From the NCBI GenBank assembly GCA_017506865.1, contig JAFCMP010000257.1:496001-560000 (forward strand): a stretch of 64,000 nucleotides of DNA. Direction: 5' to 3'. Under the pieces are notes generated by a model, which saw only the letters and a list, made by a program, of their open reading frames with translations, had not been told where the DNA came from and did no database searches. How positions within the stretch are numbered: the first letter of the stretch is position 1; each line of letters opens with the position of its first letter. The translations under genes and the position numbers were made by a program. Shown here in pieces: positions 1 to 64,000 of this stretch. This stretch comes from Tribonema minus. Lineage: Eukaryota; Sar; Xanthophyceae; Tribonematales; Tribonemataceae.

Positions 1-81
1 GGAGCGCGCCCTAAAGCTCTCAAGGGCATCGCCCTGGCGCGCTTACGCTCGGCACTGTCGGCAGCGCTCCACATGGCGTAC

Positions 82-300
82 TCTGGCCGTGTCATGACAC
101 ACATGGCAGAATCCAGGGGGGGGGGGCACATGGAGGAGGACGTAGGGGAGGACCCCGAGATGCCATTTGGCGGCGGCGGCGTTTGAGTGGTTGTCGTTGC
201 GACACTTTCAGACTGTCATACGACATGTAGATTCCTTACAGCTAGATGCCAATCATCTGGGCTTTTTCGCGCCCTGAGCGAGAATTAATAAAAAGTACAA
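82..300 (+). repeat. Dispersed repeat family R1, copy A
   Basis: A segment of about 220 bp running from TCTGGCCGTGTCATGACAC to GAGAATTAATAAAAAGTA. The same sequence recurs in direct orientation near 8503-8724 and inverted near 23753-23940, with the same order of sub-blocks: a G-rich CACATGGA..GAGGACGTAGG block, GATGCCATTTGGC, GACATGTAGATTCC, and GCGCCCTGAGCGAGAATTAATAAAAAG. All three copies end at the AATAAAAAGTA tail, which resembles a polyadenylation-type 3' end. I see no long conserved reading frame. It could be a short non-autonomous element or the 3' end of a longer retroelement. Confidence 0.7.
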
Positions 301-943
301 CTGATCCTCAACAATTACCCCCCAGCCGTATCACAGCCAGGTCGCCACTGGCCGCACATACCTTCCCTCACACCTGTGCTATTTAAAATGATGTAATAGG
401 GCACGTTCATTGACAGACAGTGTGATTACTGCAAGTACATGCAAACCCTCCATCAATCATCAAAGTGTGCACACGACTCCAAAAGGCTTGTGATAAGGAC
501 ATGTATTGGACGCAAACTTTGAGCTCAAGTGCACAAATGGGCTAGGTGTTGCCCGACCGCATGTGCAGCATTTGCCAACTCGCAACATTCAACAACACAG
601 GCACAGCACAATGTACTGTTGCCATGCCTGCCATACTCTCCGCCAGCTGAAATGGGACCGCTTGAAGTTTTCCAGCCAAGCCAAGGTTATCCCTCAAAAC
701 CCTGACCAATGTGTTGCTTGTACAAGGGAGTGCACTGAGGCGACGCTGATGAGGCATACTCGACGCGCGCCACACACACGGGCCCTGATCCACAAGGGCG
801 GCCTCTAGTACGTGCGCCATTCCAGCAGTTTCGGCATCGAGCCTGCATTGCAGGACGGCTGCACACACAGCTCAGTCCCCCTCACTGCATTTCAAGAGAA
901 CTGCACACAAGGTTCAGTTCCCCTCTACACACGCGTTCCCATT
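301..943. other. Intergenic, downstream of the SEL1L-like gene
   Basis: No coding exon or RNA gene is recognisable. Short open frames here have no compositional or motif support. The segment lies between the R1 repeat and the stop codon of the minus-strand SEL1L-like gene and presumably contains its 3' untranslated region. Confidence 0.4.
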
Positions 944-3900
944 TCACCAGCGCCGCCGCGCCATCATCCACCACAACATCACTGCGCCGAGCGCCACCGC
1001 GACCACCACCCTTGCCCGCGTGCTCTCACTGCCATCGCTGCCGCTGCTGCTGCCGCCATCGCTTCCGACAACGCCTCCGACAGCGCTCAGCAGCGGCGCG
1101 AGGAGCCACGCGGGCAGCCGCTCCTGCACCTCCAGCGCCGCCAGCGCCAGCGTCGCCGGCGGCGTACCGGCGGCGCGGTAGAGCCGCTTCGCTTCCGTCG
1201 TGTTCTTCGGCACGCCGAGGCCCCACGCGTGCAGCCAGCCAAGGCTGTACAGCGCGCGCGGGTCGGGCCGAGGCGCCGCCGCCGCCGCCGTGTAGAAGTT
1301 GACAGCCGCCGCCAGCGCCGCATCGGCATCGCCGTCTGCGGCCGCATCTGCTGTCGGCGCGGGCGCTGCGCCGCCGCTGGGCGTGTCCGCGCGAGCAGCA
1401 GCGGTTTCGTCGGCCGCGCCGCCGCTCTGGCGCTTTGCGTCTGCGGCAGGGGCGGCAGCAGCGCTGCGCGTGGCCCACGCAAAGTCCGCGAGCGCCAGGT
1501 GGACACTCGTGTCGCCGCTGTCCGCTGCGCGCTGCAGGTAGCGCTGCCCGGCGGCGACGGCGTCGATGCCGGCCGTGCGGAGGGCGCGCGCGAGGCGATC
1601 GATGCCGCTGCTGTTGCTGCCGCCGCCGCCGCCGCCGCTGCTGTCGTCTGTGGTTGGCTGCGTACTGGCGGCCTGTAGCAGCAGCAGCCCTGCATTCGCC
1701 TTGCCCGCAGTGCTGCCTTGCTCCGCCGCCTGCAGTGGGTGCAGCAGGCCCGTGCGTGAAGGGGTGATGGCATGCGATAGCGGAGAGCGCATGACACTTT
1801 GGAGAGCAGGGGTTTCGGCTTGCTGCTGTGTGGCATGAGCCATCAGTCACACACTGCATGCAATGTGCAGTGGTGACGCCGGTGCATGCTGCTGCGTCAA
1901 TGATGGGCAGACACGCTTGTATGTGGTCGGCAGCCATTCTTGTACCGAGTTCTTCAAGTATAAGTGCGCGTGGCAACAACATAGACCATGGCCACACCCG
2001 CCAGTACGATAAAGAACACACGTGCAGGTACAGTGGCCCTTTGCCAGCTCCCATCAGCCCCTCCTCCCTGTTCTGATAAGCAAACTTTAAGTGCACCCGC
2101 CCCCCCCCTCCTCCCCCCCTTTCCCATCAGCCCCTCTTTCCTGCTGAGATACGCAAACATCAAGCTCACCCCCCCCCCCCGTGCCTCACCTGCGCATACA
2201 GCATGAGCGCTGCCCCCGTGGCCCCCTCCGCGTACGCATCGCTCGCCGCCGCGAGCACCGTCCCCGACAGGTACAGCTCCGCCAGGCGCCGCCAGTACCC
2301 CATGATCTTCTCGCAGTCCCAGAGCGCCACCCCATTGAGCGCGCGCTGCCGCTCCAGGTCTATCAGCTCCAGCAGCGCCGCCGGGACGCCGACGTCGGCG
2401 GCGCGCTCAAACAGCGCCACCGCGGCGGTTTCGTCCTTCTGTAACCGCCCCAGTCCGTGGAGCGTCATGTACCCCAGCTGCACCGCCGCGGGCGTGTAGC
2501 CGCCGCTGAGCGCGGTCTCGAAGCAGCGCGCGGCGTGCGCGTAGTCCCAGGGCTTGGCGTAGTGGTCGTCGGCGGCGATCATGCCCGCTTTGGCGGCCTC
2601 CCTCCCCTTCTTTGTGGGCACGGGGGGGTCGTCGCGGACCATCCCGTCCAGGTACAGCTGGCCCAGGAGACTGTGCGAGTTCCAACAGAGATACAACCGT
2701 ATACTGATTCAAATGACATCATTTCATCGAGGTACAGCTGGCCCAGGAGACTGCATGAGCTCACAGAGATACATGCCGTATCCTTGTTCAGATGACATCA
2801 TTTCGCCGAGGTACAGTTGGCCCAGGAGAACGCGCGGGCTCACAAATTCACATATGGTATGATTGTTTCAGACCACATGGCGGTTATCGTTACTATAGTT
2901 ACATGCCCAGATTTGCAAGCGCCGTGACGGCGGATCACTTTGCTGACACACAGCTGACGCAGACGTTTGCATGACTTGAAGAGAATGTAGTCGTTTCAAA
3001 GCATGTAACTGACGATGTGACGGTCCATTTTGTGGAGTGCATGGCACAAGGTGTGCAGTGCAGAAGGCAGCGAACGGAATCCATAGACATCATCTTATGA
3101 GCCAACTGGCCTAAAGCCAGTCATGTATGCGGCATGCAAGTGCTCAATGAATGCTGCGAAAAACACCCTGGAGCACAACCTGAGCGGCGTTTCACTATGT
3201 GCTGTCCAAGGTAGAATGTGAATCATCATAGGGTAATTGTCAACGGCCGCGAAGTATCCGCAACGCTTTCAGATCGCCAGGAAAACGTAGCCATTGCAAA
3301 CACTGTTGCACTGTGCTCTATGACACAGACGTCGCTACGTAGCTGCCCCGTCAACACATCTCTGATGATCTTCAGCCACCGTCACGAGCGCCGAACGCTC
3401 CTTCGAAGACTGGAATTCATGAACAGGCGCCCCCACACCCTCTGCGCAAGTGAATCCATGAAGCAATGTGAATTTATGAAACGAGCGCGCACCTCCACGC
3501 CATGGCATCGCCGCCATTGGGTCCTGAAATACTCAAATTCATGAACAGGCGTTCCAACGCCCTCTCTGCGCATGTGAACTTCATTCATGCAGCAGTGTAA
3601 ATTCATGAGCAAATGCGCACCTCCACGCCATGGCATCGCCGCCCTTGGCCCCGTCATGGAAGTGGTTGACCACCTGCTGCAGGTCGTAGCCCTCCCACAT
3701 TGGCCCATCGCCCCAGTCCATCTGGTGCAGCATGCCCAGGTACGTGTGGCCCTGCGCCTCGCCGCTGTCTGCAGCACGCTTCAGCCACAGCTCCGCCTGC
3801 GCGCGGTCCGGCATGCGGCCGCTCTCCCCCATCATGTACTGGTACCTGCACAGCGTTGAGCGCGCAATGTCATTGTCATCTGAAGCATGTCGATGAAGTG

Positions 3901-6794
3901 TAAAACAACGCATTGCATATGTTAATTGTCGTTTTTCGCCTGCGTGCGGTCCGGCACGCGGCCGCTCTCCCCCATCATGTACTGGTACCTGCACAGCGTT
4001 GAGCGCGCAATGTCGTTGTCATCTGAAGCATGTCGATGAAGTGTACAACAACGCATTGCATATGTTAATTGTCGTTTTTCGCCTGCGTGCGGTCCGGCAC
4101 GCGGCCGCTCTCCCCCATCATGTACTGGTACCTGCACAGCGTTGAGCTGGATGCGCAGATGTCTTGTTGTGTGGAGTGCGATGACGGATATAAACGGCGC
4201 GTTGCATGTGTTGGTGTTCGTTCTTCATTATATGTAGACTATTTCTGTTTATCGTAGGTTACTTTTCATGGGTATTGCAAAGGCAAATGACGAGGTGATG
4301 TGCATCGTGTAAGCAGTGAGTCAAAACATGGGTGATTCGGAGTTGAATTTGCACACACCTGCGGTAAGCGTGCAGAAAGTAGCTCAAATGTCTCTGAGTT
4401 CCGACGACTGATTAACAACTAGTAATTATGCAACATGCACAGTGACGATAACTTTAACAGAGCCAATAACTTCATCCGCAGCCAGCAGACATGCGAAGAC
4501 CCTGTCGACGTCGACAGCCCAGCACCAGTGCTGAACCCCTTGTCACTTGCATCACGCATGCACCGTTACGTTCTGATGAATCGGCACACACTAACAGCAT
4601 GATTCAGTAAAATCTTCTCCTGACCGGATAATACCCCGGTACGTACCCAAGCGTCAGCTGCGCCCACGCGTCCCCGCCAGCAGCGCTCAGCTCCACAATG
4701 TCCGCGTCCTGCTCCGCCCCCCACTGCAGCAGCCCGCGCCGGCTCCAGAATGAAGGCGCAGCGCCGCCGCCTCCACCGTGCCCACCGCCACCGCCGCCGC
4801 GACCGCCGCCGCCACCTTGCGCCTCGCCGCCACCGCCACCTTGCGCCTCGCCGCCGCCGCTGCCTTGCGCCTCTCCGCCGCCGCCGCCGCCGCCGCCGCC
4901 GCCCCAGCGCAGGCGCGCGCGCAGGCGCGAGAGCAGGTTGCCGCCGATGCTGGGGCCACGGCCGGCGCCGCCGAGGGGGCCCGCGTCCTCGAGCCGGAAC
5001 TGGCTTGGAAGGGGAAGGGTGGTTGTAAAGTCGTGATACGCTGCCATCTCCGCTCCGCCGAAGACGTCGCGGTAGTAGTAGTGCGCGGCGTCGCAGGCGC
5101 GCCGCCGCTTGCGCAGGCGCGGCCGCGCGCCGCTGCCGCGCGCCGCCGCGCTGCCCGCCACGGACGTCGGCACCGCGGCGGCCGCCGGCGATGACGACGG
5201 CGGCGGCGGCGGCGGCGCGATCGCGGACGCCGAGTGGTGCGCTAGGATCATGAGCGCGTCAGTGCTCGCGCCGACCGCGCACGCCGCCCAGAACTGTCCG
5301 ATGCGCTGGTGCTGCTCCAGCACGTCTTCCACTGCGCGCTCCGCCGCCGCCGCCCCGTCCTCTCCCTGCCGGTCCCCGCTGCTGGCGCTCACCGGCTTCG
5401 CTTCCAACGGCGCAGCAGCCTCGTCCGAGGCGTCCGCAGCAGTGGTGTTTGGCGGCGGCTCTGCGGGGGCCACCGCTGCCAGGCCGCTGAGGTACAGGAC
5501 GGCCAGATCCGCATATGCCTGCTCGCTGCCGCGCTCGAAAGGGCGGGCGGCGATCTCGCGGAGCGCTGCCGCGGCGGCGCGGTAGTCCGGCGCGTCCGAC
5601 GTGAGCGCGTCCCAGGCGCTGTCGGCGTCGATCTCCGCGAGCGTGGCCGGCAGCGCGTCGTACGCGGCGTCGCTCACGTAGCCGCCGTCTTCAAGTTGAA
5701 GTTCTGCGTCGAGCGTGGCGAGGTTCGGCGCGCAGGCGACGGGGCCGTCGCCCACCATGAAGTGCTGCCGCGCGGGGGACGCGGCGACTTCGTATGCGGC
5801 GAGCGTGGCGCGCCCTTTGGCGCTGCGGATGATCACTGCCGTGCCCGCGGGCAGCTCAAGCTGCGTTCCAATTAGGGGCAAAGGTGACGCGTGAGAGGTG
5901 GAGTGAACGTGGTGAACTTGGGGTCGGTGCAGGCAGTGCGTATGGGACGAGCTGGCGATGTGGTCATCAGTGTGTGTGTGAGCACGCCTGAGTTTTGGTG
6001 ACTGAAGAGTGGGCAGTACGTCTTGCATGGACAACTGCAAGTGCGTACATAGCGCAGGAGCCGCATCAGCGCACACAGCCATCACTCACGTTCAAACCAC
6101 ATGACTCGTGAAGCAAAAACATCGACGCAGTCTTTGTGGCCTCAGCACTACAGGTGCGGCATGTAGACAGCAAGAAAACGCTGCGTGAACTGGTTGTGCA
6201 GAAGGTTACGGTAAAATCATTACAACATCAAGAGGCACAGCGCTTTCATCGATCATCAGACATGTCATCATGTGCATGTGTCATGGCGCGAAGCCCTTGA
6301 TAGAACCCAGCACTTCAAGTCATGGTTCGTGACTCTGTGCATGTCCCCTTGATGTGGTGTGAAAAGAAAATTTGAATCGCCAACATGAACTGCCATCAGA
6401 TGACTGCGTTCAACTTGTTTCCAGCGTAAAAGAGTGTTCACTGCGTGCAGAGGCAGTTGCAACGGCAAGATCTTGAAATCCTGGACGTCGCACACGTTGG
6501 GCTAGTGATCTTCAACATGCAGCTTCAGGTTAGCACACTCACGTGCGTTTCGTAATCCGGCTCGAGGTCGAACGCCACCGTCTGCATCACCAGCGCATCC
6601 AGTTGAAGCACCCGAATTGAGTTGCTCATCCGGTTTGTAACCATCACCTCCACCTTACCGCCGACTTTCTGACTGCCAACATGTCGGGCAACGTAACCCG
6701 CCAGCCAATCCTTCACATCCGCCGCTCCGTACGCTAGCTGAGGCGGCGGCGGTGCATCGAGCTGAGCCGGAGCCCGTGGCCGAGTCTGCCTCAT
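944..6794 (-). CDS. SEL1L: SEL1L/HRD3-type ER-associated degradation adaptor (Sel1 repeats)
   Basis: Exons on the minus strand, all phases chaining: 6794-6543, 5860-4647, 3845-3621, 2670-2190, 1729-944 (about 985 aa). SEL1L/Hrd3 proteins sit in the ER membrane beside the HRD1 ubiquitin ligase and present misfolded lumenal proteins. Sel1 repeats are visible: LTLGYQYMMGESG across the exon 2/3 junction, AELWLKRAADSGEAQGHTYL, AMAWSLLGQLYLDG across exon 3/4, AAVQLGYMTLHGLGR, and ALYSLGWLHAWGLGVPKN near the end. The last 25 residues form one hydrophobic span (VVVAVALGAVMLWWMM) followed by ARRRW, as expected for a type I anchor. Residues about 50-125 look like a beta-rich VHL-type fold, and there is a long Gly/GEAQ-rich insert around 4760-4900. 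The start is uncertain: the ATG at 6794 gives no signal peptide, so an upstream exon may be missing. Exon edges are flanked by echo copies. Confidence 0.82.
2636..2860 (-). repeat. Echo array at the acceptor of SEL1L exon 4
   Basis: Three tandem copies (about 85 bp period) of the exon edge reading, on the plus strand, GGTACAGCTGGCCCAGGAGA. The first is the real exon start at 2670. The next two, ending near 2757 and 2830, lie in the intron and are separated by CAAATGACATCATTTC-type spacers. Each carries the exon edge (SLLGQLYLD) plus the splice acceptor region. Confidence 0.85.
3400..3660 (-). repeat. Echo array at the donor of SEL1L exon 3
   Basis: The real donor edge (plus-strand GCGCACCTCCACGCCATGG at about 3615) is repeated at about 3488 with the same flanks (ATTCATGAACAGGCG, GTGAATTTATGA). 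A further degenerate partial unit begins at about 3415. The period is about 125 bp. Copies include the GT donor. Confidence 0.8.
3798..4147 (-). repeat. Near-perfect triplication at the acceptor of SEL1L exon 3
   Basis: A unit of about 137 bp, starting CGCCTGCGTGCGGTCCGG and containing CATCATGTACTGGTACCTGC, occurs three times. The copy at 3798-3935 is the real exon edge; the others are at 3940-4078 and 4078-4147 (the last partial). The copies are almost identical, so this is one of the youngest arrays in the window. Each copy carries an intact acceptor and the YQYMMGESGR coding edge. Confidence 0.9.
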
Positions 6795-7039
6795 GCCAAG
6801 ATCTGATGCCAAGATCTGGGTTGCACCAACCGGCACGATCCAGCAAGGGCACTGCTTTGCCTCGGCCTCTTTTCAGAAAAGTGCTGTTGATGGCAGACGC
6901 TTTGCCAATCACACACGGCCACTGTCCGCCCTGCCGGGTTGCAATCAACCTGATTGGTGATCCACTTCAAGTTCTCGAAGGTGAAGTCTCATGTGTTCTG
7001 TCGCTCACGCACGGCAACAGGGAGTAGCCGCACGTCACC
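6795..7039. promoter_or_regulatory. Divergent intergenic region between SEL1L-like gene and small ORF
   Basis: About 245 bp separates the most upstream usable ATG of the minus-strand SEL1L-like gene from the ATG of the plus-strand small ORF. A shared promoter is therefore possible. No TATA-type element stands out. If the SEL1L-like gene has another 5' exon, it lies within or beyond this segment. Confidence 0.3.
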
Positions 7040-7255
7040 ATGGATCGCGACCCAGCAGCGGGGAAGTCTCTGAATGAGCCTGTGCGCCGCAGACGGGGCG
7101 CCGAGGGCGCCTCCGCCGACCAGCAAGCTCAAGAGGAGGTGGGGTTTCTATTCGATGCTCGCAGTGGCGGGGACCTAGTGGTCGTGGGGGGCCTCCTGGT
7201 GCTGATGCTGCTGGCGGCCATGCGGCAGATCATGCTGCCCCCCTGCACGTGCTAG
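7040..7255 (+). CDS. Small putative membrane protein (71 aa)
   Basis: An intact ATG-to-TAG frame with a favourable start context (CACCATGGATC). The first 45 residues are polar and charged (an RRRRGAEG stretch followed by an acidic/glutamine part). They are followed by one strongly hydrophobic span, DLVVVGGLLVLMLLAAM, near the C-terminus and a short tail ending PPCTC. This layout fits a tail-anchored or single-pass small membrane protein. I do not recognise the family. High GC matches neighbouring real exons. It could also be one exon of a larger gene, or a chance frame. Confidence 0.4.
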   Translation: MDRDPAAGKSLNEPVRRRRGAEGASADQQAQEEVGFLFDARSGGDLVVVGGLLVLMLLAAMRQIMLPPCTC

Positions 7256-7340
7256 AGGTACATTGGCCATCATGATGCAGATGTCACGCCTGTGTAACAT
7301 GTGTGAGTTTGTGTAAATACCGCAAGAACATTACTACGTG

Positions 7341-7434
7341 TCAGCGCGCCAGCAACAGCGCCAGAATCAGCACTCCCACGCCCAACGCCCACAGCCGCGT
7401 TATTCTGTGCAGCCGGATCGGCACTCCGACGTAC
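7341..7434 (-). CDS. Possible terminal exon of a tail-anchored membrane protein
   Basis: On the minus strand, an acceptor-like ATATCAAG precedes an open segment that reads YVGVPIRLHR, then TRLWALGVGVLILALLLAR and stops. That is a basic patch followed by a single hydrophobic span of about 18 residues at the extreme C-terminus, the arrangement seen in SNARE-like and other tail-anchored proteins. No upstream exons could be identified between 7435 and 9358, so the gene is incomplete or the call is wrong. It converges on the small plus-strand ORF. Confidence 0.25.
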
Positions 7435-9358
7435 CTTGATATTTGCAGCAGCCGGTACCTCGGTGCCGGGCGATTGTACGGAGCACAGTCTGGTACCGTG
7501 TTCATGCACAATAATATGTTTTTTATCTGTGCTCACCCGCTTTGCGGCTGTGCGGAGCTCTGTTGGCAGCCGCTGCATTCCTCTTGCCTCTTGGCTGCAC
7601 CATGATTCTGTGCTTTGGGCGAGCGGATGCGTTTTGCTGGAATGCATGTACTTGTGCACATGTCTTGCCGTCCTGTGCACTATGCACGCATGTGGTACCT
7701 GAAGTAAGGAGCGCACATCCAGGCAATTTCAAATTATGTATCTATGACAGCTGCAGCCTTCCAGGCTGGACTGGTGTCAGCACAGTCACCTTTGATGTTG
7801 CGCTTTTCGCTACCGTCGATAGGCGAGCACTCGCGGTCTTACATGGTGTAGATTAGGACGACTACACCTGGACTTGGTGTGTGCGGCATCTACGCCTTGT
7901 AGTCCACGACAAGCTGCTTGCCGCTCAAAACCAGTGTCATGATGCGGCAACATTTCTTGAAAGGTGGGTCAAGCACACTGCAAGCATCACTGTAGGCAGC
8001 TGGCGGAATGCGTTCATTGCCACAGCAGTGACTCGCTTTCTTCGGGTGCGTCATCATGTGGCCATGCTGATATGCGGTTTCGTCACTTGTGGATTGACCA
8101 CTGCCCACTATTACGATGGTATGCGCCGCACGAAACCACAGTCTGGGTCTCCCGGAGCTTCTGCATTTGTGAACTTCCTACTTGGAGCAGTGGGGATGGG
8201 AGTTGTGACTATCCTGACATGGAGTGATGTTCATCCAGCTTCATGTGGCATGCACGAGGCTGTGGTATTTTTCAAAGCACCCCTGGGCGTGTCACCATTC
8301 AGCAGGTCACTTGTACACATGTGTTGAGGTCACTGTGAGGGGCAAGCTGACACGTATTGTCTGCAGCAATGACAGTGTATCACTCTCTGCAACTGCAATC
8401 GCACTAGAGCAGAACCAGAAGCATCGCAATAGCTCGCCATGGCCGCGACACTTCACATGCACACCAACAAATGCAAATTGAAGTCCATGGGTAATACCAG
8501 GGTCTGGCCGTGTCATGACACACATGGAATCCAGGGGCGGGGACACATGGACGAGGACGTAGGGGGGGGAACTCGAGATGCCATTTGGCAGTGGCGTCGT
8601 CTTTTAGTGTGGTTGTCATTGAGACACTTTCATACTGTCACACGACATGTAGATTCCATACAGCAACTTGGATACCATTCATCTGGGCTTTTTTGCGCCC
8701 TGAGCGAGAATTAATAAAAAGTACCAGGGTGCATGGACAACCATTGCCGGGTAAAAAGAAGAAAATAGTGCCTTCAGACCAGATGCTGGTGATCGCACGA
8801 GTGCATTAGGTAGCACTTGTCATGAAGCTGCACCACGGGCGTGAGTCGTTGTCAAGTTCTCAAGCCCAACACTATCATTGTCCACATACACACTTGCCCA
8901 CAAGAATCCAGCGTGCTTTCGCTGGCCTAAGTGCACAACTTCAAACCATCTTCTTCAAACCCTAGATAGTGGAGCACAAGGGGCGGCAGCACTGAGCACC
9001 GCCCCCATGCTTCTTGCGATTGCCGTACAAGCGGTCCCTGTTTGAAGCACTGAATGTAAATGAAAATGAGCCACCAGACTCCACCCACTGCTCCATACTG
9101 GTACGAAGCCGCCCCGGGCCCCAGCCTGCTTGCCCCTTTGCGCGCTGACCGGGATATCGTCCTGCATTGCAGGTCATGCGCTCGCCACTCAATGCCCTCG
9201 ACCCCCCTGCCGCCACAAGCTGCACTGCTGCTGCTGTCATCGGCGGCACAGAGGGCACTAACAGCGTTGATGGCACGCACCGCGTACCCCCTCCCCAGCC
9301 CCCCCGCTACCCCCTAAAACCCCGCAGTTTCAGGCACGTCACCGCCTCGCCGCCGCCA
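7435..9358. other. Intergenic or unresolved intronic region
   Basis: No recognised coding exon. It contains R1 repeat copy B. A GC-rich stretch at about 9090-9310 lies just beyond the TRIC-like stop codon and probably belongs to its 3' untranslated region. Confidence 0.35.
8503..8724 (+). repeat. Dispersed repeat family R1, copy B
   Basis: Same order of blocks as copy A, from TCTGGCCGTGTCATGACAC to GAGAATTAATAAAAAGTAC, with scattered substitutions and small indels. Sequence upstream of the TCTGGCC block does not match copy A, which marks the 5' boundary of the shared unit. Confidence 0.75.
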
Positions 9359-11947
9359 CTACCGCTTGGACGGGTCCGCAGCGCTCTTCGCCAGCGCGGC
9401 AGCAGCAGCGGCGGACACCGCGGCGGCGGCGGCGCCGGCGGCGTCGCTGTCGGCGGCGCCCTCCACGGCGCGCGCGATGGCGCGCTCCGCCTCCGCCGTG
9501 CGCAGCGGCTGCTGTGGCTGCGGCGACTGCGCCCACGTCGGCAGGCGCAGCTGCAGCTTCCACGCGGCGATGCGCAACGCGAAGGCGGCGCCGAAGCCGC
9601 CGGCGATGCGCAGCATGGGCGTCGCGCGCGCGCGCCGCAGCGCCATGTACGTCCCCGCGCCCACGAGCGCCGTCGACGCATAGATCTCCGCGTGCGAGTG
9701 CAGGATGCGCGGCGGGCGCTGGCACAGGACGTCGCGGATCACGCCGCCGAACGTCGCCGTGAACATGCCGCACGCGACGCAGATGGCAGTGCTCAGGCGC
9801 CGCCGCACCGCGTTCTGCGCGCCGATGACGCAGAAGGCGCCCACGCCGAGCGCGTCGGCCCAGTTCAGCAGCTCGCTGTCCGTGGTGAAGCCCTGCTCCG
9901 CGAGCGCAGAGTAGGTGAAGAAGGTGCCGACGGCCGCCGCCAGGCAGATGTACAGGTACTGTGCGCGCGCGGGGGGGGGGGGGTGATGGAGGGGGGGGGA
10001 GGGGGGTGCGTCAACAGGTGAAGTTGTGATGAAGTTGTTGTGGAGTGCCCTCTGGTGCGGGAGCTCGTGAAGCGAGTGAAGAGCATGAGAGGGGGCATGC
10101 AGACGCTGTCCGCTGGGCAGATGGGCAAGTGCTGTGTAACAGCAGTTCATCGAAAAAAAGACTTACTTCATGTATGCACAGTACTCTAAGCGCTGCGATT
10201 TAGACACGTGACAGTCTGGCGCTAACAGCAAGCATGATGCGCGCAGAGACGCAATGCAAGCAGTACTTGCTTGGATTTGAACGCCCAAGTGTCGCGGTGC
10301 ACAAACCAGTCAAAAGGATGAAAGGGCAGGCGTTATGCTGCTGCTAAGGCGCGTGCTGGTGTGAACGGCGACAGAGCAGAGAGTAGATACCACGCAGTAG
10401 GGCTCAAAGAGTTGTTTTAAATAGATTAGAACGCAACTCTTGGAGACACTTTGAATCTCCTGGACTTTGAGCGCGTGGGAGTTGCAAACTCAAATGGTGA
10501 TAAAGCACATCATCACCTGCTGGTAGAACCTCCAGCTTGCCATACACTGCATGAATTGCTATTGCCTTGGCCTAACGTCGGGCTGCTCAGGAGTCTGCAG
10601 TTTAAACCTTGCTAGACGCAATAGCTTGCTCAAGCGGTGTCGCGCATGGGCGATATGCCATGTGGGGTATGCATGGTACTGTGTGTAGCCCTCAGACACT
10701 CAAAGCACCGCTGCAGAGTACAGCCATGTCCTTTGATCCATATAATTGGGCGTGATCAATGATGCAGCGCACTGGTGTGCGTCCGCTGCTGCTGCCGGCA
10801 CTGGTCGTTGTCAAGGTATACAATGCTTCAGCAGGCACTGGCCCTTATCAAGATAGGCCAAGTCAATATCAGGTGTGCTGTGATGTGACCGTTGAAACCT
10901 CTGCCACATGATGCATCAAAACCTAGCACAATGTGAGCAGTATGCTTTTGGCATTCAAATTTGGCAAGAGGGCTGCTAAGCAGCGCTCCAGCAAGGAACG
11001 TGTGGCATTGTGTGCGAACAACACACTGCATACAGTGCCCGGCATTCAACGCATCGCTTACTTTCGAAGGCTTAACACGCAATTGGATGATTTGAAAGTT
11101 CACGATTGAGGCACTGTGCAACAAGCACAGTTGAGCATCACCTCAGTCTCCGTCATCCAGAAGACGGGAGTGTTTCCCAGCAACAGGTCACGAACAGTAC
11201 CACCCCCCACCGCTGTGATGGTGCCTACGATTGTGCATCCAAGCAGGTCCATGCCCGCCTGTCCCGCAGTCACGCATCCCGAATAGGCGAACACCACCGT
11301 TCCAAAGAGGTCCTGTGGGCACAGGAGCGCATGAACGCGAGCAGGTCAGTCGACTGCGTTCATCAGGGATTTGCAAGCTGATTTGTGGTCATGTGCAAGC
11401 GATGGTGTGAACAATGCGAAGAATGTGGGTGTGACATGGTGCTAGCAACTGAAACATGTGTGACCAGCCTACTGTGCTGAGCATGACAAGTGTTGACGCC
11501 GTTGCAGCGCAAGCAGGAGTAAGATCAGAAATGACCATGATTGTGCTTGATGATGACACTTCGGCCTGCGAACATGGAGTTAACGGTAACGCAGCTATAC
11601 AGTAGATAAGAGTAATTTCAGCAGTCACCACTTTCCAGGAAAAACTTTTTACGAACCAGTCCGCGGAGCACGCCCTGGGGCGACGACAGGCTTGGATAGC
11701 GTGTAAGTCCATCCTCATGGGGCGGAGGAGGCGGCGGCAGCTTCTTTGGCTTGGCAGGTTTTACTGCCTCGCTCATGCTGCGCTGAGCCATCGCCAGAGG
11801 CGCGGGCAGGGACCCCACGTGCGTGCGTAGCAGAGACCAAGTTGCCGGGGAAGGCATCGATGTGGGCCTCGCTCGTGAGCGCACCAGCTGCAGCCCCCCC
11901 GCCGCCGCAGAACGTCGCCCCACCTGCTGCAGTCCCAGGCGCATCAT
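9359..11947 (-). CDS. UPF0126/TRIC-like two-repeat membrane protein, probably mitochondrial
   Basis: Exons on the minus strand: 11947 to about 11640 (end unresolved), 11312-11142, 9958-9359. Exon 2 encodes the first half of the Gly_transporter/UPF0126 fold (DLFGTVVFAYSGCVTAGQAG, then AVGGGTVRDLLLGNTPVFW). Exon 3 encodes the second half (WADALGVGAFCVIGAQNA, then FGGVIRDVLCQRPP). The paired GGxxRD motifs are the family hallmark. Exon 1 begins MMRLGLQQVGRRSAAAGG, arginine-rich without acidic residues, typical of a mitochondrial presequence, followed by a proline-rich linker. The C-terminus is alanine-rich. Exon 2 and 3 phases match; exon 1 to 2 does not join cleanly in phase, so a small exon may be missing. 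Family members are predicted glycine or cation channels; substrate is not inferable. No echo copies were seen around these exons. Confidence 0.72.
9959..11141 (-). other. Intron 2 of the TRIC-like gene
   Basis: About 1.2 kb without coding signal. In the sense orientation the acceptor side carries long C-runs (complement of the G-runs at 9971-10008) as polypyrimidine tract. No exon-edge copies were seen, unlike introns in the neighbouring genes. Confidence 0.5.
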
Positions 11948-12832
11948 GGTGCCTCTCCAGCCGCCGCAGGCGAGCGGTCTGGCTTAGGTGTTCGATGACA
12001 GTTGCAGGAGTTGAGGTTGGTGAGGTTGAACTGCCCACCACTGTAAACGTGTGCGTGTGCCCCGCCCCTCCCTGGGCAGAAGAACATATCAGGCAACGCA
12101 CAGATATATTCATTAAGATGTTAAGCCCCGCGAATTCAAATCAGGCAGATGAACAGGACACGGGAATGCACACGTATATGTGATCATCAATGCATGTGAT
12201 CATCATGGATAGACTACATGCACCGTGAACCATATTAATCGATTAATTCGATTAATATGGTTCACACCGCATCATTTGTACGTTACAAATACCAGTTGCA
12301 GAGCCAGTTGAGCTATGCATTTGGTACCGAGGTTGGGAAAGCGCTGGAGCAACACCATGTAACCTATCAACAAGCATGGAGTCTGTCCACATGTAATCTA
12401 GCAGAGTTCAACTCATATGGTAATTAATCATCGTGTAGACCTTCAGGCGTGATCTCCACAGGCACAAATCACATGCACCTACCAAAGTGTCCTGTATTTC
12501 ATAACAGCAGTGAATCGCCTGCTGTCCTCAAGGCAATACGAAAGACTGCCTCTCGACACGCATGGGAACGAGAATCACATCTTCTGGTGACAAAAGGTTC
12601 GTGTTGACAATCAATACTTGCACAGATCCTGATCAGCTGAATCAGTTTCAGGGCTCCACGTGGCAAGTGGGGCTGCCTCGTGTTCACAAACTGCAACTGG
12701 CAATTCACTTCCACACACATACACACGCGTTCGAGAACGTACCTGTCAGCCCATCCACACAGCAAGTACCAGGGAGCTTGGCTAATACCCTCGATTCTGC
12801 CGGTGGAGCACCAGCTCCAAGGCCCCCGCGCC
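11948..12832. promoter_or_regulatory. Divergent intergenic region between TRIC-like and HYOU1 genes
   Basis: About 885 bp between two divergent start codons, so both promoters should lie here. It is more AT-rich than the exons and contains a perfect 17-bp-arm hairpin at 12225-12265. No canonical TATA box or ER-stress element was identified with confidence. Confidence 0.45.
12225..12265. repeat. Perfect inverted repeat (17-bp arms, 7-bp loop)
   Basis: The left arm GTGAACCATATTAATCG and its exact reverse complement are separated by ATTAATT. The inner part is also nearly self-complementary, so the stem could extend inwards. Its position between two divergent genes makes a protein-binding dyad or a cruciform possible. 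It is too isolated to be called a terminator. Confidence 0.85.
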
Positions 12833-15800
12833 ATGACAATGGCCGGCAAGGCACGCACCGCCTTGGCGGGTGCTTTGCTCTGCCTCGTGTCCCTGGCAAG
12901 CGCCAACGTGATAGGCGTCGATCTGGGAACTGACTTCATGAAAGTGGCTCTGGTGGCCCCCCGCCGTCCGCTGGAAATCGTCACCAACACAGCCAGCAAG
13001 CGCAAAACGGCCATGGCTATCAACTTCGACAGGGGGGAGCGAAGCTTCGGTGGAGACGCTCTCGTCATGCTCGCCAGGAAGCCAGCACAGACCTTCACGA
13101 AGCTGACTGCGTTGCTGGGCAGGCACGAAGATCACCCCGACATCAAGGCTCTGGAGAGCACGGGGCTGCCGCCCCTGTCCTGGAACGCCACGAGGGGAGG
13201 GCTGGAGCTGCGGCTGAAGGACAGGGGCCAGGAGTCCACCTACATGCCAGAGGAGCTGACGGCCATGATGCTGTCGCACGCGCACGAGATGACGCACATG
13301 TTCGGCTACAACGTCCCCGACGCCGTCATCACCGTCCCCTCGTACTGGACCGCCCACGAGAGGCTGGCGCTGGCGGACGCCGTGGAGCTCAGCGCGCTCA
13401 ACGCCCTGTCCTTCATCGACGAGAACACTGCAGCCGCGCTGCAGTACGCCATCGACAGGCCCAAGGACAAGCCGCACAACGTCCTCTTCTACAACATGGG
13501 CGCGGGCTCCACTCAGGTCTCGGTCGTTACATATGGCCCCAAGATGGTCAAGGACTCCAACGTGGGCCAGTTCACCTTGCGCGGCAAGGCGTGGGACACG
13601 TCGCTGGGCGGGCACTGGTTCGACCTCGCGCTCACGGACCTGCTCGCCACGCAGTTCAACTTGAAGTGGGGCGGGGGTGACGTGCGCGACCACCCGCGCG
13701 CGATGGCGCGCCTGCGCTCGCAGGCCGCCAAGGTCAAGCAGGTCCTGTCGGCCAACATGGAGATCCCCGTGACCGTGGAGCAGCTGCACGCGGACATCGA
13801 CTTCAACACGCTCGTCACGCGCGCGCAGTTCGAAGTCGCCGCCGCTGACCTGTTCGACAGGGTCACCGCGCCCATCGACGCGGCGCTCGCGGCCGCGAAC
13901 CTGACGCTCGCGGACGTGCACGAGGTGGAGATTGTGGGGGGCGGGGTGAGGGTGCCGCGCGTGCAGGAGCTGCTGAGCGCGCACCTGCCGCTGCCGCTGT
14001 CGGTGCACCTGAACGGCGACGAGGCGTTTGCGCTGGGGGCGGCATTCGCGGGCGCGAACGCGTCGCGCGCGTTCCATGTCCGCCAGGTGAGCGCTGTTGC
14101 GGTGTTCCAGAAGACCACTATTATGGTTAAAGTGCAATGTACAAGTGCAATTTACTGCGTGTATGGCCAACGCGTTGCGCGCGTTCCACGTCCGCCAGGT
14201 GAGCGCTGTTGCGGTAACCAGAAGTCCACTATCATTAGAACGGTGCAGGTTACTGTAGGTATTGCGCCTGCCAACGCGTCGCGCGCATTCCGTCCGTCAG
14301 GTGAGCGCTGTTGTGGTGCTCCAGAAGTCCACTATTATGAGAAGGGTGTAAGTTGTTGGGTGCAAGTTACTGCACGTATGGCGGGCGCATCTTTGCGCGC
14401 GTTGCACATCCGCCAGCTGAGCGCGTTTGCTACACTGTAGCAGCGGGTTTTCAGAAGTCCATCAGGCATCAACATCAATTGATAGTGTTGCTGATGCATG
14501 TGCCACTTTCTGTACATATTGTGCCCGCAAACGGCTCGCATGCATTCCACGTCTGCCCGGTGAGCGCGGTGGCAAGCAGCAGTACTCCAGTAGTTCATTG
14601 TCACATGTTGCAAAGATTGTAGTCTTATGTGTACGTTACTGTACGGTACCCTAACCCTAACCCTAACTTAGCCTGTAGCGGTACATCAGAAGTCCGCATT
14701 AATGGTTTACTAGCTATGTGCGTGTAACTTGAGGCATACGGCGTGTGCTAGGTTCCTGATCTGACGCATGCTCCCTGCATATGTATTGCAGGACCAGCAA
14801 GCACTGCATGATCAATTGTAGAACTTCGGCAAGTGTTGCGGCTGCAGGCATGTGAACGGTTCAGGGCAATTGTGGTTCAGCAGGCTCAGGGTTGCGGTTG
14901 TGGATCACGTTAACTTCAACTCAACTGCACGTTTTTGCGTATGGTACGCCATTGTTAACAAGCAACAGCAAGCGGCCACAGGTTGAGCAAGTCAAAGTTG
15001 TGACAGCCTTAAAATCTAGCTCATGGAGCTTTTGCTACAACTGCACGATGACATTGTGCATAGCTATGTTGTAACAGCAACAAAGCACATGCACTTTCAA
15101 CCAGGTTATTGCTGCCTTATCAACTGTTAGCAGCATCGGCAAGATGCTGCCAGCCTGCAGCAAGCTCAAAGCATACCATATCTGCAAGCGCCTTCGGAGC
15201 CTCATTATACTCCGATTGTGTGGTGCATCATGCAGCCGCCAACGCTCAAGTACACTGTGAACCGCGTACGCACCCAACTGTACTGAAGGTTTATTGCTAG
15301 AGCTGAGCACTGCATACTAGAGGTGACACTCCTCTCCATTTGGTTCCGCCGCTGCTGCGCAAGGTGGGGATGTCAGACATCACGCCATTTGCGGTGGACC
15401 TCCACCTGGCGGACGCGCCGCGCGCAACTGCCGCAACTGCCGGCGGCAATGTGTTCTCCAACATGCTCCACAAGCTCGACGGCAAGGAGAAAGGTAGGCT
15501 GGGTATGCAGGATTGTATGCGCATCGTAGCAGTGATCAAGGCGGTAGCATAGTGGTGTGTATGACAAAGCAACAGCTGTTGGAAGTTGACCAGCAGGACA
15601 CCAGACTTGATATTGAAGTTGAAGGGCGAAATGGTGTGGGTGCCGCATGACACATGCATTCAGAGGCGCATGATTGACTTATTTCTTAACATATGACGTT
15701 CAAGCAGGGACGCCATTCTTGAATGTGCGGTTACAAATGATGGCATGCTGCCAATGCTGACAAGTTTGAAACCCTTGTCGCGCAACGTCAGCAGGAAGCA

Positions 15801-18800
15801 GCTGCGCGCAGCCAGTGCACAAGCAGACTTTGACAGCTGTTCGTACTCATGCACAATAAGTCGCTTTTTGCCGCAAGCTTGCAGGCCAGCAGCCTGCCTC
15901 TGCAGCATTCACGCTTGACGATCATGATGTTTGCCCCCCCTCGAACGATATCGCCGCAGAACTGCCACAAATGCCGCCCGCTGCCCATCAGCACATTTCA
16001 TCAATTCATTCACTCATTCACTCATTCATTCATGTAACGCCCACCACAGACCGCGAAAACGCGGAGGCCCTGCTGAAGGCGGCAGAGGACGCAGCTGGCG
16101 CAGAGGGGGGTGAGGACGGGGAGGGGGTGGGGGAGGCGGAGTTCAAGCGGAGCGTCCCCCTGTACGCCGTGAACGCCCCTGTGAGCGCGCGCAAGGCCAT
16201 TACGATCAAGCACACACGCGACCTGAGGTGCGTCACTGGCTTGCTGTTGCAGTTGTATTGGCGTGTTGAAGTGGCGTCCCCCTGTACGCCGTGAATGCCC
16301 CTGCGAGTGCGATCAAGGCCATCATCATCAAGCACACGCGCGACTTGAGGTGCGTCGCCGCGTTGCAGGTGTAGTTTGAGGCGTGAACGCCTCCGCGAGC
16401 GCCCTCAAGGCCATTACTGCCAAGCACACGCGCGCGACCTGATTCGTGTCACCATGTTGCAGTTAAAGGGATTGGTGAGTTGAAGTAGCGTCCCTGTGTA
16501 CGTCGTGAACTCCCTCACCGAAGCGCGCAATGCCATTACCATCGAGCACATGTGTGCGACATGAGGTGAGTCACCGTATTACAGTTGTGTTGGTATGTTG
16601 AAGTATGGCTGGGTGAGGAAACGAGAAGCACGAGCATACACTGCATGTGCCTGTGTGCGTACTTGAGGGCGTCCCCGTTGAGCGTAGGCTCAATTGTGCT
16701 GCACACAGTATGTAAGGTCCAGTGTGTAAGTCTCGGCGCTGTCATCGGTGGACGGCGTTGCTCAAGCGAGGCTAGGGCTGACGTATTGTAAAGTTCAAGT
16801 GAAGCGTCACCCGTGTTGAAGTCTATGGGCTTAACCTTGGCCTCCCCTGTGCATGGGGTGAGTGCAGCTGCCATTGCATACAAGTGCATCACCCACAAAC
16901 TGTGCAACTTCATCTGACGTTGACTGGGCTTAGGCGCGTGAATTCGTTGAATTCGCTTTAATAGGTGGGATCATGATGGTTGTTTTGTGTCTGGGTGGCA
17001 GCTGATGCCGCAACTTTCTGAATTGCTTCGCAAGAGCCTTCAAGTGGTGCGGACCATGTCATTGCCGTTGCTGTGGCATAATGTAGATCATCTTGCAGGC
17101 CATGCCGAAGTAGATGCCATCTTGATGCCGTGACGAAATCCGTTGCTGCAAAGGGCGCGGTGCAGCATGTAACGGTTGTATTTTTCCGGTGGGCTAGTTC
17201 GCATCCTCGTCAAGTAGACGTTCAAATGGCACTGTTGGAAAATGACATCATTCAACAGCTGCCCCTCTAAACGCGACGGTTGCCTCTCCGCTGACCCCCC
17301 TTCCCCCCCTCAACTTCAACTCCAACCCCCCGCAGGGCCAACGTCACGTACGCCGACGCCAACCCCTACCTGCCCGCGGGCACGCAGACCATGATCGCGA
17401 GCTTCAACATCACGGGCGTCGAGAAGTTTGCCGCGGAGACCCTGGCTGACGGGCTCGGGGTCCCCAAGGTGACGCTCCGCTTCGCCATGGACGCGACGGG
17501 CGTGCCCACGCTCGTGGAGGCGTTCGCGGAGGTCCCCGTGCAGAAGGAGGTTACGTACGAGGAGGTTGTTGAAGTTGAGGACGAGCCCGCCCCCGCCGCC
17601 AACGACACTGCCGCTGATGCGGCTGCGGTGGATGGCGACGCTGCTGCGGCGAAGGCTGAAGGTGGGGAAGAGGTGGAGGCAGCAGCGGCGGTGGCGGGGG
17701 ATAAGGAGGGGGGTGAGGATGCGGCGGCGGCCGCCGAGGGGGCGAAGGAGGGCGACGCGGAGGGGGACAAGGAGGGGGAGGGGGCGGGCAAGAAGGGGGA
17801 CGCCAAGAAGAAGAAGGGGGATAAGAAGGCGGACAAGAAGGGGGACAAGAAGAAGAAGGAGAAGCCCAAGAAGAAGAAGACGAAGACGGTGACGCGCACC
17901 AAGATGGTGACGTCGTCGCGGCGGCGCGCGCTGGAGGTGGAGCGTCACTTCTCGTACAGCGAGCTGCGGCCCATGACGGCGGAGGAGAAGGCGGCCGCGA
18001 AGACGCGGTTGGGCGCGCTGGCGGCGGCGGACGCGGCGCGGCACGCCAAGGCCGCGGCGAAGAACGATCTTGAGGCGTACATCCTCATGGTGCGTCAACT
18101 GTCAGTAGTCAACTGTCAGTAGTCGTGGAAGTGGTACGCTGAGCGCGGCACGCCAAGGCCGCGGCGAAGAATGACCTCGAGGTGTACATCCTCATGGTGC
18201 GTCAACTGTCAGTACTTGCACTTGTGTGCTGCGCTGCGGCGAGTACTTGAACTTATATGCTGAGCGCTGCGGCGCGGCACGCCAAGGCCGCGGTGAAGAA
18301 TGATCTCGAGGCGTACATTCTCATGGTGCGTCAACTGTGTCAGTGGTCAACTGTCAGTAGTAGTTGAAGTGGTTTGCCAAGCGCTGTGGCAAAAAATAAT
18401 ATCGGGACGCACATCTTCATGGTGGGTCAACTGTCAGTAGGTAGTAGTTGAAGTAGCATGCTGAGCGCTGAGGCGGCACGCCAAGTCGCCGCCAAGAATG
18501 ATCTCGAGGTGTACATATTCCTGGTGCGTCAACTGTCAGTAGTCAATTGTCAGTAGTAGCTGAAGTGGTTTGCTGAGCGCTGCAGCGCAGCACGCCAAGG
18601 CCGCAGCGGAGAACGACCTCAAGGCGTACATCCTCATGGTGCGTCAACTGTGTCAGTAGTAGTTGAAGTGGTATGCGGGGCGCTGCGTCAGGGTGAGGAG
18701 CATAGGTCAGGGTTCAGAAGTCATCCCATCTCGCAGTACGTTATATTAGACACGGCACCACCACCATTACATTTAGGTCCGAGCATTGCAACATTCATAT

Positions 18801-21800
18801 TATGCATTTGTGCGTTACACGGTGATGCAAGTTCGGAACACTGCTGGGGAGGACGCCAAACAGGAGCTAAAGGCGATTGAATATGAAGGATCAATAACAT
18901 TATCGGAGCACTAGCCCATCTCAAAGTACATTCTGTTGATTCATTGCTTACACCACTATCAAATACAGGTCCGAACAATGTAATACTGATACTTTGCGTG
19001 GGTGCGCTGCGTGGTGATGCAGGTGCGCAATGCCGCTGGGGAGGACGCCAAAGAGGAGCTCAAGTCGGTTACGGATGTGTTCTTTGAAGTATCAAGAAAT
19101 ACTATTGGAGCATTATCCCATCACGCAGTACGTATTTTGATTACAGCACCACCATCAATTCCGCCATGAACGATGCAATAACTAACATTATGCGTGTTCA
19201 TATGCGTTGTGCGGTGATGCAGGTGCGCAACGCCGCTGGGGAGGATGCCAAAAAGGAGCTGAAGGCGGTCACAACGGAAGAGCAGCGTGAGGAGCTGGTG
19301 ACACTGGCCAATCAGCTCGAGGAATGGCTCTACGATGATGGGTGAGCTTCACTCATTCACAGTGGTATTGGTTGTTTGCTCAAGTTGCATTACTTGTTGG
19401 GTAATGCTATTCTGCCTGGTGACGGTGGCCATTCGGTTCAAGGAATGGCTGTACGATGATGGGTGAGCTTCATTTATGCATATCACAGATTTCAACATCA
19501 TGGATTATCTGGTGCTGTGCTGCTAATCGGCCACTGGTTTGGTGGTGGGTGACATCAAATTGTGCACAACGGTGCATCTGAGGTTGCATCGCTTGCCCTT
19601 TTGTGAGAATGCTGGCGAGCGCTGATGGAGTCGCTGATGCCGATGTGGCATCGTCATTGATGCGCATCATGAATTCATTCATGGACATGAATTTGACACA
19701 AGTTGAATGATCAAAGCCTGGCGCAGGTGGAATGTGGAGGCCTTCGTGTGTACACAGCCAGTATGACGTCAACATGATTCTGTTTTTCAAAGATTAACTT
19801 TCACTCATGAATGATTTATTAATGGTGCAGGTGGGACGAGGAGGCCCTCTGTGTGTATACAAGGTAGTATGAATGGCATGAATTCGCCGTCAAAGAATAT
19901 TGATACTCATGCATGATCCATGACTGACGCAGGTGGGACGAGGAGGCCTTGGTGTGTAGGCAGCCAGCGTGACGTCAACATGAATCTGTTATCAAAGATG
20001 AATTGGCACTCATAAATGAATCATGAATAATTCATGAATGGTTCATGACTGGCGCAGGTGGGATGAGGAGGCCTTGTGGTGTAGGAAGCCAACATGACGT
20101 CAACATGAAGTTGTTCTCAAAGATGAATTGGCACGCATGAACGACTCATCAATATTTCATGAATGATCCATTATTTGCGCAGGTGGGACGAGGAGGCCTC
20201 TGTGTATAAGGCCAAGAAGCTGGAGCTCTCTGCACCCGCAGAGGCGGCATTTCACCGCATGAAGGAGGCAACGGCGCGGCCTGCTGAGGTCAAGCGGGCC
20301 AGGCTTTTCATTGGCAAGGTAATCATAGCAACTTGATTAGACCCAAATTAATCTGTTATCAGTTGCAATAGATTAACGACTGTTCCTTGACAAGGTAACG
20401 ACAGCAACTTCAAGTTCTATTTACCTGTGGTACAGACGAGCACGTCAAAAGCTGCGAAGGTAATGGATGTCTTTAACTGCTGTTCTACCAGACTATTCAT
20501 TGACGAGGTGACCACAGCAACGTGATTGAACTCGACTAATTTGTTGTCGTTTGCAACAAGCTTGATGCTGTCCATTGGGAAGGTAATAACATCAATTTTT
20601 AAGTTCTATTTCACCTGTGGACCCTAGAAAAGCAGGTGAAAGCTGAAAAGGTAATGGACGGCTTCAAGTTTTTTTTTATCAGGTTAATCATTGGCAAGGT
20701 AATGACAGCAACCTGATTGAACTGAACCAATGAGTGGCCGTATACAACAATTCGGAGCTGGTATTACACGTGGTACCTTCTGAAACCAGGCAAAACTCAG
20801 CAGGCCATGCGACAGCTGTCAAGCAGTTCTGGGTGACAAGGTATGAAGCTGTCACCAGAGAATCCCATAGGTTTGCAATGCTGCACTCAGTGAGGGTCAG
20901 ACCATCACACAGGTCAAAGAAGCGAACAACTGCATGATCATGTAAACACTTTGTGTGGAGTTTTGACGCATGCGCTTGGCTTTTGTTTTGGTGTTGCCAT
21001 GGCCGCGTAGGTGCGGGAGACGTGTGAGGGGTGGAAGACCAAGAAGCCTCACATCACGGACGAGGAGCGGCAAGATCTGCTGGAAAAGGTGAGACCAGCT
21101 GCTCTCATGATGCGTGCCGCCACCTTGATTCATTACTGTGTCTGTTCTGAGGTTAGAACTTCACATAGCTTGTGGTCAACCTCAATTCTGAACTTCAACA
21201 ATTGTTGGGTGCATCAAAGTTGAGCACTGCTGTGGACAAGGTGAGACTGCTCCGCTGCTGCTGACATCAAGTCCGATCATTGATTCGGAGGTGCAAACCG
21301 CTGCCATATGTTGCATTCCTGACAAGACTGTGATGCAGACATACTGCAATATGTAGCCACGCTGCCATCTTCATGGGCTGCTTACGTTAAAGGCTAGGGA
21401 TAGCCCTTGTTCAAGGTTGGCATGACAAAGGAAAGGCCAACTTTTAGGTTGAAGTGGCTCAAACCACTGTGAAGTCACACATTGAAGTCAATCATGCAGG
21501 ACGATCAGCGCAAACGTACGAGCACCAGCATGGATAGCATCATCCAGTTTTCAGCTTGCTTAAGGATCACCACTTTCAGCTTCACCAAAGGCTTAATTTG
21601 CTGATATACGGTGCTGCACGGGCTCCAGCCTGAGCAAGGCTAGAAGTGGTGATCCGCGAGCAAGCTGAAAACCCGGATGATGCTATCCGTGCTGGTGCTC
21701 TGGCATTTGCGCTGCACATCGTCCTGCATGATGGTTGGCTTTGGCGTGACTTCACAGTGGTCTGAGCCACCTCAACCTTTCCTTTGACATGATGAGAAGT

Positions 21801-22550
21801 ATATTCATACACGTCTGGTAATGCTGACAGTTAATCCTAGTGCTGCTGCACGTTGTTCTGGAGAAGCTTGTCAGAGAGCAGAGCATATATGCTCCGCTGC
21901 CTGTTGCGCTCCACTGTGTTTCCGAGTGACTCATGAGCTCAGGTGATTCGAGTGTTCAGTTGACTCGTGTGTTCGAGTCACTTGTGTGCACAGTAAATGC
22001 CAACTTTCTACAACTTTAGACCTGCCAGTTCATTCAGATCCCATGTTCACCCGCTGCCTCTCTACTCCACAAGCATACTGTAATGACTCATTCGTACCCC
22101 AGTGTACTTTACCGCACTTCACCGCAATTGGACATATGACTCACAGACTCATACATTCGTACCCCCCGCGTGCTGCACGCGCAGCTGGACAAAGTGGACA
22201 AGTGGCTGGTGGACAAGGAGGACGCGCAGGCGGCGCTCGCCCCCCACGCCCCCCCCGCCTTTGCCTCCAAAGACGTAGAGCCACAGCTCAAGACCGTCCA
22301 AGCGCTGCTTCAGCGGCTCAACAAGAAGCCTGCTCCCAAGGTTGAGAAGCCTGCGCAAAACGAAACTGCCACAGCCGCCGCCGCCGACAGCGAGAGTGCG
22401 GACGGTGGGGAAAAAGCCGAGGGGGGGGAGGATGCCGCCACCGCCCCTGCAGAAGAGGGGGAAGCGGCAGAGGGGGCGGGGGGGCAGGAGCGGGATGCGG
22501 CGGCGGAAGGGGCTGAAAAACCCGCAGAGGAGCCAAGAGATGAGTTGTGA
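12833..22550 (+). CDS. HYOU1: GRP170/HYOU1-type ER Hsp70 family chaperone
   Basis: Eight exons: 12833-14086, 15364-15493, 16050-16227, 17336-18089, 19223-19341, 20183-20318, 21011-21088, 22185-22550. All phases chain to 1004 aa, the usual HYOU1 length. A signal peptide (ALAGALLCLVSLASA) is followed by the Hsp70 nucleotide-binding domain: IGVDLGTDFMKVAL (phosphate 1), NMGAGSTQVSVV (phosphate 2, the GRP170 variant) and VEIVGGGVRVPRVQELL (adenosine loop). The substrate-binding region follows (KVGMSDITPFAVDL, YAVNAPVSARKAITIKH), interrupted by an Ala/Glu then very Lys-rich loop at about residues 600-715. An alpha-helical lid leads to a C-terminal RDEL, an ER-retention signal. These large Hsp70s act as nucleotide exchange factors for BiP and as holdases in the ER lumen. 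The second ATG at 12839 is an alternative start. Introns 1, 3, 4, 5 and 6 carry exon-edge echo arrays. Confidence 0.93.
14046..14600 (+). repeat. Echo array at the donor of HYOU1 exon 1
   Basis: The exon edge (TTCCATGTCCGCCAG then GTGAGCGCTGTTGCGG) is repeated four times, with edges near 14200, 14301, 14417 and 14561 (about 100-145 bp period). Each copy is followed by the same intron start and by a CAGAAGTCCACTAT-type block. Two copies keep a perfect CAG/GTGAGC donor. Divergence increases with distance from the exon. The coding frame stays open from exon 1 to 14440. Confidence 0.9.
14648..14667 (+). repeat. Interstitial telomere-type repeat (CCCTAA)3
   Basis: Three perfect tandem CCCTAA units in HYOU1 intron 1, immediately beyond the exon 1 echo array. 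Many shorter CCCTAA/TTAGGG clusters occur in the same introns and in the USP32-like gene. Confidence 0.9.
16150..16590 (+). repeat. Echo array at the donor of HYOU1 exon 3
   Basis: The exon edge encoding VPLYAVNAPVSARKAITIKH and its donor GTGCGTCAC is repeated three times after the real one, at about 16275-16370, 16380-16480 and 16488-16590 (about 105 bp period). The first copy keeps the reading frame and a GAG/GTGCGTC donor; later copies carry more substitutions. Confidence 0.9.
18030..18650 (+). repeat. Echo array at the donor of HYOU1 exon 4 (five copies)
   Basis: The edge encoding ARHAKAAAKNDLEAYILM followed by GTGCGTCAACTGTCAGTAG recurs with edges near 18195, 18325, 18420, 18532 and 18638. 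Four of the five retain ATG or CTG before GTGCGTCAAC; the third is degenerate (GTGGGTCAAC). Short direct repeats of CAACTGTCAGTAGT occur inside the intron part of the unit. Confidence 0.92.
18815..19260 (+). repeat. Echo copies at the acceptor of HYOU1 exon 5
   Basis: Two upstream copies, at about 18817-18885 and 19008-19075, repeat GGTGATGCAGGTGCGCAA and GCTGGGGAGGACGCCAAA ahead of the real exon 5 start at 19223. The nearer copy keeps the GCAG acceptor; the farther one reads GCAAGTTCGG. Period about 190 bp. Confidence 0.88.
19720..20215 (+). repeat. Echo array at the acceptor of HYOU1 exon 6 (four copies)
   Basis: Upstream of the real exon 6 start (20183) the sequence GCAGGTGGGACGAGGAGGCC recurs near 19728, 19829, 19932 and 20056, each followed by a CAGCCAGCATGACGTCAACA-type intron block. 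Period about 100-125 bp. Three copies keep a perfect GCAG acceptor. Confidence 0.92.
20300..20720 (+). repeat. Echo array at the donor of HYOU1 exon 6
   Basis: The edge TTTTCATTGGCAAG then GTAATCATAGCAACTTGATT recurs in degenerate form near 20390, 20508, 20582 and 20698. The last copy again reads CATTGGCAAGGTAATGACAG. The period is about 100 bp. Confidence 0.8.
21421..21791. repeat. Foldback (imperfect palindrome, about 150-bp arms) in HYOU1 intron 7
   Basis: The left arm (21421 to about 21577, starting CATGACAAAGGAAAGG) is the imperfect reverse complement of the right arm (about 21641-21791, ending CCTTTCCTTTGACATG). Shared blocks in mirrored order include CACTGTGAAGTCAC, ATCATGCAGGACGAT, GAGCACCAGCA and GGATAGCATCATCC. 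The central spacer is about 60 bp. This resembles a foldback/MITE-type element or a templated inversion. Confidence 0.85.
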
Positions 22551-23582
22551 GAGCTGTGGGGGAGGGGGGGGGTAGGGTTAGGGTGAGCCACTGATGCCCC
22601 GTGCGGGGCTTCGCAGCATGCGAGAGAGGGGGGTGTGGGGGTGCTGTTGGGGATGGGCAGCCTTGCACTGCTGCGGGGCTTGCCCATGTGCCATGCTCGT
22701 GAATATACAACGTCACCTTTTACAAACTCTCATTCGAGCTGGTGCGGTTGGCGTCATGTCGTCTTGCAAGTACAGGTATTGGAAAACGAATCAATCACAC
22801 ACCGCTGGCCTCACAGGCTGTTGCTTGTCGGCACTCAGAAGGCGATAGTTGCAGTTTGCATGGTTGGCTGAAATGTGTCGGTTAAAGCCATGCATGACAT
22901 CATCAATATTTGCGCATCAGCTTTGCCATGCTGTAAGCAAATGCCTTCACACATGTGCACTGCAGCAAGTGTGAACAACAGTCGCACTCAAGCCTCAGCA
23001 CGAGTTCAACATCGATGCAAATTCATGTGAAGGGTTGACCTCTCTCACTTGAAGTTACATTGACCATCATCTAGCTAGCAAGCAAAAATGCAGCAAAACA
23101 GCGAATGCTGATTATTATTTATAAGCGATAGCATTCGGGATATCATCATTTTGTGTGAAATATGCAGCACACATATTTCGTCGTATTTTCACCAGCACGC
23201 ACATGATGAACGGTGTCCGCCAAACAGACCCACCACTATTCCGGTCACTATGACATTGCTTCAAGCTTTCCACTTGGAAATCTGGTCATTTGCTAGCATT
23301 GCGGCACAGGGGCGGAAACTGCAGGGGGCTGTCGCTGCGGAGTACGCGATCAGGATGTCTGTGCCTGGAGCAGCCCAGTCATCTGGCCTTACAGGACACA
23401 GCACTGGTGCGCATTCGCTCAGCTCTGTTGGCAGCCCTCGCAACGGCGCGTACTCTTGAGTGTGACAGAGTCCGGGGGGGGGCAGATGGGCCAGGACTTA
23501 CAGGGGAGGGGGGACCATTTGGCATTGTCAATTTGAAAAGTGATCGTCAATGCACATAGAGTCGCTTTCAAGTTATCACAAG

Positions 23583-23660
23583 GGACGTGTAGATTTTGGT
23601 GGCAACATGGAGATCTACCATCTGGGGTATTTCACACCCTGAGCGAGGATCAGTAGATAT
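23583..23660 (+). repeat. Degenerate partial copy D of repeat family R1
   Basis: The blocks GACGTGTAGATTTTGG, CCATCTGGGGTATTTC and ACACCCTGAGCGAGGAT match the 3' third of R1. It lies about 95 bp from, and inverted relative to, copy C. Confidence 0.5.
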
Positions 23661-23752
23661 TGCATACAGCAGCACTGGCGCGGCATGGCATACCCCTATC
23701 CCTGGCTGTTGCTTGTCCTGACCTTCAATCAAAAAGTAATCGGACCTCGCTC

Positions 23753-23940
23753 GTACTTTTTATTAATTCTCGCTCAGGGCGCGAAAAAGCCGAGATGATT
23801 GGCATCTATAGCTGTACGAAATCTACATGTCGTATGACAGTCTGAAAGTGTCGAAACGACAACCACTCTCAAACGCCGCCGCCGCCAGATGGCATCTCGG
23901 GATCCTCCCCTACGTCCTCCTCCATGTGCCCCCCCCCCCC
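23753..23940 (-). repeat. Dispersed repeat family R1, copy C (inverted)
   Basis: Reverse complement of the R1 unit, beginning GTACTTTTTATTAATTCTCG and ending in a C-run after CCTCCTCCATGTG. It is closest to copy A, including the GGCGGCGGCGGCGTTTGAG block. Confidence 0.75.
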
Positions 23941-24545
23941 TATATGTACATGTCAGGAGTATATATGGCAAGCACACTATGCGGCATAGACTTACCCAGC
24001 CTTCCCTGCTTCGAAATCCGTCATCATCCCTGCACACATAGTTCTGGGCTGCGTTTGTTGTCAGGACTGCCTCTGCTTGGGTGAACAACGTCCTTAGCTC
24101 CACGCAGCGGAGAGGGTGGCCCAGGGCTAGACTCAAATTAAGGGCGGCAACCTGAAATGTTTTAGGAAGTGCTACCTCCTGCAAGATTAATGTTTTCGTT
24201 GCCTTCATTGTTTGCACAGCGCTGAACAACACATAAGAGGCCATCACAGCGCACAGATGACATACATATATCCAGCAGTCCTTACGAGCAGCTGCGAACA
24301 CTTTTTCACTGGCAACACAATGACCCATTCATGAAAGTTGGAACTCAGAGTCAATGCCTCCCTCTCTCAACCCTGGAAGTGAGAATTGCTGAGTTTTGAC
24401 ATGGCAGTTGCAGGTTGGTTTGGGCTGGTGATATCTTGATACAGGTGACTCAGCAAACCTGTGTGCTGGCAGCTCAGTGTTGACCCCTGCTCTCGTATTC
24501 TTGCGCTGCAGGAGGCTTCACCCGTGCTGCAATCTCATTGCGCTG

Positions 24546-24815
24546 CAGACCAGAAGGTCCTGGAGTAGATTTGGCCACGGTGGCCGGGTGCGGCGGGGGG
24601 CACACAGCCCCCAGAGAGCGAATCAATATGTAGGGCACGCCTCTAGCCGCCGTTCAGCCTGCCAGGTGAGCGCGCACAGCAGTAGACAGCTGTGACTGGC
24701 AGGCAGAACGGTAGCGAGAGGCTTGCACTATATATTGATACGCTCTCTGGGGGCTGTGTGCCCCCCGCCGCACCCTGCCACCGTGGCCATGTCTTCTCCT
24801 GGACCATCTGGTCTG
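24546..24815. repeat. Foldback palindrome (about 125-bp arms)
   Basis: The left arm starts CAGACCAGAAGGTCCTGGAG and includes GGCCACGGTGGCCGGGTGCG, CACACAGCCCCCAGAGAGCG and AATCAATAT. The right arm is its near reverse complement, ending CCATCTGGTCTG. The spacer is about 20-30 bp. It is unrelated in sequence to the foldback at 21421-21791 but has the same architecture. Confidence 0.85.
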
Positions 24816-25464
24816 ACGCTGTTCCTTTCAAAAGCACAGATGACAAAAGTTTGACATGATGAGGGCTCTAGTTGCAAAATATCAATGCTGTATAGCTGTC
24901 AGCTTCAGCAGCTGCTGCTCTCCACAGCCGTCCTAAATGTTAAGCTGTTGCTGGTGTTCCGAAGTGTCTGACAGCCTTTGAAACTATTTGTTTGTCAACA
25001 AATATCCTGAACTTGTCGACACATGTTGTAAGCAAGCTTGACCTGAACCATGTGGGCAAGAACTGATGCAAAGCTCAGTAGTAAGCTCACGCCCTGCCAA
25101 AATGTACACCATAATTTGCCCCGCTAGTCTTGCTACTGCGAGTGCTGTGCATGATTCACATCTGCCTGAAGGGCGGAAACCTCATGAGACGCGCAGAAGA
25201 TGATGCAATTCGTCCGCTATCGACGGCGGCGTTAGACGGCGCGCACAGCAGCCCTGTGCGCCCTGATCGGACATGCTGCGCATCGAGCCGCCACATGTGG
25301 ATTCGCTATGCTTACGCTCACAGCTACAGATGGCATTGCCGCTGCCCCCGCGCGCCAGTGCTGAACCATTTAGAACTGGCGGCAACAGCTCAGCAGAGCC
25401 CTGCGTGGTCGCCCTTGGTGCCTCCTCCGCTGCTTTGCAAATTGTGTGAATGAATTTCTGTCTG

Positions 25465-25493
25465 GCAAACTTGTAGGCTTTGACACAAAACGT
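25465..25493 (+). repeat. Left member of an inverted repeat flanking the retrotransposon
   Basis: The segment GCAAACTTGTAGGCTTTGAC through ACACAAAACGT is inverted, with about three mismatches over 29 bp, at 35926-35954. The retrotransposon plus about 650 bp lie between. This suggests insertion into an older element with terminal inverted repeats, or a local inversion. Confidence 0.65.
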
Positions 25494-25510
25494 TTTTATT
25501 TCTGGCCTGA

Positions 25511-25933
25511 TGTGGGAATCTGCCCCTTTATCCGCCCCTCAACTTCACCTTTCAACTTCCGTAACTGCCATCTACCGTTGGCCAGTTGCCCACCACGAGG
25601 CCCACTACTTTGGCACCCTTGGTGTAGTGTAACTGCCACTTATGATTGGTTAGTTGTCTCCCAATCAGGCCCACCACTCTGGCCCTGGGTGTGCCCACAC
25701 TGGCTCTCTAAGTTGCCAACTGCTTGCAGCAGCTCTCCTCTGCTCCCTTGCAATGCAATCACTCTTAACCTGCAACACGACAGTATCAGACTTTGCAACC
25801 CTGCCCTGCCTTGCCAACCTGGAGTCAACAAGTGGCCTGCTGTTTTTCACCTACAGCTGAGTGTGGGCTGACCTACAACTGGTCTGGCCATCACACACTC
25901 TGTGTTTTGGGGCTTAAAACAGCCTACCCCACA
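25511..25933 (+). repeat. 5' long terminal repeat
   Basis: 423 bp, starting TGTGGGAATC and ending CTACCCCACA, with 6-bp inverted termini. It is identical to the 3' LTR except T at 25539 versus A at 34884. It should contain the element's promoter and polyadenylation signals; no clear TATA box was picked out. Confidence 0.96.
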
Positions 25934-26452
25934 TTCTGGAGGAGTCCATCCGGTTTCGGACCTCGCGCGCGGTACCTGGCGCTGCAGCAACAGCAGCAGC
26001 GACTCACCAGCAACGCGCCCTCGCCAGCTACAAGCGCAGCTACTGTGAACGTCGGCCGACATCATCTCACAGCAGCAATTCTTCTGGCAACTTCGTCCAT
26101 TCCTACCTTCCCAAGCGAGCAAGACCTCAACGCGTTCGCCATCTACCGAGTCTACAGCCTTCTGGACAGCATCAGCATCAACCAGTTTCGGCAACCCGGA
26201 AGCGACGGCTTCCCCATCTCGGCACTACTTTCCATCCCTAGGTATCATCAAGGGGGGGAAGAAAGTACATCATCTACAGCAACAGGAACGTAAGCCTGAA
26301 GCTGACTCCTTGCTTGTGGCTGCATTCTTAAGTGCGCTGCATTCTCAGCAAGTAGAGCTCTAAAGCTACTTTGCCTCGCGTGGCAGTAGCAATTCAGTCC
26401 GCAACCAGCCACAGCAGCACTTTCCTAGTCTGCTGATACCTAGCCTGGCAGC
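25934..26452 (+). other. Untranslated leader of the retrotransposon
   Basis: 519 bp between the 5' LTR and the gag ATG. It includes the candidate primer binding site at about 25937 and is otherwise non-coding as far as I can see. Packaging signals would be expected here. Confidence 0.6.
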
Positions 26453-26775
26453 ATGTTTAATGCATTCGGACGCATGTTCGGAGGTGGAGCTGGGGCTACA
26501 CCTGCCGAAGTCGCCGCGTCTCGAGCGGCCGCTCGAGCTGCAGCCGGGGGCCCGTCGAACCCGTTCGACGACCCAACCCTCGTCTACCGCGACCCCAACA
26601 ACGAAGACAGCAGCAGCGACGAAGAAGACACGTCAGGCCCGCCTGCCGCTCCGTCGCCACGCCGCGCGGTGCCACCACGCCTCCTTGGCCCTGGCTTTCC
26701 GCCCAATCTTCCTCCTTTTCCTGGCCCGCCGCCGCCGCCAGCCGCAGCAGCTTCCGGCCGCGCCGCCGCCGCCGT

Positions 26776-26806
<31 letters not shown>

Positions 26807-29800
26807 GGACCTCCAGCAGACGCCGCACCCTCCTTCGCGGGCGCGCCCTCTACACTGGACCCGACCGCGGCCGCCACCGCCGCTGAAGTCGCCGCCGCCG
26901 CCGCCGCCGCAGGCATCGACCTGCGCCCGCGGCGCCATCGCACCCCCGAGGAGCGCGCCACCCGTGACCATGCCAAGCTGCTTGCCTCGTTGCGCAGCAT
27001 CGGCATCCCCCTCACAGGTCGTGGCGCAGTAGAAAAGACTCTCAAGCCAGACGCCGTCAAGAACCTCCCCGACTACCATGGCGCCAAGCTACTTCAAGGC
27101 GTACGTACGGAACAAGACGTCACGGAATGGGTAGAGCGCTTCATCTCCTATATGGAGACGCAGAAAGTCACCGCGCCCCACGACATCTGCCACTATGCCT
27201 TCCTCAGTTTGAGAGGCGAGGCACATGCGCTTGCTACCTCTCTCCGCCAGGCCGGCACCTGGCCAACTTCCTTCACCGGCATCGCCCAGGTGCTCCTCGA
27301 GCACTTCGCCCCCCCGGCAGCGTTCGAGGACAGCTGCCGCGCCGTGGTCGACCTCAAGCAGGGGGCCAAGGAAACCAGCAAGGCCTACATTCTACGCGGC
27401 CGCCGCACGCTTCAGCAACTGTCTACCCTATACGGCCAGGTTCGCCGCACTCGCGCCGTCTCCGTTGACGGCAGCAGCGGCGCCTCCGCCGCCCCTCTAC
27501 CTGAGCTTCAGGAGTGCCTGTTCCTCACCATCCTCGAGGGGGGCCTACTTCCGGGACTGCGCCAGCAGATGCGCCTGCAGACGCATTCTCGCTTCAACGA
27601 GGAGGAGATGGTGGCGTCTCTTCAGCGCATTGAACGCACCATCGTTTTGCGCAACAAAGAGAATTCCACCGCGACCAACGGCGCCAGCAGCGCCAACCTC
27701 ATGCCACCTCAGCATGGGTCGCCATCTCCCTTCAACAGCTCTCCCTCCGCCGACTACGTTGATGACGACACATCGCTCAACTACGGCAACAACAACCAGG
27801 GCAACGGCAACCGCAACGGCAGCGGGCGCCGTCCCTACCGCGGCAACCGTCACGGCGACAATTCCCGTCCGCAGAGTGCTCCCACCCCCCAAGGTGGCAA
27901 CTCTGCGCTGCGTTTTGCTCCCCCTGCAGGTGCCACCTCCGCACTCACGCCTTCTCGAGACCGCAGCCAGCAGCGCCAGCAGGCGCCGCCGCCGCGTCCA
28001 TCCACGCTCAACCCCAGCAGCGGAGAACGGCCCCAAGACGCACGCCGCCAGCTCCCTAGCCGCGGCCCCAACAACTCTGGCACGCCTGGCGCAGCACAGC
28101 AGCGCCCGCGGCCAGCTCATCACGGTTCTGTCAACCTGGGCGCCCCCGCATACCTACGCGCCACAGCATTCACGGACCCTTGCGTCATCCCCGTCGGCAT
28201 GCCGTCTCACTGGCGTACCGACGACTGGTACAAGATGTTTGGCTACGACGCTGGAGCAACTTTAGCCACCGTGAAGGTCAGCATCGGCAGCGGAGCCGAC
28301 GCATTGGACCTTTCAGCCGCCGTCGTCGACACCGGTGCCGGCAACGTGTACATCCGCACGCGAGAGGCCGAGAGCTACTTCAGCCTACTCCCCGTCGCCG
28401 ATCGTCCGCGCGTGTTCCTCATGCCAGAGGACATCACGCATCAGCACATGCCCATCTTCCACGCCGGCAGCGACGCCAGCGCCGACGAGCCCGGGGACTA
28501 TGGTGGCCTACCTCTCCCCGCGCCTCGGCTTGGGCGCCCGTCGCACACCCCTGCCAACTCCCACCGTCCTGTGGCCAGCGCCAACATGACCGCCGCCGGC
28601 AGCCCGCGCTACTTCGCAGTCCCAGCTCAACACGGCGCCGACGACGTCGACATGCTGGACTTCAGCGACGCTCCACCTCGCCGCAGCGCGCACCACGCTC
28701 AAGCAGTTCAGAACTCTGCCAGGGGCCGCGCGCCGCGCCGCGAGGGTCAGGCTGGGCGCACACCCCGCGCCGACGCATCGCGCCACCCGCGCCGCGGCTC
28801 ACCGCCGCCGCCCGACTACGCGCGCCAGGCCTACATCGCCCCAGCTCACGACAGCCCTCGCCGCAGCAGCGCTCGCGAGCGCAGCCGTGATCAGCCAGTT
28901 CGTCAGCACAACCGCCGCCGCAGCACTCATGAGCGCAGCCGCGATCAGCGAGCTCTTCAGCACGACCACTGGTGGCACCGCCGCAGCCCAGCGCGCCACT
29001 CCCCGCAGCACCGCTCGCCCCCTCCACAGCCTGCCGCTCAGCGTGGCCACCGCGCGCCGCACCCAGCGCGCGGGCAAGTGGAGCACATCGGGCCACTGCC
29101 GTCACCACAGCGCAATCAGCCCGTCGCCATGGACATAGCGCCGCCCGCCAATGGAGCAGCAGCGCTCAACCAGCGCCACGGCCACCCCTTGGATCCTCGC
29201 ACAGACCCCGACGTTCGGCGCACCTCCGCAGCTTACGCGGCCGCACAACTTGCCGCACGCCCCTTTCACCATGACGCAGACGCTGCCGGAGGGCCCCCTA
29301 CTTCCGACCCACGCGCGCACCGGGAGGTTCAGCGCGCCGCCATTGCTGTCTTTGCCGCTCGCAACACAGCAGTGGCCCGGGCACGGGGGCTGCCACTTCC
29401 GCCGCCAGTCTACAGCCCCATATCACCGGTGTACAGCCCTCTTGGCTCACCCGTGGGCGACCACGTCGGCATGTTCCTGATGGCGCCCGGCTCACCAACT
29501 ACGGACGCCCACGCCAACAGCAGCAGCAGCGACAGCTACGAGACCAACAGCGTCACCGGCGACCAGCTCACCGCCACCGACGCGCCTGACGACGACGACT
29601 CAGACACTACCGAGGACGTCGCACCCGTCATGGCCAGCCTACTCAGCGACGCCGATCTGCCAGTACATCCCCTGCTCGCAGATCCACTGGAGCCGTCGCG
29701 CCTATTTGGCCCCCCTGCTGAGCCTCGCGATATGACCGGCAAGCCGCCGGTGGACTTCGCGTCGCTCATCCCAACCGACAGCCCATTCACGGCGGAGTAG
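26453..29800 (+). CDS. Retrotransposon gag-protease polyprotein
   Basis: 1115 codons, ATG to TAG. After an alanine/proline-rich N-terminus, residues about 200-350 form a retrotransposon gag domain (PDYHGAKLLQGVRTEQDVTE, LSLRGEAHALATSL, LLEHFAPPAAFEDSCRAV). No CCHC zinc knuckle is present. Instead there is an Asn/Gly/Arg-rich stretch (about 440-475) that could bind RNA. An aspartic protease follows with AAVVDTGAGNVYI; the catalytic Asp is residue 626. Residues about 740-880 are unusually rich in Arg, Ser and His with RS-like dipeptides, followed by an acidic C-terminus (DAPDDDDSDTTED). The downstream polymerase frame is the same frame after the TAG, so read-through would give a gag-pro-pol fusion. 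Confidence 0.88.
29798..29800 (+). other. In-frame TAG separating gag-protease from polymerase (candidate read-through site)
   Basis: The TAG follows GCGGAG and is followed by CGCCAAGAC. Frame is conserved on both sides, with an uninterrupted frame of 754 codons downstream. Many retroelements express pol by suppressing such a stop. The context is UAG-C but not the full tobamovirus-type CARYYA signal. Confidence 0.6.
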
Positions 29801-32065
29801 CGCCAAGACTTCGTCACCCTGCTCCAACGGTTCGAGGACTGCTTCGGACAAGAAGACACGGACGTCGGCAACGTCTCTGCTTCCTTCGGCTACTTCCGGC
29901 CGGTCATGAAGGCTTCCTACAAGCCCTTTCGTGAACACACACGCCGCTTCAGCCCCGTGGCCCTTGCCATACTGCTCACTTGGGGCGAGCAGCAGCTTGC
30001 AGCTGGCCTTCACGAGCGCTGCGCGCGCACTGACCAGCTGAGCCAGCCCCTCGTCACCCCCAAGCCGCACACCAGCAAGTGGCGCATCTGCGGCAACTAC
30101 CGCCGCATCAACAAGGACACCGCCGACGATCACGGCCCCGTTGTCCACATACCGCAGCTCATGGGCGACTTCCGCGGCAGCCGCATCTTTGGCAGCATGG
30201 ACGCGCTTGGGGCGTTCAACAACTTGGTCATCGACCCCGAGTGCCGCCACCTGTACGCGCTGGAGATACCGCAGCTTGGCATCATTCAGCCTACACGCCT
30301 CGGCTTTGGCAGCAAGGTCGCTCCCACCGCCTTCAACCGCGTCGCCGACATGTGCTTTGGCGACCTGCGCCCCGCCGGCGCCACCAAGTACGTCGACGAC
30401 ATGAGCCCACACGCCGCCAACTACCAGCAGTACCGCGCACTCATTTATGCCATCCTACTCCGCACCCGCTACTACGGCCTGGTGTGGAAGGTGAGCAAGT
30501 GCTCTTTTGGTACAACTTCAACCAAGTTTGTCGGGTTTGAAGTTTCTGCTTCAGGCGTCAAGCCGCTCACTCGCAATGTGGAGATCATCTCTGCAGTGCC
30601 CTCGCCGCGCACCGTCAAGGAGCTGCGCAGCTTCATCGGCATGGTCGCGTTCTACAGCAAGCACATTGCCCGTCACGGAGAGCTCGTGGCACCGCTCAAC
30701 CACCTCTTACGCAAGACGGCGGGACCTGATCCATTCCGCCAGTGGTGTGAGCGCCACGACCGTTGCATGGCTCAGCTGCGCGCCGCCCTGCTATCGGAGC
30801 CCGTCCTCACATACGCTGACCCTCAGATGGCATACCAGCTCTACACCGACGCGTCCGCCTACGCCGTAGGCGCAGTGCTCACACAGTGCCCGCCGGATGC
30901 AGAAGCTGGTCCCGATCGCGCCGGCGCCCTACAGCCCTACGAGCGCGTCATCTCTTTCTTCAGCAAGGTGCTATTCCCCGCGGAGGCCAACTACGGCGCC
31001 ACCGTCAAGGAGCTCATGGCCATCGTCAAGGCCGTGGAGTTCTTCCGCGGTTACTTACGCTACGAGTCGTTCACAGTGTGGACTGACTGCCAGCCTCTAC
31101 TCTTCCTCAACCGCAACATGGCCAGCAGCGCAGTGCTCACGCGCTGGGCCTTACAGCTTGAAGAGTACGACTACACCGTGCGCTACCTCAAGGGCGAGCA
31201 TCAGCCTGCCGACGGTTTCAGCCGCATCATTGGCATGGATCAGCTACAGGAGCTGTACGACGTGCCCGCTGCCGCTTTACCGCTTCAACTGCCGCTGCGC
31301 CGGCCAGGCGCATCGCGCAGCATTATGCAGCCAGCCACCTTTGCCGACTTGGGCTGTGGCATCGGCGGCGCCACAGAGGGCGCCGCTGGCTACATGCGCC
31401 CCATCATCGCCGTGGAGCTCGACCAACGCACACTAGATGTGTACTCGCAGCGCTTCCCCACGGTGCCCACCATCTGCGCCGACCTTGCCTCGGAGGAGGT
31501 TTACCGCTTCCTACGCGTACGCTCTGTCTACGCCTTGGTACATGGCAGCAACTGCCAGCCCTACTCCGCCGCCGGCCCGCGCATCAAAGGACCACTCGCC
31601 ATCTCCACACTCGACTACGGCCGCCTGCAGCTACGGTGCCGGCCCGTGCTCGGCATGTTGGAGAACGTGCCCCCTTTTCTCAGCAGTGCCACCTTCCGCG
31701 CGTACCGCGACATGCTTCTCAGCGGCGGCTACGACATCGGCATATACACGTTAGACGCAGCGGCTCTTGGCGCCGCCACTGTACGCCGCCGCGTCTACGT
31801 TGTGTCACTGCAACGCAGTGAGCGCTCTGGGTCGCGCCTCATGCTACTGGACCAGTGCATTCGCGATTGCCACCAGCAGCCGCGCCGCCTCACCGTCCAC
31901 GACGTCCTGCCCAGCCAGCCGGACGCCTACGGCTACATGTCCCGCTACCCCGCCGGCGCTTGCATCTTGGATGCTCACGCGCCCGCGCCCACTCTTCTAG
32001 CGCGCATCGCTCAGCGCCTGCCGGCCAACTACGTGCCGCGCCGGCGATGCCTGCGCACCTTCTGA
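29801..32065 (+). CDS. Retrotransposon reverse transcriptase, RNase H and C5 methyltransferase (N-terminal part)
   Basis: 754 codons in the gag frame, from the TAG to TGA; the first internal ATG is 29906. Reverse transcriptase motifs: KWRICGNYRRINKD, FGSMDALGAFNN, LGFGSKVAPTAFNR and KYVDDM (Tyr 197). RNase H motifs: LYTDASAYAVGAVLTQ, KELMAIVKAVEFFRGYL, VWTDCQPL and the YLKGEHQPADGFSR tail. From about residue 510 a C5 cytosine methyltransferase begins: motif I FADLGCGIGG, motif IV GSNCQPYSAAG with catalytic Cys 585, motif VI LENV (Glu 621), motif VIII VRRRVYVVS and APAPTLLA. The PCQ of motif IV is NCQ here. The frame stops at TTC-TGA just before motifs IX-X, which lie in the +1 frame. A spontaneous loss of frame is the alternative to programmed recoding. 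Confidence 0.88.
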   Translation, partial: RQDFVTLLQRFEDCFGQEDTDVGNVSASFGYFRPVMKASYKPFREHTRRFSPVALAILLTWGEQQLAAGLHERCARTDQLSQPLVTPKPHTSKWRICGNYRRINKDTADDHGPVVHIPQLMGDFRGSRIFGSMDALGAFNNLVIDPECRHLYALEIPQLGIIQPTRLGFGSKVAPTAFNRVADMCFGDLRPAGATKYVDDMSPHAANYQQYRALIYAILLRTRYYGLVWKVSKCSFGTTSTKFVGFEVSASGVKPLTRNVEIISAVPSPRTVKELRSFIGMVAFYSKHIARHGELVAPLNHLLRKTAGPDPFRQWCERHDRCMAQLRAALLSEPVLTYADPQMAYQLYTDASAYAVGAVLTQCPPDAEAGPDRAGALQPYERVISFFSKVLFPAEANYGATVKELMAIVKAVEFFRGYLRYESFTVWTDCQPLLFLNRNMASSAVLTRWALQLEEYDYTVRYLKGEHQPADGFSRIIGMDQLQELYDVPAAALPLQLPLRRPGASRSIMQPATFADLGCGIGGATEGAAGYMRPIIAVELDQRTLDVYSQRFPTVPTICADLASEEVYRFLRVRSVYALVHGSNCQPYSAAGPRIKGPLAISTLDYGRLQLRCRPVLGMLENVPPFLSSATFRAYRDMLLSGGYDIGIYTLDAAALGAATVRRRVYVVSLQRSERSGSRLMLLDQCIRDCHQQPRRLTVHDVLPSQPDAYGYMSRYPAGACILDAHAPAPTLLARIAQRLPANYVPRRRCLRTF

Positions 32066-32066
32066 G
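32060..32066 (+). other. Candidate +1 programmed frameshift site (TTC TGA G)
   Basis: The upstream frame ends TTC-TGA. Skipping one base after TTC gives GAG and continues as EAHTLSFSDMLRIQGM, which restores the methyltransferase C-terminus. A sense codon followed by a slowly decoded UGA is the arrangement used for +1 shifting in antizyme and bacterial RF2 genes. The two frames overlap only from 32001 to 32062. Confidence 0.55.
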
Positions 32067-34496
32067 GCTCATACTTTGAGCTTCAGCGACATGCTGCGCA
32101 TTCAGGGCATGGAGCCTATTTCGCCGCCACTGCCCCTCCCCCGCGCTTTGGAGGGACGCCTGGCCGCCAACGCCATCCTGCCCATTCACATGAAGACCCT
32201 CTCTAGCTGCCTGGCCATGGTAGGAGCGCTGGACTTACTGCCCGTCTCCACGATCATTCCTGGCCGCCTCATTTGCGCGCCGACTCGCGCCAAGGCCCAC
32301 ATGGCGTCAGGAGCTGTTCAGTTTGACCGCGCAGCGCTCAACAGCGCCGCGCTTGTCATCGCTCCAAACCCTCTGGTGCCCAACACTAGGGTTCTTCGCA
32401 GCGCCGCCAAGCCCGCTGCCACCGCTACCACTTCCGCCGCGGCTGATGCAACTGCCAGCGCCGCCACTTCTTCCGCCGGCGCTAGCGCCGATGTTGAAGT
32501 TGGCGTGCAGTCAGCCGCCCTTGGCACCACCGACGCAGCCGTCAGCGCCGCCGCTTCGCCCGCCGGCGCCAGCCCCGACGTTGAAGTTAGCACGCAGCCG
32601 GCCGTCCTTGGCACCGCTGGCGCCGATGGCGTCGGCCGCTCCGCCAGCGCTTCTGAGCCCGCTGCCGCCGCCGACCCTGCCTCTTCGCCAGCCCCATCGG
32701 ACAGCAGCAGCGCGCCCATGCCGTCCGCTGCCGCCTCTAGCGTCGCAGACGCTGGCGGCGCGGACTTCATCAACGACGCGGACTTCACCGCCTCAGCGGA
32801 AGGCGACGGCGACTCCAGCGCGCCCGCAAGCTACTCCAGCCTGCCTGGCCTTACGTTAGAGCGCCTTCGCGAACTTCAAGCCGCTGACGCCGCCGCCGGC
32901 CCCATACTGCGACAGCTCGCCGGCGACTCTACTGCTCAGTCATCTGCCGCCGGTGACGCTCCCACTTCTGCCGCCGCCGAACTCGCCAACTACCGTCTCA
33001 GTGACGATGGCGTATTATTCCGCGTGGACATGGAGCAGTCACCAGTGTACAGCAACGACAGGGAGCGCGTTACTCTCTTTGTGCCTCAGGTTTTGGTCTC
33101 CACAGTGCTCACCGCCACCCACGACGACCACGTCTCCGGCGGCCACATGGGCGCGGAAGTCACGCTGCGCCGCGTTCGCGCCAAGTACTACTGGCCCACG
33201 CACCGCGCCGATGTATTGCGCTGGTGCGACACGTGCATTACGTGTCAGCGCACCAAGACCCCCCACCGCAAGGCGCAACTCCCCTCCGGCACGCTCAACA
33301 CTACACTGGAGCCGCGCCAAGGCCTCCACATCGACCTTATGGGCCCCTTTCAGCCGTCCGCTGATGGCAGCCTATACGTGTGCGCACTGGTGGACCCCTG
33401 CACGCGCTTCCGCGTCAACACCGGCATACCAGGCAAGGCGCCCCGCCACGTCGCTCAGCGCATCGTGGACTACTGGGTGGCCTACTTTGGCGTGCCGCGG
33501 TACCTGCACTCGGACCAAGGTACGGAGTTCGTCAATGACGTCATTCGCGAGCTTTGCGACCTGCTCGGCATCGACCAGACCACCACCACGCCGTACCGCC
33601 CCCAGGCCAACGCCATCGTGGAGCGCGGCAACGACGTACTCGGCAACATGATGCGCGTACACGCCCTGCGTCACCCTCAGCATTGGGACCGGCTACTGTT
33701 CGCGCACTCCCTCGCCGCCAACACCGCGTACCGCCGCTCGGTCTTTGAGTCGCCGTTCTTCCTCCACATGGGCTTTCACCCGCGTCTCCCCATCGACATC
33801 ATTTTGGGCGAGCCCGCGCCGCCTACTTCCAGCGACTACCGCCACGAACTTCAGTCGACACTGCAGGAGGCATACGAGCTGCTGCGCCGCAACAGCGAGG
33901 CCCTACAGCGCCGCCTTGACGCTGACGCCGCCGCGCTCGACATACCTGCCTACTCAGTTGGCGACCGCGTCTGGGTGGCCGCCGTACCGGACCCCAAGAT
34001 CGCCGTTGCACCCAAGCTTCAGTCGGACTGGGCAGGCCCTTTTGAGGTGCTACGCGTCATCAACCCCGTATGTGTTGAAGTACGCATGTCTGCCAACGCT
34101 ACCACCGGCACGCGCTTCCACATTGCGCACATCCGCCGCTACGTTGACGGCGAGCGCCCATCGCCGCTCACGGAGAGCGACTTTGTCTACATGGGCCGCC
34201 CCCTACTCACGGTTCACGCGCCACGCGCGCCTGGCCGCACCGACGGCGCCGACGCCGACGTCGCCCGTACGTTGGACCCGTCTGTCGCCGTCGAGGCCAT
34301 CGTGGCGCGCAAACCTGGGCGTGGACGTGCCGCCGACGGCAACCAAGTCTACCAAGTCCGCTACTTCGGCGACCTCAGCGGCACTGACTGGCTCAGCCGT
34401 CGTCACCTCATCAACCGTGGCCTTCACGACATGGTCACCGCGTTCGACACGCGTTTCGCGCTTCCCGAGCCCATCAACCTCGGCACCCGCGCCTGA
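32064..34496 (+). CDS. Retrotransposon methyltransferase C-terminus, integrase and chromodomain-like region
   Basis: 810 codons in the +1 frame, open from 32001; there is no ATG until 32091, consistent with expression by frameshift. The first 55 residues carry C5 methyltransferase motif IX/X-like sequence (FSDMLRIQGM and LAANAILPIHMKTLSSCL). A Ser/Ala-rich spacer follows. Integrase: an HHCC-type zinc region (HDDHVSGGHMG to CDTCITCQ), then a catalytic D-D-E triad at Asp 424 (HIDLMGPF), Asp 484 (LHSDQGTEF) and Glu 520 (NAIVERGN) with the family's 35-residue D-E spacing. The C-terminal residues 743-784 (VEAIVARK..., VYQVRYFGDLSGTDWLSRRHL) look like a degenerate chromodomain, as in chromoviruses. 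Confidence 0.9.
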   Translation, partial: EAHTLSFSDMLRIQGMEPISPPLPLPRALEGRLAANAILPIHMKTLSSCLAMVGALDLLPVSTIIPGRLICAPTRAKAHMASGAVQFDRAALNSAALVIAPNPLVPNTRVLRSAAKPAATATTSAAADATASAATSSAGASADVEVGVQSAALGTTDAAVSAAASPAGASPDVEVSTQPAVLGTAGADGVGRSASASEPAAAADPASSPAPSDSSSAPMPSAAASSVADAGGADFINDADFTASAEGDGDSSAPASYSSLPGLTLERLRELQAADAAAGPILRQLAGDSTAQSSAAGDAPTSAAAELANYRLSDDGVLFRVDMEQSPVYSNDRERVTLFVPQVLVSTVLTATHDDHVSGGHMGAEVTLRRVRAKYYWPTHRADVLRWCDTCITCQRTKTPHRKAQLPSGTLNTTLEPRQGLHIDLMGPFQPSADGSLYVCALVDPCTRFRVNTGIPGKAPRHVAQRIVDYWVAYFGVPRYLHSDQGTEFVNDVIRELCDLLGIDQTTTTPYRPQANAIVERGNDVLGNMMRVHALRHPQHWDRLLFAHSLAANTAYRRSVFESPFFLHMGFHPRLPIDIILGEPAPPTSSDYRHELQSTLQEAYELLRRNSEALQRRLDADAAALDIPAYSVGDRVWVAAVPDPKIAVAPKLQSDWAGPFEVLRVINPVCVEVRMSANATTGTRFHIAHIRRYVDGERPSPLTESDFVYMGRPLLTVHAPRAPGRTDGADADVARTLDPSVAVEAIVARKPGRGRAADGNQVYQVRYFGDLSGTDWLSRRHLINRGLHDMVTAFDTRFALPEPINLGTRA

Positions 34497-34629
34497 GCCA
34501 AGAACTTCAAGAGGCGTTGGAGGGGGGCGTCGCCGCGCACGCGCTAAGTACATGCCGCACTCCGCCGCATGTCTGTTGTTTTGCACTCCATGTGCAATGT
34601 AGTGTGTCGCGCGCCGCGCGCGCGCGCGT

Positions 34630-34755
34630 TTCATACAGCTTGGCTGTTCAATGTTAGCAGCATCGCCGCCCTATTGGCCGCTTTGCGTACATGCAGCTTT
34701 TGCTGTTAGGTGTCAGCAGCATCGCCGCCCTATTGGCCGCTTTGCAATGTGGTGC
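34630..34755 (+). repeat. Tandem duplication in the retrotransposon 3' untranslated region
   Basis: A unit of about 58 bp containing AGCAGCATCGCCGCCCTATT and GGCCGCTTTG occurs twice, each copy preceded by CAGCTT..GCTGTT. A run of alternating CG lies just before it (about 34608-34628). Confidence 0.85.
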
Positions 34756-34844
34756 TATTGTGACACCGTTTGAGTAACTATAAGGGAGGGGGGAGCATAT
34801 TCTTGTGATGCACCACGTTCACACTAGTGTTATCACTGGTACAT

Positions 34845-34855
34845 CAAGGGGGGTA
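34845..34855 (+). other. Polypurine tract of the retrotransposon
   Basis: CAAGGGGGGTA lies immediately upstream of the 3' LTR start (TGTGGG at 34856). This is the expected position of the plus-strand primer. Confidence 0.7.
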
Positions 34856-35278
34856 TGTGGGAATCTGCCCCTTTATCCGCCCCACAACTTCACCTTTCAA
34901 CTTCCGTAACTGCCATCTACCGTTGGCCAGTTGCCCACCACGAGGCCCACTACTTTGGCACCCTTGGTGTAGTGTAACTGCCACTTATGATTGGTTAGTT
35001 GTCTCCCAATCAGGCCCACCACTCTGGCCCTGGGTGTGCCCACACTGGCTCTCTAAGTTGCCAACTGCTTGCAGCAGCTCTCCTCTGCTCCCTTGCAATG
35101 CAATCACTCTTAACCTGCAACACGACAGTATCAGACTTTGCAACCCTGCCCTGCCTTGCCAACCTGGAGTCAACAAGTGGCCTGCTGTTTTTCACCTACA
35201 GCTGAGTGTGGGCTGACCTACAACTGGTCTGGCCATCACACACTCTGTGTTTTGGGGCTTAAAACAGCCTACCCCACA
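34856..35278 (+). repeat. 3' long terminal repeat
   Basis: 423 bp, the same length as the 5' LTR and one substitution different. The near-identity indicates a recent insertion or recent gene conversion. Confidence 0.96.
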
Positions 35279-36634
35279 CTAATTCCTTTCTGGTTTCCTC
35301 CCCAAAAGTCGCCTATTTCCTGAAAAATATCCTTTTTTCCTTTCAGTGAAAAGGCGCCCCCCACCAGCCCCCTTGTGCTCGTGCATCAATGATAAAAGTT
35401 GCCACAGTGGTCTGTTGACAATTAGACAGCACAGCCCTAGTCAATATTGCCGCAGCAGGCAACACTCTAGCAGGTAGAGGTGTACAAACACAAGCGGCAG
35501 ACAAAACTTTGAAACGTTAACAAGCAACTAACTTCAAGCAGCTAAGTTCAAGTTCAAGCAAAATGCATGCATGGCGTTACCGCACCCTTCGCAGCCATGG
35601 TGCGAACCTTCCAGCAGCGTGCCGCAGCCGCCACAGGGGCCGCTCCAGCACATCGTCTTTACTTTGTCGTTGCAAAACCTTTCTCAACGCAAGTTCAAAC
35701 TTTTTTGCGCGAAAATTCAACTGTGCGTAGCTAGGGCTGGACCTAGCCCTAAGACTTCAACCCTTCAGATTCTACTGGGGAGTGGTGCATTGGATGCAGC
35801 TCGGTGAGTGCTATCAGATGCACCACTCAGAAGACAGATAGGAGCACACGAACAGCATTTAAGAGACAATTCCTTATTTCCTTTTTTGCTCCGAGAATGC
35901 CCCTAATTCCTGCAAAAAGTCCTGCACGTTTTGTGTCAGAGCCTACAAACTTGCATGCGCGCGCCAGCGCAGCTTTGTATGATCAGTGGATTGTGACGTT
36001 TGGTTGAAAAATCTTGACAGAGGACCCCTTTGAAGTTCCTCTGTTGAAGTTTTGCTTTGTGCTCAGCGTCACACATTAACTGATGTGTCTAATTGACACA
36101 GGTATAACAGCTAGACATGCTGGTGAAGTCATCAACGTTGGGCTCAGCAAGACACGGAGGGCGAAGTGGGTGTGTCAAGTTTTATCATCGAATTATGGGT
36201 GGGGCACAGATATTCTTAGTCTTGTCAGTGCTACACCAAGTCTTCTGCGGGCGTACCATCAGCTGCCACACGTGTGGCTTAGAACAATTATCTGCAAATG
36301 TGTGCAGCGGACCTTCACAACTGTGCACTTGTGAGGATAAAACAACTGTGCAGTCACAACAAAAGAATCAATTACAGTTTTGATCAAGCTCAAGCTGCTG
36401 CAAGCAATGACAGGCGTGCAACGGACACGGCCTTCCCTGCTCAACAACAGAACACAATCACAGTAAGCATTCACGTCAAGCGCGCGCGCGCCACCACCGG
36501 AAATGTTCTGTATTACCGCAACTGCACCGCAGCACCTCCCCGCCCCTGCCTCCACAGCACCAGCTGCCGCCGCCGCCATCCCCTCTACAAAGCTCCAAAA
36601 TTGGTCACAGGCGACTGCGCAGCTGCGGTCGCCG
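35279..36634. other. Region between the retrotransposon and the USP32-like stop codon
   Basis: No coding exon seen. Two similar segments rich in ATTCCT/TTTCC (about 35281-35345 and 35868-35925) form a degenerate direct repeat. The right member of the flanking inverted repeat lies at 35926-35954. The stretch 36480-36634 is probably the 3' untranslated region of the minus-strand USP32-like gene. Confidence 0.45.
35926..35954 (-). repeat. Right member of the inverted repeat flanking the retrotransposon
   Basis: ACGTTTTGTGTCAGAGCC to ACAAACTTGC, the reverse complement of 25465-25493 with about three mismatches. Confidence 0.65.
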
Positions 36635-39600
36635 TCACATGAGCGCGCAGCGACCGCCGTCGCGCTGCGCCGCAAATGCGTCGATGTCGGCGTCTCGCAG
36701 CGGCGATCGCGGCGCGTCGTGCTTGCGGCCCAGGTGCTGACCCAGCATCTCCGCGAGCTTGAGACTGCCAATGTTGCGGCGCGCGTAGAAGAGGATGTAG
36801 GCCGTCTGGCTGACCAGCTCGTTCTCCGGCATCTCGGACACCTGCAAGGGGTGAGCAATGTGGCGCCAGGGGGGGAGGGGGGGGGGGGGGTATCGGCCTG
36901 CTGTGTCGAGTGGGTCAAAAGCAACATCCATGTGCAAACGGAGGTCCGCCTTGCAGTAAAACCAGATTGTGGGACTTGCGCAATGCTGCGTGCGTGTAGG
37001 TCGCAATTCAGATACCAACATGTTTGGTACGATGCCCGTGCCAGTGCACCGTGTGCAGTTTGAGACAAGGGGAACCTTTTCAACCCATGCCTTGGTGTTT
37101 GCTGAAGAAGTGCTCATCTACACGCTGGATTGACCGTCACCACTGACCCTGACCGTAAACAAAAACTGCAGGGCATGACAGCACTGGATTGAGAGATTGT
37201 GCTACCATTTCAGTACTCCGTGGTGTGCACAAGCAGCACTTGAAGTACATACCTGGTGGTCGTTGAAGTAGTGCCAGCGCCCGTCGCTCTGGCTCTTGAC
37301 ACTGGCCACATAGTGCCCCGCCGAAAGCGCCCCCAGGTGATGCACAACAGCATACAAGTCGTACAGCGAGCCATCGTCACTGCCCTGCGCTGCGCCCCCT
37401 GCCTCCCCCCCGTCGGCAGCAGCAAAAGGCGGCAGCAGAGGCTCGGCATGTAACTGCCCACACGCATCCTCCTCATCACCCAACTCTCCAGCATCAACGT
37501 CCATCGCCGCGATGCCGCCGTCGTCAGAGTCAGCGTCGCTGCCAGCGGCAGAAGCGCCGGCGCCGGTGGCGGCAGAATTACTGACGGTTTCGCCGGTGCC
37601 GCTGCTGCCGCCGCCGGCAGTAAAAGCATCGCCAGCGCCGTCCATGCTTCCGCCGTGCCGTGGTTCTATGTGCTGCGGCAGCGGCGGCAGCTGCGCTGCT
37701 GCCGCCGTCACTGCCGCCGCGAGGCTTTCCGCCGATGCCGCGGGTGCTGCCGCCGGCGCCGCCGCCGCCACTTCTGCTGCCACTGCTGCCGCGGCGGCGG
37801 CGGCGGCTGCGGTGGCGGTGGTGGTTTCTGCTGCAGAGGATGCTGACGTGGGGGCACTGGAGGGATGAGAGGGGGGTCGCTGGCCGGGCTTGTTGAGCAG
37901 GAAGGGGGAAAGGTCCAGACCACGGATGGGGAAGTCCACGAGGTTTCGGAGCTTTCGGCGGCTGGCGCAGCGCAGCAGGCACAGGACGATGAGGAAACAT
38001 TAGCCGATGTGTGCGCTCGCGTCAATGCAGTGATAATGCTGAGGTTGATGCGGAGATGATGTATACGGCAAAATGCGCTTTAGCATGCAAACGGGAACAA
38101 TTGCGCGGAGTCCTCTGTCTTGGGCAGCTCTGTGCATGCAAACGGGAACAATTGCGCGGAGTCCTCTGTCTTTGCAGCAAAGATTTTGTGCACATGCGCA
38201 ACCACACCGCTCGCACGGATTTGTGTTATTGTGAGTATGCAAGATCAGGCATCAAGTTGAATTATCCAGAGTAGGTGTGCATACTTCAGTGCTTCAAAAT
38301 CATGCACTTGTCAGATCTTAAGGATTTAAGAACCAAAGTTGATTTCACCCAGTTGCTCATGTTATGTCCTGTATGCAGTGTTTGTTGATTTTTGTACTGA
38401 TTGAGAAGTACTTGGTGTAAGCTGGGTCACTGAGACTGACGAGAGACGTCACAGCCCCGCGCATGTGTTGGTCTCAACATATACTGTGCCTGGCGGATGC
38501 AATCCCTCACGATGCCGTTGCCTGTCATTACATCATAAAATTGTCCATAAGCGGTACTTCAACATAGGTACTTCAACATACCGGTATGTGGTGTACTGGA
38601 ATCGCTTGAGTGGCGGAGATTTTTGTCCAAGCACCATATTGATCACTCAGGAGTTTGCAAAATAAGTGTTTCAAGAACCAAACTGATTGCACCCAGTTGC
38701 CCGCGTGTTGGGCCGTACACCTGTATGCGGTGTACTGGCATCGCTGGGACTGGATCCAGAATGATCTCAAAACTCACATACCAGCTTGAACCACCCATGC
38801 ACAGTACACGGTGCTCAAAAATTAGAAATACGGTGGCACTGTTTGACTCGTGGCCGATTGCTGCAGCAGCGGCGACCACGGTCATTGGTGGAAGGCACTT
38901 GCGGCTAACCATCCCTTGTCACCTAGAGCTCTACGATCTTTTGACTCGTTTTCATTGATATACACATGTACCTGTATGCCGTGTACTGGAATCGCTTGAG
39001 CTGGATGACCAGCACCAGCGGCATTTTTCGACCAAGGCGCCATGCTGATCACCCAGGAAATTGCACAAGTAAACGTGTCAAGAACCAAACCGAGTTCACC
39101 CAGTAGCAACGCGCTATACCACATACCTGTATGCCGTATACTGGAATCGCTTGAGCTGGATCACCAGCACCGGCGGGAGGCGCCACAGCCCCATCCTCAT
39201 ATTCGTTTCACGCAGCTCCTTGCAGCGGGAGCAGTACCCCTCTGGTATCGTCTCCTCCGCAGTGAACGTTTCCAGGCACCGCTGCAGGGACATGGGCTGC
39301 GACTCCGAGCGGAGCGCGGCGGCGACGCTGCCGAAGGCAGTGCACAGCAACAGAGGAGTGGTTGCGATGCACGATATCGTCAAGAGGCAATCGTGAAGGA
39401 TACTCTTGGGGAAAGTGGTGCCGCAAGCGAGAACCAGGCGTTATAGTGATGATAGTGATGAACGCACATGGGCTGCGATGTTGAGCGCAGCGCGGCGGCG
39501 ACGCTGCAGAAGGCGATGCGTACATGGCACGCAGTGCGCAACACAAGAGCGGACACAATCAACAAAGTGCGCAACACAGGAGCGGACATTGGTAAATTAA

Positions 39601-42600
39601 TGCATGGTATAAAGGGGCCAGATAGACAAAGGGGCAGCGACGCAAATGCATCAAGACTTGAGGGTACAGCTGCAATCACAGAGGGCAGTACGAGGATGTG
39701 TTGTGTGAAGTGGACTGCAAGGTGTACAGCAAGCACAAAAACGCCAGGCCTGTACGCGGCGTTAGGCACTTGCACTGATGAATCAAAAGTGGTTGAAGTG
39801 AACCTGGCATGTTGCTGAAGCACATGTTGAGACTCCAAACTTGAAAATGCCAGCGCTGCACCTCGGATGGTTTACGCACGCCATGGCCTGAGCCGTGAGG
39901 TCAGTGCTCCGCAAGGCAAATCTGGAGCTCATGCGAAGTGTATCGGAGCTCACCAGCATTCACCTGGGATGGTTCACGCATGCCATGTCCTGAGCCGCGT
40001 CTATCTTTCCCGCATGACAACGGTCATCACTTCATGCACTTTTAGCAGTTCAGACATGGAGTTGTTGTCCGTGCTCACCTGGGATGGTTCACGCACGCCA
40101 TGGCCTGAGCTGCATCATAGCGTTCCCGCACGACAAAGGTCATTACTTCACGCACTTTTGAAGTTCACAGTTGAAGTTGTTGTCTGTGCGCACCTGGGAT
40201 GGTTTACGCACGCCATGGCCTGAGCTGCGTCATAGCGTTCCCGCATGACCGTCATGTGCCAGTCAACAGCAACTGTGTCGCCGTCGCGAATGCCAGCGGG
40301 GCTGTCGTTGGGGGGTATGAAGCACCCCAGGCAGCCCGATAGCCATGGGCAACGACTGCAGAGGAGGGAGTGGGGGGGAGGGGGAGGGGGGGGGGGGGGG
40401 GGGGGGGGGGGATAGATGCATGTCTTGATGAGAACTGAGAAGGGGTGAACAGGGGGGGGGGTGAAAGAGCATATCACTTGAAGCATGATTAGGAGGGATA
40501 TTCAACCCAGCGATGCTTGCAAGAGTGCAGAGCAGGTGAGTGCCAGTGATCAGCAGGTGCCACCTTCACAGGCCATAAGGTAACACAAGCTCAACGGGGT
40601 TTTTTCGGTGTGGTGCTGACTAACCCAAACCCGACCCTCACCGTACCTCTCGACTGAGGCTTCATTATACAGATAGTTTGAAGTATGTAACTGTACGGCC
40701 AGTTTGCTAAAGCACATCAGACACAAACCACCATCACCTCGTGGAAAGGACCGATATCGTGCCATGGTAATTCACAACGAGAACAAAATGTTCAGCAGTA
40801 CATCCGCAAAAGCACCTCTCACACACGCCATCAATCCTGTGAACACACATCAGCAAGCCATGCTCTATCACAAATAACATCAAGATCCTCAATGCGGATT
40901 GTGTATATCACTGAAGGCGTTCGCCGCTCCAACATTATCGACTTGACATTGACATTGCTTACCGTGTTCCCAGAACATGACCCTTTCCCCGCTCTGCAAG
41001 GACATCCAGAGTACGTGACAAGCCTCAATCTTGCGTACTGCGCGTCAGATGCTCTCAACTTGAAGTCAAATTGTTGATTCAAGCCAACCCTCACTCAAAC
41101 CCTAACGCTAACCGTAACCCTCGTCGTAGACCTAACCCTAATTCTAACCTGCAAGCGCGTCCATCGTAGGTGACCAGCCTCAGTCTAAAGCCCCACTGGT
41201 TGACTGGCCCTGCCGCCAGGCGCTCGGAGCACGTGAGCGTCACCCTGTTGAAGTTGTCGCTGCTCTCCTCCGCTAGCGCCTTCGCATCTGCTTCTGCACC
41301 AACATGGTTGGCAGGGATCGGGTCAGCCCTAAGCAAGGTGTGAACTTCAGGTGGAAGTTATGGTACACAGAGTTTGCATGTTGGCTGTTGAATCGCATGC
41401 TTGAATAGCATGGGACATAGTGCCAGCGTGTAGGTGAATCAATTGGTTGATACCCGATGACGGAATACAAGCTCTGCGGCGTTGCGAAGGATACTGCGGC
41501 ATGTTAGCAGCCTGCTACAAGGTCAGCACTCTACTGCTGGCAAGTCACCAGCCCAGCTGCCTCGGCTGCAACGACACCACAACCGAAAATAGCGCCAAGC
41601 ACTAGTGTAAAGCATGATGCCACTTGCATTCGGTCATCAGGCACGCGCACACACTATCATTCATTATGGGTGCTGCCATCCAGATCGCACATCATGCCAA
41701 GCATACACGACAATCTTCACAGGCAGCAGACACGGCGGTGCACAGTTGAACTTCACTTTGCAACACTAAACTTCAAAAGGTGACGCACCTCCCTGCTCGG
41801 ACAGCCTGTGTATGCTGCCGTTCATGCTGCGCGACTTGTGCAGCGCGCGCGGCGGGCTGGTCAGCGAGTGCGCATCCACGGCGGTTACGTCCATGGTGGT
41901 TTCGCCCGACGTAACCGCTGCTGCCCGCGGCGGCGCGTCTGCCGCGGGGTCCTGCGCGGGCGCAGCATCGCTCAGCTGTATGAGTGTCAACAGATGAGAA
42001 ATTGTTCAAGAAGCGATTGAAGTACAGTGTAAGGCATATCAGAAGATAAGCAATATAAGATGTGTTGATCGCAGCTCCCTTAGTTGGACGTATCCATCGC
42101 ACTGATGCTCTGCAAAGCTGGTGGGCGACGGGCATCTTCCGCCTTGCGACTTAGCCTCCGCCTCAGTTTCGTGCGGTGGCTGGCGCAGCCCTACGGCTGG
42201 GGATAGGGTGCAAGGGCAGCAGTGCTCACCAGAGTACTTGTGTGCACGTGCGTGGACTGGCGCGTGAAGCGGAGCAGTGATGTTGTGCGGCACGTCACAC
42301 TTCAACAATGTGAATGCGGAGCTTCCTTCAACGGTTGCTGCCCGCTGCAACGGTCAGCGCACTCACTCGAATCATGTCCGAGTGTCGCAGAGATTGTGCA
42401 TGCAGTCTTCATGAAATGGCGCATGCGATATTCACGATACCACATGCGCTCCAGATTTTAACAGCAACAAAGCTGCAATCCAGCAATGACGGACCTTGAT
42501 AAAGCGGCAGAAGCGTTTCCGCAAGGAGTCGTAAAGCTGCCGCCCCGTAGGTGGACTGGCAGCGCTGGCGGTGCAGACCAGAGGCGTCCCAAAGACCTGT

Positions 42601-45600
42601 TTGAGGGTTAGGGTTAGAGTTAGGTTAGGTGGCAACGAGCAGTTGACGATGGGGGCGCAAAGCAGACAGAGGAGAGTCAACCTTAGCCGTGTCATCAAGT
42701 CAAGCGAATTGAAAAAATTGACCTCGGCTGTTGACCCAGACGCGATACGCACACACAGGCGTGCTGCATCATGAGCTGACACTTGTAGCCACACGCAACT
42801 GGTCATATGTGTGGCGCAAACATGCTTCGGTACTCACAAATGTGGTTGCATATGCACCCATGTGCGGTTTCCGCACCCGCGGTGGTGGCAGTTGCGCATT
42901 TGCAGCCTTCTGCTCTGTACAGCAACGCATGTCAACGTTCCTCACTGCACACCTGCCTTCTTGCGGTGATTAACAAAACCAGTATCTGCACCAGTCTTTG
43001 GGGCCCATACAGGTCATAGCTAACCCTCATGCGAACCCTAATCCTAACAGATGTTAATAGGACAGCACAACAGTGAAGGAAGCATGGCTTTAATAAGTAC
43101 CTACTCAAATGCTGCACTAGCTGAAGCGTGCCGCCAGCAAGCAAAGAAGGCAGTTTCGCGTTCGGCACTGACTGCATGCCAGCTGCCACTAGCAAGCCTC
43201 TTTTGATTTGGAATTGACCTTGCCAAACCCAGACAATGCAAAAATTGTGCTGATGCAGACTACAGCAGGGCCACTTGTTGCACCTGCAACTCCAACAGAA
43301 GTATACACGCACGCACCTGCAGCCGAAACGGGTTCAGAAAGTGCACGAGTTGTGGCTCCAGGTACCGGTGCAGCACCGCGTAGTGGATCACGCGCGGCTT
43401 TGGCAGGAAGATGGGGGGAGGGGGCATGCCCCCAAAACCCCCTGCAGTGGAGGAGTCGGTGCTGCTGGCTCGTCGGCCCACCACCGGCCCCTGAGAAGGA
43501 GTACAAAGAAGCAGACCCAGGTCCAAAGGGGAGGGGTAGGGGGGGGGGGGTAGGGTCACAATCAAGTTACTGGGTTAACTGGGCAGGAGAAGCTTGCACG
43601 TGCAGAAGGGGGGGGGGGGGGGGGGGGGGGGGGGAGATAGGTGGGCTGGGCCACAATTGGAGCTCTTGCACATGATGAAAATTTGAAATCAGTGTCCTTG
43701 ATGTTCACTTTGTCAACGAGCAGCGTTGTGCTGTGCGCATGTATGTGACTCTCACGTACTTCAGCCCACTTTGTAAGCAGAAGCCTACGCTCACAGGAAG
43801 CAGGACAGCCACGTTCTCGCGCATAATGCCTGCACAAACTTCAGCATGCACGGCAAAGAAACTGACAGTTGTCAACCCCCCTTCAAAGCTATTAGATCAA
43901 GTAGATGCTCCTGCCTTAAACTTGAGAACCTCAACGCTGTCACCTCAAATGCGCTCTTCATCAAGATAACCGCAATATTAAGCCCACCTGAGACGAAGAG
44001 GATGACACAGGCGCCGCCTCCACCGCCCCCCCTCCCCCCCCAAACCCATTCGCCGCAGACCGTTCATCATCAGACTGCTCGTCCATCGCATCACCGCTGC
44101 CGCCGCCGCCGCTACCGCCGCCGCCGCCGCCACCGCTGCTTTCACCGCCGCCGCTGCCGCCGCCGCCACCGCCACCGTCGCCTACGACTTCGCCGTCATC
44201 GTCGCCGCTCAGTTCCTCCGACTGTTCCACAGCAGACGGTTCCTCAGAAGACGGTTCCCCGGCACCGCAGGCGCCACTCTCCCCCCCCTCCCCCCCTGCT
44301 GCGCCCGCCGCCGCCGCCGCCAGCTGGTACACGTGCAGCACGTCGGACTCGCGGATGGCGCTGAGGCGGCGGTCGGGGCTCACAAACGCGAGCACGCGGT
44401 GCGCTGACACCTCCACCACCGCCAAGTCACGTGGCGTCAGCGCCATGCCCGCGCACTCGCGCATCGCCTCCGCCTGCTCCTCCGCGACGCTGTCGGTTTC
44501 GTCGTCGGTTTCGGCGGTTTCGTCCGCAGGCTCGCCGTCGGTGGCGCCGGGGGCGGTTTCGGTGGCGGGGGCGGGGGCCTGCGGGCGGTAGGGGAGGGGT
44601 GTACGCCGTTGTGGTGGGGGCGCAGACTAGGGTTTGAGTTGGGGCTACGGCTAGGGGTAGCTTACAGTATGAATTAGGGTGAGGGTAAGTTCACATTGTG
44701 AGCACGTGCGGCTGCGCCACCTCTGCGCGACAGACCGGTCAGGCATCGTCGCCATTTTTGGCGCCGTCGCCATTTTTGACCATTTTGTCAGTATGCAACC
44801 AGCAGTGGGCCACCGCAAAGCTAGCATGGAAATCTCTCGCATGAGCCATATGAAAGGCTTTCGAAGGTGGCCCCGGCTGCATTAAGCATCATCGTCATTG
44901 TCACATGATACGAGCAAGTGTGTACATGATGGTCATGAATTGTCAGGTGAAACACCAAAAACCCAAAATTCACACTTGTATGCCTCCCATCTTTCAAGTC
45001 ACAGCTGAATTCAGTTATGTAGTTAGGGTTAGGGGTCTGGCTGAGGGCTAGCGCAAATGTCCGCATGTGTGTCATGGCCATTCGCTCAGTTACATGAGGC
45101 AAGTGACGTAGACATACAAAAGTGTCATGAATCATCTGAAATACCAAAAACCCAACGCCCACAATGGGATACCCCCCATCTTCATGCCACAGCTGCATTC
45201 AGTTATGTAGTGTCATTGGTCTTGTCCTTATCTGCCATCACTTAAGTCGCAGCGGCAACATGAACGGGGTGCCCAAGAGTTCCTTCCTGCTTGCCAGATG
45301 CTGCATCCGGGGGTTACACTGTGAAGCATCGTATGTAGAACGTGCTAACCCTAACCGTAGCCCTGAGCTGTTCACGACCCTCATCAACATTTGTCACTCC
45401 AGTACCTCCGGTAGCTCACAATCGTATTCGAGATGTGAGAATGCCTGCTGCAGATCGCCATGTGCTTTTCATTTGTCAAAAGCTGTACACAGAATGATGC
45501 CTGATGCTAAGAATCCACTGTTGATGCTAGAAACACGAGGGCCTCCCAGCCTCCCTTGCGGCCGTTAGTATTTTTATTCCACACCGCTGATAACCCGTAA

Positions 45601-48600
45601 CTTTCTTTACCAGTGCCTCACAATAGGTGACAGCGACGCAGACCGCAAGTCCATATAATTCAATGTTGAACCTGTAACGTTGAAGTTGACATACGACCCC
45701 CCACCTGCTCTTCCCCTTCCCCGTTGCAGATCTTGCACAGAGCCTTGACAACGTCCCCCACAGTTCCCGCCTTGGGCACGGGGACAGCAAAGCGTATAGG
45801 GCGCCGGTGACCCTCCAGAGGTATGAGGACCACGCCAATGGCGCGGACCGTTTCCTCCGGCAGTGGCAACTTCACACATTGGAAGATGGGAAGAAGAGAG
45901 GGGAAAGGAGGTTAAAGATTAGGTAGGAACAGCAGACAGCACTGGTATCATACGGTGCACATGCTGCGCTATGCCCCGGAAACAGTGCGGCGGCTCTTAG
46001 GCAAAGGCGCACCGCAACCTCACGCTACGGACAGCATGCGCTGCTGCTCGGTGATGCGTGGGAGAAACATGCGGTGGCGCTACGCATGTGCAACGAGCAC
46101 GCTCCAGTGAAAACGCTCTCGCGCTAATGCCGTGTCCGGTGACACAGCAATATGGACAACGGTAACCGCTGTCACCATGCAGAAAGAGCCTGCATGGACG
46201 GAGCCAATCAACACACAGTAATGTCGCTCTGACGGAGACTGTGCGACAGCACTTCAAGTGCGACAACAAACGCTCCAATGCGTGTTCTGGTTGAGTGACT
46301 CTCCGTGCCGCGTACGTCTCGGGCAATGCTCCTGACACCAACTGACACTATGCATTCAGTACCAGTCAACGTGCAAGGGTATCCGAAAGCTGACACTGTC
46401 AGCTTTCACGTGGTCAGAGTTCCACTTTTACTGATATGCATCCCGCAAAGGTTGCATTTGAGGTCACTTTTGGTGAAAACACACTATGGGACAGATAAAA
46501 ACTGGTGACATCACAAGTAAATTCACAATCATGAACACATACCTGTAAGAATGTGAAAGGCTCGAAGCGCGCGCTCGCGTAGCCGCACGTCTTGCACGTG
46601 AGCAGGCTGCGGAACTGTCCGGAGAACAGCGCCACGATCGCGGAAAATTCTCGGCGCAGGTGGTTCCGCCACCAGATGTCCGCGAGTTCGTTGTCAGGGC
46701 GCCCGTCGCTGTCTGGTTGCTCTATGTAGGGCTGCAGTGCAAGCGTGACAAGCAATCATGAGACAAATCATGATCATGCAACCAAGCATAGTCATGAACA
46801 AATCATGATCATGACATCAGAGGTTCATCACAGAAAAATTACAATGAATGCAAATGATCGTGATGGAGTTCATGTCGGGCCGCCCGTCGCTGTCTGTCTG
46901 CTCTATGTGGGGCTGCAGTGCCAGCGCAAGAAGCAATCATGATCACGACTTGAAATCATGATCATGAAACAAACCATCGTCAAGAAACAATGCATGATCG
47001 TGACATCAGAGGACCATCGTAGTAGTAACATCATGGATGTACGATGACCGTGATTGCGGAGGATCGTGATCAAGAGAGCGGTGCGTCGCGCATCGCGACC
47101 ATCATGGCATGTAGGATACTTCAAGTACAAATTATCACTTCAAGTACGAAATATTGATGAGGGCAGCATGACAGCCCGCAACTGGTTCCGCGTGTAAACC
47201 GCCTTGCTGGTGACTGGCTATGTAAGGACTTGAAAGCATTTTTTGTCGAGCTCAAGTCCATGGGCTCCACTGCCTTGAAATTGTGCCTTACCTTGCTCGT
47301 GATATGGCTTGATATCGTTGCATGTCAAGCAGCTCTGACGGCTCCTATCCTCTACTGGTTCAACTGGTGACTCGCCTTGCTGGCAATGTGCTTGTCACCG
47401 TACAGTGTGTTGACAAGCGTGTCTATATATAGCAACCATTATCCCAGTCATGGTGGTTCCGAACACCTCTTCCATGCGTGCTCGTTCAAACGGCGACTTG
47501 CCTTGCTGATGATGTGGCTCAGATCCTCTTGCAGCGACTTGAGCGTTGTTTTTTCCAGCATATATACACCTAGACTACTGCAACAAATGCTTCAAGAAGT
47601 GACTTGCCTTGCTGGTGATGTGGTTCAGGTCCTCGTGCAGCGTGTTGAGCAGAATGTCCTTAGCAACGACAACCTCAAATAGTGAATTGCCTTGCGGAAA
47701 GTCCTCAGCAATGAATACTTCAAGCAGTGACTTGCCTTGCTGGTGATGTGGTTCAGGTCCTCGTGCAGAGTGTTGAGCAAAATGTCCAGCAGCTCCTGCG
47801 CATCGTGCTGATCGTGGCCGTTAAACTGATCGTTCTTCTTGGCCAGGACGGCCTTGATGTGCTTTGGGTTGGCGGCGCGTGTGGCTCCCAGGCCCCAAAG
47901 TTCGCGCATCTGCGCATAATGTACATTACATTGAGTACAGTGAACATATAAATAAGGCGAGCTTTGCAATTTGAGGGTTGTGCTTGAAGTTAGCGGCGCG
48001 CGTCGCTCCCAGGCCCCAAAGTTCACGCATCTGCACTTACATCATATATACGGACAGTAAATTTTGTAAAAGGTTGAGCACTGTAACATGGGGGTTGTGT
48101 TTGGAGTTAGCGGCGCGTGTGGCTCCCAGGCCCCAGAGCTCGCGCATCTGCGCATATGAGTACATTATATTTACAGACAGTAAGTTTAGTGAAAGCACTG
48201 TAAACCAGGGGTTGTGCTTGGGGTTAACGGCGCGCGTGGCTCCCAGGCCCCAGAGCTCGCGCATTTGCGCATACATCATACATACGTAAAGTGAATGCAT
48301 AATGTTGCACCTTGGGGTTTGTGCGTGAAGTTGCGGCGCGTGGCCCCCAGGCCCCACAGCACGCCCATCATGCATCTGCGCATACATGATATATGCGGAT
48401 AAAAAATATAGATAGTGTTGAGCACTGCAATTTGCGCTTGCGCACCCAGACTGCACAGCTGGCGCATCTGCGGTCACACAGGGAACATGTACTTGTTCAT
48501 GTACAGCAGCTTGGTGAGCGCTGCAATTGCGACATTCCTGATGGTTGGTGCTTCAGCACCATGAGCGCATCTGCAATGCGTTGTGTGCAGCTGTAGCCTA

Positions 48601-51600
48601 CCCCTGGCCCTAACCCTCATTGCGTACAGCTGTAGCAGTGCTCAACAACCCATCAGACTCCCACAGCTCTCGCATCTGCAGTCGTGCGAATGGCATCATG
48701 TTGAGCACTTGGCGCAAAGGGCAGGCACATTCTAATAATAAGATATATCTGGTGGTTTCAGATACTTCGAAGTATGAGATTTCAGTCACTGATTCTCACC
48801 ACAACAGTGAGCGTTGCCACAAGCACACACGCGCGCGCAAGCTCAATGGTTGACTCAAATTCGCCATAGACGTTCCAAGTCAGACCAGAAGAGCGTAAGA
48901 AAACGCACGTCAGCTTTTCTACCAGCTCGCCCGCAAGCCATAATGAGTTCCAAGCGTTCACGTCCCTGACGAATACATACACTGAAGTTCACTATTGAAT
49001 TTATGGATAACCTTTCAAACCGTAGACATGCGCGAACTCGCCGCTGGTACTCAACAAATTTCGGGGGGTTGTGAACGTATTCTGAGGGTTGATGCCCCCT
49101 TCATGAAGAATTTCACTATTGAAGTTATGCATCATCTCACCAGCAGAGCGTAGACGCGTGCCAGTTCGCCCCCCGTGCCGAATGAGTTCTGGGGGTTGAC
49201 GTCCCCCTGGTAGGCGCCCGTGAGGAAGTACTCACGGAGGCCGGGGGTGTGGCTGACGCACTGCACGCCGCTGCTGATGTAGCACGTGTTGCCCAGGTTC
49301 ACGAGGCCCACCAGCTGCGGCAGGGGGGTGGAGGGTTAGGGCAGGTAAGGCAATGCTTGCGACAATAAGCAGCGGTACGAATGACACATTGCACGCCGCT
49401 GCTGATGTAGCACGTGTTGCCCAGGTTCACGAGGCCCACCAGTTGCAGCAGGGGGTAGGGTAGGTAGGGTATGATTGCGTCAGGTAGGCAGGGTATGGTT
49501 GTGCGTCAATGAGCAGAGTTTTTGGTTGAATGCACTGCACGCCGCTGCTGATGTAGCACGCGTTGCCCAGGTTCACGAGGCCCACCAGCTGTAGCAGGGG
49601 GTAGGGTAGGTGAAGTACAATTGCGTCAGGCTAGTAGGCAGGGTGTGGTGTGCATCAGGGTATGGTTGCATCAGGGTAGGCTGGGAATGGTTGAGCGTCA
49701 ATGAGCAGGATCCTGCATGGTTGACACACTGCAGGCTGCTGCCAATTTAGCATGTGTTGCCAAAGGTTCACGAAGCCCACCAGCTGCGGCGCAGGGGGTA
49801 GGGCAGGTAGGGTATGCTAGTGTCAGGATAGGCAGGGTATAGATGTGCATACATGTGCAGAGGCTGAATGCACTGCACGCCGCTGCTGAAGTAGCACGTT
49901 TTGCCGAGGTTCAGGACTGCAGCAGATGGTAGGGCAGGTGGAGCATGGTTGCGTCAGGTTGATAGGCAGGGTACGGTTGTGCGTCAATGAGCGGAGGTTT
50001 TGGGTAAATACACTGCACGCCGCTGCTGATGTAACGCGTGTTGCTCAAGTTTACGACGCCCACCAGCTGGGGCAGGGGCGTCAGGGGCGGGGTGGGTAGG
50101 GTATGGATGGGGAAGGTGCTATTTCCGGCGGCTTCATGGGTACAGTGAGTTGATGAAACCCAGCAGCTGCGGCAGGGTGTTTGCGGTGGTGTCGGAGTTT
50201 TTGCGGTTGAGAGGGCAGGGTAGGTAGGGCATGATTACAACAGTGAGCAGGAGTGGCAGCAAGGGATATGTTGATACAGCAGCGCTCAAATAGTATACAG
50301 GGGTGACCGAGGCCCGCCGGTGTGGAATTTCAACAACGCCACTTTCAACAGTCTCGCAGTGCTGGCTGCTGTGCAGCAGCCAGGACTGTGCTGTTATCTG
50401 CCCTGTAACCAATCTGCAAGCGCAGTGAGTACGTGACGTTGGCGTGACAGACTCAATAAAAGAGACCCTCAACAATTCAACCTCAACACTAGCTGCACTC
50501 CATAGATCGACCGTGACGTGACCGCTGTGACGCAAATTGCCCCGTTTCCAATCTCTACGGGGCGTGGTGAGCTCTGGCGATGTGGGCGTAAACAGCGCTC
50601 AGTAGAAACTTCAACAACCCAACCTCGCATCTACTTTTTGTGACGCTGTAGTGTAGCTCTTGCCCCATTCCCGATCTCCTCAGGCGTGGTGAGCTCTAGT
50701 GACGTACAGTAGGCGCGCCAGCGCTTGACAAAAAAGCTTCAACAGACCAACCTCAACATCTGCCTTAGGTTATCTGCTTCGACAAGGTGACGCTGTAGCA
50801 GTTACCCGTTAATCTCCCCAGGCGAGGTGAGCTCTAGTGACCAGCGCTCAGCAACAAACTCTAACAGATCAACAGAGCCCGCACGCCGACAGCTGTGGCA
50901 AAACAAGAATAAACAGAAATGATGCACCTACCCCATTCCCAATCTCCCCAGGCGTAGTGAGCTCTAGTGAAGTTGGCGTGGCAGCGCTCGACGCCCCTAG
51001 CCTCTCCTCTTCCGCGGCCTCCAGCGTACTCTGCAGCTGGCTGCGCGGCCACGTGCCATCTGGCAGGCTGATCTGTTGCCGCAGTAGGGAACAAGGGTGG
51101 CGCAAGGGTTAGAGTGACACAGGCTGATCTGTTGCAGACGAAACAGGGCGAAGGCATAGGCAAACAAGCTCAGATGTGAATGTGCCATACGGAAGGTTTA
51201 TCTATGACTATGCCATAGGGAAGGCTGACGAAATCTGGCAGGCCGATCTGTTGCCGCAGTAGGGGGCAAGGGTTAGGGCTAGGGTTAGGGTTACGCTTGG
51301 GCGCACTCAAGGCGTCATGGGAAGGCTAAGCTGCAGCCGCAGCACGAGGGGAAAGGCAAGTCTGGCAGGCTGATCTAAGGTGTCATGGGATGGCTTACAT
51401 TCTCAAGGGGGCAAAGGCAAATTTGAGTAACTGAACACTGCGATGGTGCCATCTGAAACGTGTAAGGTGCTACCAGAGCATCAGGCATGCTTTTGCTTGT
51501 GTGCAGCAGCAGCGTTCGCCGCAAGCAGCAGCATCAAGATGATGCTCATTCTGCATGAGCGGCAGCGTGTCAAGTACACAGCTCTATGCTCAAACAGCAA

Positions 51601-54600
51601 CTTCAAAAAGCTGTTTGTGCGTCACCTCAAGCAACTGCAGCAGCAGCAGCAGCGCTCACCTCAGCAGCAGCATCTCATCTGCATCGGAGGATTTGTATGT
51701 TCGCGTTCAAGGAATATAGTCGTATACAAAACTGCGAAATACACTGTGATTTCGGTACATATAGCATTGCATTATCCAAATAATTCAAAATATAACTTCA
51801 ACCTCCATTGCTTTTGTGCGGCAGCAGCGCTCACCTCGAGCAGCAGCATAATCTGCCATGCTGCATGGGCGGAAGCAGCATGTCAGGTAGCCCCTGTGCT
51901 CAAACATGAACTTCAACAGAGTTGTTGGGTGCGTCACCTCAAGTAGCAGCAGCAGCGCTCACCTCGAGCAGGAGCATCTGCCCGTCCTGCACGCGGCTCT
52001 CCTCTAGGGTCCTGTCGGGCGGCAGCAGCTGCTGTCGCCGCCAGTCTGCCTCTTGCGGGTAGTAGTAGTCCCACAATCGCGCACTGTCTGGTTCGACCTG
52101 CCAGCACAAGCGGCAATACATGTACATACATACATACACGCGTGTGATTTTGTGACAATGAATAAATCACGTGCGCATGAACGTATTTCCGTGACCAGCA
52201 CACTTGAACCTGCAAGCCAAAGAAGCCGGCGGGTTTAAGCGACTCCACAAACGGTTTAAAAGGAAGCTGGGCTGTTGCAGAAACGTCTGCTGCTGTGATG
52301 ATGTTAACAATATACAAGTGCAGTGCTAAGTCCGTCTGTCCGCCACCTGTGGGAAGCGGTAGAATCACGACAGTCCACCCAGAAGAACTGCAAGTTGAAG
52401 TTACGACATGAGGCAGCTGGCGCACCGCAGGGCCATGTGCGACAGTTGATTGAGCAAGAGCCTTGCCAATCGTATGAAGGAGAGAGCATTACTGAGTGTG
52501 TAAGTTGAAATTGTAACGGCAAGGCGTCTGACCTTGGTCATGCGCAACAAGGAGATGCCAAGTTAACATTGAAGTTGCAATGGTGAAGACCTACCTTGGC
52601 CGTGCGCAAGCAGATGCTACCCCAGCCGTGGGTTCAAGTTGCAATTGAAGTCAATGGTGAATCGACTCACCTTGGCCTGCGAAACAGCTGCTCGACCAGA
52701 CCCTACCGCAGACACGCCAGTTCAATCAAGGTCATGCTGATGAATCAAAGTTCAGCTGAAGTCATGATGATGTAAACGACTCACTTTGGCCATGCGCAAC
52801 AGGTGCTCTACCAGATCCTACCCACATGTGGGACATCAAGGGTTCAATTGAATTCCCGATGATGAACTGACTCACTTTGGCCATGACTCACCTTGGCCAT
52901 GCGCGACAGGTGCTCGAGCAGGTCCTGACCGCGCGCGACGCGTGATAAAAGCAAGTTCAACTCGAACTTCAATCGGGTCACGATAATGAATCGACTCACC
53001 TTGGCCATGCGCGACAGGTGCTCGACCAGACCCTACCCACATGTGGGACATCAAAGTGTTCAAATGAATTCATGTTCATGAGCTGACTCACTTTGGCCAT
53101 GCGCGACAGGTGCTCGAGCAGGTCCTGACCGCGCGCGACGCGTGAGAACAGCACCACGCGCTCCGCATCGCGCGGCCGCCCGCGCGCGTCACACGTGCCT
53201 ATGCGCAGCCTGTAAGGCCACAGCTCCAGCACGTGATGGCCCTCCATTAGGGCCACGGCGCGCTCAATGGGGGGGCCGCCCTCATACCAGGTCTGCAGCA
53301 GCAATTAAAGGGGGGAGGAAAGGGGAGGGGGGGGGGGGGAGGTGTGGTGGGGGTCGTACCATGTCTGCAGCGGGCAGTTGAAGTTGCAGTTGAAGATGCA
53401 GAGACCGGAAAAGGTGGGGGGAGGGGGGGGGGGGGTATAACAGTGTTTGAAGGGGTGTAGAGGGGTTTGTTTCCATGCACTGACAATGCGTGATATGTGG
53501 TCCTTGACAGGTGCTGCTGTCAGTAGCATTTTGCCTTCACCAGCCAGGGGGGGGTGCAGTTCGGGCCTCGAGATACAAAATCCGCCAGCCTGCTTCACTA
53601 CCCCAAACATTGTACGGCACCGGTAGGTGATACACCATGAGCGTTGTGGTTCCACAGACTACGCATGGTATCAATGTTCACATCCATGTGCTCAGCGTCA
53701 TACTCACAATGACGATTCTTGTGGGCATCTATCGGATGCACCATATATGAAGAAGCACATGAAAAGGGCCAACCCAGTACTGCCCCCTACAAGCTCGACA
53801 ACGCTGTGTGCAGCCAGGTTCAGCACTCATTTAATCACACGTAGTCCCTGGCAGTAGTACCGTGCCACCCTCTACTTCAATTGTGACGCACCTGCAGGGA
53901 CGCCCACGCCGCCGGCGGCAGCAGCTTGAAGTCGCGTCCGATGCGCACAAAGTCGCGCAGCCGCGACCCGTCCACCGACGCCACCGTCATCAGCGCCCAG
54001 TTGCTGATGCTGCCCGGCCGGTGCACCACCCCCGCCGCACCCGCCGCGCCCGAAGCAAACCCGTTGACGCCGCTGCCGCCGCCGCCGCCGCCAATGGCAT
54101 TGCCGCCAGCGCCACCGCCGCCACCGCCGATGGCACTGCCGCCGGCGCCGGCGCCGCCAATGGCCCCAAAACCGTCCCCGCCAGTGATGGCGCTGCCGCC
54201 TCCACTGCCGCCAGCAGCAGCGGCATTTGCATTAGCAGCGGCGGTGGCGGCAGCAGCGCTCAGGTCGTCGCTGGCGCGGCGGAAGCGCGCGTACGCGCAC
54301 CAGCGGTTCCACCAGACCTGGTCGATGAGGTTCCAGGGGGTGCCCACAGCGCCGTAGCGGAAGAGGGGGACCTCGCGCCCGTGCAGCGCGTCGTACTGGC
54401 GCATGTGCTCCGACACGACGTCCCGCTCCTGCGCGCGCGCGCGTGTGTAATCGCGGTTGGAAAGGGAGGGTTGGGGGAGGGGGAGTCAGCAGCGCTCTGG
54501 TGCGCCGCCGCGCTAGAGAGCTGGACAACAGGAGTGGTCACACAGAGTGTTAAACAGTGTAGGGTGTGTTGCTAGCAGCGCATCAGGGGCGTCAATCTGT

Positions 54601-57600
54601 CGCGTATGCTCCGACACGACATCCCGCTCCAGTGCGCGTGCGTGTGTGCGTTGCAGTCAGGGGTGTGCGGTGTGTGGGGAAGCGGTTAGCAGCTCAGGCG
54701 TGCCGGCGCTGCAGCAGTAGCGGAGCGCCAGGTGGCCTTTCTGCCGAACTCTCGGACAGGGGGGCATCTGTCAGCACGAGCAGGTCCTGCAGCAGATCGC
54801 AGGGGGTGTGGATGGGGGGGGCGAGTGCCCTTGCCGTGCGCAACCTGCAGATCAGCAGTGCTCATACCATAAACTCAGTTCACTTGTGCTAACTGAAATA
54901 ACTGAATAAACATAATTTTACACGACAGACATCTGGCACACCAAAAGCAGCTGTTGCAAGGGTCCGCCCAGACGTATAGCGCTCCACAATCAACGTTCGA
55001 CAAACGAAACATCATCGAACTTCAAGTACAAAAAGTGACCAGAAGATCATGGCATACCTGAGCGGCTGTTGCCGGTCTCATGCATCGAGTACAACAAGTA
55101 TTATAGGCGAGGGACCCTTCAGGGCGCGAGCCTTCTTAAGTCATGGCGCGCGCAAGCCTCCGCACTACTGATGCATCTGGGCGTGCTGATTTTTGCGGTG
55201 ACGGGTACGCGTACGTGCTAACGTCTGCTTCAAAGCCGTTACGCGCAACTTCACTTCCTGCCGCTAACCCTAACCCTAGCTTAGGGCTAGGACTACTTAG
55301 GGTTAGGGCCAGAAACCCTTTTTTGCCTGGTGTTGTTTATGTGCTAAGCGTTGCAGGACGGCTTACTGGCAATGCAGATGGAATTCCGCAGCATGCGCAT
55401 AACATGATCTCAATGCAGCAGAAAACATGAGGTGATGCATATGTTTCAGATTCAAGCAAATGCTGAGGTTTGATGGTCTCTGACCTGCTTTAAGCGCAAC
55501 TTACACAAGAGGCTGTCTGTTCCCGAGTCGCTCGCCCCCCATTCCTTTAGGAGGGGGGTGCTTTCTTGTCAAATGATAATTTATCATGGCCTACCTGAGC
55601 AGCTGTTGCGGGTCTCATGCCGCACTCCGCGATCGCGATGAACGCCAGATCGTGCAGCAGCTGCATGCGCCCTGGGTGCGCTGCGCTCCACGCCATGTAC
55701 CCTGCATGAATAGGGTATGTAGGGGTACAGGGTTTGTAGGTATAAGTCAGTCGGCTAGACAGCAATGCTCAGCTCTAGGTGCGTAACGCTCCACATTATG
55801 TAGCCTGCATGGAGGGTATACGGGGTATAGGGTACTATGTATAGTGAGTTGCGGCCGGACAGCAGTGCTCAGCCCTGGGTGAGCAGCGCTCCACGTCATG
55901 TACCCTGCATGGAAGGTATAGAGGTACTTCAAAGTATTGTGTATGGTGAGTTTCGGCCAGATGGCAGTGCTCAGCCCCTGATGCGCAGCGCTCCACACCA
56001 TGTACCCTGTACAGGGGGGCACCGTTTGTCACAGCAGTGCTCTGCCAGACAGAAGTGCTGCGCAGGATTGAAACGCGCACGCCAGAGCCTTGCAGTACCA
56101 TCACATGCAGTACGGCATCTGAGAGCTTATATGCAGACACATCGATACACACCTTGAAGGGTATGGCGCCACACCTCCAGCCAGGAGATACTCACTGTTG
56201 GTACTTGCTATAAATAGTATCAAAGCAGGGTATAGGGCATGGTGAATTGCGGCCAGACAGCAGTGCTCATTCAGCAGTGCTTTGCGTTCACATCAAACCC
56301 ACACCACGTCCGTGCTCTGTACCAGCGTACATAATGTACGAAATGGTTCTGTCCGATTGCGCTTGCAGACACTGCGCGCCTGCAGTGCTGAGCGCTATGC
56401 ACCAAAGCCAGGTAGGCGTGTATGTATGTGTGTATCCTGCGTATTAAACAGCGCCTGCTGACTCCTCATAGGAAAAAATGAACAGTATACACAGTACCTA
56501 CCTATTGTCACCATGCATACACATGTATGCAAATGCACAATTATAAATGTGGCACTGCCTTCACACTTGCTCCAAGAATGTAAATGCTCACCCTACCAGT
56601 AACCCTTGAACAGCTCACAAACTCTATCGTCACAAATGTCAATGCCCACTGTATGATGGTCAGAAGCCGTCTCAGTCCTGAACCCAACCCTAACCCTAAC
56701 CTGATGCCGCATGCGCACACCGACTATTTGGCCCTATTCTGTCACATGATGCGTGGCCTAGAGCTTGAACACTCCATGCAAGCTGCTATCAGATGTACTG
56801 TTCATGATGTGTCCTGTGCTGACGTCATAACCTCAGTAGGCAGCACAACAGCTTGCGTTCTTCCGCTCTTCTCCACTGCAGGTATTGCGAATGTCCAGGG
56901 GGTACATTTCCAATGCCCTTGGAACAGTGTTGCCACAGCAGTTCCAATTGACTATGTACAGTACCGCAGCAACAGGCCTGTGCAGCATCACAACCTGAGC
57001 ACATACTTACTACTTGTGTTCATAAGAAAGGAAGCCCGCAGTACAGATATTATATCTGTGATATAGCACGGACGTGCAGCTGCCAGAGTGTACATGTGAC
57101 TTTTAAGATCATGAAACCGCCAGTCGCTGATGCTCAGTCACCGAAACTCACCTGCAAACGTGAGCCCGTCGCACGGCGCGCCATCAGACCCCCCACCCCC
57201 CTCCGCCTCACCACCAAACCCACCGCCCCCCCCCCCCACAGACCGCCCTTCCTCCGCCCCCTGCCCCCCTTGCACGCACGCCCCCACGTACTTGTCGCTC
57301 AGCAACCGCATCTCCGCCAGCAGCGCCGCCGCCGCCGCCGCCACGTCCCCCGCCTCACAGCCCAGCCGCAGCAGCCCGGGCACCAGCGCCCGATCGTCAT
57401 ACATACTGAGCGCTGCTGCCGCTGCCGCCTGAGCGCTGCTGCTGTTGACGCTGCCGCTGCGCGCGCGGCCGTCCGGGCGCCTGTCGAAGGACTGCCGCCG
57501 CGGCGTGCCCTCCGCTGCTGCGGCGGAGGCGGCGCTGCCGGCGCGTAACAGACGGCCGGTTCCGTGGGGGGCGCTGGCGGCGGCGGCGGCGGAAGGGCGG

Positions 57601-60600
57601 CGGCTGCGCGCGGGGTGGTGGGCCTGCTGGTGGGGCAGGAGGCCCTCCCTGTGCATGTGGTGCCAGGCGAGCGACTCCAGCATGAGCTCGAGCTCGGGGA
57701 TGCTGCAGCAGCGCTCAGAGGAAGGGATTGCGCACGAGGGACAGGTCAGCTGAAGTATAAGAGTGCGGCGATGGGGGTTGGTGGCTGATTCGCGGGTGGC
57801 GCTGACGGAGAGGTAGGGTTAGGCTTAGGTTTAGGACTCGGACGGCGAGCGCTGATGTGAACAGTACAAGCCGTACTTCAACGACGTGTATTCACGCAAA
57901 CGAGCTCGGGGACGCTGCAGCAGCGCTCAGGCGGCAGAGAGAGTGCGCGAGCGACAGGTCAGCAGACGCACAAGTGCAAATATATCGCCAGTGCGGATGC
58001 ATTGAGATGTGTTCAATTCATATTGCTCACCTGAGCATGCCATCGCGGTCGTTGTCAAACAACTTGAAGTTGAAGACTATAGTGCCATCTAATCCTGCCC
58101 ATTACAGTCACGTACTTCTTGATGTACACAGATGGCCAAATCGCGCGCGCCACGGGCAATTCACAGCATTCAAGCTCATTCCATCCACCATGGCCACCAT
58201 CAATAAAGAACGAGTACTGATAGCGCATTTCAATTCAGGTATTGTTCACCTGAGCATGCCGTCGCGGTCGTCGTCGAACAAGTTAAAGACAATGGTGACG
58301 TGCTGGTGGTGGCTGCCAGTGCCACACACTTCTCGACATACAATGATGCACAACTCAATTCACGGCGTTGCTCACCGGAGCACGCCAAGCTGCAGCGATG
58401 CACTTCTTGACATACACGTACGCGCAATTCGATGCGCATTCTTCACCTGAGCATGCCGTCGCGGTCGTCATCAAACAGGTTGAAGACGATGGTGACGTGC
58501 TCGTGGTGGCTGCCGCGCACCGCCGCGCAGCAAAAGTGCACATAGTCGGAGACGGTCCACTGCATCGGCGGGCCGCGCGAGAAGGCGCGGAAGCAGCGCT
58601 CCGCGAGATCGCCGTGCATCACGCTCGCAGCGAGGCTCAGCCACACGCCTGGAGCACGCGCAAAGAAGTACACAAGTTCAAGTTCAAGTTGAAGTTGGAG
58701 CCGGCGCTCTTGCGACGACCCCTGGACGAGGATCTCGGCAATCGCGTTCGCTGACGTGCGGGGGCGCGTGATCAGTCATGGCAGCATGCGTGAGACTCTC
58801 AGTGTGGTATGTTCCAATGCGATGTAGACTAATGCCCTACTTGAAGCCAACAGAGAAGGCGCGCAAGCAGCGCTCCGCGAGGCCGCCGTGCATGACGCTC
58901 GCATCGAGGCTCAGCCACACGCCTAGAAGGAGGGCAAAATTGAAGTTGAAGTTGAAGCAGGCGCGCTGTGATGACCCCCCATGGAGCATGCACTACCAAT
59001 GACCGCAACGAGCCGTGGCTCACTTGACAGCATGCGGTCTATGGTCTAGTGCACTTGCTGCCAAGCCGTGAAACCTATCACTTCAACTGTGTTGGCACTC
59101 TGTTGATGTTGGTAGGCCAATGGTGCTGCCGCCCGATTTGAAGTTGAAAAGCTGAAGTACACCTCGCGGAAATACACTTCATCAAACATCCCCATGCCTG
59201 CACTCATTGTAGACTACACGAATAAGCCCAAGCCTGAACGACTGCAAGCGCCCCACAAAATCAATAATAATCCAAAGCATGCAAGAAGGTCCTGACATGA
59301 GCTTCTTGCATACGCACCAGGTGCCCATACTTCAAGTTGAAGTAGCACTACATGCGTGGCAGCGGACACCAATGTCCCCCTTCTGCCTGCGCTGCATGTG
59401 CTTCCTTGCTGCCAGTGCCTGTTGCGCATACCACGTGGTATTCTGTACGTGCGTCCAGACTTCAGGTTGAAGTAACACTACACGTTCGTGGCAGCGCTCA
59501 CCAATGTCCATCCTCCCCGCCTCCCCCTTCTGCCTAAGCTGCATGTGCTTCCTCTCCAGCAGTGCCTGCTGCGCGGGCAGTATTCTGTACTTGCGCGCCA
59601 GCCGCGCCAGCTCCCGCTCCGGATTGTAGCGCTGCTCCAGCGCCACAACACCTGCAATGAGGACCGAATCATATATATTATGGCATAATGTTATGCAGCA
59701 AATGACAATTATCCAGCAGTGCGGCACCAGCTGCGCCAGCTCTCACTCCGGAGCCACAACACCTGCAATGGGGACCATACGATATGCATATGTTAAGACA
59801 GTAACTAGCAGGTATCCAACAGCGCCGTAGTGAGGCGCCAGTTGCGCCAAATTCTGATTCACGTTGTACTGCTGCTGCAGCAGCACAGTACCTACAATTA
59901 GGACCGGGTTATATACCCAATGCAGAAATTATCAGCAAATAAGAGCAGTAGGGTAACCCTAACCCTCACCCTACATGGCTAACCCTAACCCTACATGGCT
60001 CCACTGCGCTGAGACGATAGTGGCACTAAGGACCAACCCTAACCCTCGCCCTGCCGGCATGGCGTCACACCACTGAGACCAGCAGGTGCATTGGCGCTGC
60101 GCTGCCGACATTGTCTCTGCATCAGCCGACACCCCTCGAAGCTGTGAGCATGGGGGCTTTAGCCTCCAACCATCACCGCCACTACTGCTCATAGAAATGT
60201 GCACGGCTGACGTTTGCTCATTGTCATGTGAACACACTGCTCAAAAGGGACGGCAGTACACCACCACGCTGACCGGCAGCTCCTCTAGATACCCCCAACA
60301 AGCAGCTGCACTTCTGCCAAAGTGAAGACAGCAGCGCTCCTCTAGATACCCCCAACAAGCAGGTTGCACTTCTGCCAAAGTGAAGACAGCAGCGCGGCTC
60401 ACCGGGGTCCGCCTCCTCAATGCTGCGCGCGCACACGATCCTGAACCACTGCGTCAGCGGCCCTAGTGCGGAGCGCTGCTTCACATTCGCGTTCGCCACC
60501 ACCGCGCGGAACTCCTCAAAGTCCAGCCTGTCTCCGCGCTGGCACCCCGAGAACAGGCAGCCCAGCGCAGCGTCTATGGCCGCCGCGTCCTCCGGGGCAT

Positions 60601-61949
60601 ACACGAGATCCAGCAGGCGGCGCAGCTGCGCACGCAGTCGGAGGAAGCAGGGGCAGGTGAATGATGGGCAGTTACGTGATGGGCGGGTGTTGAAGTTGAA
60701 CGCGTGGGGTGGGCATGACTGAGGACTGAGGCTGATGGCAGAGGATTGTAATGTTGAGTTGCATGTATGTGGCAACCTAACGCGGCGTCTATGGCCGCCG
60801 CGTCTTCCGGGGCGTACACGAGGTCCAGCAAGCGTCGCAGGTGCACGCGGTTGGAGGAAAAGGGTGAGGGTGAATGGAAGTGAATCAAAAGACAGTACAG
60901 CTCTAGATACCAAGGTGTGGTTGGCCGTCGAATTGAATGCCTTCCACCAATGACCGTGGTCGCCACCAAGAACCGTGGTCGCCGCTGCTGCGGCAATAGG
61001 CCACGAGAATGACGGGCGGTCGCGTGATAGGCGGGCGGTGCAGTTGAACACGTGGAGTGGTTATGACTAAGGATTGAGGGTGGTGGCGGAGCAATCTTGA
61101 TGTTGAGGTGTATGCGAGGTCTGTGTCATGATTTGAGGATGATCGAATCGAAATCCTGAAGGTCCGCTCGCGAATCGTGCATGAATACACCATCAAATGT
61201 ATCATGTGCGAGCCTGATCGTGCGGCTGCACAGCGTGAGGTGAAGCATTGTCTTGAGTGCAACAATGCAGCAAGCAAGCGGCTAGCGTCAATAGGGCTGT
61301 TGGTAAGGGGGGGCGATGTCATGACACAATCTGACAACTTGAAGTTGAACATATGAACCTATTAGGCATGGTCACGAATGAAACCACAAACTGTCATATA
61401 CAGGCCCTTGCATAAAACTCTATGCATACACCCAGCCACTCACCCTTTCCCTTTCTACGAAACCGCATCTGCGGACGTCGTAGATTTCGAAAAGCAGCCT
61501 CAGCTGAGCATCCAGAGGTCCTTTCAGCATCACCGCCAGGCCGCAGCAGAACTCCTGCTCGCTGATGAAGCCCCTCCCTCCAACGTCGAAAGCATCAAAC
61601 AAGCTGTCCACCAGATTCTTTGGCTGCGCGCACCACGTGTCGACGGAAGCAATAAACAAGGCGACAGAAAGATGAAGATCTGAGGAGCACGACACACGCC
61701 ACGGAAACACCTGTTGCGCCAGCGCGATGGGGTTGGAAAGATCAGATACTATCCGGTCAATCTAACGTGGACGCTGCTCACCATCATCGGGAACCCTGCC
61801 AGGAAGTGCTTCTGAAAGGCCTTTGGGTCCAAGGCATTGCCATCCGAGATGCGCCTGTACGCGGCCTCCAGCTTCGCCCACATGGCTGGACCCAGCATGG
61901 CCTGCGCCTCCTTCACGGAAATGATCGGCTTTGACCCGTAGAGCCCCAT
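36635..61949 (-). CDS. USP32: USP32-type ubiquitin-specific protease with EF-hands and dual lipidation signals
   Basis: 24 exons, 1917 aa, all phases chaining. Minus-strand exons: 61949-61782, 61623-61459, 60625-60403, 59651-59502, 58648-58447, 57702-57152, 55701-55595, 54428-53892, 53292-53092, 52097-51963, 51072-50932, 49314-49141, 47909-47736, 46731-46543, 45869-45705, 44578-43988, 43490-43317, 42596-42495, 41975-41789, 41287-41149, 40355-40194, 39327-39127, 37961-37253, 36841-36635. Start MGLYGSK fits N-myristoylation. EF-hand loops: residues 69-80 (degenerate) and 295-306 (DDDRDGMLSIPE, canonical). DUSP-like and ubiquitin-like regions span about 487-815. USP core: Cys box VGLVNLGNTCYISSGVQC (Cys 871), zinc pairs CKTC and CSRC, LWRLPPVLVIQLKRFQ, His 1829 in SAGHYVASVK, Asp 1847. 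The C-terminus CALM is a CaaX farnesylation box. Human USP32 has the same domain order. Intron 13 is GC-AG. Confidence 0.93.
38085..38180. repeat. 48-bp tandem duplication in USP32 intron 22
   Basis: GCATGCAAACGGGAACAATT followed by GCGCGGAGTCCTCTGTCTT occurs twice with essentially no mismatch in the shared part. Confidence 0.92.
38575..39040 (-). repeat. Echo array at the donor of USP32 exon 22
   Basis: The real edge (plus CCTGTATGCCGTATACTGGA at 39126) recurs at about 38969, 38718 and 38580 with ATCGCTTGAGCTGGAT following. Each copy carries the AG/GT donor and the RFQYTAYR coding edge in degenerate form. Confidence 0.88.
38845..38968 (-). repeat. Dispersed repeat family R2, copy 1
   Basis: On the minus strand: GAAAACGAGTCAAAAGATCG, TAGAGCTCTAGGTGACAAGG, GATGGTTAGCCGCAAGTGCC, TTCCACCAATGACCGTGG. 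The first three blocks are nearly identical to 62908-62990; a more diverged copy is at 60872-60995. The frame reading ESKDRRALGDKGWLA is open in all three. Confidence 0.85.
39860..40215 (-). repeat. Echo array at the donor of USP32 exon 21
   Basis: The edge (plus CACCTGGGATGGTTTACGCA, CGCCATGGCCTGAGC at 40191) recurs at about 40076, 39962 and 39863, with GCATCATAGCGTTCCCGCA also repeated in the nearest copy. The spacing is about 100-115 bp. Confidence 0.92.
40386..40411 (+). repeat. 26-base G-run (C polypyrimidine tract of a USP32 acceptor)
   Basis: An uninterrupted G homopolymer lying 31-56 bases upstream (in gene sense) of the exon 21 acceptor at 40355. In the transcript it is a long poly-C tract. 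The exact length is prone to sequencing error. Confidence 0.85.
41097..41149 (-). repeat. Telomere-like motif cluster at the donor of USP32 exon 20
   Basis: Degenerate CCCTAA units (plus AACCCTAACGCTAACCGTAA and CCTAACCCTAATTCTAACC) start directly at the splice donor. In gene sense the intron begins GTTAGAATTAGGGTTAGG. Confidence 0.8.
42604..42629 (-). repeat. Telomere-like motif at the acceptor of USP32 exon 18
   Basis: Plus strand GGGTTAGGGTTAGAGTTAGG. In gene sense it is (CCCTAA)n and forms the pyrimidine-rich tract just upstream of the CAG acceptor at 42596. Confidence 0.85.
43608..43634 (+). repeat. 27-base G-run in USP32 intron 16
   Basis: An uninterrupted G homopolymer, poly-C in gene sense, about 118-144 bases upstream of the exon 17 acceptor. 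Confidence 0.85.
44880..45230. repeat. Two diverged tandem copies (about 180 bp) in USP32 intron 15
   Basis: Blocks TCATGAAT..TG, ACACCAAAAACCCAA, GCCTCCCATCTTTCA/CCCCCATCTTCATG, CCACAGCTGCATTCAGTTAT and GTAGT recur in the same order about 180 bp apart. They look like an old tandem duplication. Confidence 0.75.
46745..47060. repeat. TCATGATC-rich tandem repeats and acceptor echo of USP32 exon 14
   Basis: AATCATGATCATG-type palindromic words recur at about 46755, 46801, 46935 and 46955, with GACATCAGAGG repeated twice. Within it, 46870-46935 is an echo of the exon 14 acceptor edge (GCCCGTCGCTGTCTGTCTGC, GGGGCTGCAGTGC). Confidence 0.82.
47370..47760 (-). repeat. Echo array at the GC donor of USP32 exon 13
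   Basis: The edge (plus GTGACTTGCCTTGCTGGTGA, TGTGGTTCAGGTCCTCGTGC at 47728) recurs at about 47599 and 47492, with weaker copies near 47371, 47284 and 47202. The close copies retain the non-canonical GC donor (AAG/GCAAGT in gene sense). Confidence 0.92.
47880..48480 (-). repeat. Echo array at the acceptor of USP32 exon 13 (five copies)
   Basis: The edge (plus GGCTCCCAGGCCCCAAAGTT, CGCGCATCTGCGCAT at 47883) recurs at about 48004, 48121, 48238, 48343 and, degenerately, 48450. Each copy has a preceding GTTAGCGGCGCG-type coding block and a following ATACAT-rich intron block. The period is about 117 bp. Confidence 0.94.
48850..49140 (-). repeat. Echo copies at the donor of USP32 exon 12
   Basis: CGTAGACATGCGCGAACTCG with GGGGGTTG (about 49020-49095) and a weaker copy with CATAATGAGTTCCAAGCGTT (about 48860-48970) repeat the exon 12 donor edge GTAGACGCGTGCCAGTTCGC, GAGTTCTGGGGGTTGACGTC. 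Confidence 0.75.
49256..50190 (-). repeat. Echo array of the catalytic Cys-box acceptor of USP32 (six copies)
   Basis: The edge (plus CACTGCACGCCGCTGCTGAT, GTAGCACGTGTTGCCCAGGT, TCACGAGGCCCACCAGCTG) is real at 49256-49314. It recurs at about 49386-49447, 49535-49597, 49725-49787, 49870-49922, 50010-50075 and a last degenerate one at about 50140-50185. The spacing is about 130-190 bp. The first two copies still encode the GLVNLGNTCYISSGVQC motif and keep a cAG acceptor. Confidence 0.95.
50540..50960 (-). repeat. Echo array at the donor of USP32 exon 11
   Basis: The edge (plus CCCCATTCCCAATCTCCCCA, GGCGTAGTGAGCTCTAGTGA at 50931) recurs at about 50804, 50665 and 50538, about 130 bp apart. Confidence 0.92.
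51060..51385 (-). repeat. Echo copies at the acceptor of USP32 exon 11
   Basis: The edge TGGCAGGCTGATCTGTTGCC (real at 51061) recurs at 51118, 51236 and 51362 with decreasing fidelity. A TTAGGG cluster lies inside at 51270-51293. Confidence 0.9.
51510..52000 (-). repeat. Echo array at the donor of USP32 exon 10
   Basis: The edge (plus CAGCGCTCACCTCGAGCAG at 51953) recurs at about 51829 and 51654, with a weaker copy near 51505. Copies share GCAGCATAATCTGCCATGCT / CAGCATCTCATCTGCATC blocks matching the coding edge EVLLLMQG in reverse. Confidence 0.85.
52500..53130 (-). repeat. Echo array at the donor of USP32 exon 9 (about six to eight copies)
   Basis: The edge (plus CTCACTTTGGCCATGCGCGA, CAGGTGCTCGAGCAGGTCCT at 53088) recurs near 52997, 52889, 52785, 52675, 52592 and 52530, some followed by CCCACATGTGGGACATCAA. 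Two copies retain GACCGCGCGCGACGCGTG exactly. Confidence 0.93.
55261..55311 (+). repeat. Palindromic telomere-type motif cluster
   Basis: CTAACCCTAACCCTAG followed at once by CTTAGGGCTAGG and TTAGGGTTAGGG. The C-rich strand repeats run into G-rich ones, forming an inverted junction. It lies in USP32 intron 7. Confidence 0.85.
55575..56010 (-). repeat. Echo array at the acceptor of USP32 exon 7
   Basis: The edge (plus CGCTCCACGCCATGTACCCT, GCATGAATAGGG at 55684) recurs at about 55785, 55882 and 55988, about 100 bp apart. Each copy is preceded by CAGTGCTCAGC and followed by a GGTATA..GGGTA block. A donor-side copy lies at about 55048-55090. Confidence 0.9.
58025..58500 (-). repeat. Echo array at the donor of USP32 exon 5 (EF-hand)
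   Basis: The edge (plus TTCACCTGAGCATGCCGTCG, CGGTCGTCATCAAACAGGTT at 58441) recurs at about 58245 and 58027, and more weakly at 58370. The repeated coding part is the calcium-binding loop DDDRDGML. Confidence 0.92.
58858..58938 (-). repeat. Echo copy at the acceptor of USP32 exon 5
   Basis: GCGCAAGCAGCGCTCCGCGA, GGCCGCCGTGCATGACGCTC and GAGGCTCAGCCACACGCCT repeat the exon 5 start edge (real at 58584-58650), with a few substitutions. Confidence 0.9.
59330..59910 (-). repeat. Echo copies on both edges of USP32 exon 4
   Basis: Donor edge copy at 59330-59460 (GCAGCGGACACCAATGTCC, CTGCATGTGCTTCCTTGCTG). Acceptor edge copies at about 59722-59790 and 59830-59915 (CAGCTGCGCCAGCTCTCACT, CACAACACCTGCAATGGGGA). 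The real exon is 59502-59651. Confidence 0.9.
59953..60053 (+). repeat. CCCTAA-rich cluster in USP32 intron 3
   Basis: TAACCCTAACCCTCACCCTA, then ACATGGCTAACCCTAACCCT, ACATGGCT, and later CCAACCCTAACCCTCGCCCT. The ACATGGCT-linked unit is itself tandemly repeated. Confidence 0.88.
60268..60396. repeat. About 63-bp tandem duplication in USP32 intron 3
   Basis: CTCCTCTAGATACCCCCAAC, AAGCAG, TGCACTTCTGCCAAAGTGAA and GACAGCAGCGC occur twice in direct succession, nearly identical. Confidence 0.93.
60779..60855 (-). repeat. Echo copy at the acceptor of USP32 exon 3
   Basis: GCGGCGTCTATGGCCGCCGC, GTCTTCCGGGGCGTACACGA and GGTCCAGCAAGCG repeat the exon 3 start (real at 60565-60625) about 210 bp further into the intron. 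Confidence 0.9.
60872..60995 (+). repeat. Dispersed repeat family R2, copy 2 (diverged)
   Basis: GAATCAAAAGACAGTACAGC, TCTAGATACCAAGGTGTGGT, GCCTTCCACCAATGACCGTG and GTCGCCGCTGCTGCGGCAAT align in order with R2 copy 1. Confidence 0.75.
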
Positions 61950-62206
61950 GTTGCTGCTGCCGCTGCGACTGCGATGTAGCAAACAGTTCCGCTGTGATTT
62001 CTCAAGTCGGAGCGTTCGGACTCAGCTTGCACGAGAGCGCTCCACCGCCATCGTCACATTGCATTGGAAACTCAAGCAAGTGCTGTGTTCAGAAAGCCGC
62101 AAGGCCGCTAACCACACAGTGCTGGCACCCCAAGGTTCTATTAGACAGTTCAACTTCGGACTTGAACTCTGGAAAAAAATTTAAACTTCAACTCTGAAAA
62201 AAAAGT

Positions 62207-62420
62207 GTGTTGTGGCGTTCCAGACGCCGCTGGAGGTGTTCCAGCGCGTACTCGACAAGATTCTCAAGAAAGTGCAGCGCAGCCTCCGAAGACGGCGTAG
62301 TGGCGGCGGCGGCGGCGATGCGCGTGCGCAAGCTGGACGCCATGCTTAAGCAATTGCGCCCCCGGACGACTTGCGGCAGGGCCTCAACGCGGTGATCATC
62401 GCGCCACAGCGATGCACTGC
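62207..62420 (+). pseudogene. Frame-broken coding-like fragment
   Basis: GC-rich plus-strand sequence preceded by an acceptor-like GTTCCAG. It reads TPLEVFQRVLDKILKKVQ in one frame, then EDGVVAAAAAMRVRKLDAML in a second and DDLRQGLNAVIIA in a third. The pieces look like successive parts of one helical protein disrupted by small indels. No family recognised; unannotated short introns are an alternative. Confidence 0.3.
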
Positions 62421-62907
62421 GCTCTGCGAGAGAGCGTGTTTTCGCAGATCATGTATCGCCGCAGGCACTGCTCGACGCACAGTCGCATCAGCCTCATTGA
62501 CGGTGCTGCGCCGGTCTGCGTGGTTGGAGGGCCGCTGATGCCGGCCGATGACGTGCCGGCCCCTCAACGCGCTGAGCGGTACTCCGCTTGGAGCATGGGC
62601 GCACTGAGACTGCGAGTCAGGTACTGCAAGACGCTGCAAAATGCTCTCAGATGGCTTGGATGCCTCGCAGTGCCTCCCCGCAGTATGGCATTGTCTGCAA
62701 GGAGACGCGCCCACGACATGACATGGGTGTCCCAATGCACGGGCACACATTTGCGCAACCGCTGGGCTGTGTCCTCGTCCTGTGCTGTTGCTATGACTCT
62801 ACACCTTTAGGAGAACTGAGAGGCGACCAGTTTGGTGTCGCTTTTCGGAGCCTTCATGCTGCTTTTGTTGGGTCTATGCTCCGCTGACATGATACCTCTA
62901 TGTACTA

Positions 62908-62995
62908 TGAATGAAAACGAATCAAAAGATCGTAGAGCTCTAGGTGACAAGGGATGGTTAGCCGCAAGTGCCTTCCACCAATATATATGTACCTG
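62908..62995 (+). repeat. Dispersed repeat family R2, copy 3
   Basis: GAAAACGAATCAAAAGATCG, TAGAGCTCTAGGTGACAAGG and GATGGTTAGCCGCAAGTGCC are almost identical to R2 copy 1, more than 24 kb away and in opposite orientation. Confidence 0.88.
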
Positions 62996-64000
62996 TACAG
63001 TGTATACCACAAACAATTTTTGTGAATACCATGAGAACCAACATGAAGCACCAACGCTTGATCAAACTGTCATTGATCTTCTTTTTTGTGACTGTAGGCA
63101 GCGTTATTTGCTGCATCCCCTCGTGAGTGCACTGTTTAGGTCCGCTGCATACATTTGCAAAGTATCATATCTTCCAAATCACATGATGTGTGGCACCTGA
63201 TGGTACGCCCGCAGAAAACATGGTGCAGCACTGACAGGACTAAGAAAATATGTGCCACACCCATGATTCGACGAGAAAATATCGCACAAGTCGCTTTGCC
63301 CTCTGTTTCTTGCTGGGCCCGAGGGTGCTGACTTCACAAGTGGGCGAATTCATGCAGTGCTCATTGCTGATCAAGCAGCCGGGCCAGCCTTCTGGAGTTC
63401 AGTGATCATTGCCAGGTTCAACCACTGTCTAGTATGTCAACAATTTCCTGTGGCGACGTTGCCATACCGCTGAAGCTGCCATGAGCATTGTTTGTCATTG
63501 CAGATTCAGCAACGAAGCACTGCAGGTGCAGTTCCAGTTGTGAGAGTATGGACTTTTAGTTGAGAGTTTTCAAACATCACTCCACACCACCTACAGTGTT
63601 TACGTTGGTTGTGCCTGCATACAGGTAGACCACAGATAACATAAATATATTGAAGTGTCAACTCGCTGGTCCCGATGTGTTTTGAGTTCACTCTTTCTGA
63701 TACGCCTGTAGCAGACTCAGATGCCGCATATGAGAGCATGCTGTGGTGCACAGAATGACCTCGCAAGCATTAAGATCATAAACAAATGTGTAGCAAAAAT
63801 TTATAGACGCTCCACTTTATTTACTTCCTTTGAATCTGCTTCTTCTTCTGATTTCTCTATTGATTGTCATTTTTCGATGCCTTCTGCCGTGCTGTGCACA
63901 ACTCGCCATTGGCTTTGTATGCCGACACGCAGCCTGTATGCCGACACGCAGCCCGGATGAAGATAGGCCCTTGTAAATCGTGCACTACAACTTGTAATAG

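Follow-up and report, generated by a model that had tools for sequence, protein, structure and literature searches.

Why should the introns of unrelated genes be filled with copies of the ends of their own exons? The question is raised by a 64,000-nucleotide stretch of the Tribonema minus genome (bases 496001-560000 of contig C257, in an assembly of 158 Mb and 554 contigs), referred to here as the window, in which three genes, similar to SEL1L, HYOU1 and USP32, carry such copies. Gene models were built from manual reading, a small gene finder and Pfam. The HYOU1-like coding sequence (8 exons, 3015 bp) makes a single open frame with an RDEL terminus, and the USP32-like one (22 exons located, 4946 bp) contains no stops and encodes UCH (Pfam 2.3e-30), DUSP and EF-hand domains; in both hand-built models the outermost splice site is used at every junction.

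Two samples extend the window. One is a set of 58 introns (52.6 kb) from nine genes, namely HYOU1, USP32, ABC-F, SNF2, V-ATPase C, EF-Tu, PDZ-PA, HECT and a fucosyltransferase-like gene, which were picked as recognisable and mostly as array carriers, with the SEL1L-like gene left out; the fucosyltransferase-like gene, identified by inspection, was added despite its few arrays and, having no clean frame, was dropped from the codon-position count. The other comprises 28 arbitrary stretches of 10 kb, whose placement tests are independent of gene choice, two of them (L002 and L003) lying near the window on the same contig. The gene finder was trained on HYOU1 and USP32 only and miscalled some copies as small exons, which blurs the placement tests in the arbitrary stretches.

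Self-comparison of the window gave 68 local direct-repeat HSPs, 67 of which we assign to the three genes and one (at 32445) to a retrotransposon, while the intervals 4226-14054 and 20750-32445 contain none. When the 60-mers at the exon edges of HYOU1 and USP32 were compared with their own adjacent introns, a score of at least 36 was reached by 12/28 donors and 11/28 acceptors (23/56 junctions) and by 0/127 controls from the same genes (56 reverse complements, 23 exon middles, 48 far edges; maximum 33). In 30 introns of genes from other stretches 16/60 junctions reached this score, and over ten gene segments together a single control of 227 did so (score 45, PDZ-PA gene), the probe concerned having probably come from mid-exon and fallen within a copy that takes in 85 bp of that exon. 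At score 36 no edge copy appears at the 8 junctions of the fucosyltransferase-like gene or the 4 of the HECT 3' part, and 50-bp tiles beginning at least 125 bp inside an exon of the two window genes have no intron similarity at score 30.

Family calling, where an edge family is one that overlaps an exon by 10 bp or more, found 25 tandem families at exon edges of HYOU1 and USP32 (Table 1). About four further arrays, seen by inspection in the SEL1L-like gene, stand outside the counted set, and with them the count given by the sequence-only reading, copies at more than twenty-five junctions, is borne out. Edge families recur at about 40% of 116 junctions (46 families, in genes partly picked for arrays), and edge arrays are present in unrelated genes on several contigs. 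It had also been said that copies stand on the intron side only; indeed, no family overlaps both exons of an intron in the 58 introns, and a search of 14.27 kb of spliced coding sequence for tandem duplications at offsets up to 400 found none. Within the USP32-like gene the families are unevenly spread, with 16 for the 26 junctions of introns 1-13 and 0/14 for introns 14-20 (p = 1e-4, post hoc), although the donor of intron 20 just reaches score 36. In the 58-intron set a GC donor, probably the one at 47736 on the minus strand, has three copies that span the junction, and these keep GC.

Table 1. Genes, exon-edge arrays and other located features (window positions unless a stretch is named; arrays from self-comparison and family calling unless stated)
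Feature	Position	Strand	Exon edge	Remarks
SEL1L-like gene	2049..5860	-		exon edges from ab initio model; Pfam Sel1
SEL1L-like arrays	2049-2190, 2647-2878, 3406-3648, 3794-4226	-	near 2170, 2670, 3621, 3845	by inspection
HYOU1-like gene	12833..22550	+		open frame, RDEL end; Pfam HSP70 1.7e-84
HYOU1-like exons	12833-14086, 15364-15493, 16050-16227, 17336-18089, 19223-19341, 20183-20318, 21011-21088, 22185-22550	+		
HYOU1-like donor array	14054..14430	+	end 14086	unit ~112 bp; extra decayed copy near 14525
HYOU1-like donor array	16139..16604	+	end 16227	unit ~92-122 bp
HYOU1-like donor array	18033..18686	+	end 18089	5 copies, unit ~107 bp
HYOU1-like acceptor array	18723..19272	+	start 19223	unit ~192 bp
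HYOU1-like donor array	19295..19480	+	end 19341	unit 121 bp
HYOU1-like acceptor array	19704..20208	+	start 20183	unit ~104-125 bp
HYOU1-like donor array	20299..20750	+	end 20318	unit ~189 bp
Long imperfect inverted repeat	about 21410-21790			HYOU1 intron 7; MITE-like by eye
Ty3/gypsy-type retrotransposon frames	26444-34493	+		
USP32-like gene	39127..61949	-		extends further below 39127; 22 exons located, 0 stops
USP32-like acceptor array	60556..60876	-	start 60625	
USP32-like donor array	59325..59595	-	end 59502	
USP32-like acceptor array	58579..58978	-	start 58648	
USP32-like donor array	58012..58514	-	end 58447	
USP32-like acceptor array	57689..57974	-	start 57702	
USP32-like acceptor array	55669..56009	-	start 55701	
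USP32-like donor copy	55046..55620	-	end 55595	offset 537
USP32-like acceptor array	54388..54648	-	start 54428	
USP32-like donor array	52636..53153	-	end 53092	
USP32-like donor array	51493..51979	-	end 51963	
USP32-like acceptor array	51058..51294	-	start 51072	
USP32-like donor array	50663..50992	-	end 50932	
USP32-like acceptor array	49250..50105	-	start 49314	
USP32-like acceptor array	47858..48430	-	start 47909	
USP32-like donor array	47485..47787	-	end 47736	GC donor
USP32-like acceptor array	46684..47018	-	start 46731	
USP32-like donor array	39858..40249	-	end 40194	unit 115 bp
USP32-like acceptor array	39290..39514	-	start 39327	
USP32-like donor array	38576..39176	-	end 39127	outside counted set; self-comparison
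ABC-F stop-codon tandem copy	L009, about 4221-4447	-		coding-end copy without splice site

Units mostly measure 100-210 bp, of which 12-103 bp come from the exon end; the splice site and a piece of neighbouring intron make up the rest. In the 46 edge families the shortest unit has a median of 138 bp (10-90%, 101-207), its exon part a median of 50.5 bp with more than 100 bp in 1/46, and its exon fraction a mean of 0.36 (donors 0.43, acceptors 0.27); this low fraction, with only one exon part above 100 bp, suggests that exon breakpoints were not simply uniform. A clear common breakpoint motif was not found in these families, the hexamers AGCGCT, TTGAAG and CTTCAA being two- to three-fold over background at about 4-5 of 46 each. 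Copies are spaced by a median of 135 bp (5-95%, 87-208), in agreement with the periods of about 85-190 bp noticed earlier. In total 120 copies occur at 51/116 junctions, two or more at 30 of these 51 and, with the threshold applied, no more than five at any junction, and donor and acceptor arrays occur together in 12/58 introns, with 9.0 expected if they were independent. The arrays do lengthen introns, as had been supposed: the median is 1056 bp with arrays (n=34) versus 657 bp without them (n=24; p = 5e-5), and the difference disappears once the estimated array DNA is subtracted (601 versus 657 bp, p = 0.38). This DNA adds an estimated 12.8 of the 52.6 kb of intron, about a quarter.

The placement of tandem families in the 58 introns is far from random. 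Of 55 families 26 lie at donor edges, 20 at acceptor edges and 9 at neither, and the 46 edge families compare with 9.6 expected under uniform placement, where the maximum in 20,000 simulations was 21, or 30 with edge families double-weighted; only about 4/55 families have units that adjoin a junction and take in less than 10 bp of exon. As exons are conserved, copies at edges stay detectable longer, and therefore in a second test all exon bases were hidden and intron lengths were reduced by the recognisable arrays. Even so 26/44 families lay within 15 bp of an edge versus 4.9 expected (maximum 14 in 50,000 simulations), and about eleven of the 18 "deep" families coincide with edge families of the unmasked test. 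In 24 stretches chosen regardless of content, with arrays over 1500 bp excluded, 36/54 arrays end across a predicted exon edge versus 10.6 +- 2.9 at random, and four further stretches, analysed once by the same criteria, gave 9/12 versus 2.1 +- 1.3; combined, the 28 stretches give 45/66 with about 13 expected. Many of the other stretches look transposon-like or gene-poor when their predicted proteins are inspected, and have few or no edge arrays. Statistically, tandem families favour exon edges far beyond what uniform placement or better detectability would give, and over 344 kb of the genome we did not find equal duplication away from exon edges, the outcome named beforehand as contrary to the sequence-only reading.

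The youngest class tells against edge preference. When units are required to be at least 95% identical over at least 40 intron columns, ABC-F intron 1 supplies the single family that spans a junction, whereas three families, one in USP32 intron 3 (8 bp away from the donor) and those of EF-Tu introns 1 and 2, span none; the SEL1L-like array at 3794-4226, which has a 143-bp unit at 98% identity, makes a second spanning case if it is added. A looser count of "young families", 11/15 at 90% or more, was set aside, being dominated by short exon HSPs.

Copies differ from their parents mostly by 10-25%. Since intron identity has a median of 0.81 and near-identical copies are confined to ABC-F intron 1 and the 143-bp SEL1L-like array, most of the duplications are old, and the process may have been episodic. 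Parent and copy match at 0.897 of codon positions 1+2 (1949/2172), at 0.783 of position 3 (850/1086) and at 0.797 of the intron body (1292/1622). This is what is expected of copies that decay as neutral DNA beside a constrained parent, positions 1+2 being free in one branch and position 3 and the intron in both. The splice dinucleotides match at 0.929 (169/182), which is not a significant excess over codon positions 1+2 (p = 0.20), and the splice consensus positions match at 0.853 versus 0.849 for the exon body at donors and 0.850 versus 0.872 at acceptors, so that the earlier notion of copies as functional decoy splice sites finds no support here. Nor does similarity fall off with distance in the way that had been described, with the nearest copy usually the most similar: it is the best in only 12/30 arrays (10.2 expected, p = 0.29), and the mean rank correlation of similarity with distance in 21 arrays comes to -0.13 (p = 0.53) when identity is used and to -0.32 (p = 0.027) when score is used, the farthest copy being the worst in 17/30 by score (p = 0.006) and in 12/30 by identity (p = 0.29). 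No gradient thus supports a directional process with the youngest copy beside the exon. Once a unit has been duplicated across an exon edge and the outermost site continues to serve, the additional copy necessarily sits in the intron, and placement on the intron side follows from frame and outermost site with no need of direction.

One case lies at a coding end. Downstream of the predicted stop of the ABC-F gene the last ~85 coding bp including the stop, with ~25 bp that follow, are repeated as a unit of 112 bp at ~88%, which suggests that a splice site need not be the target. The HYOU1 start, the HYOU1 stop and the USP32 start have no such copy, leaving one case in four gene ends.

We propose, with a probability of roughly 0.6, that the arrays arose by tandem duplication straddling exon edges, with a strong bias for units that include exon sequence. 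The duplicated units, mostly of 100-210 bp, straddle the edge between coding and non-coding DNA, with one boundary 12-103 bp deep in the exon and the opposite one in intron DNA, and the reading frame keeps to the outermost splice site. Duplications would start, or be retained, preferentially where the unit includes exonic DNA, and those wholly within exons would presumably be removed by selection. This anatomy could result if staggered breaks were filled in and joined and the units then underwent unequal exchange, a route that does not on its own account for the exon preference. For that preference three options are seen: an exonic start with survivors that cross the edge, an involvement of the splice junction, or introns that were once much shorter. 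The ABC-F stop-codon copy favours an exonic start, while its simple version is at odds with the small share of exon in the units and with the youngest units. Only tentatively would we suggest that duplication in this lineage is, or once was, directed to exonic DNA or its edges, by which introns, and possibly 3' ends, grow outward through repeated copying of exon edges.

The bias could have a purely historical cause, if random tandem duplications acted when introns were short (an estimated 190 bp or so), crossed edges for that reason, and the introns were lengthened later. Old families do lie at edges, whereas three of the most recently formed units do not span one; short introns do exist (71 bp in USP32 intron 1), and the arrays themselves lengthen introns. 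We consider this history rather unlikely, since introns without their recognisable arrays keep a median of 601 bp, like array-free ones, since the excess in the masked test was obtained on lengths already shortened, and since identifiable later insertions are few, although older arrays beyond recognition could have lengthened introns unseen. A process directed at splice junctions at the RNA or chromatin level (polymerase pausing, R-loops, copying of pre-mRNA fragments) would agree with units that contain the junction, with the rarity of units beside it and with an exon part capped near 100 bp; it appears improbable to us, as the ABC-F copy needs no splice site and breakpoints share no clear motif.

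Selection might instead keep copies for the use of their extra splice sites, as decoys, in recruitment of splicing particles or in regulated intron retention. The retained units do mostly carry a splice site (46/55), and splice dinucleotides have been preserved a little better than codon positions 1+2; as this difference is not significant, consensus positions are matched to much the same degree as exon body, donors and acceptors are equally affected and the stop-codon case has no splice site at all, we give such selection a very small chance. Satellite-like arrays do exist in the genome (L006 1-3744, period about 236 bp; L011 3876-9949, about 183 bp) and were excluded from array counts, but a reading of the exon-edge arrays as assembly errors or ordinary satellites is practically negligible, because their copies mostly differ by 10-25% from the parent and stand in frame-consistent, unrelated genes on several contigs.

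The opinion that no named mechanism has this signature was too strong, since tandem genomic duplication across an intron-exon boundary, as outlined in PMC4974935, is the nearest known kind. In the potato RdRp gene of that account a single such duplication formed a new intron (PMC4974935). Edge-straddling duplication as proposed here resembles it in that the duplication spans the boundary and the parent splice signals are inherited; it differs in that the outermost site is still in frame, an old intron is lengthened and up to five copies stand at an edge. The duplications in the HYOU1- and USP32-like genes are head-to-tail and lie within genes, as tandem genomic duplication demands, and no new intron is needed, because the frames are intact with the original outermost sites only. 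A model of intron gain by tandem duplication of AGGT-bearing exon segments, as summarised in PMC3443670, likewise relies on local tandem duplication in genes, tolerated since splicing removes the extra DNA; there an exon segment is duplicated and makes a new intron, whereas our units hold intron DNA. Introners (PMC3443670, same summary) share with our arrays a genome-wide change of intron content. They are copies of a family at many loci, whereas in our sample intron parts from different records are mostly unrelated: for 52/58 introns, comparison with the other sampled records (25 in all, the window and 24 stretches; same-record matches uncounted) gave nothing at E 1e-6. Only the remaining 6 resemble another record, which agrees with the distinction from introners that had been drawn from sequence alone.

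Small tandem duplications from break repair are a plausible biochemical origin of short units (PMC8355091), and an exon-edge preference is not mentioned in the opening of that abstract. Minisatellites and tandem exon duplication also have head-to-tail units; the location of minisatellites is independent of exon edges, on which placement here depends, and tandem exon duplication takes a whole exon with both splice sites, whereas nearly all of our 46 families took 12-103 bp of exon and one splice site, with the exception of a 57-bp V-ATPase C exon copied over its full length. Among the matches listed (titles and abstract openings, mostly from outside subscription journals) none describes exon-edge arrays filling introns. 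We would file the arrays as a variant of tandem genomic duplication in genes.

Lengthening of introns is usually put down to transposons. If exon-directed duplication is true, it would give introns a way to lengthen with the neighbouring exon, and not transposons, as raw material. With one copy constrained by selection, the exon parts carry a clock of their own, and the system opens two questions to test: whether exons are the target of tandem duplication, and how the spliceosome keeps to the outermost of several near-identical sites.

Apart from the arrays, the window and genome offer some minor observations. In the retrotransposon of Table 1 the frame 29801-32062 encodes reverse transcriptase and RNase H and then a C-5 cytosine DNA methylase (PF00145, 2.9e-15), and the next frame an integrase (Pfam); methylase-bearing retrotransposons are reported, in the outline of PMC5890265, from dinoflagellates and charophytes. 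Short CCCTAA/TTAGGG-like runs are seen by eye in introns at 14649, 41154, 55266 and 59990 (59959-60000), among others. The octamers AACTTCAA/TTGAAGTT and GAGCGCTG are about 18-50x over-represented in introns versus a dinucleotide model, and their density is similar in the transposon region.
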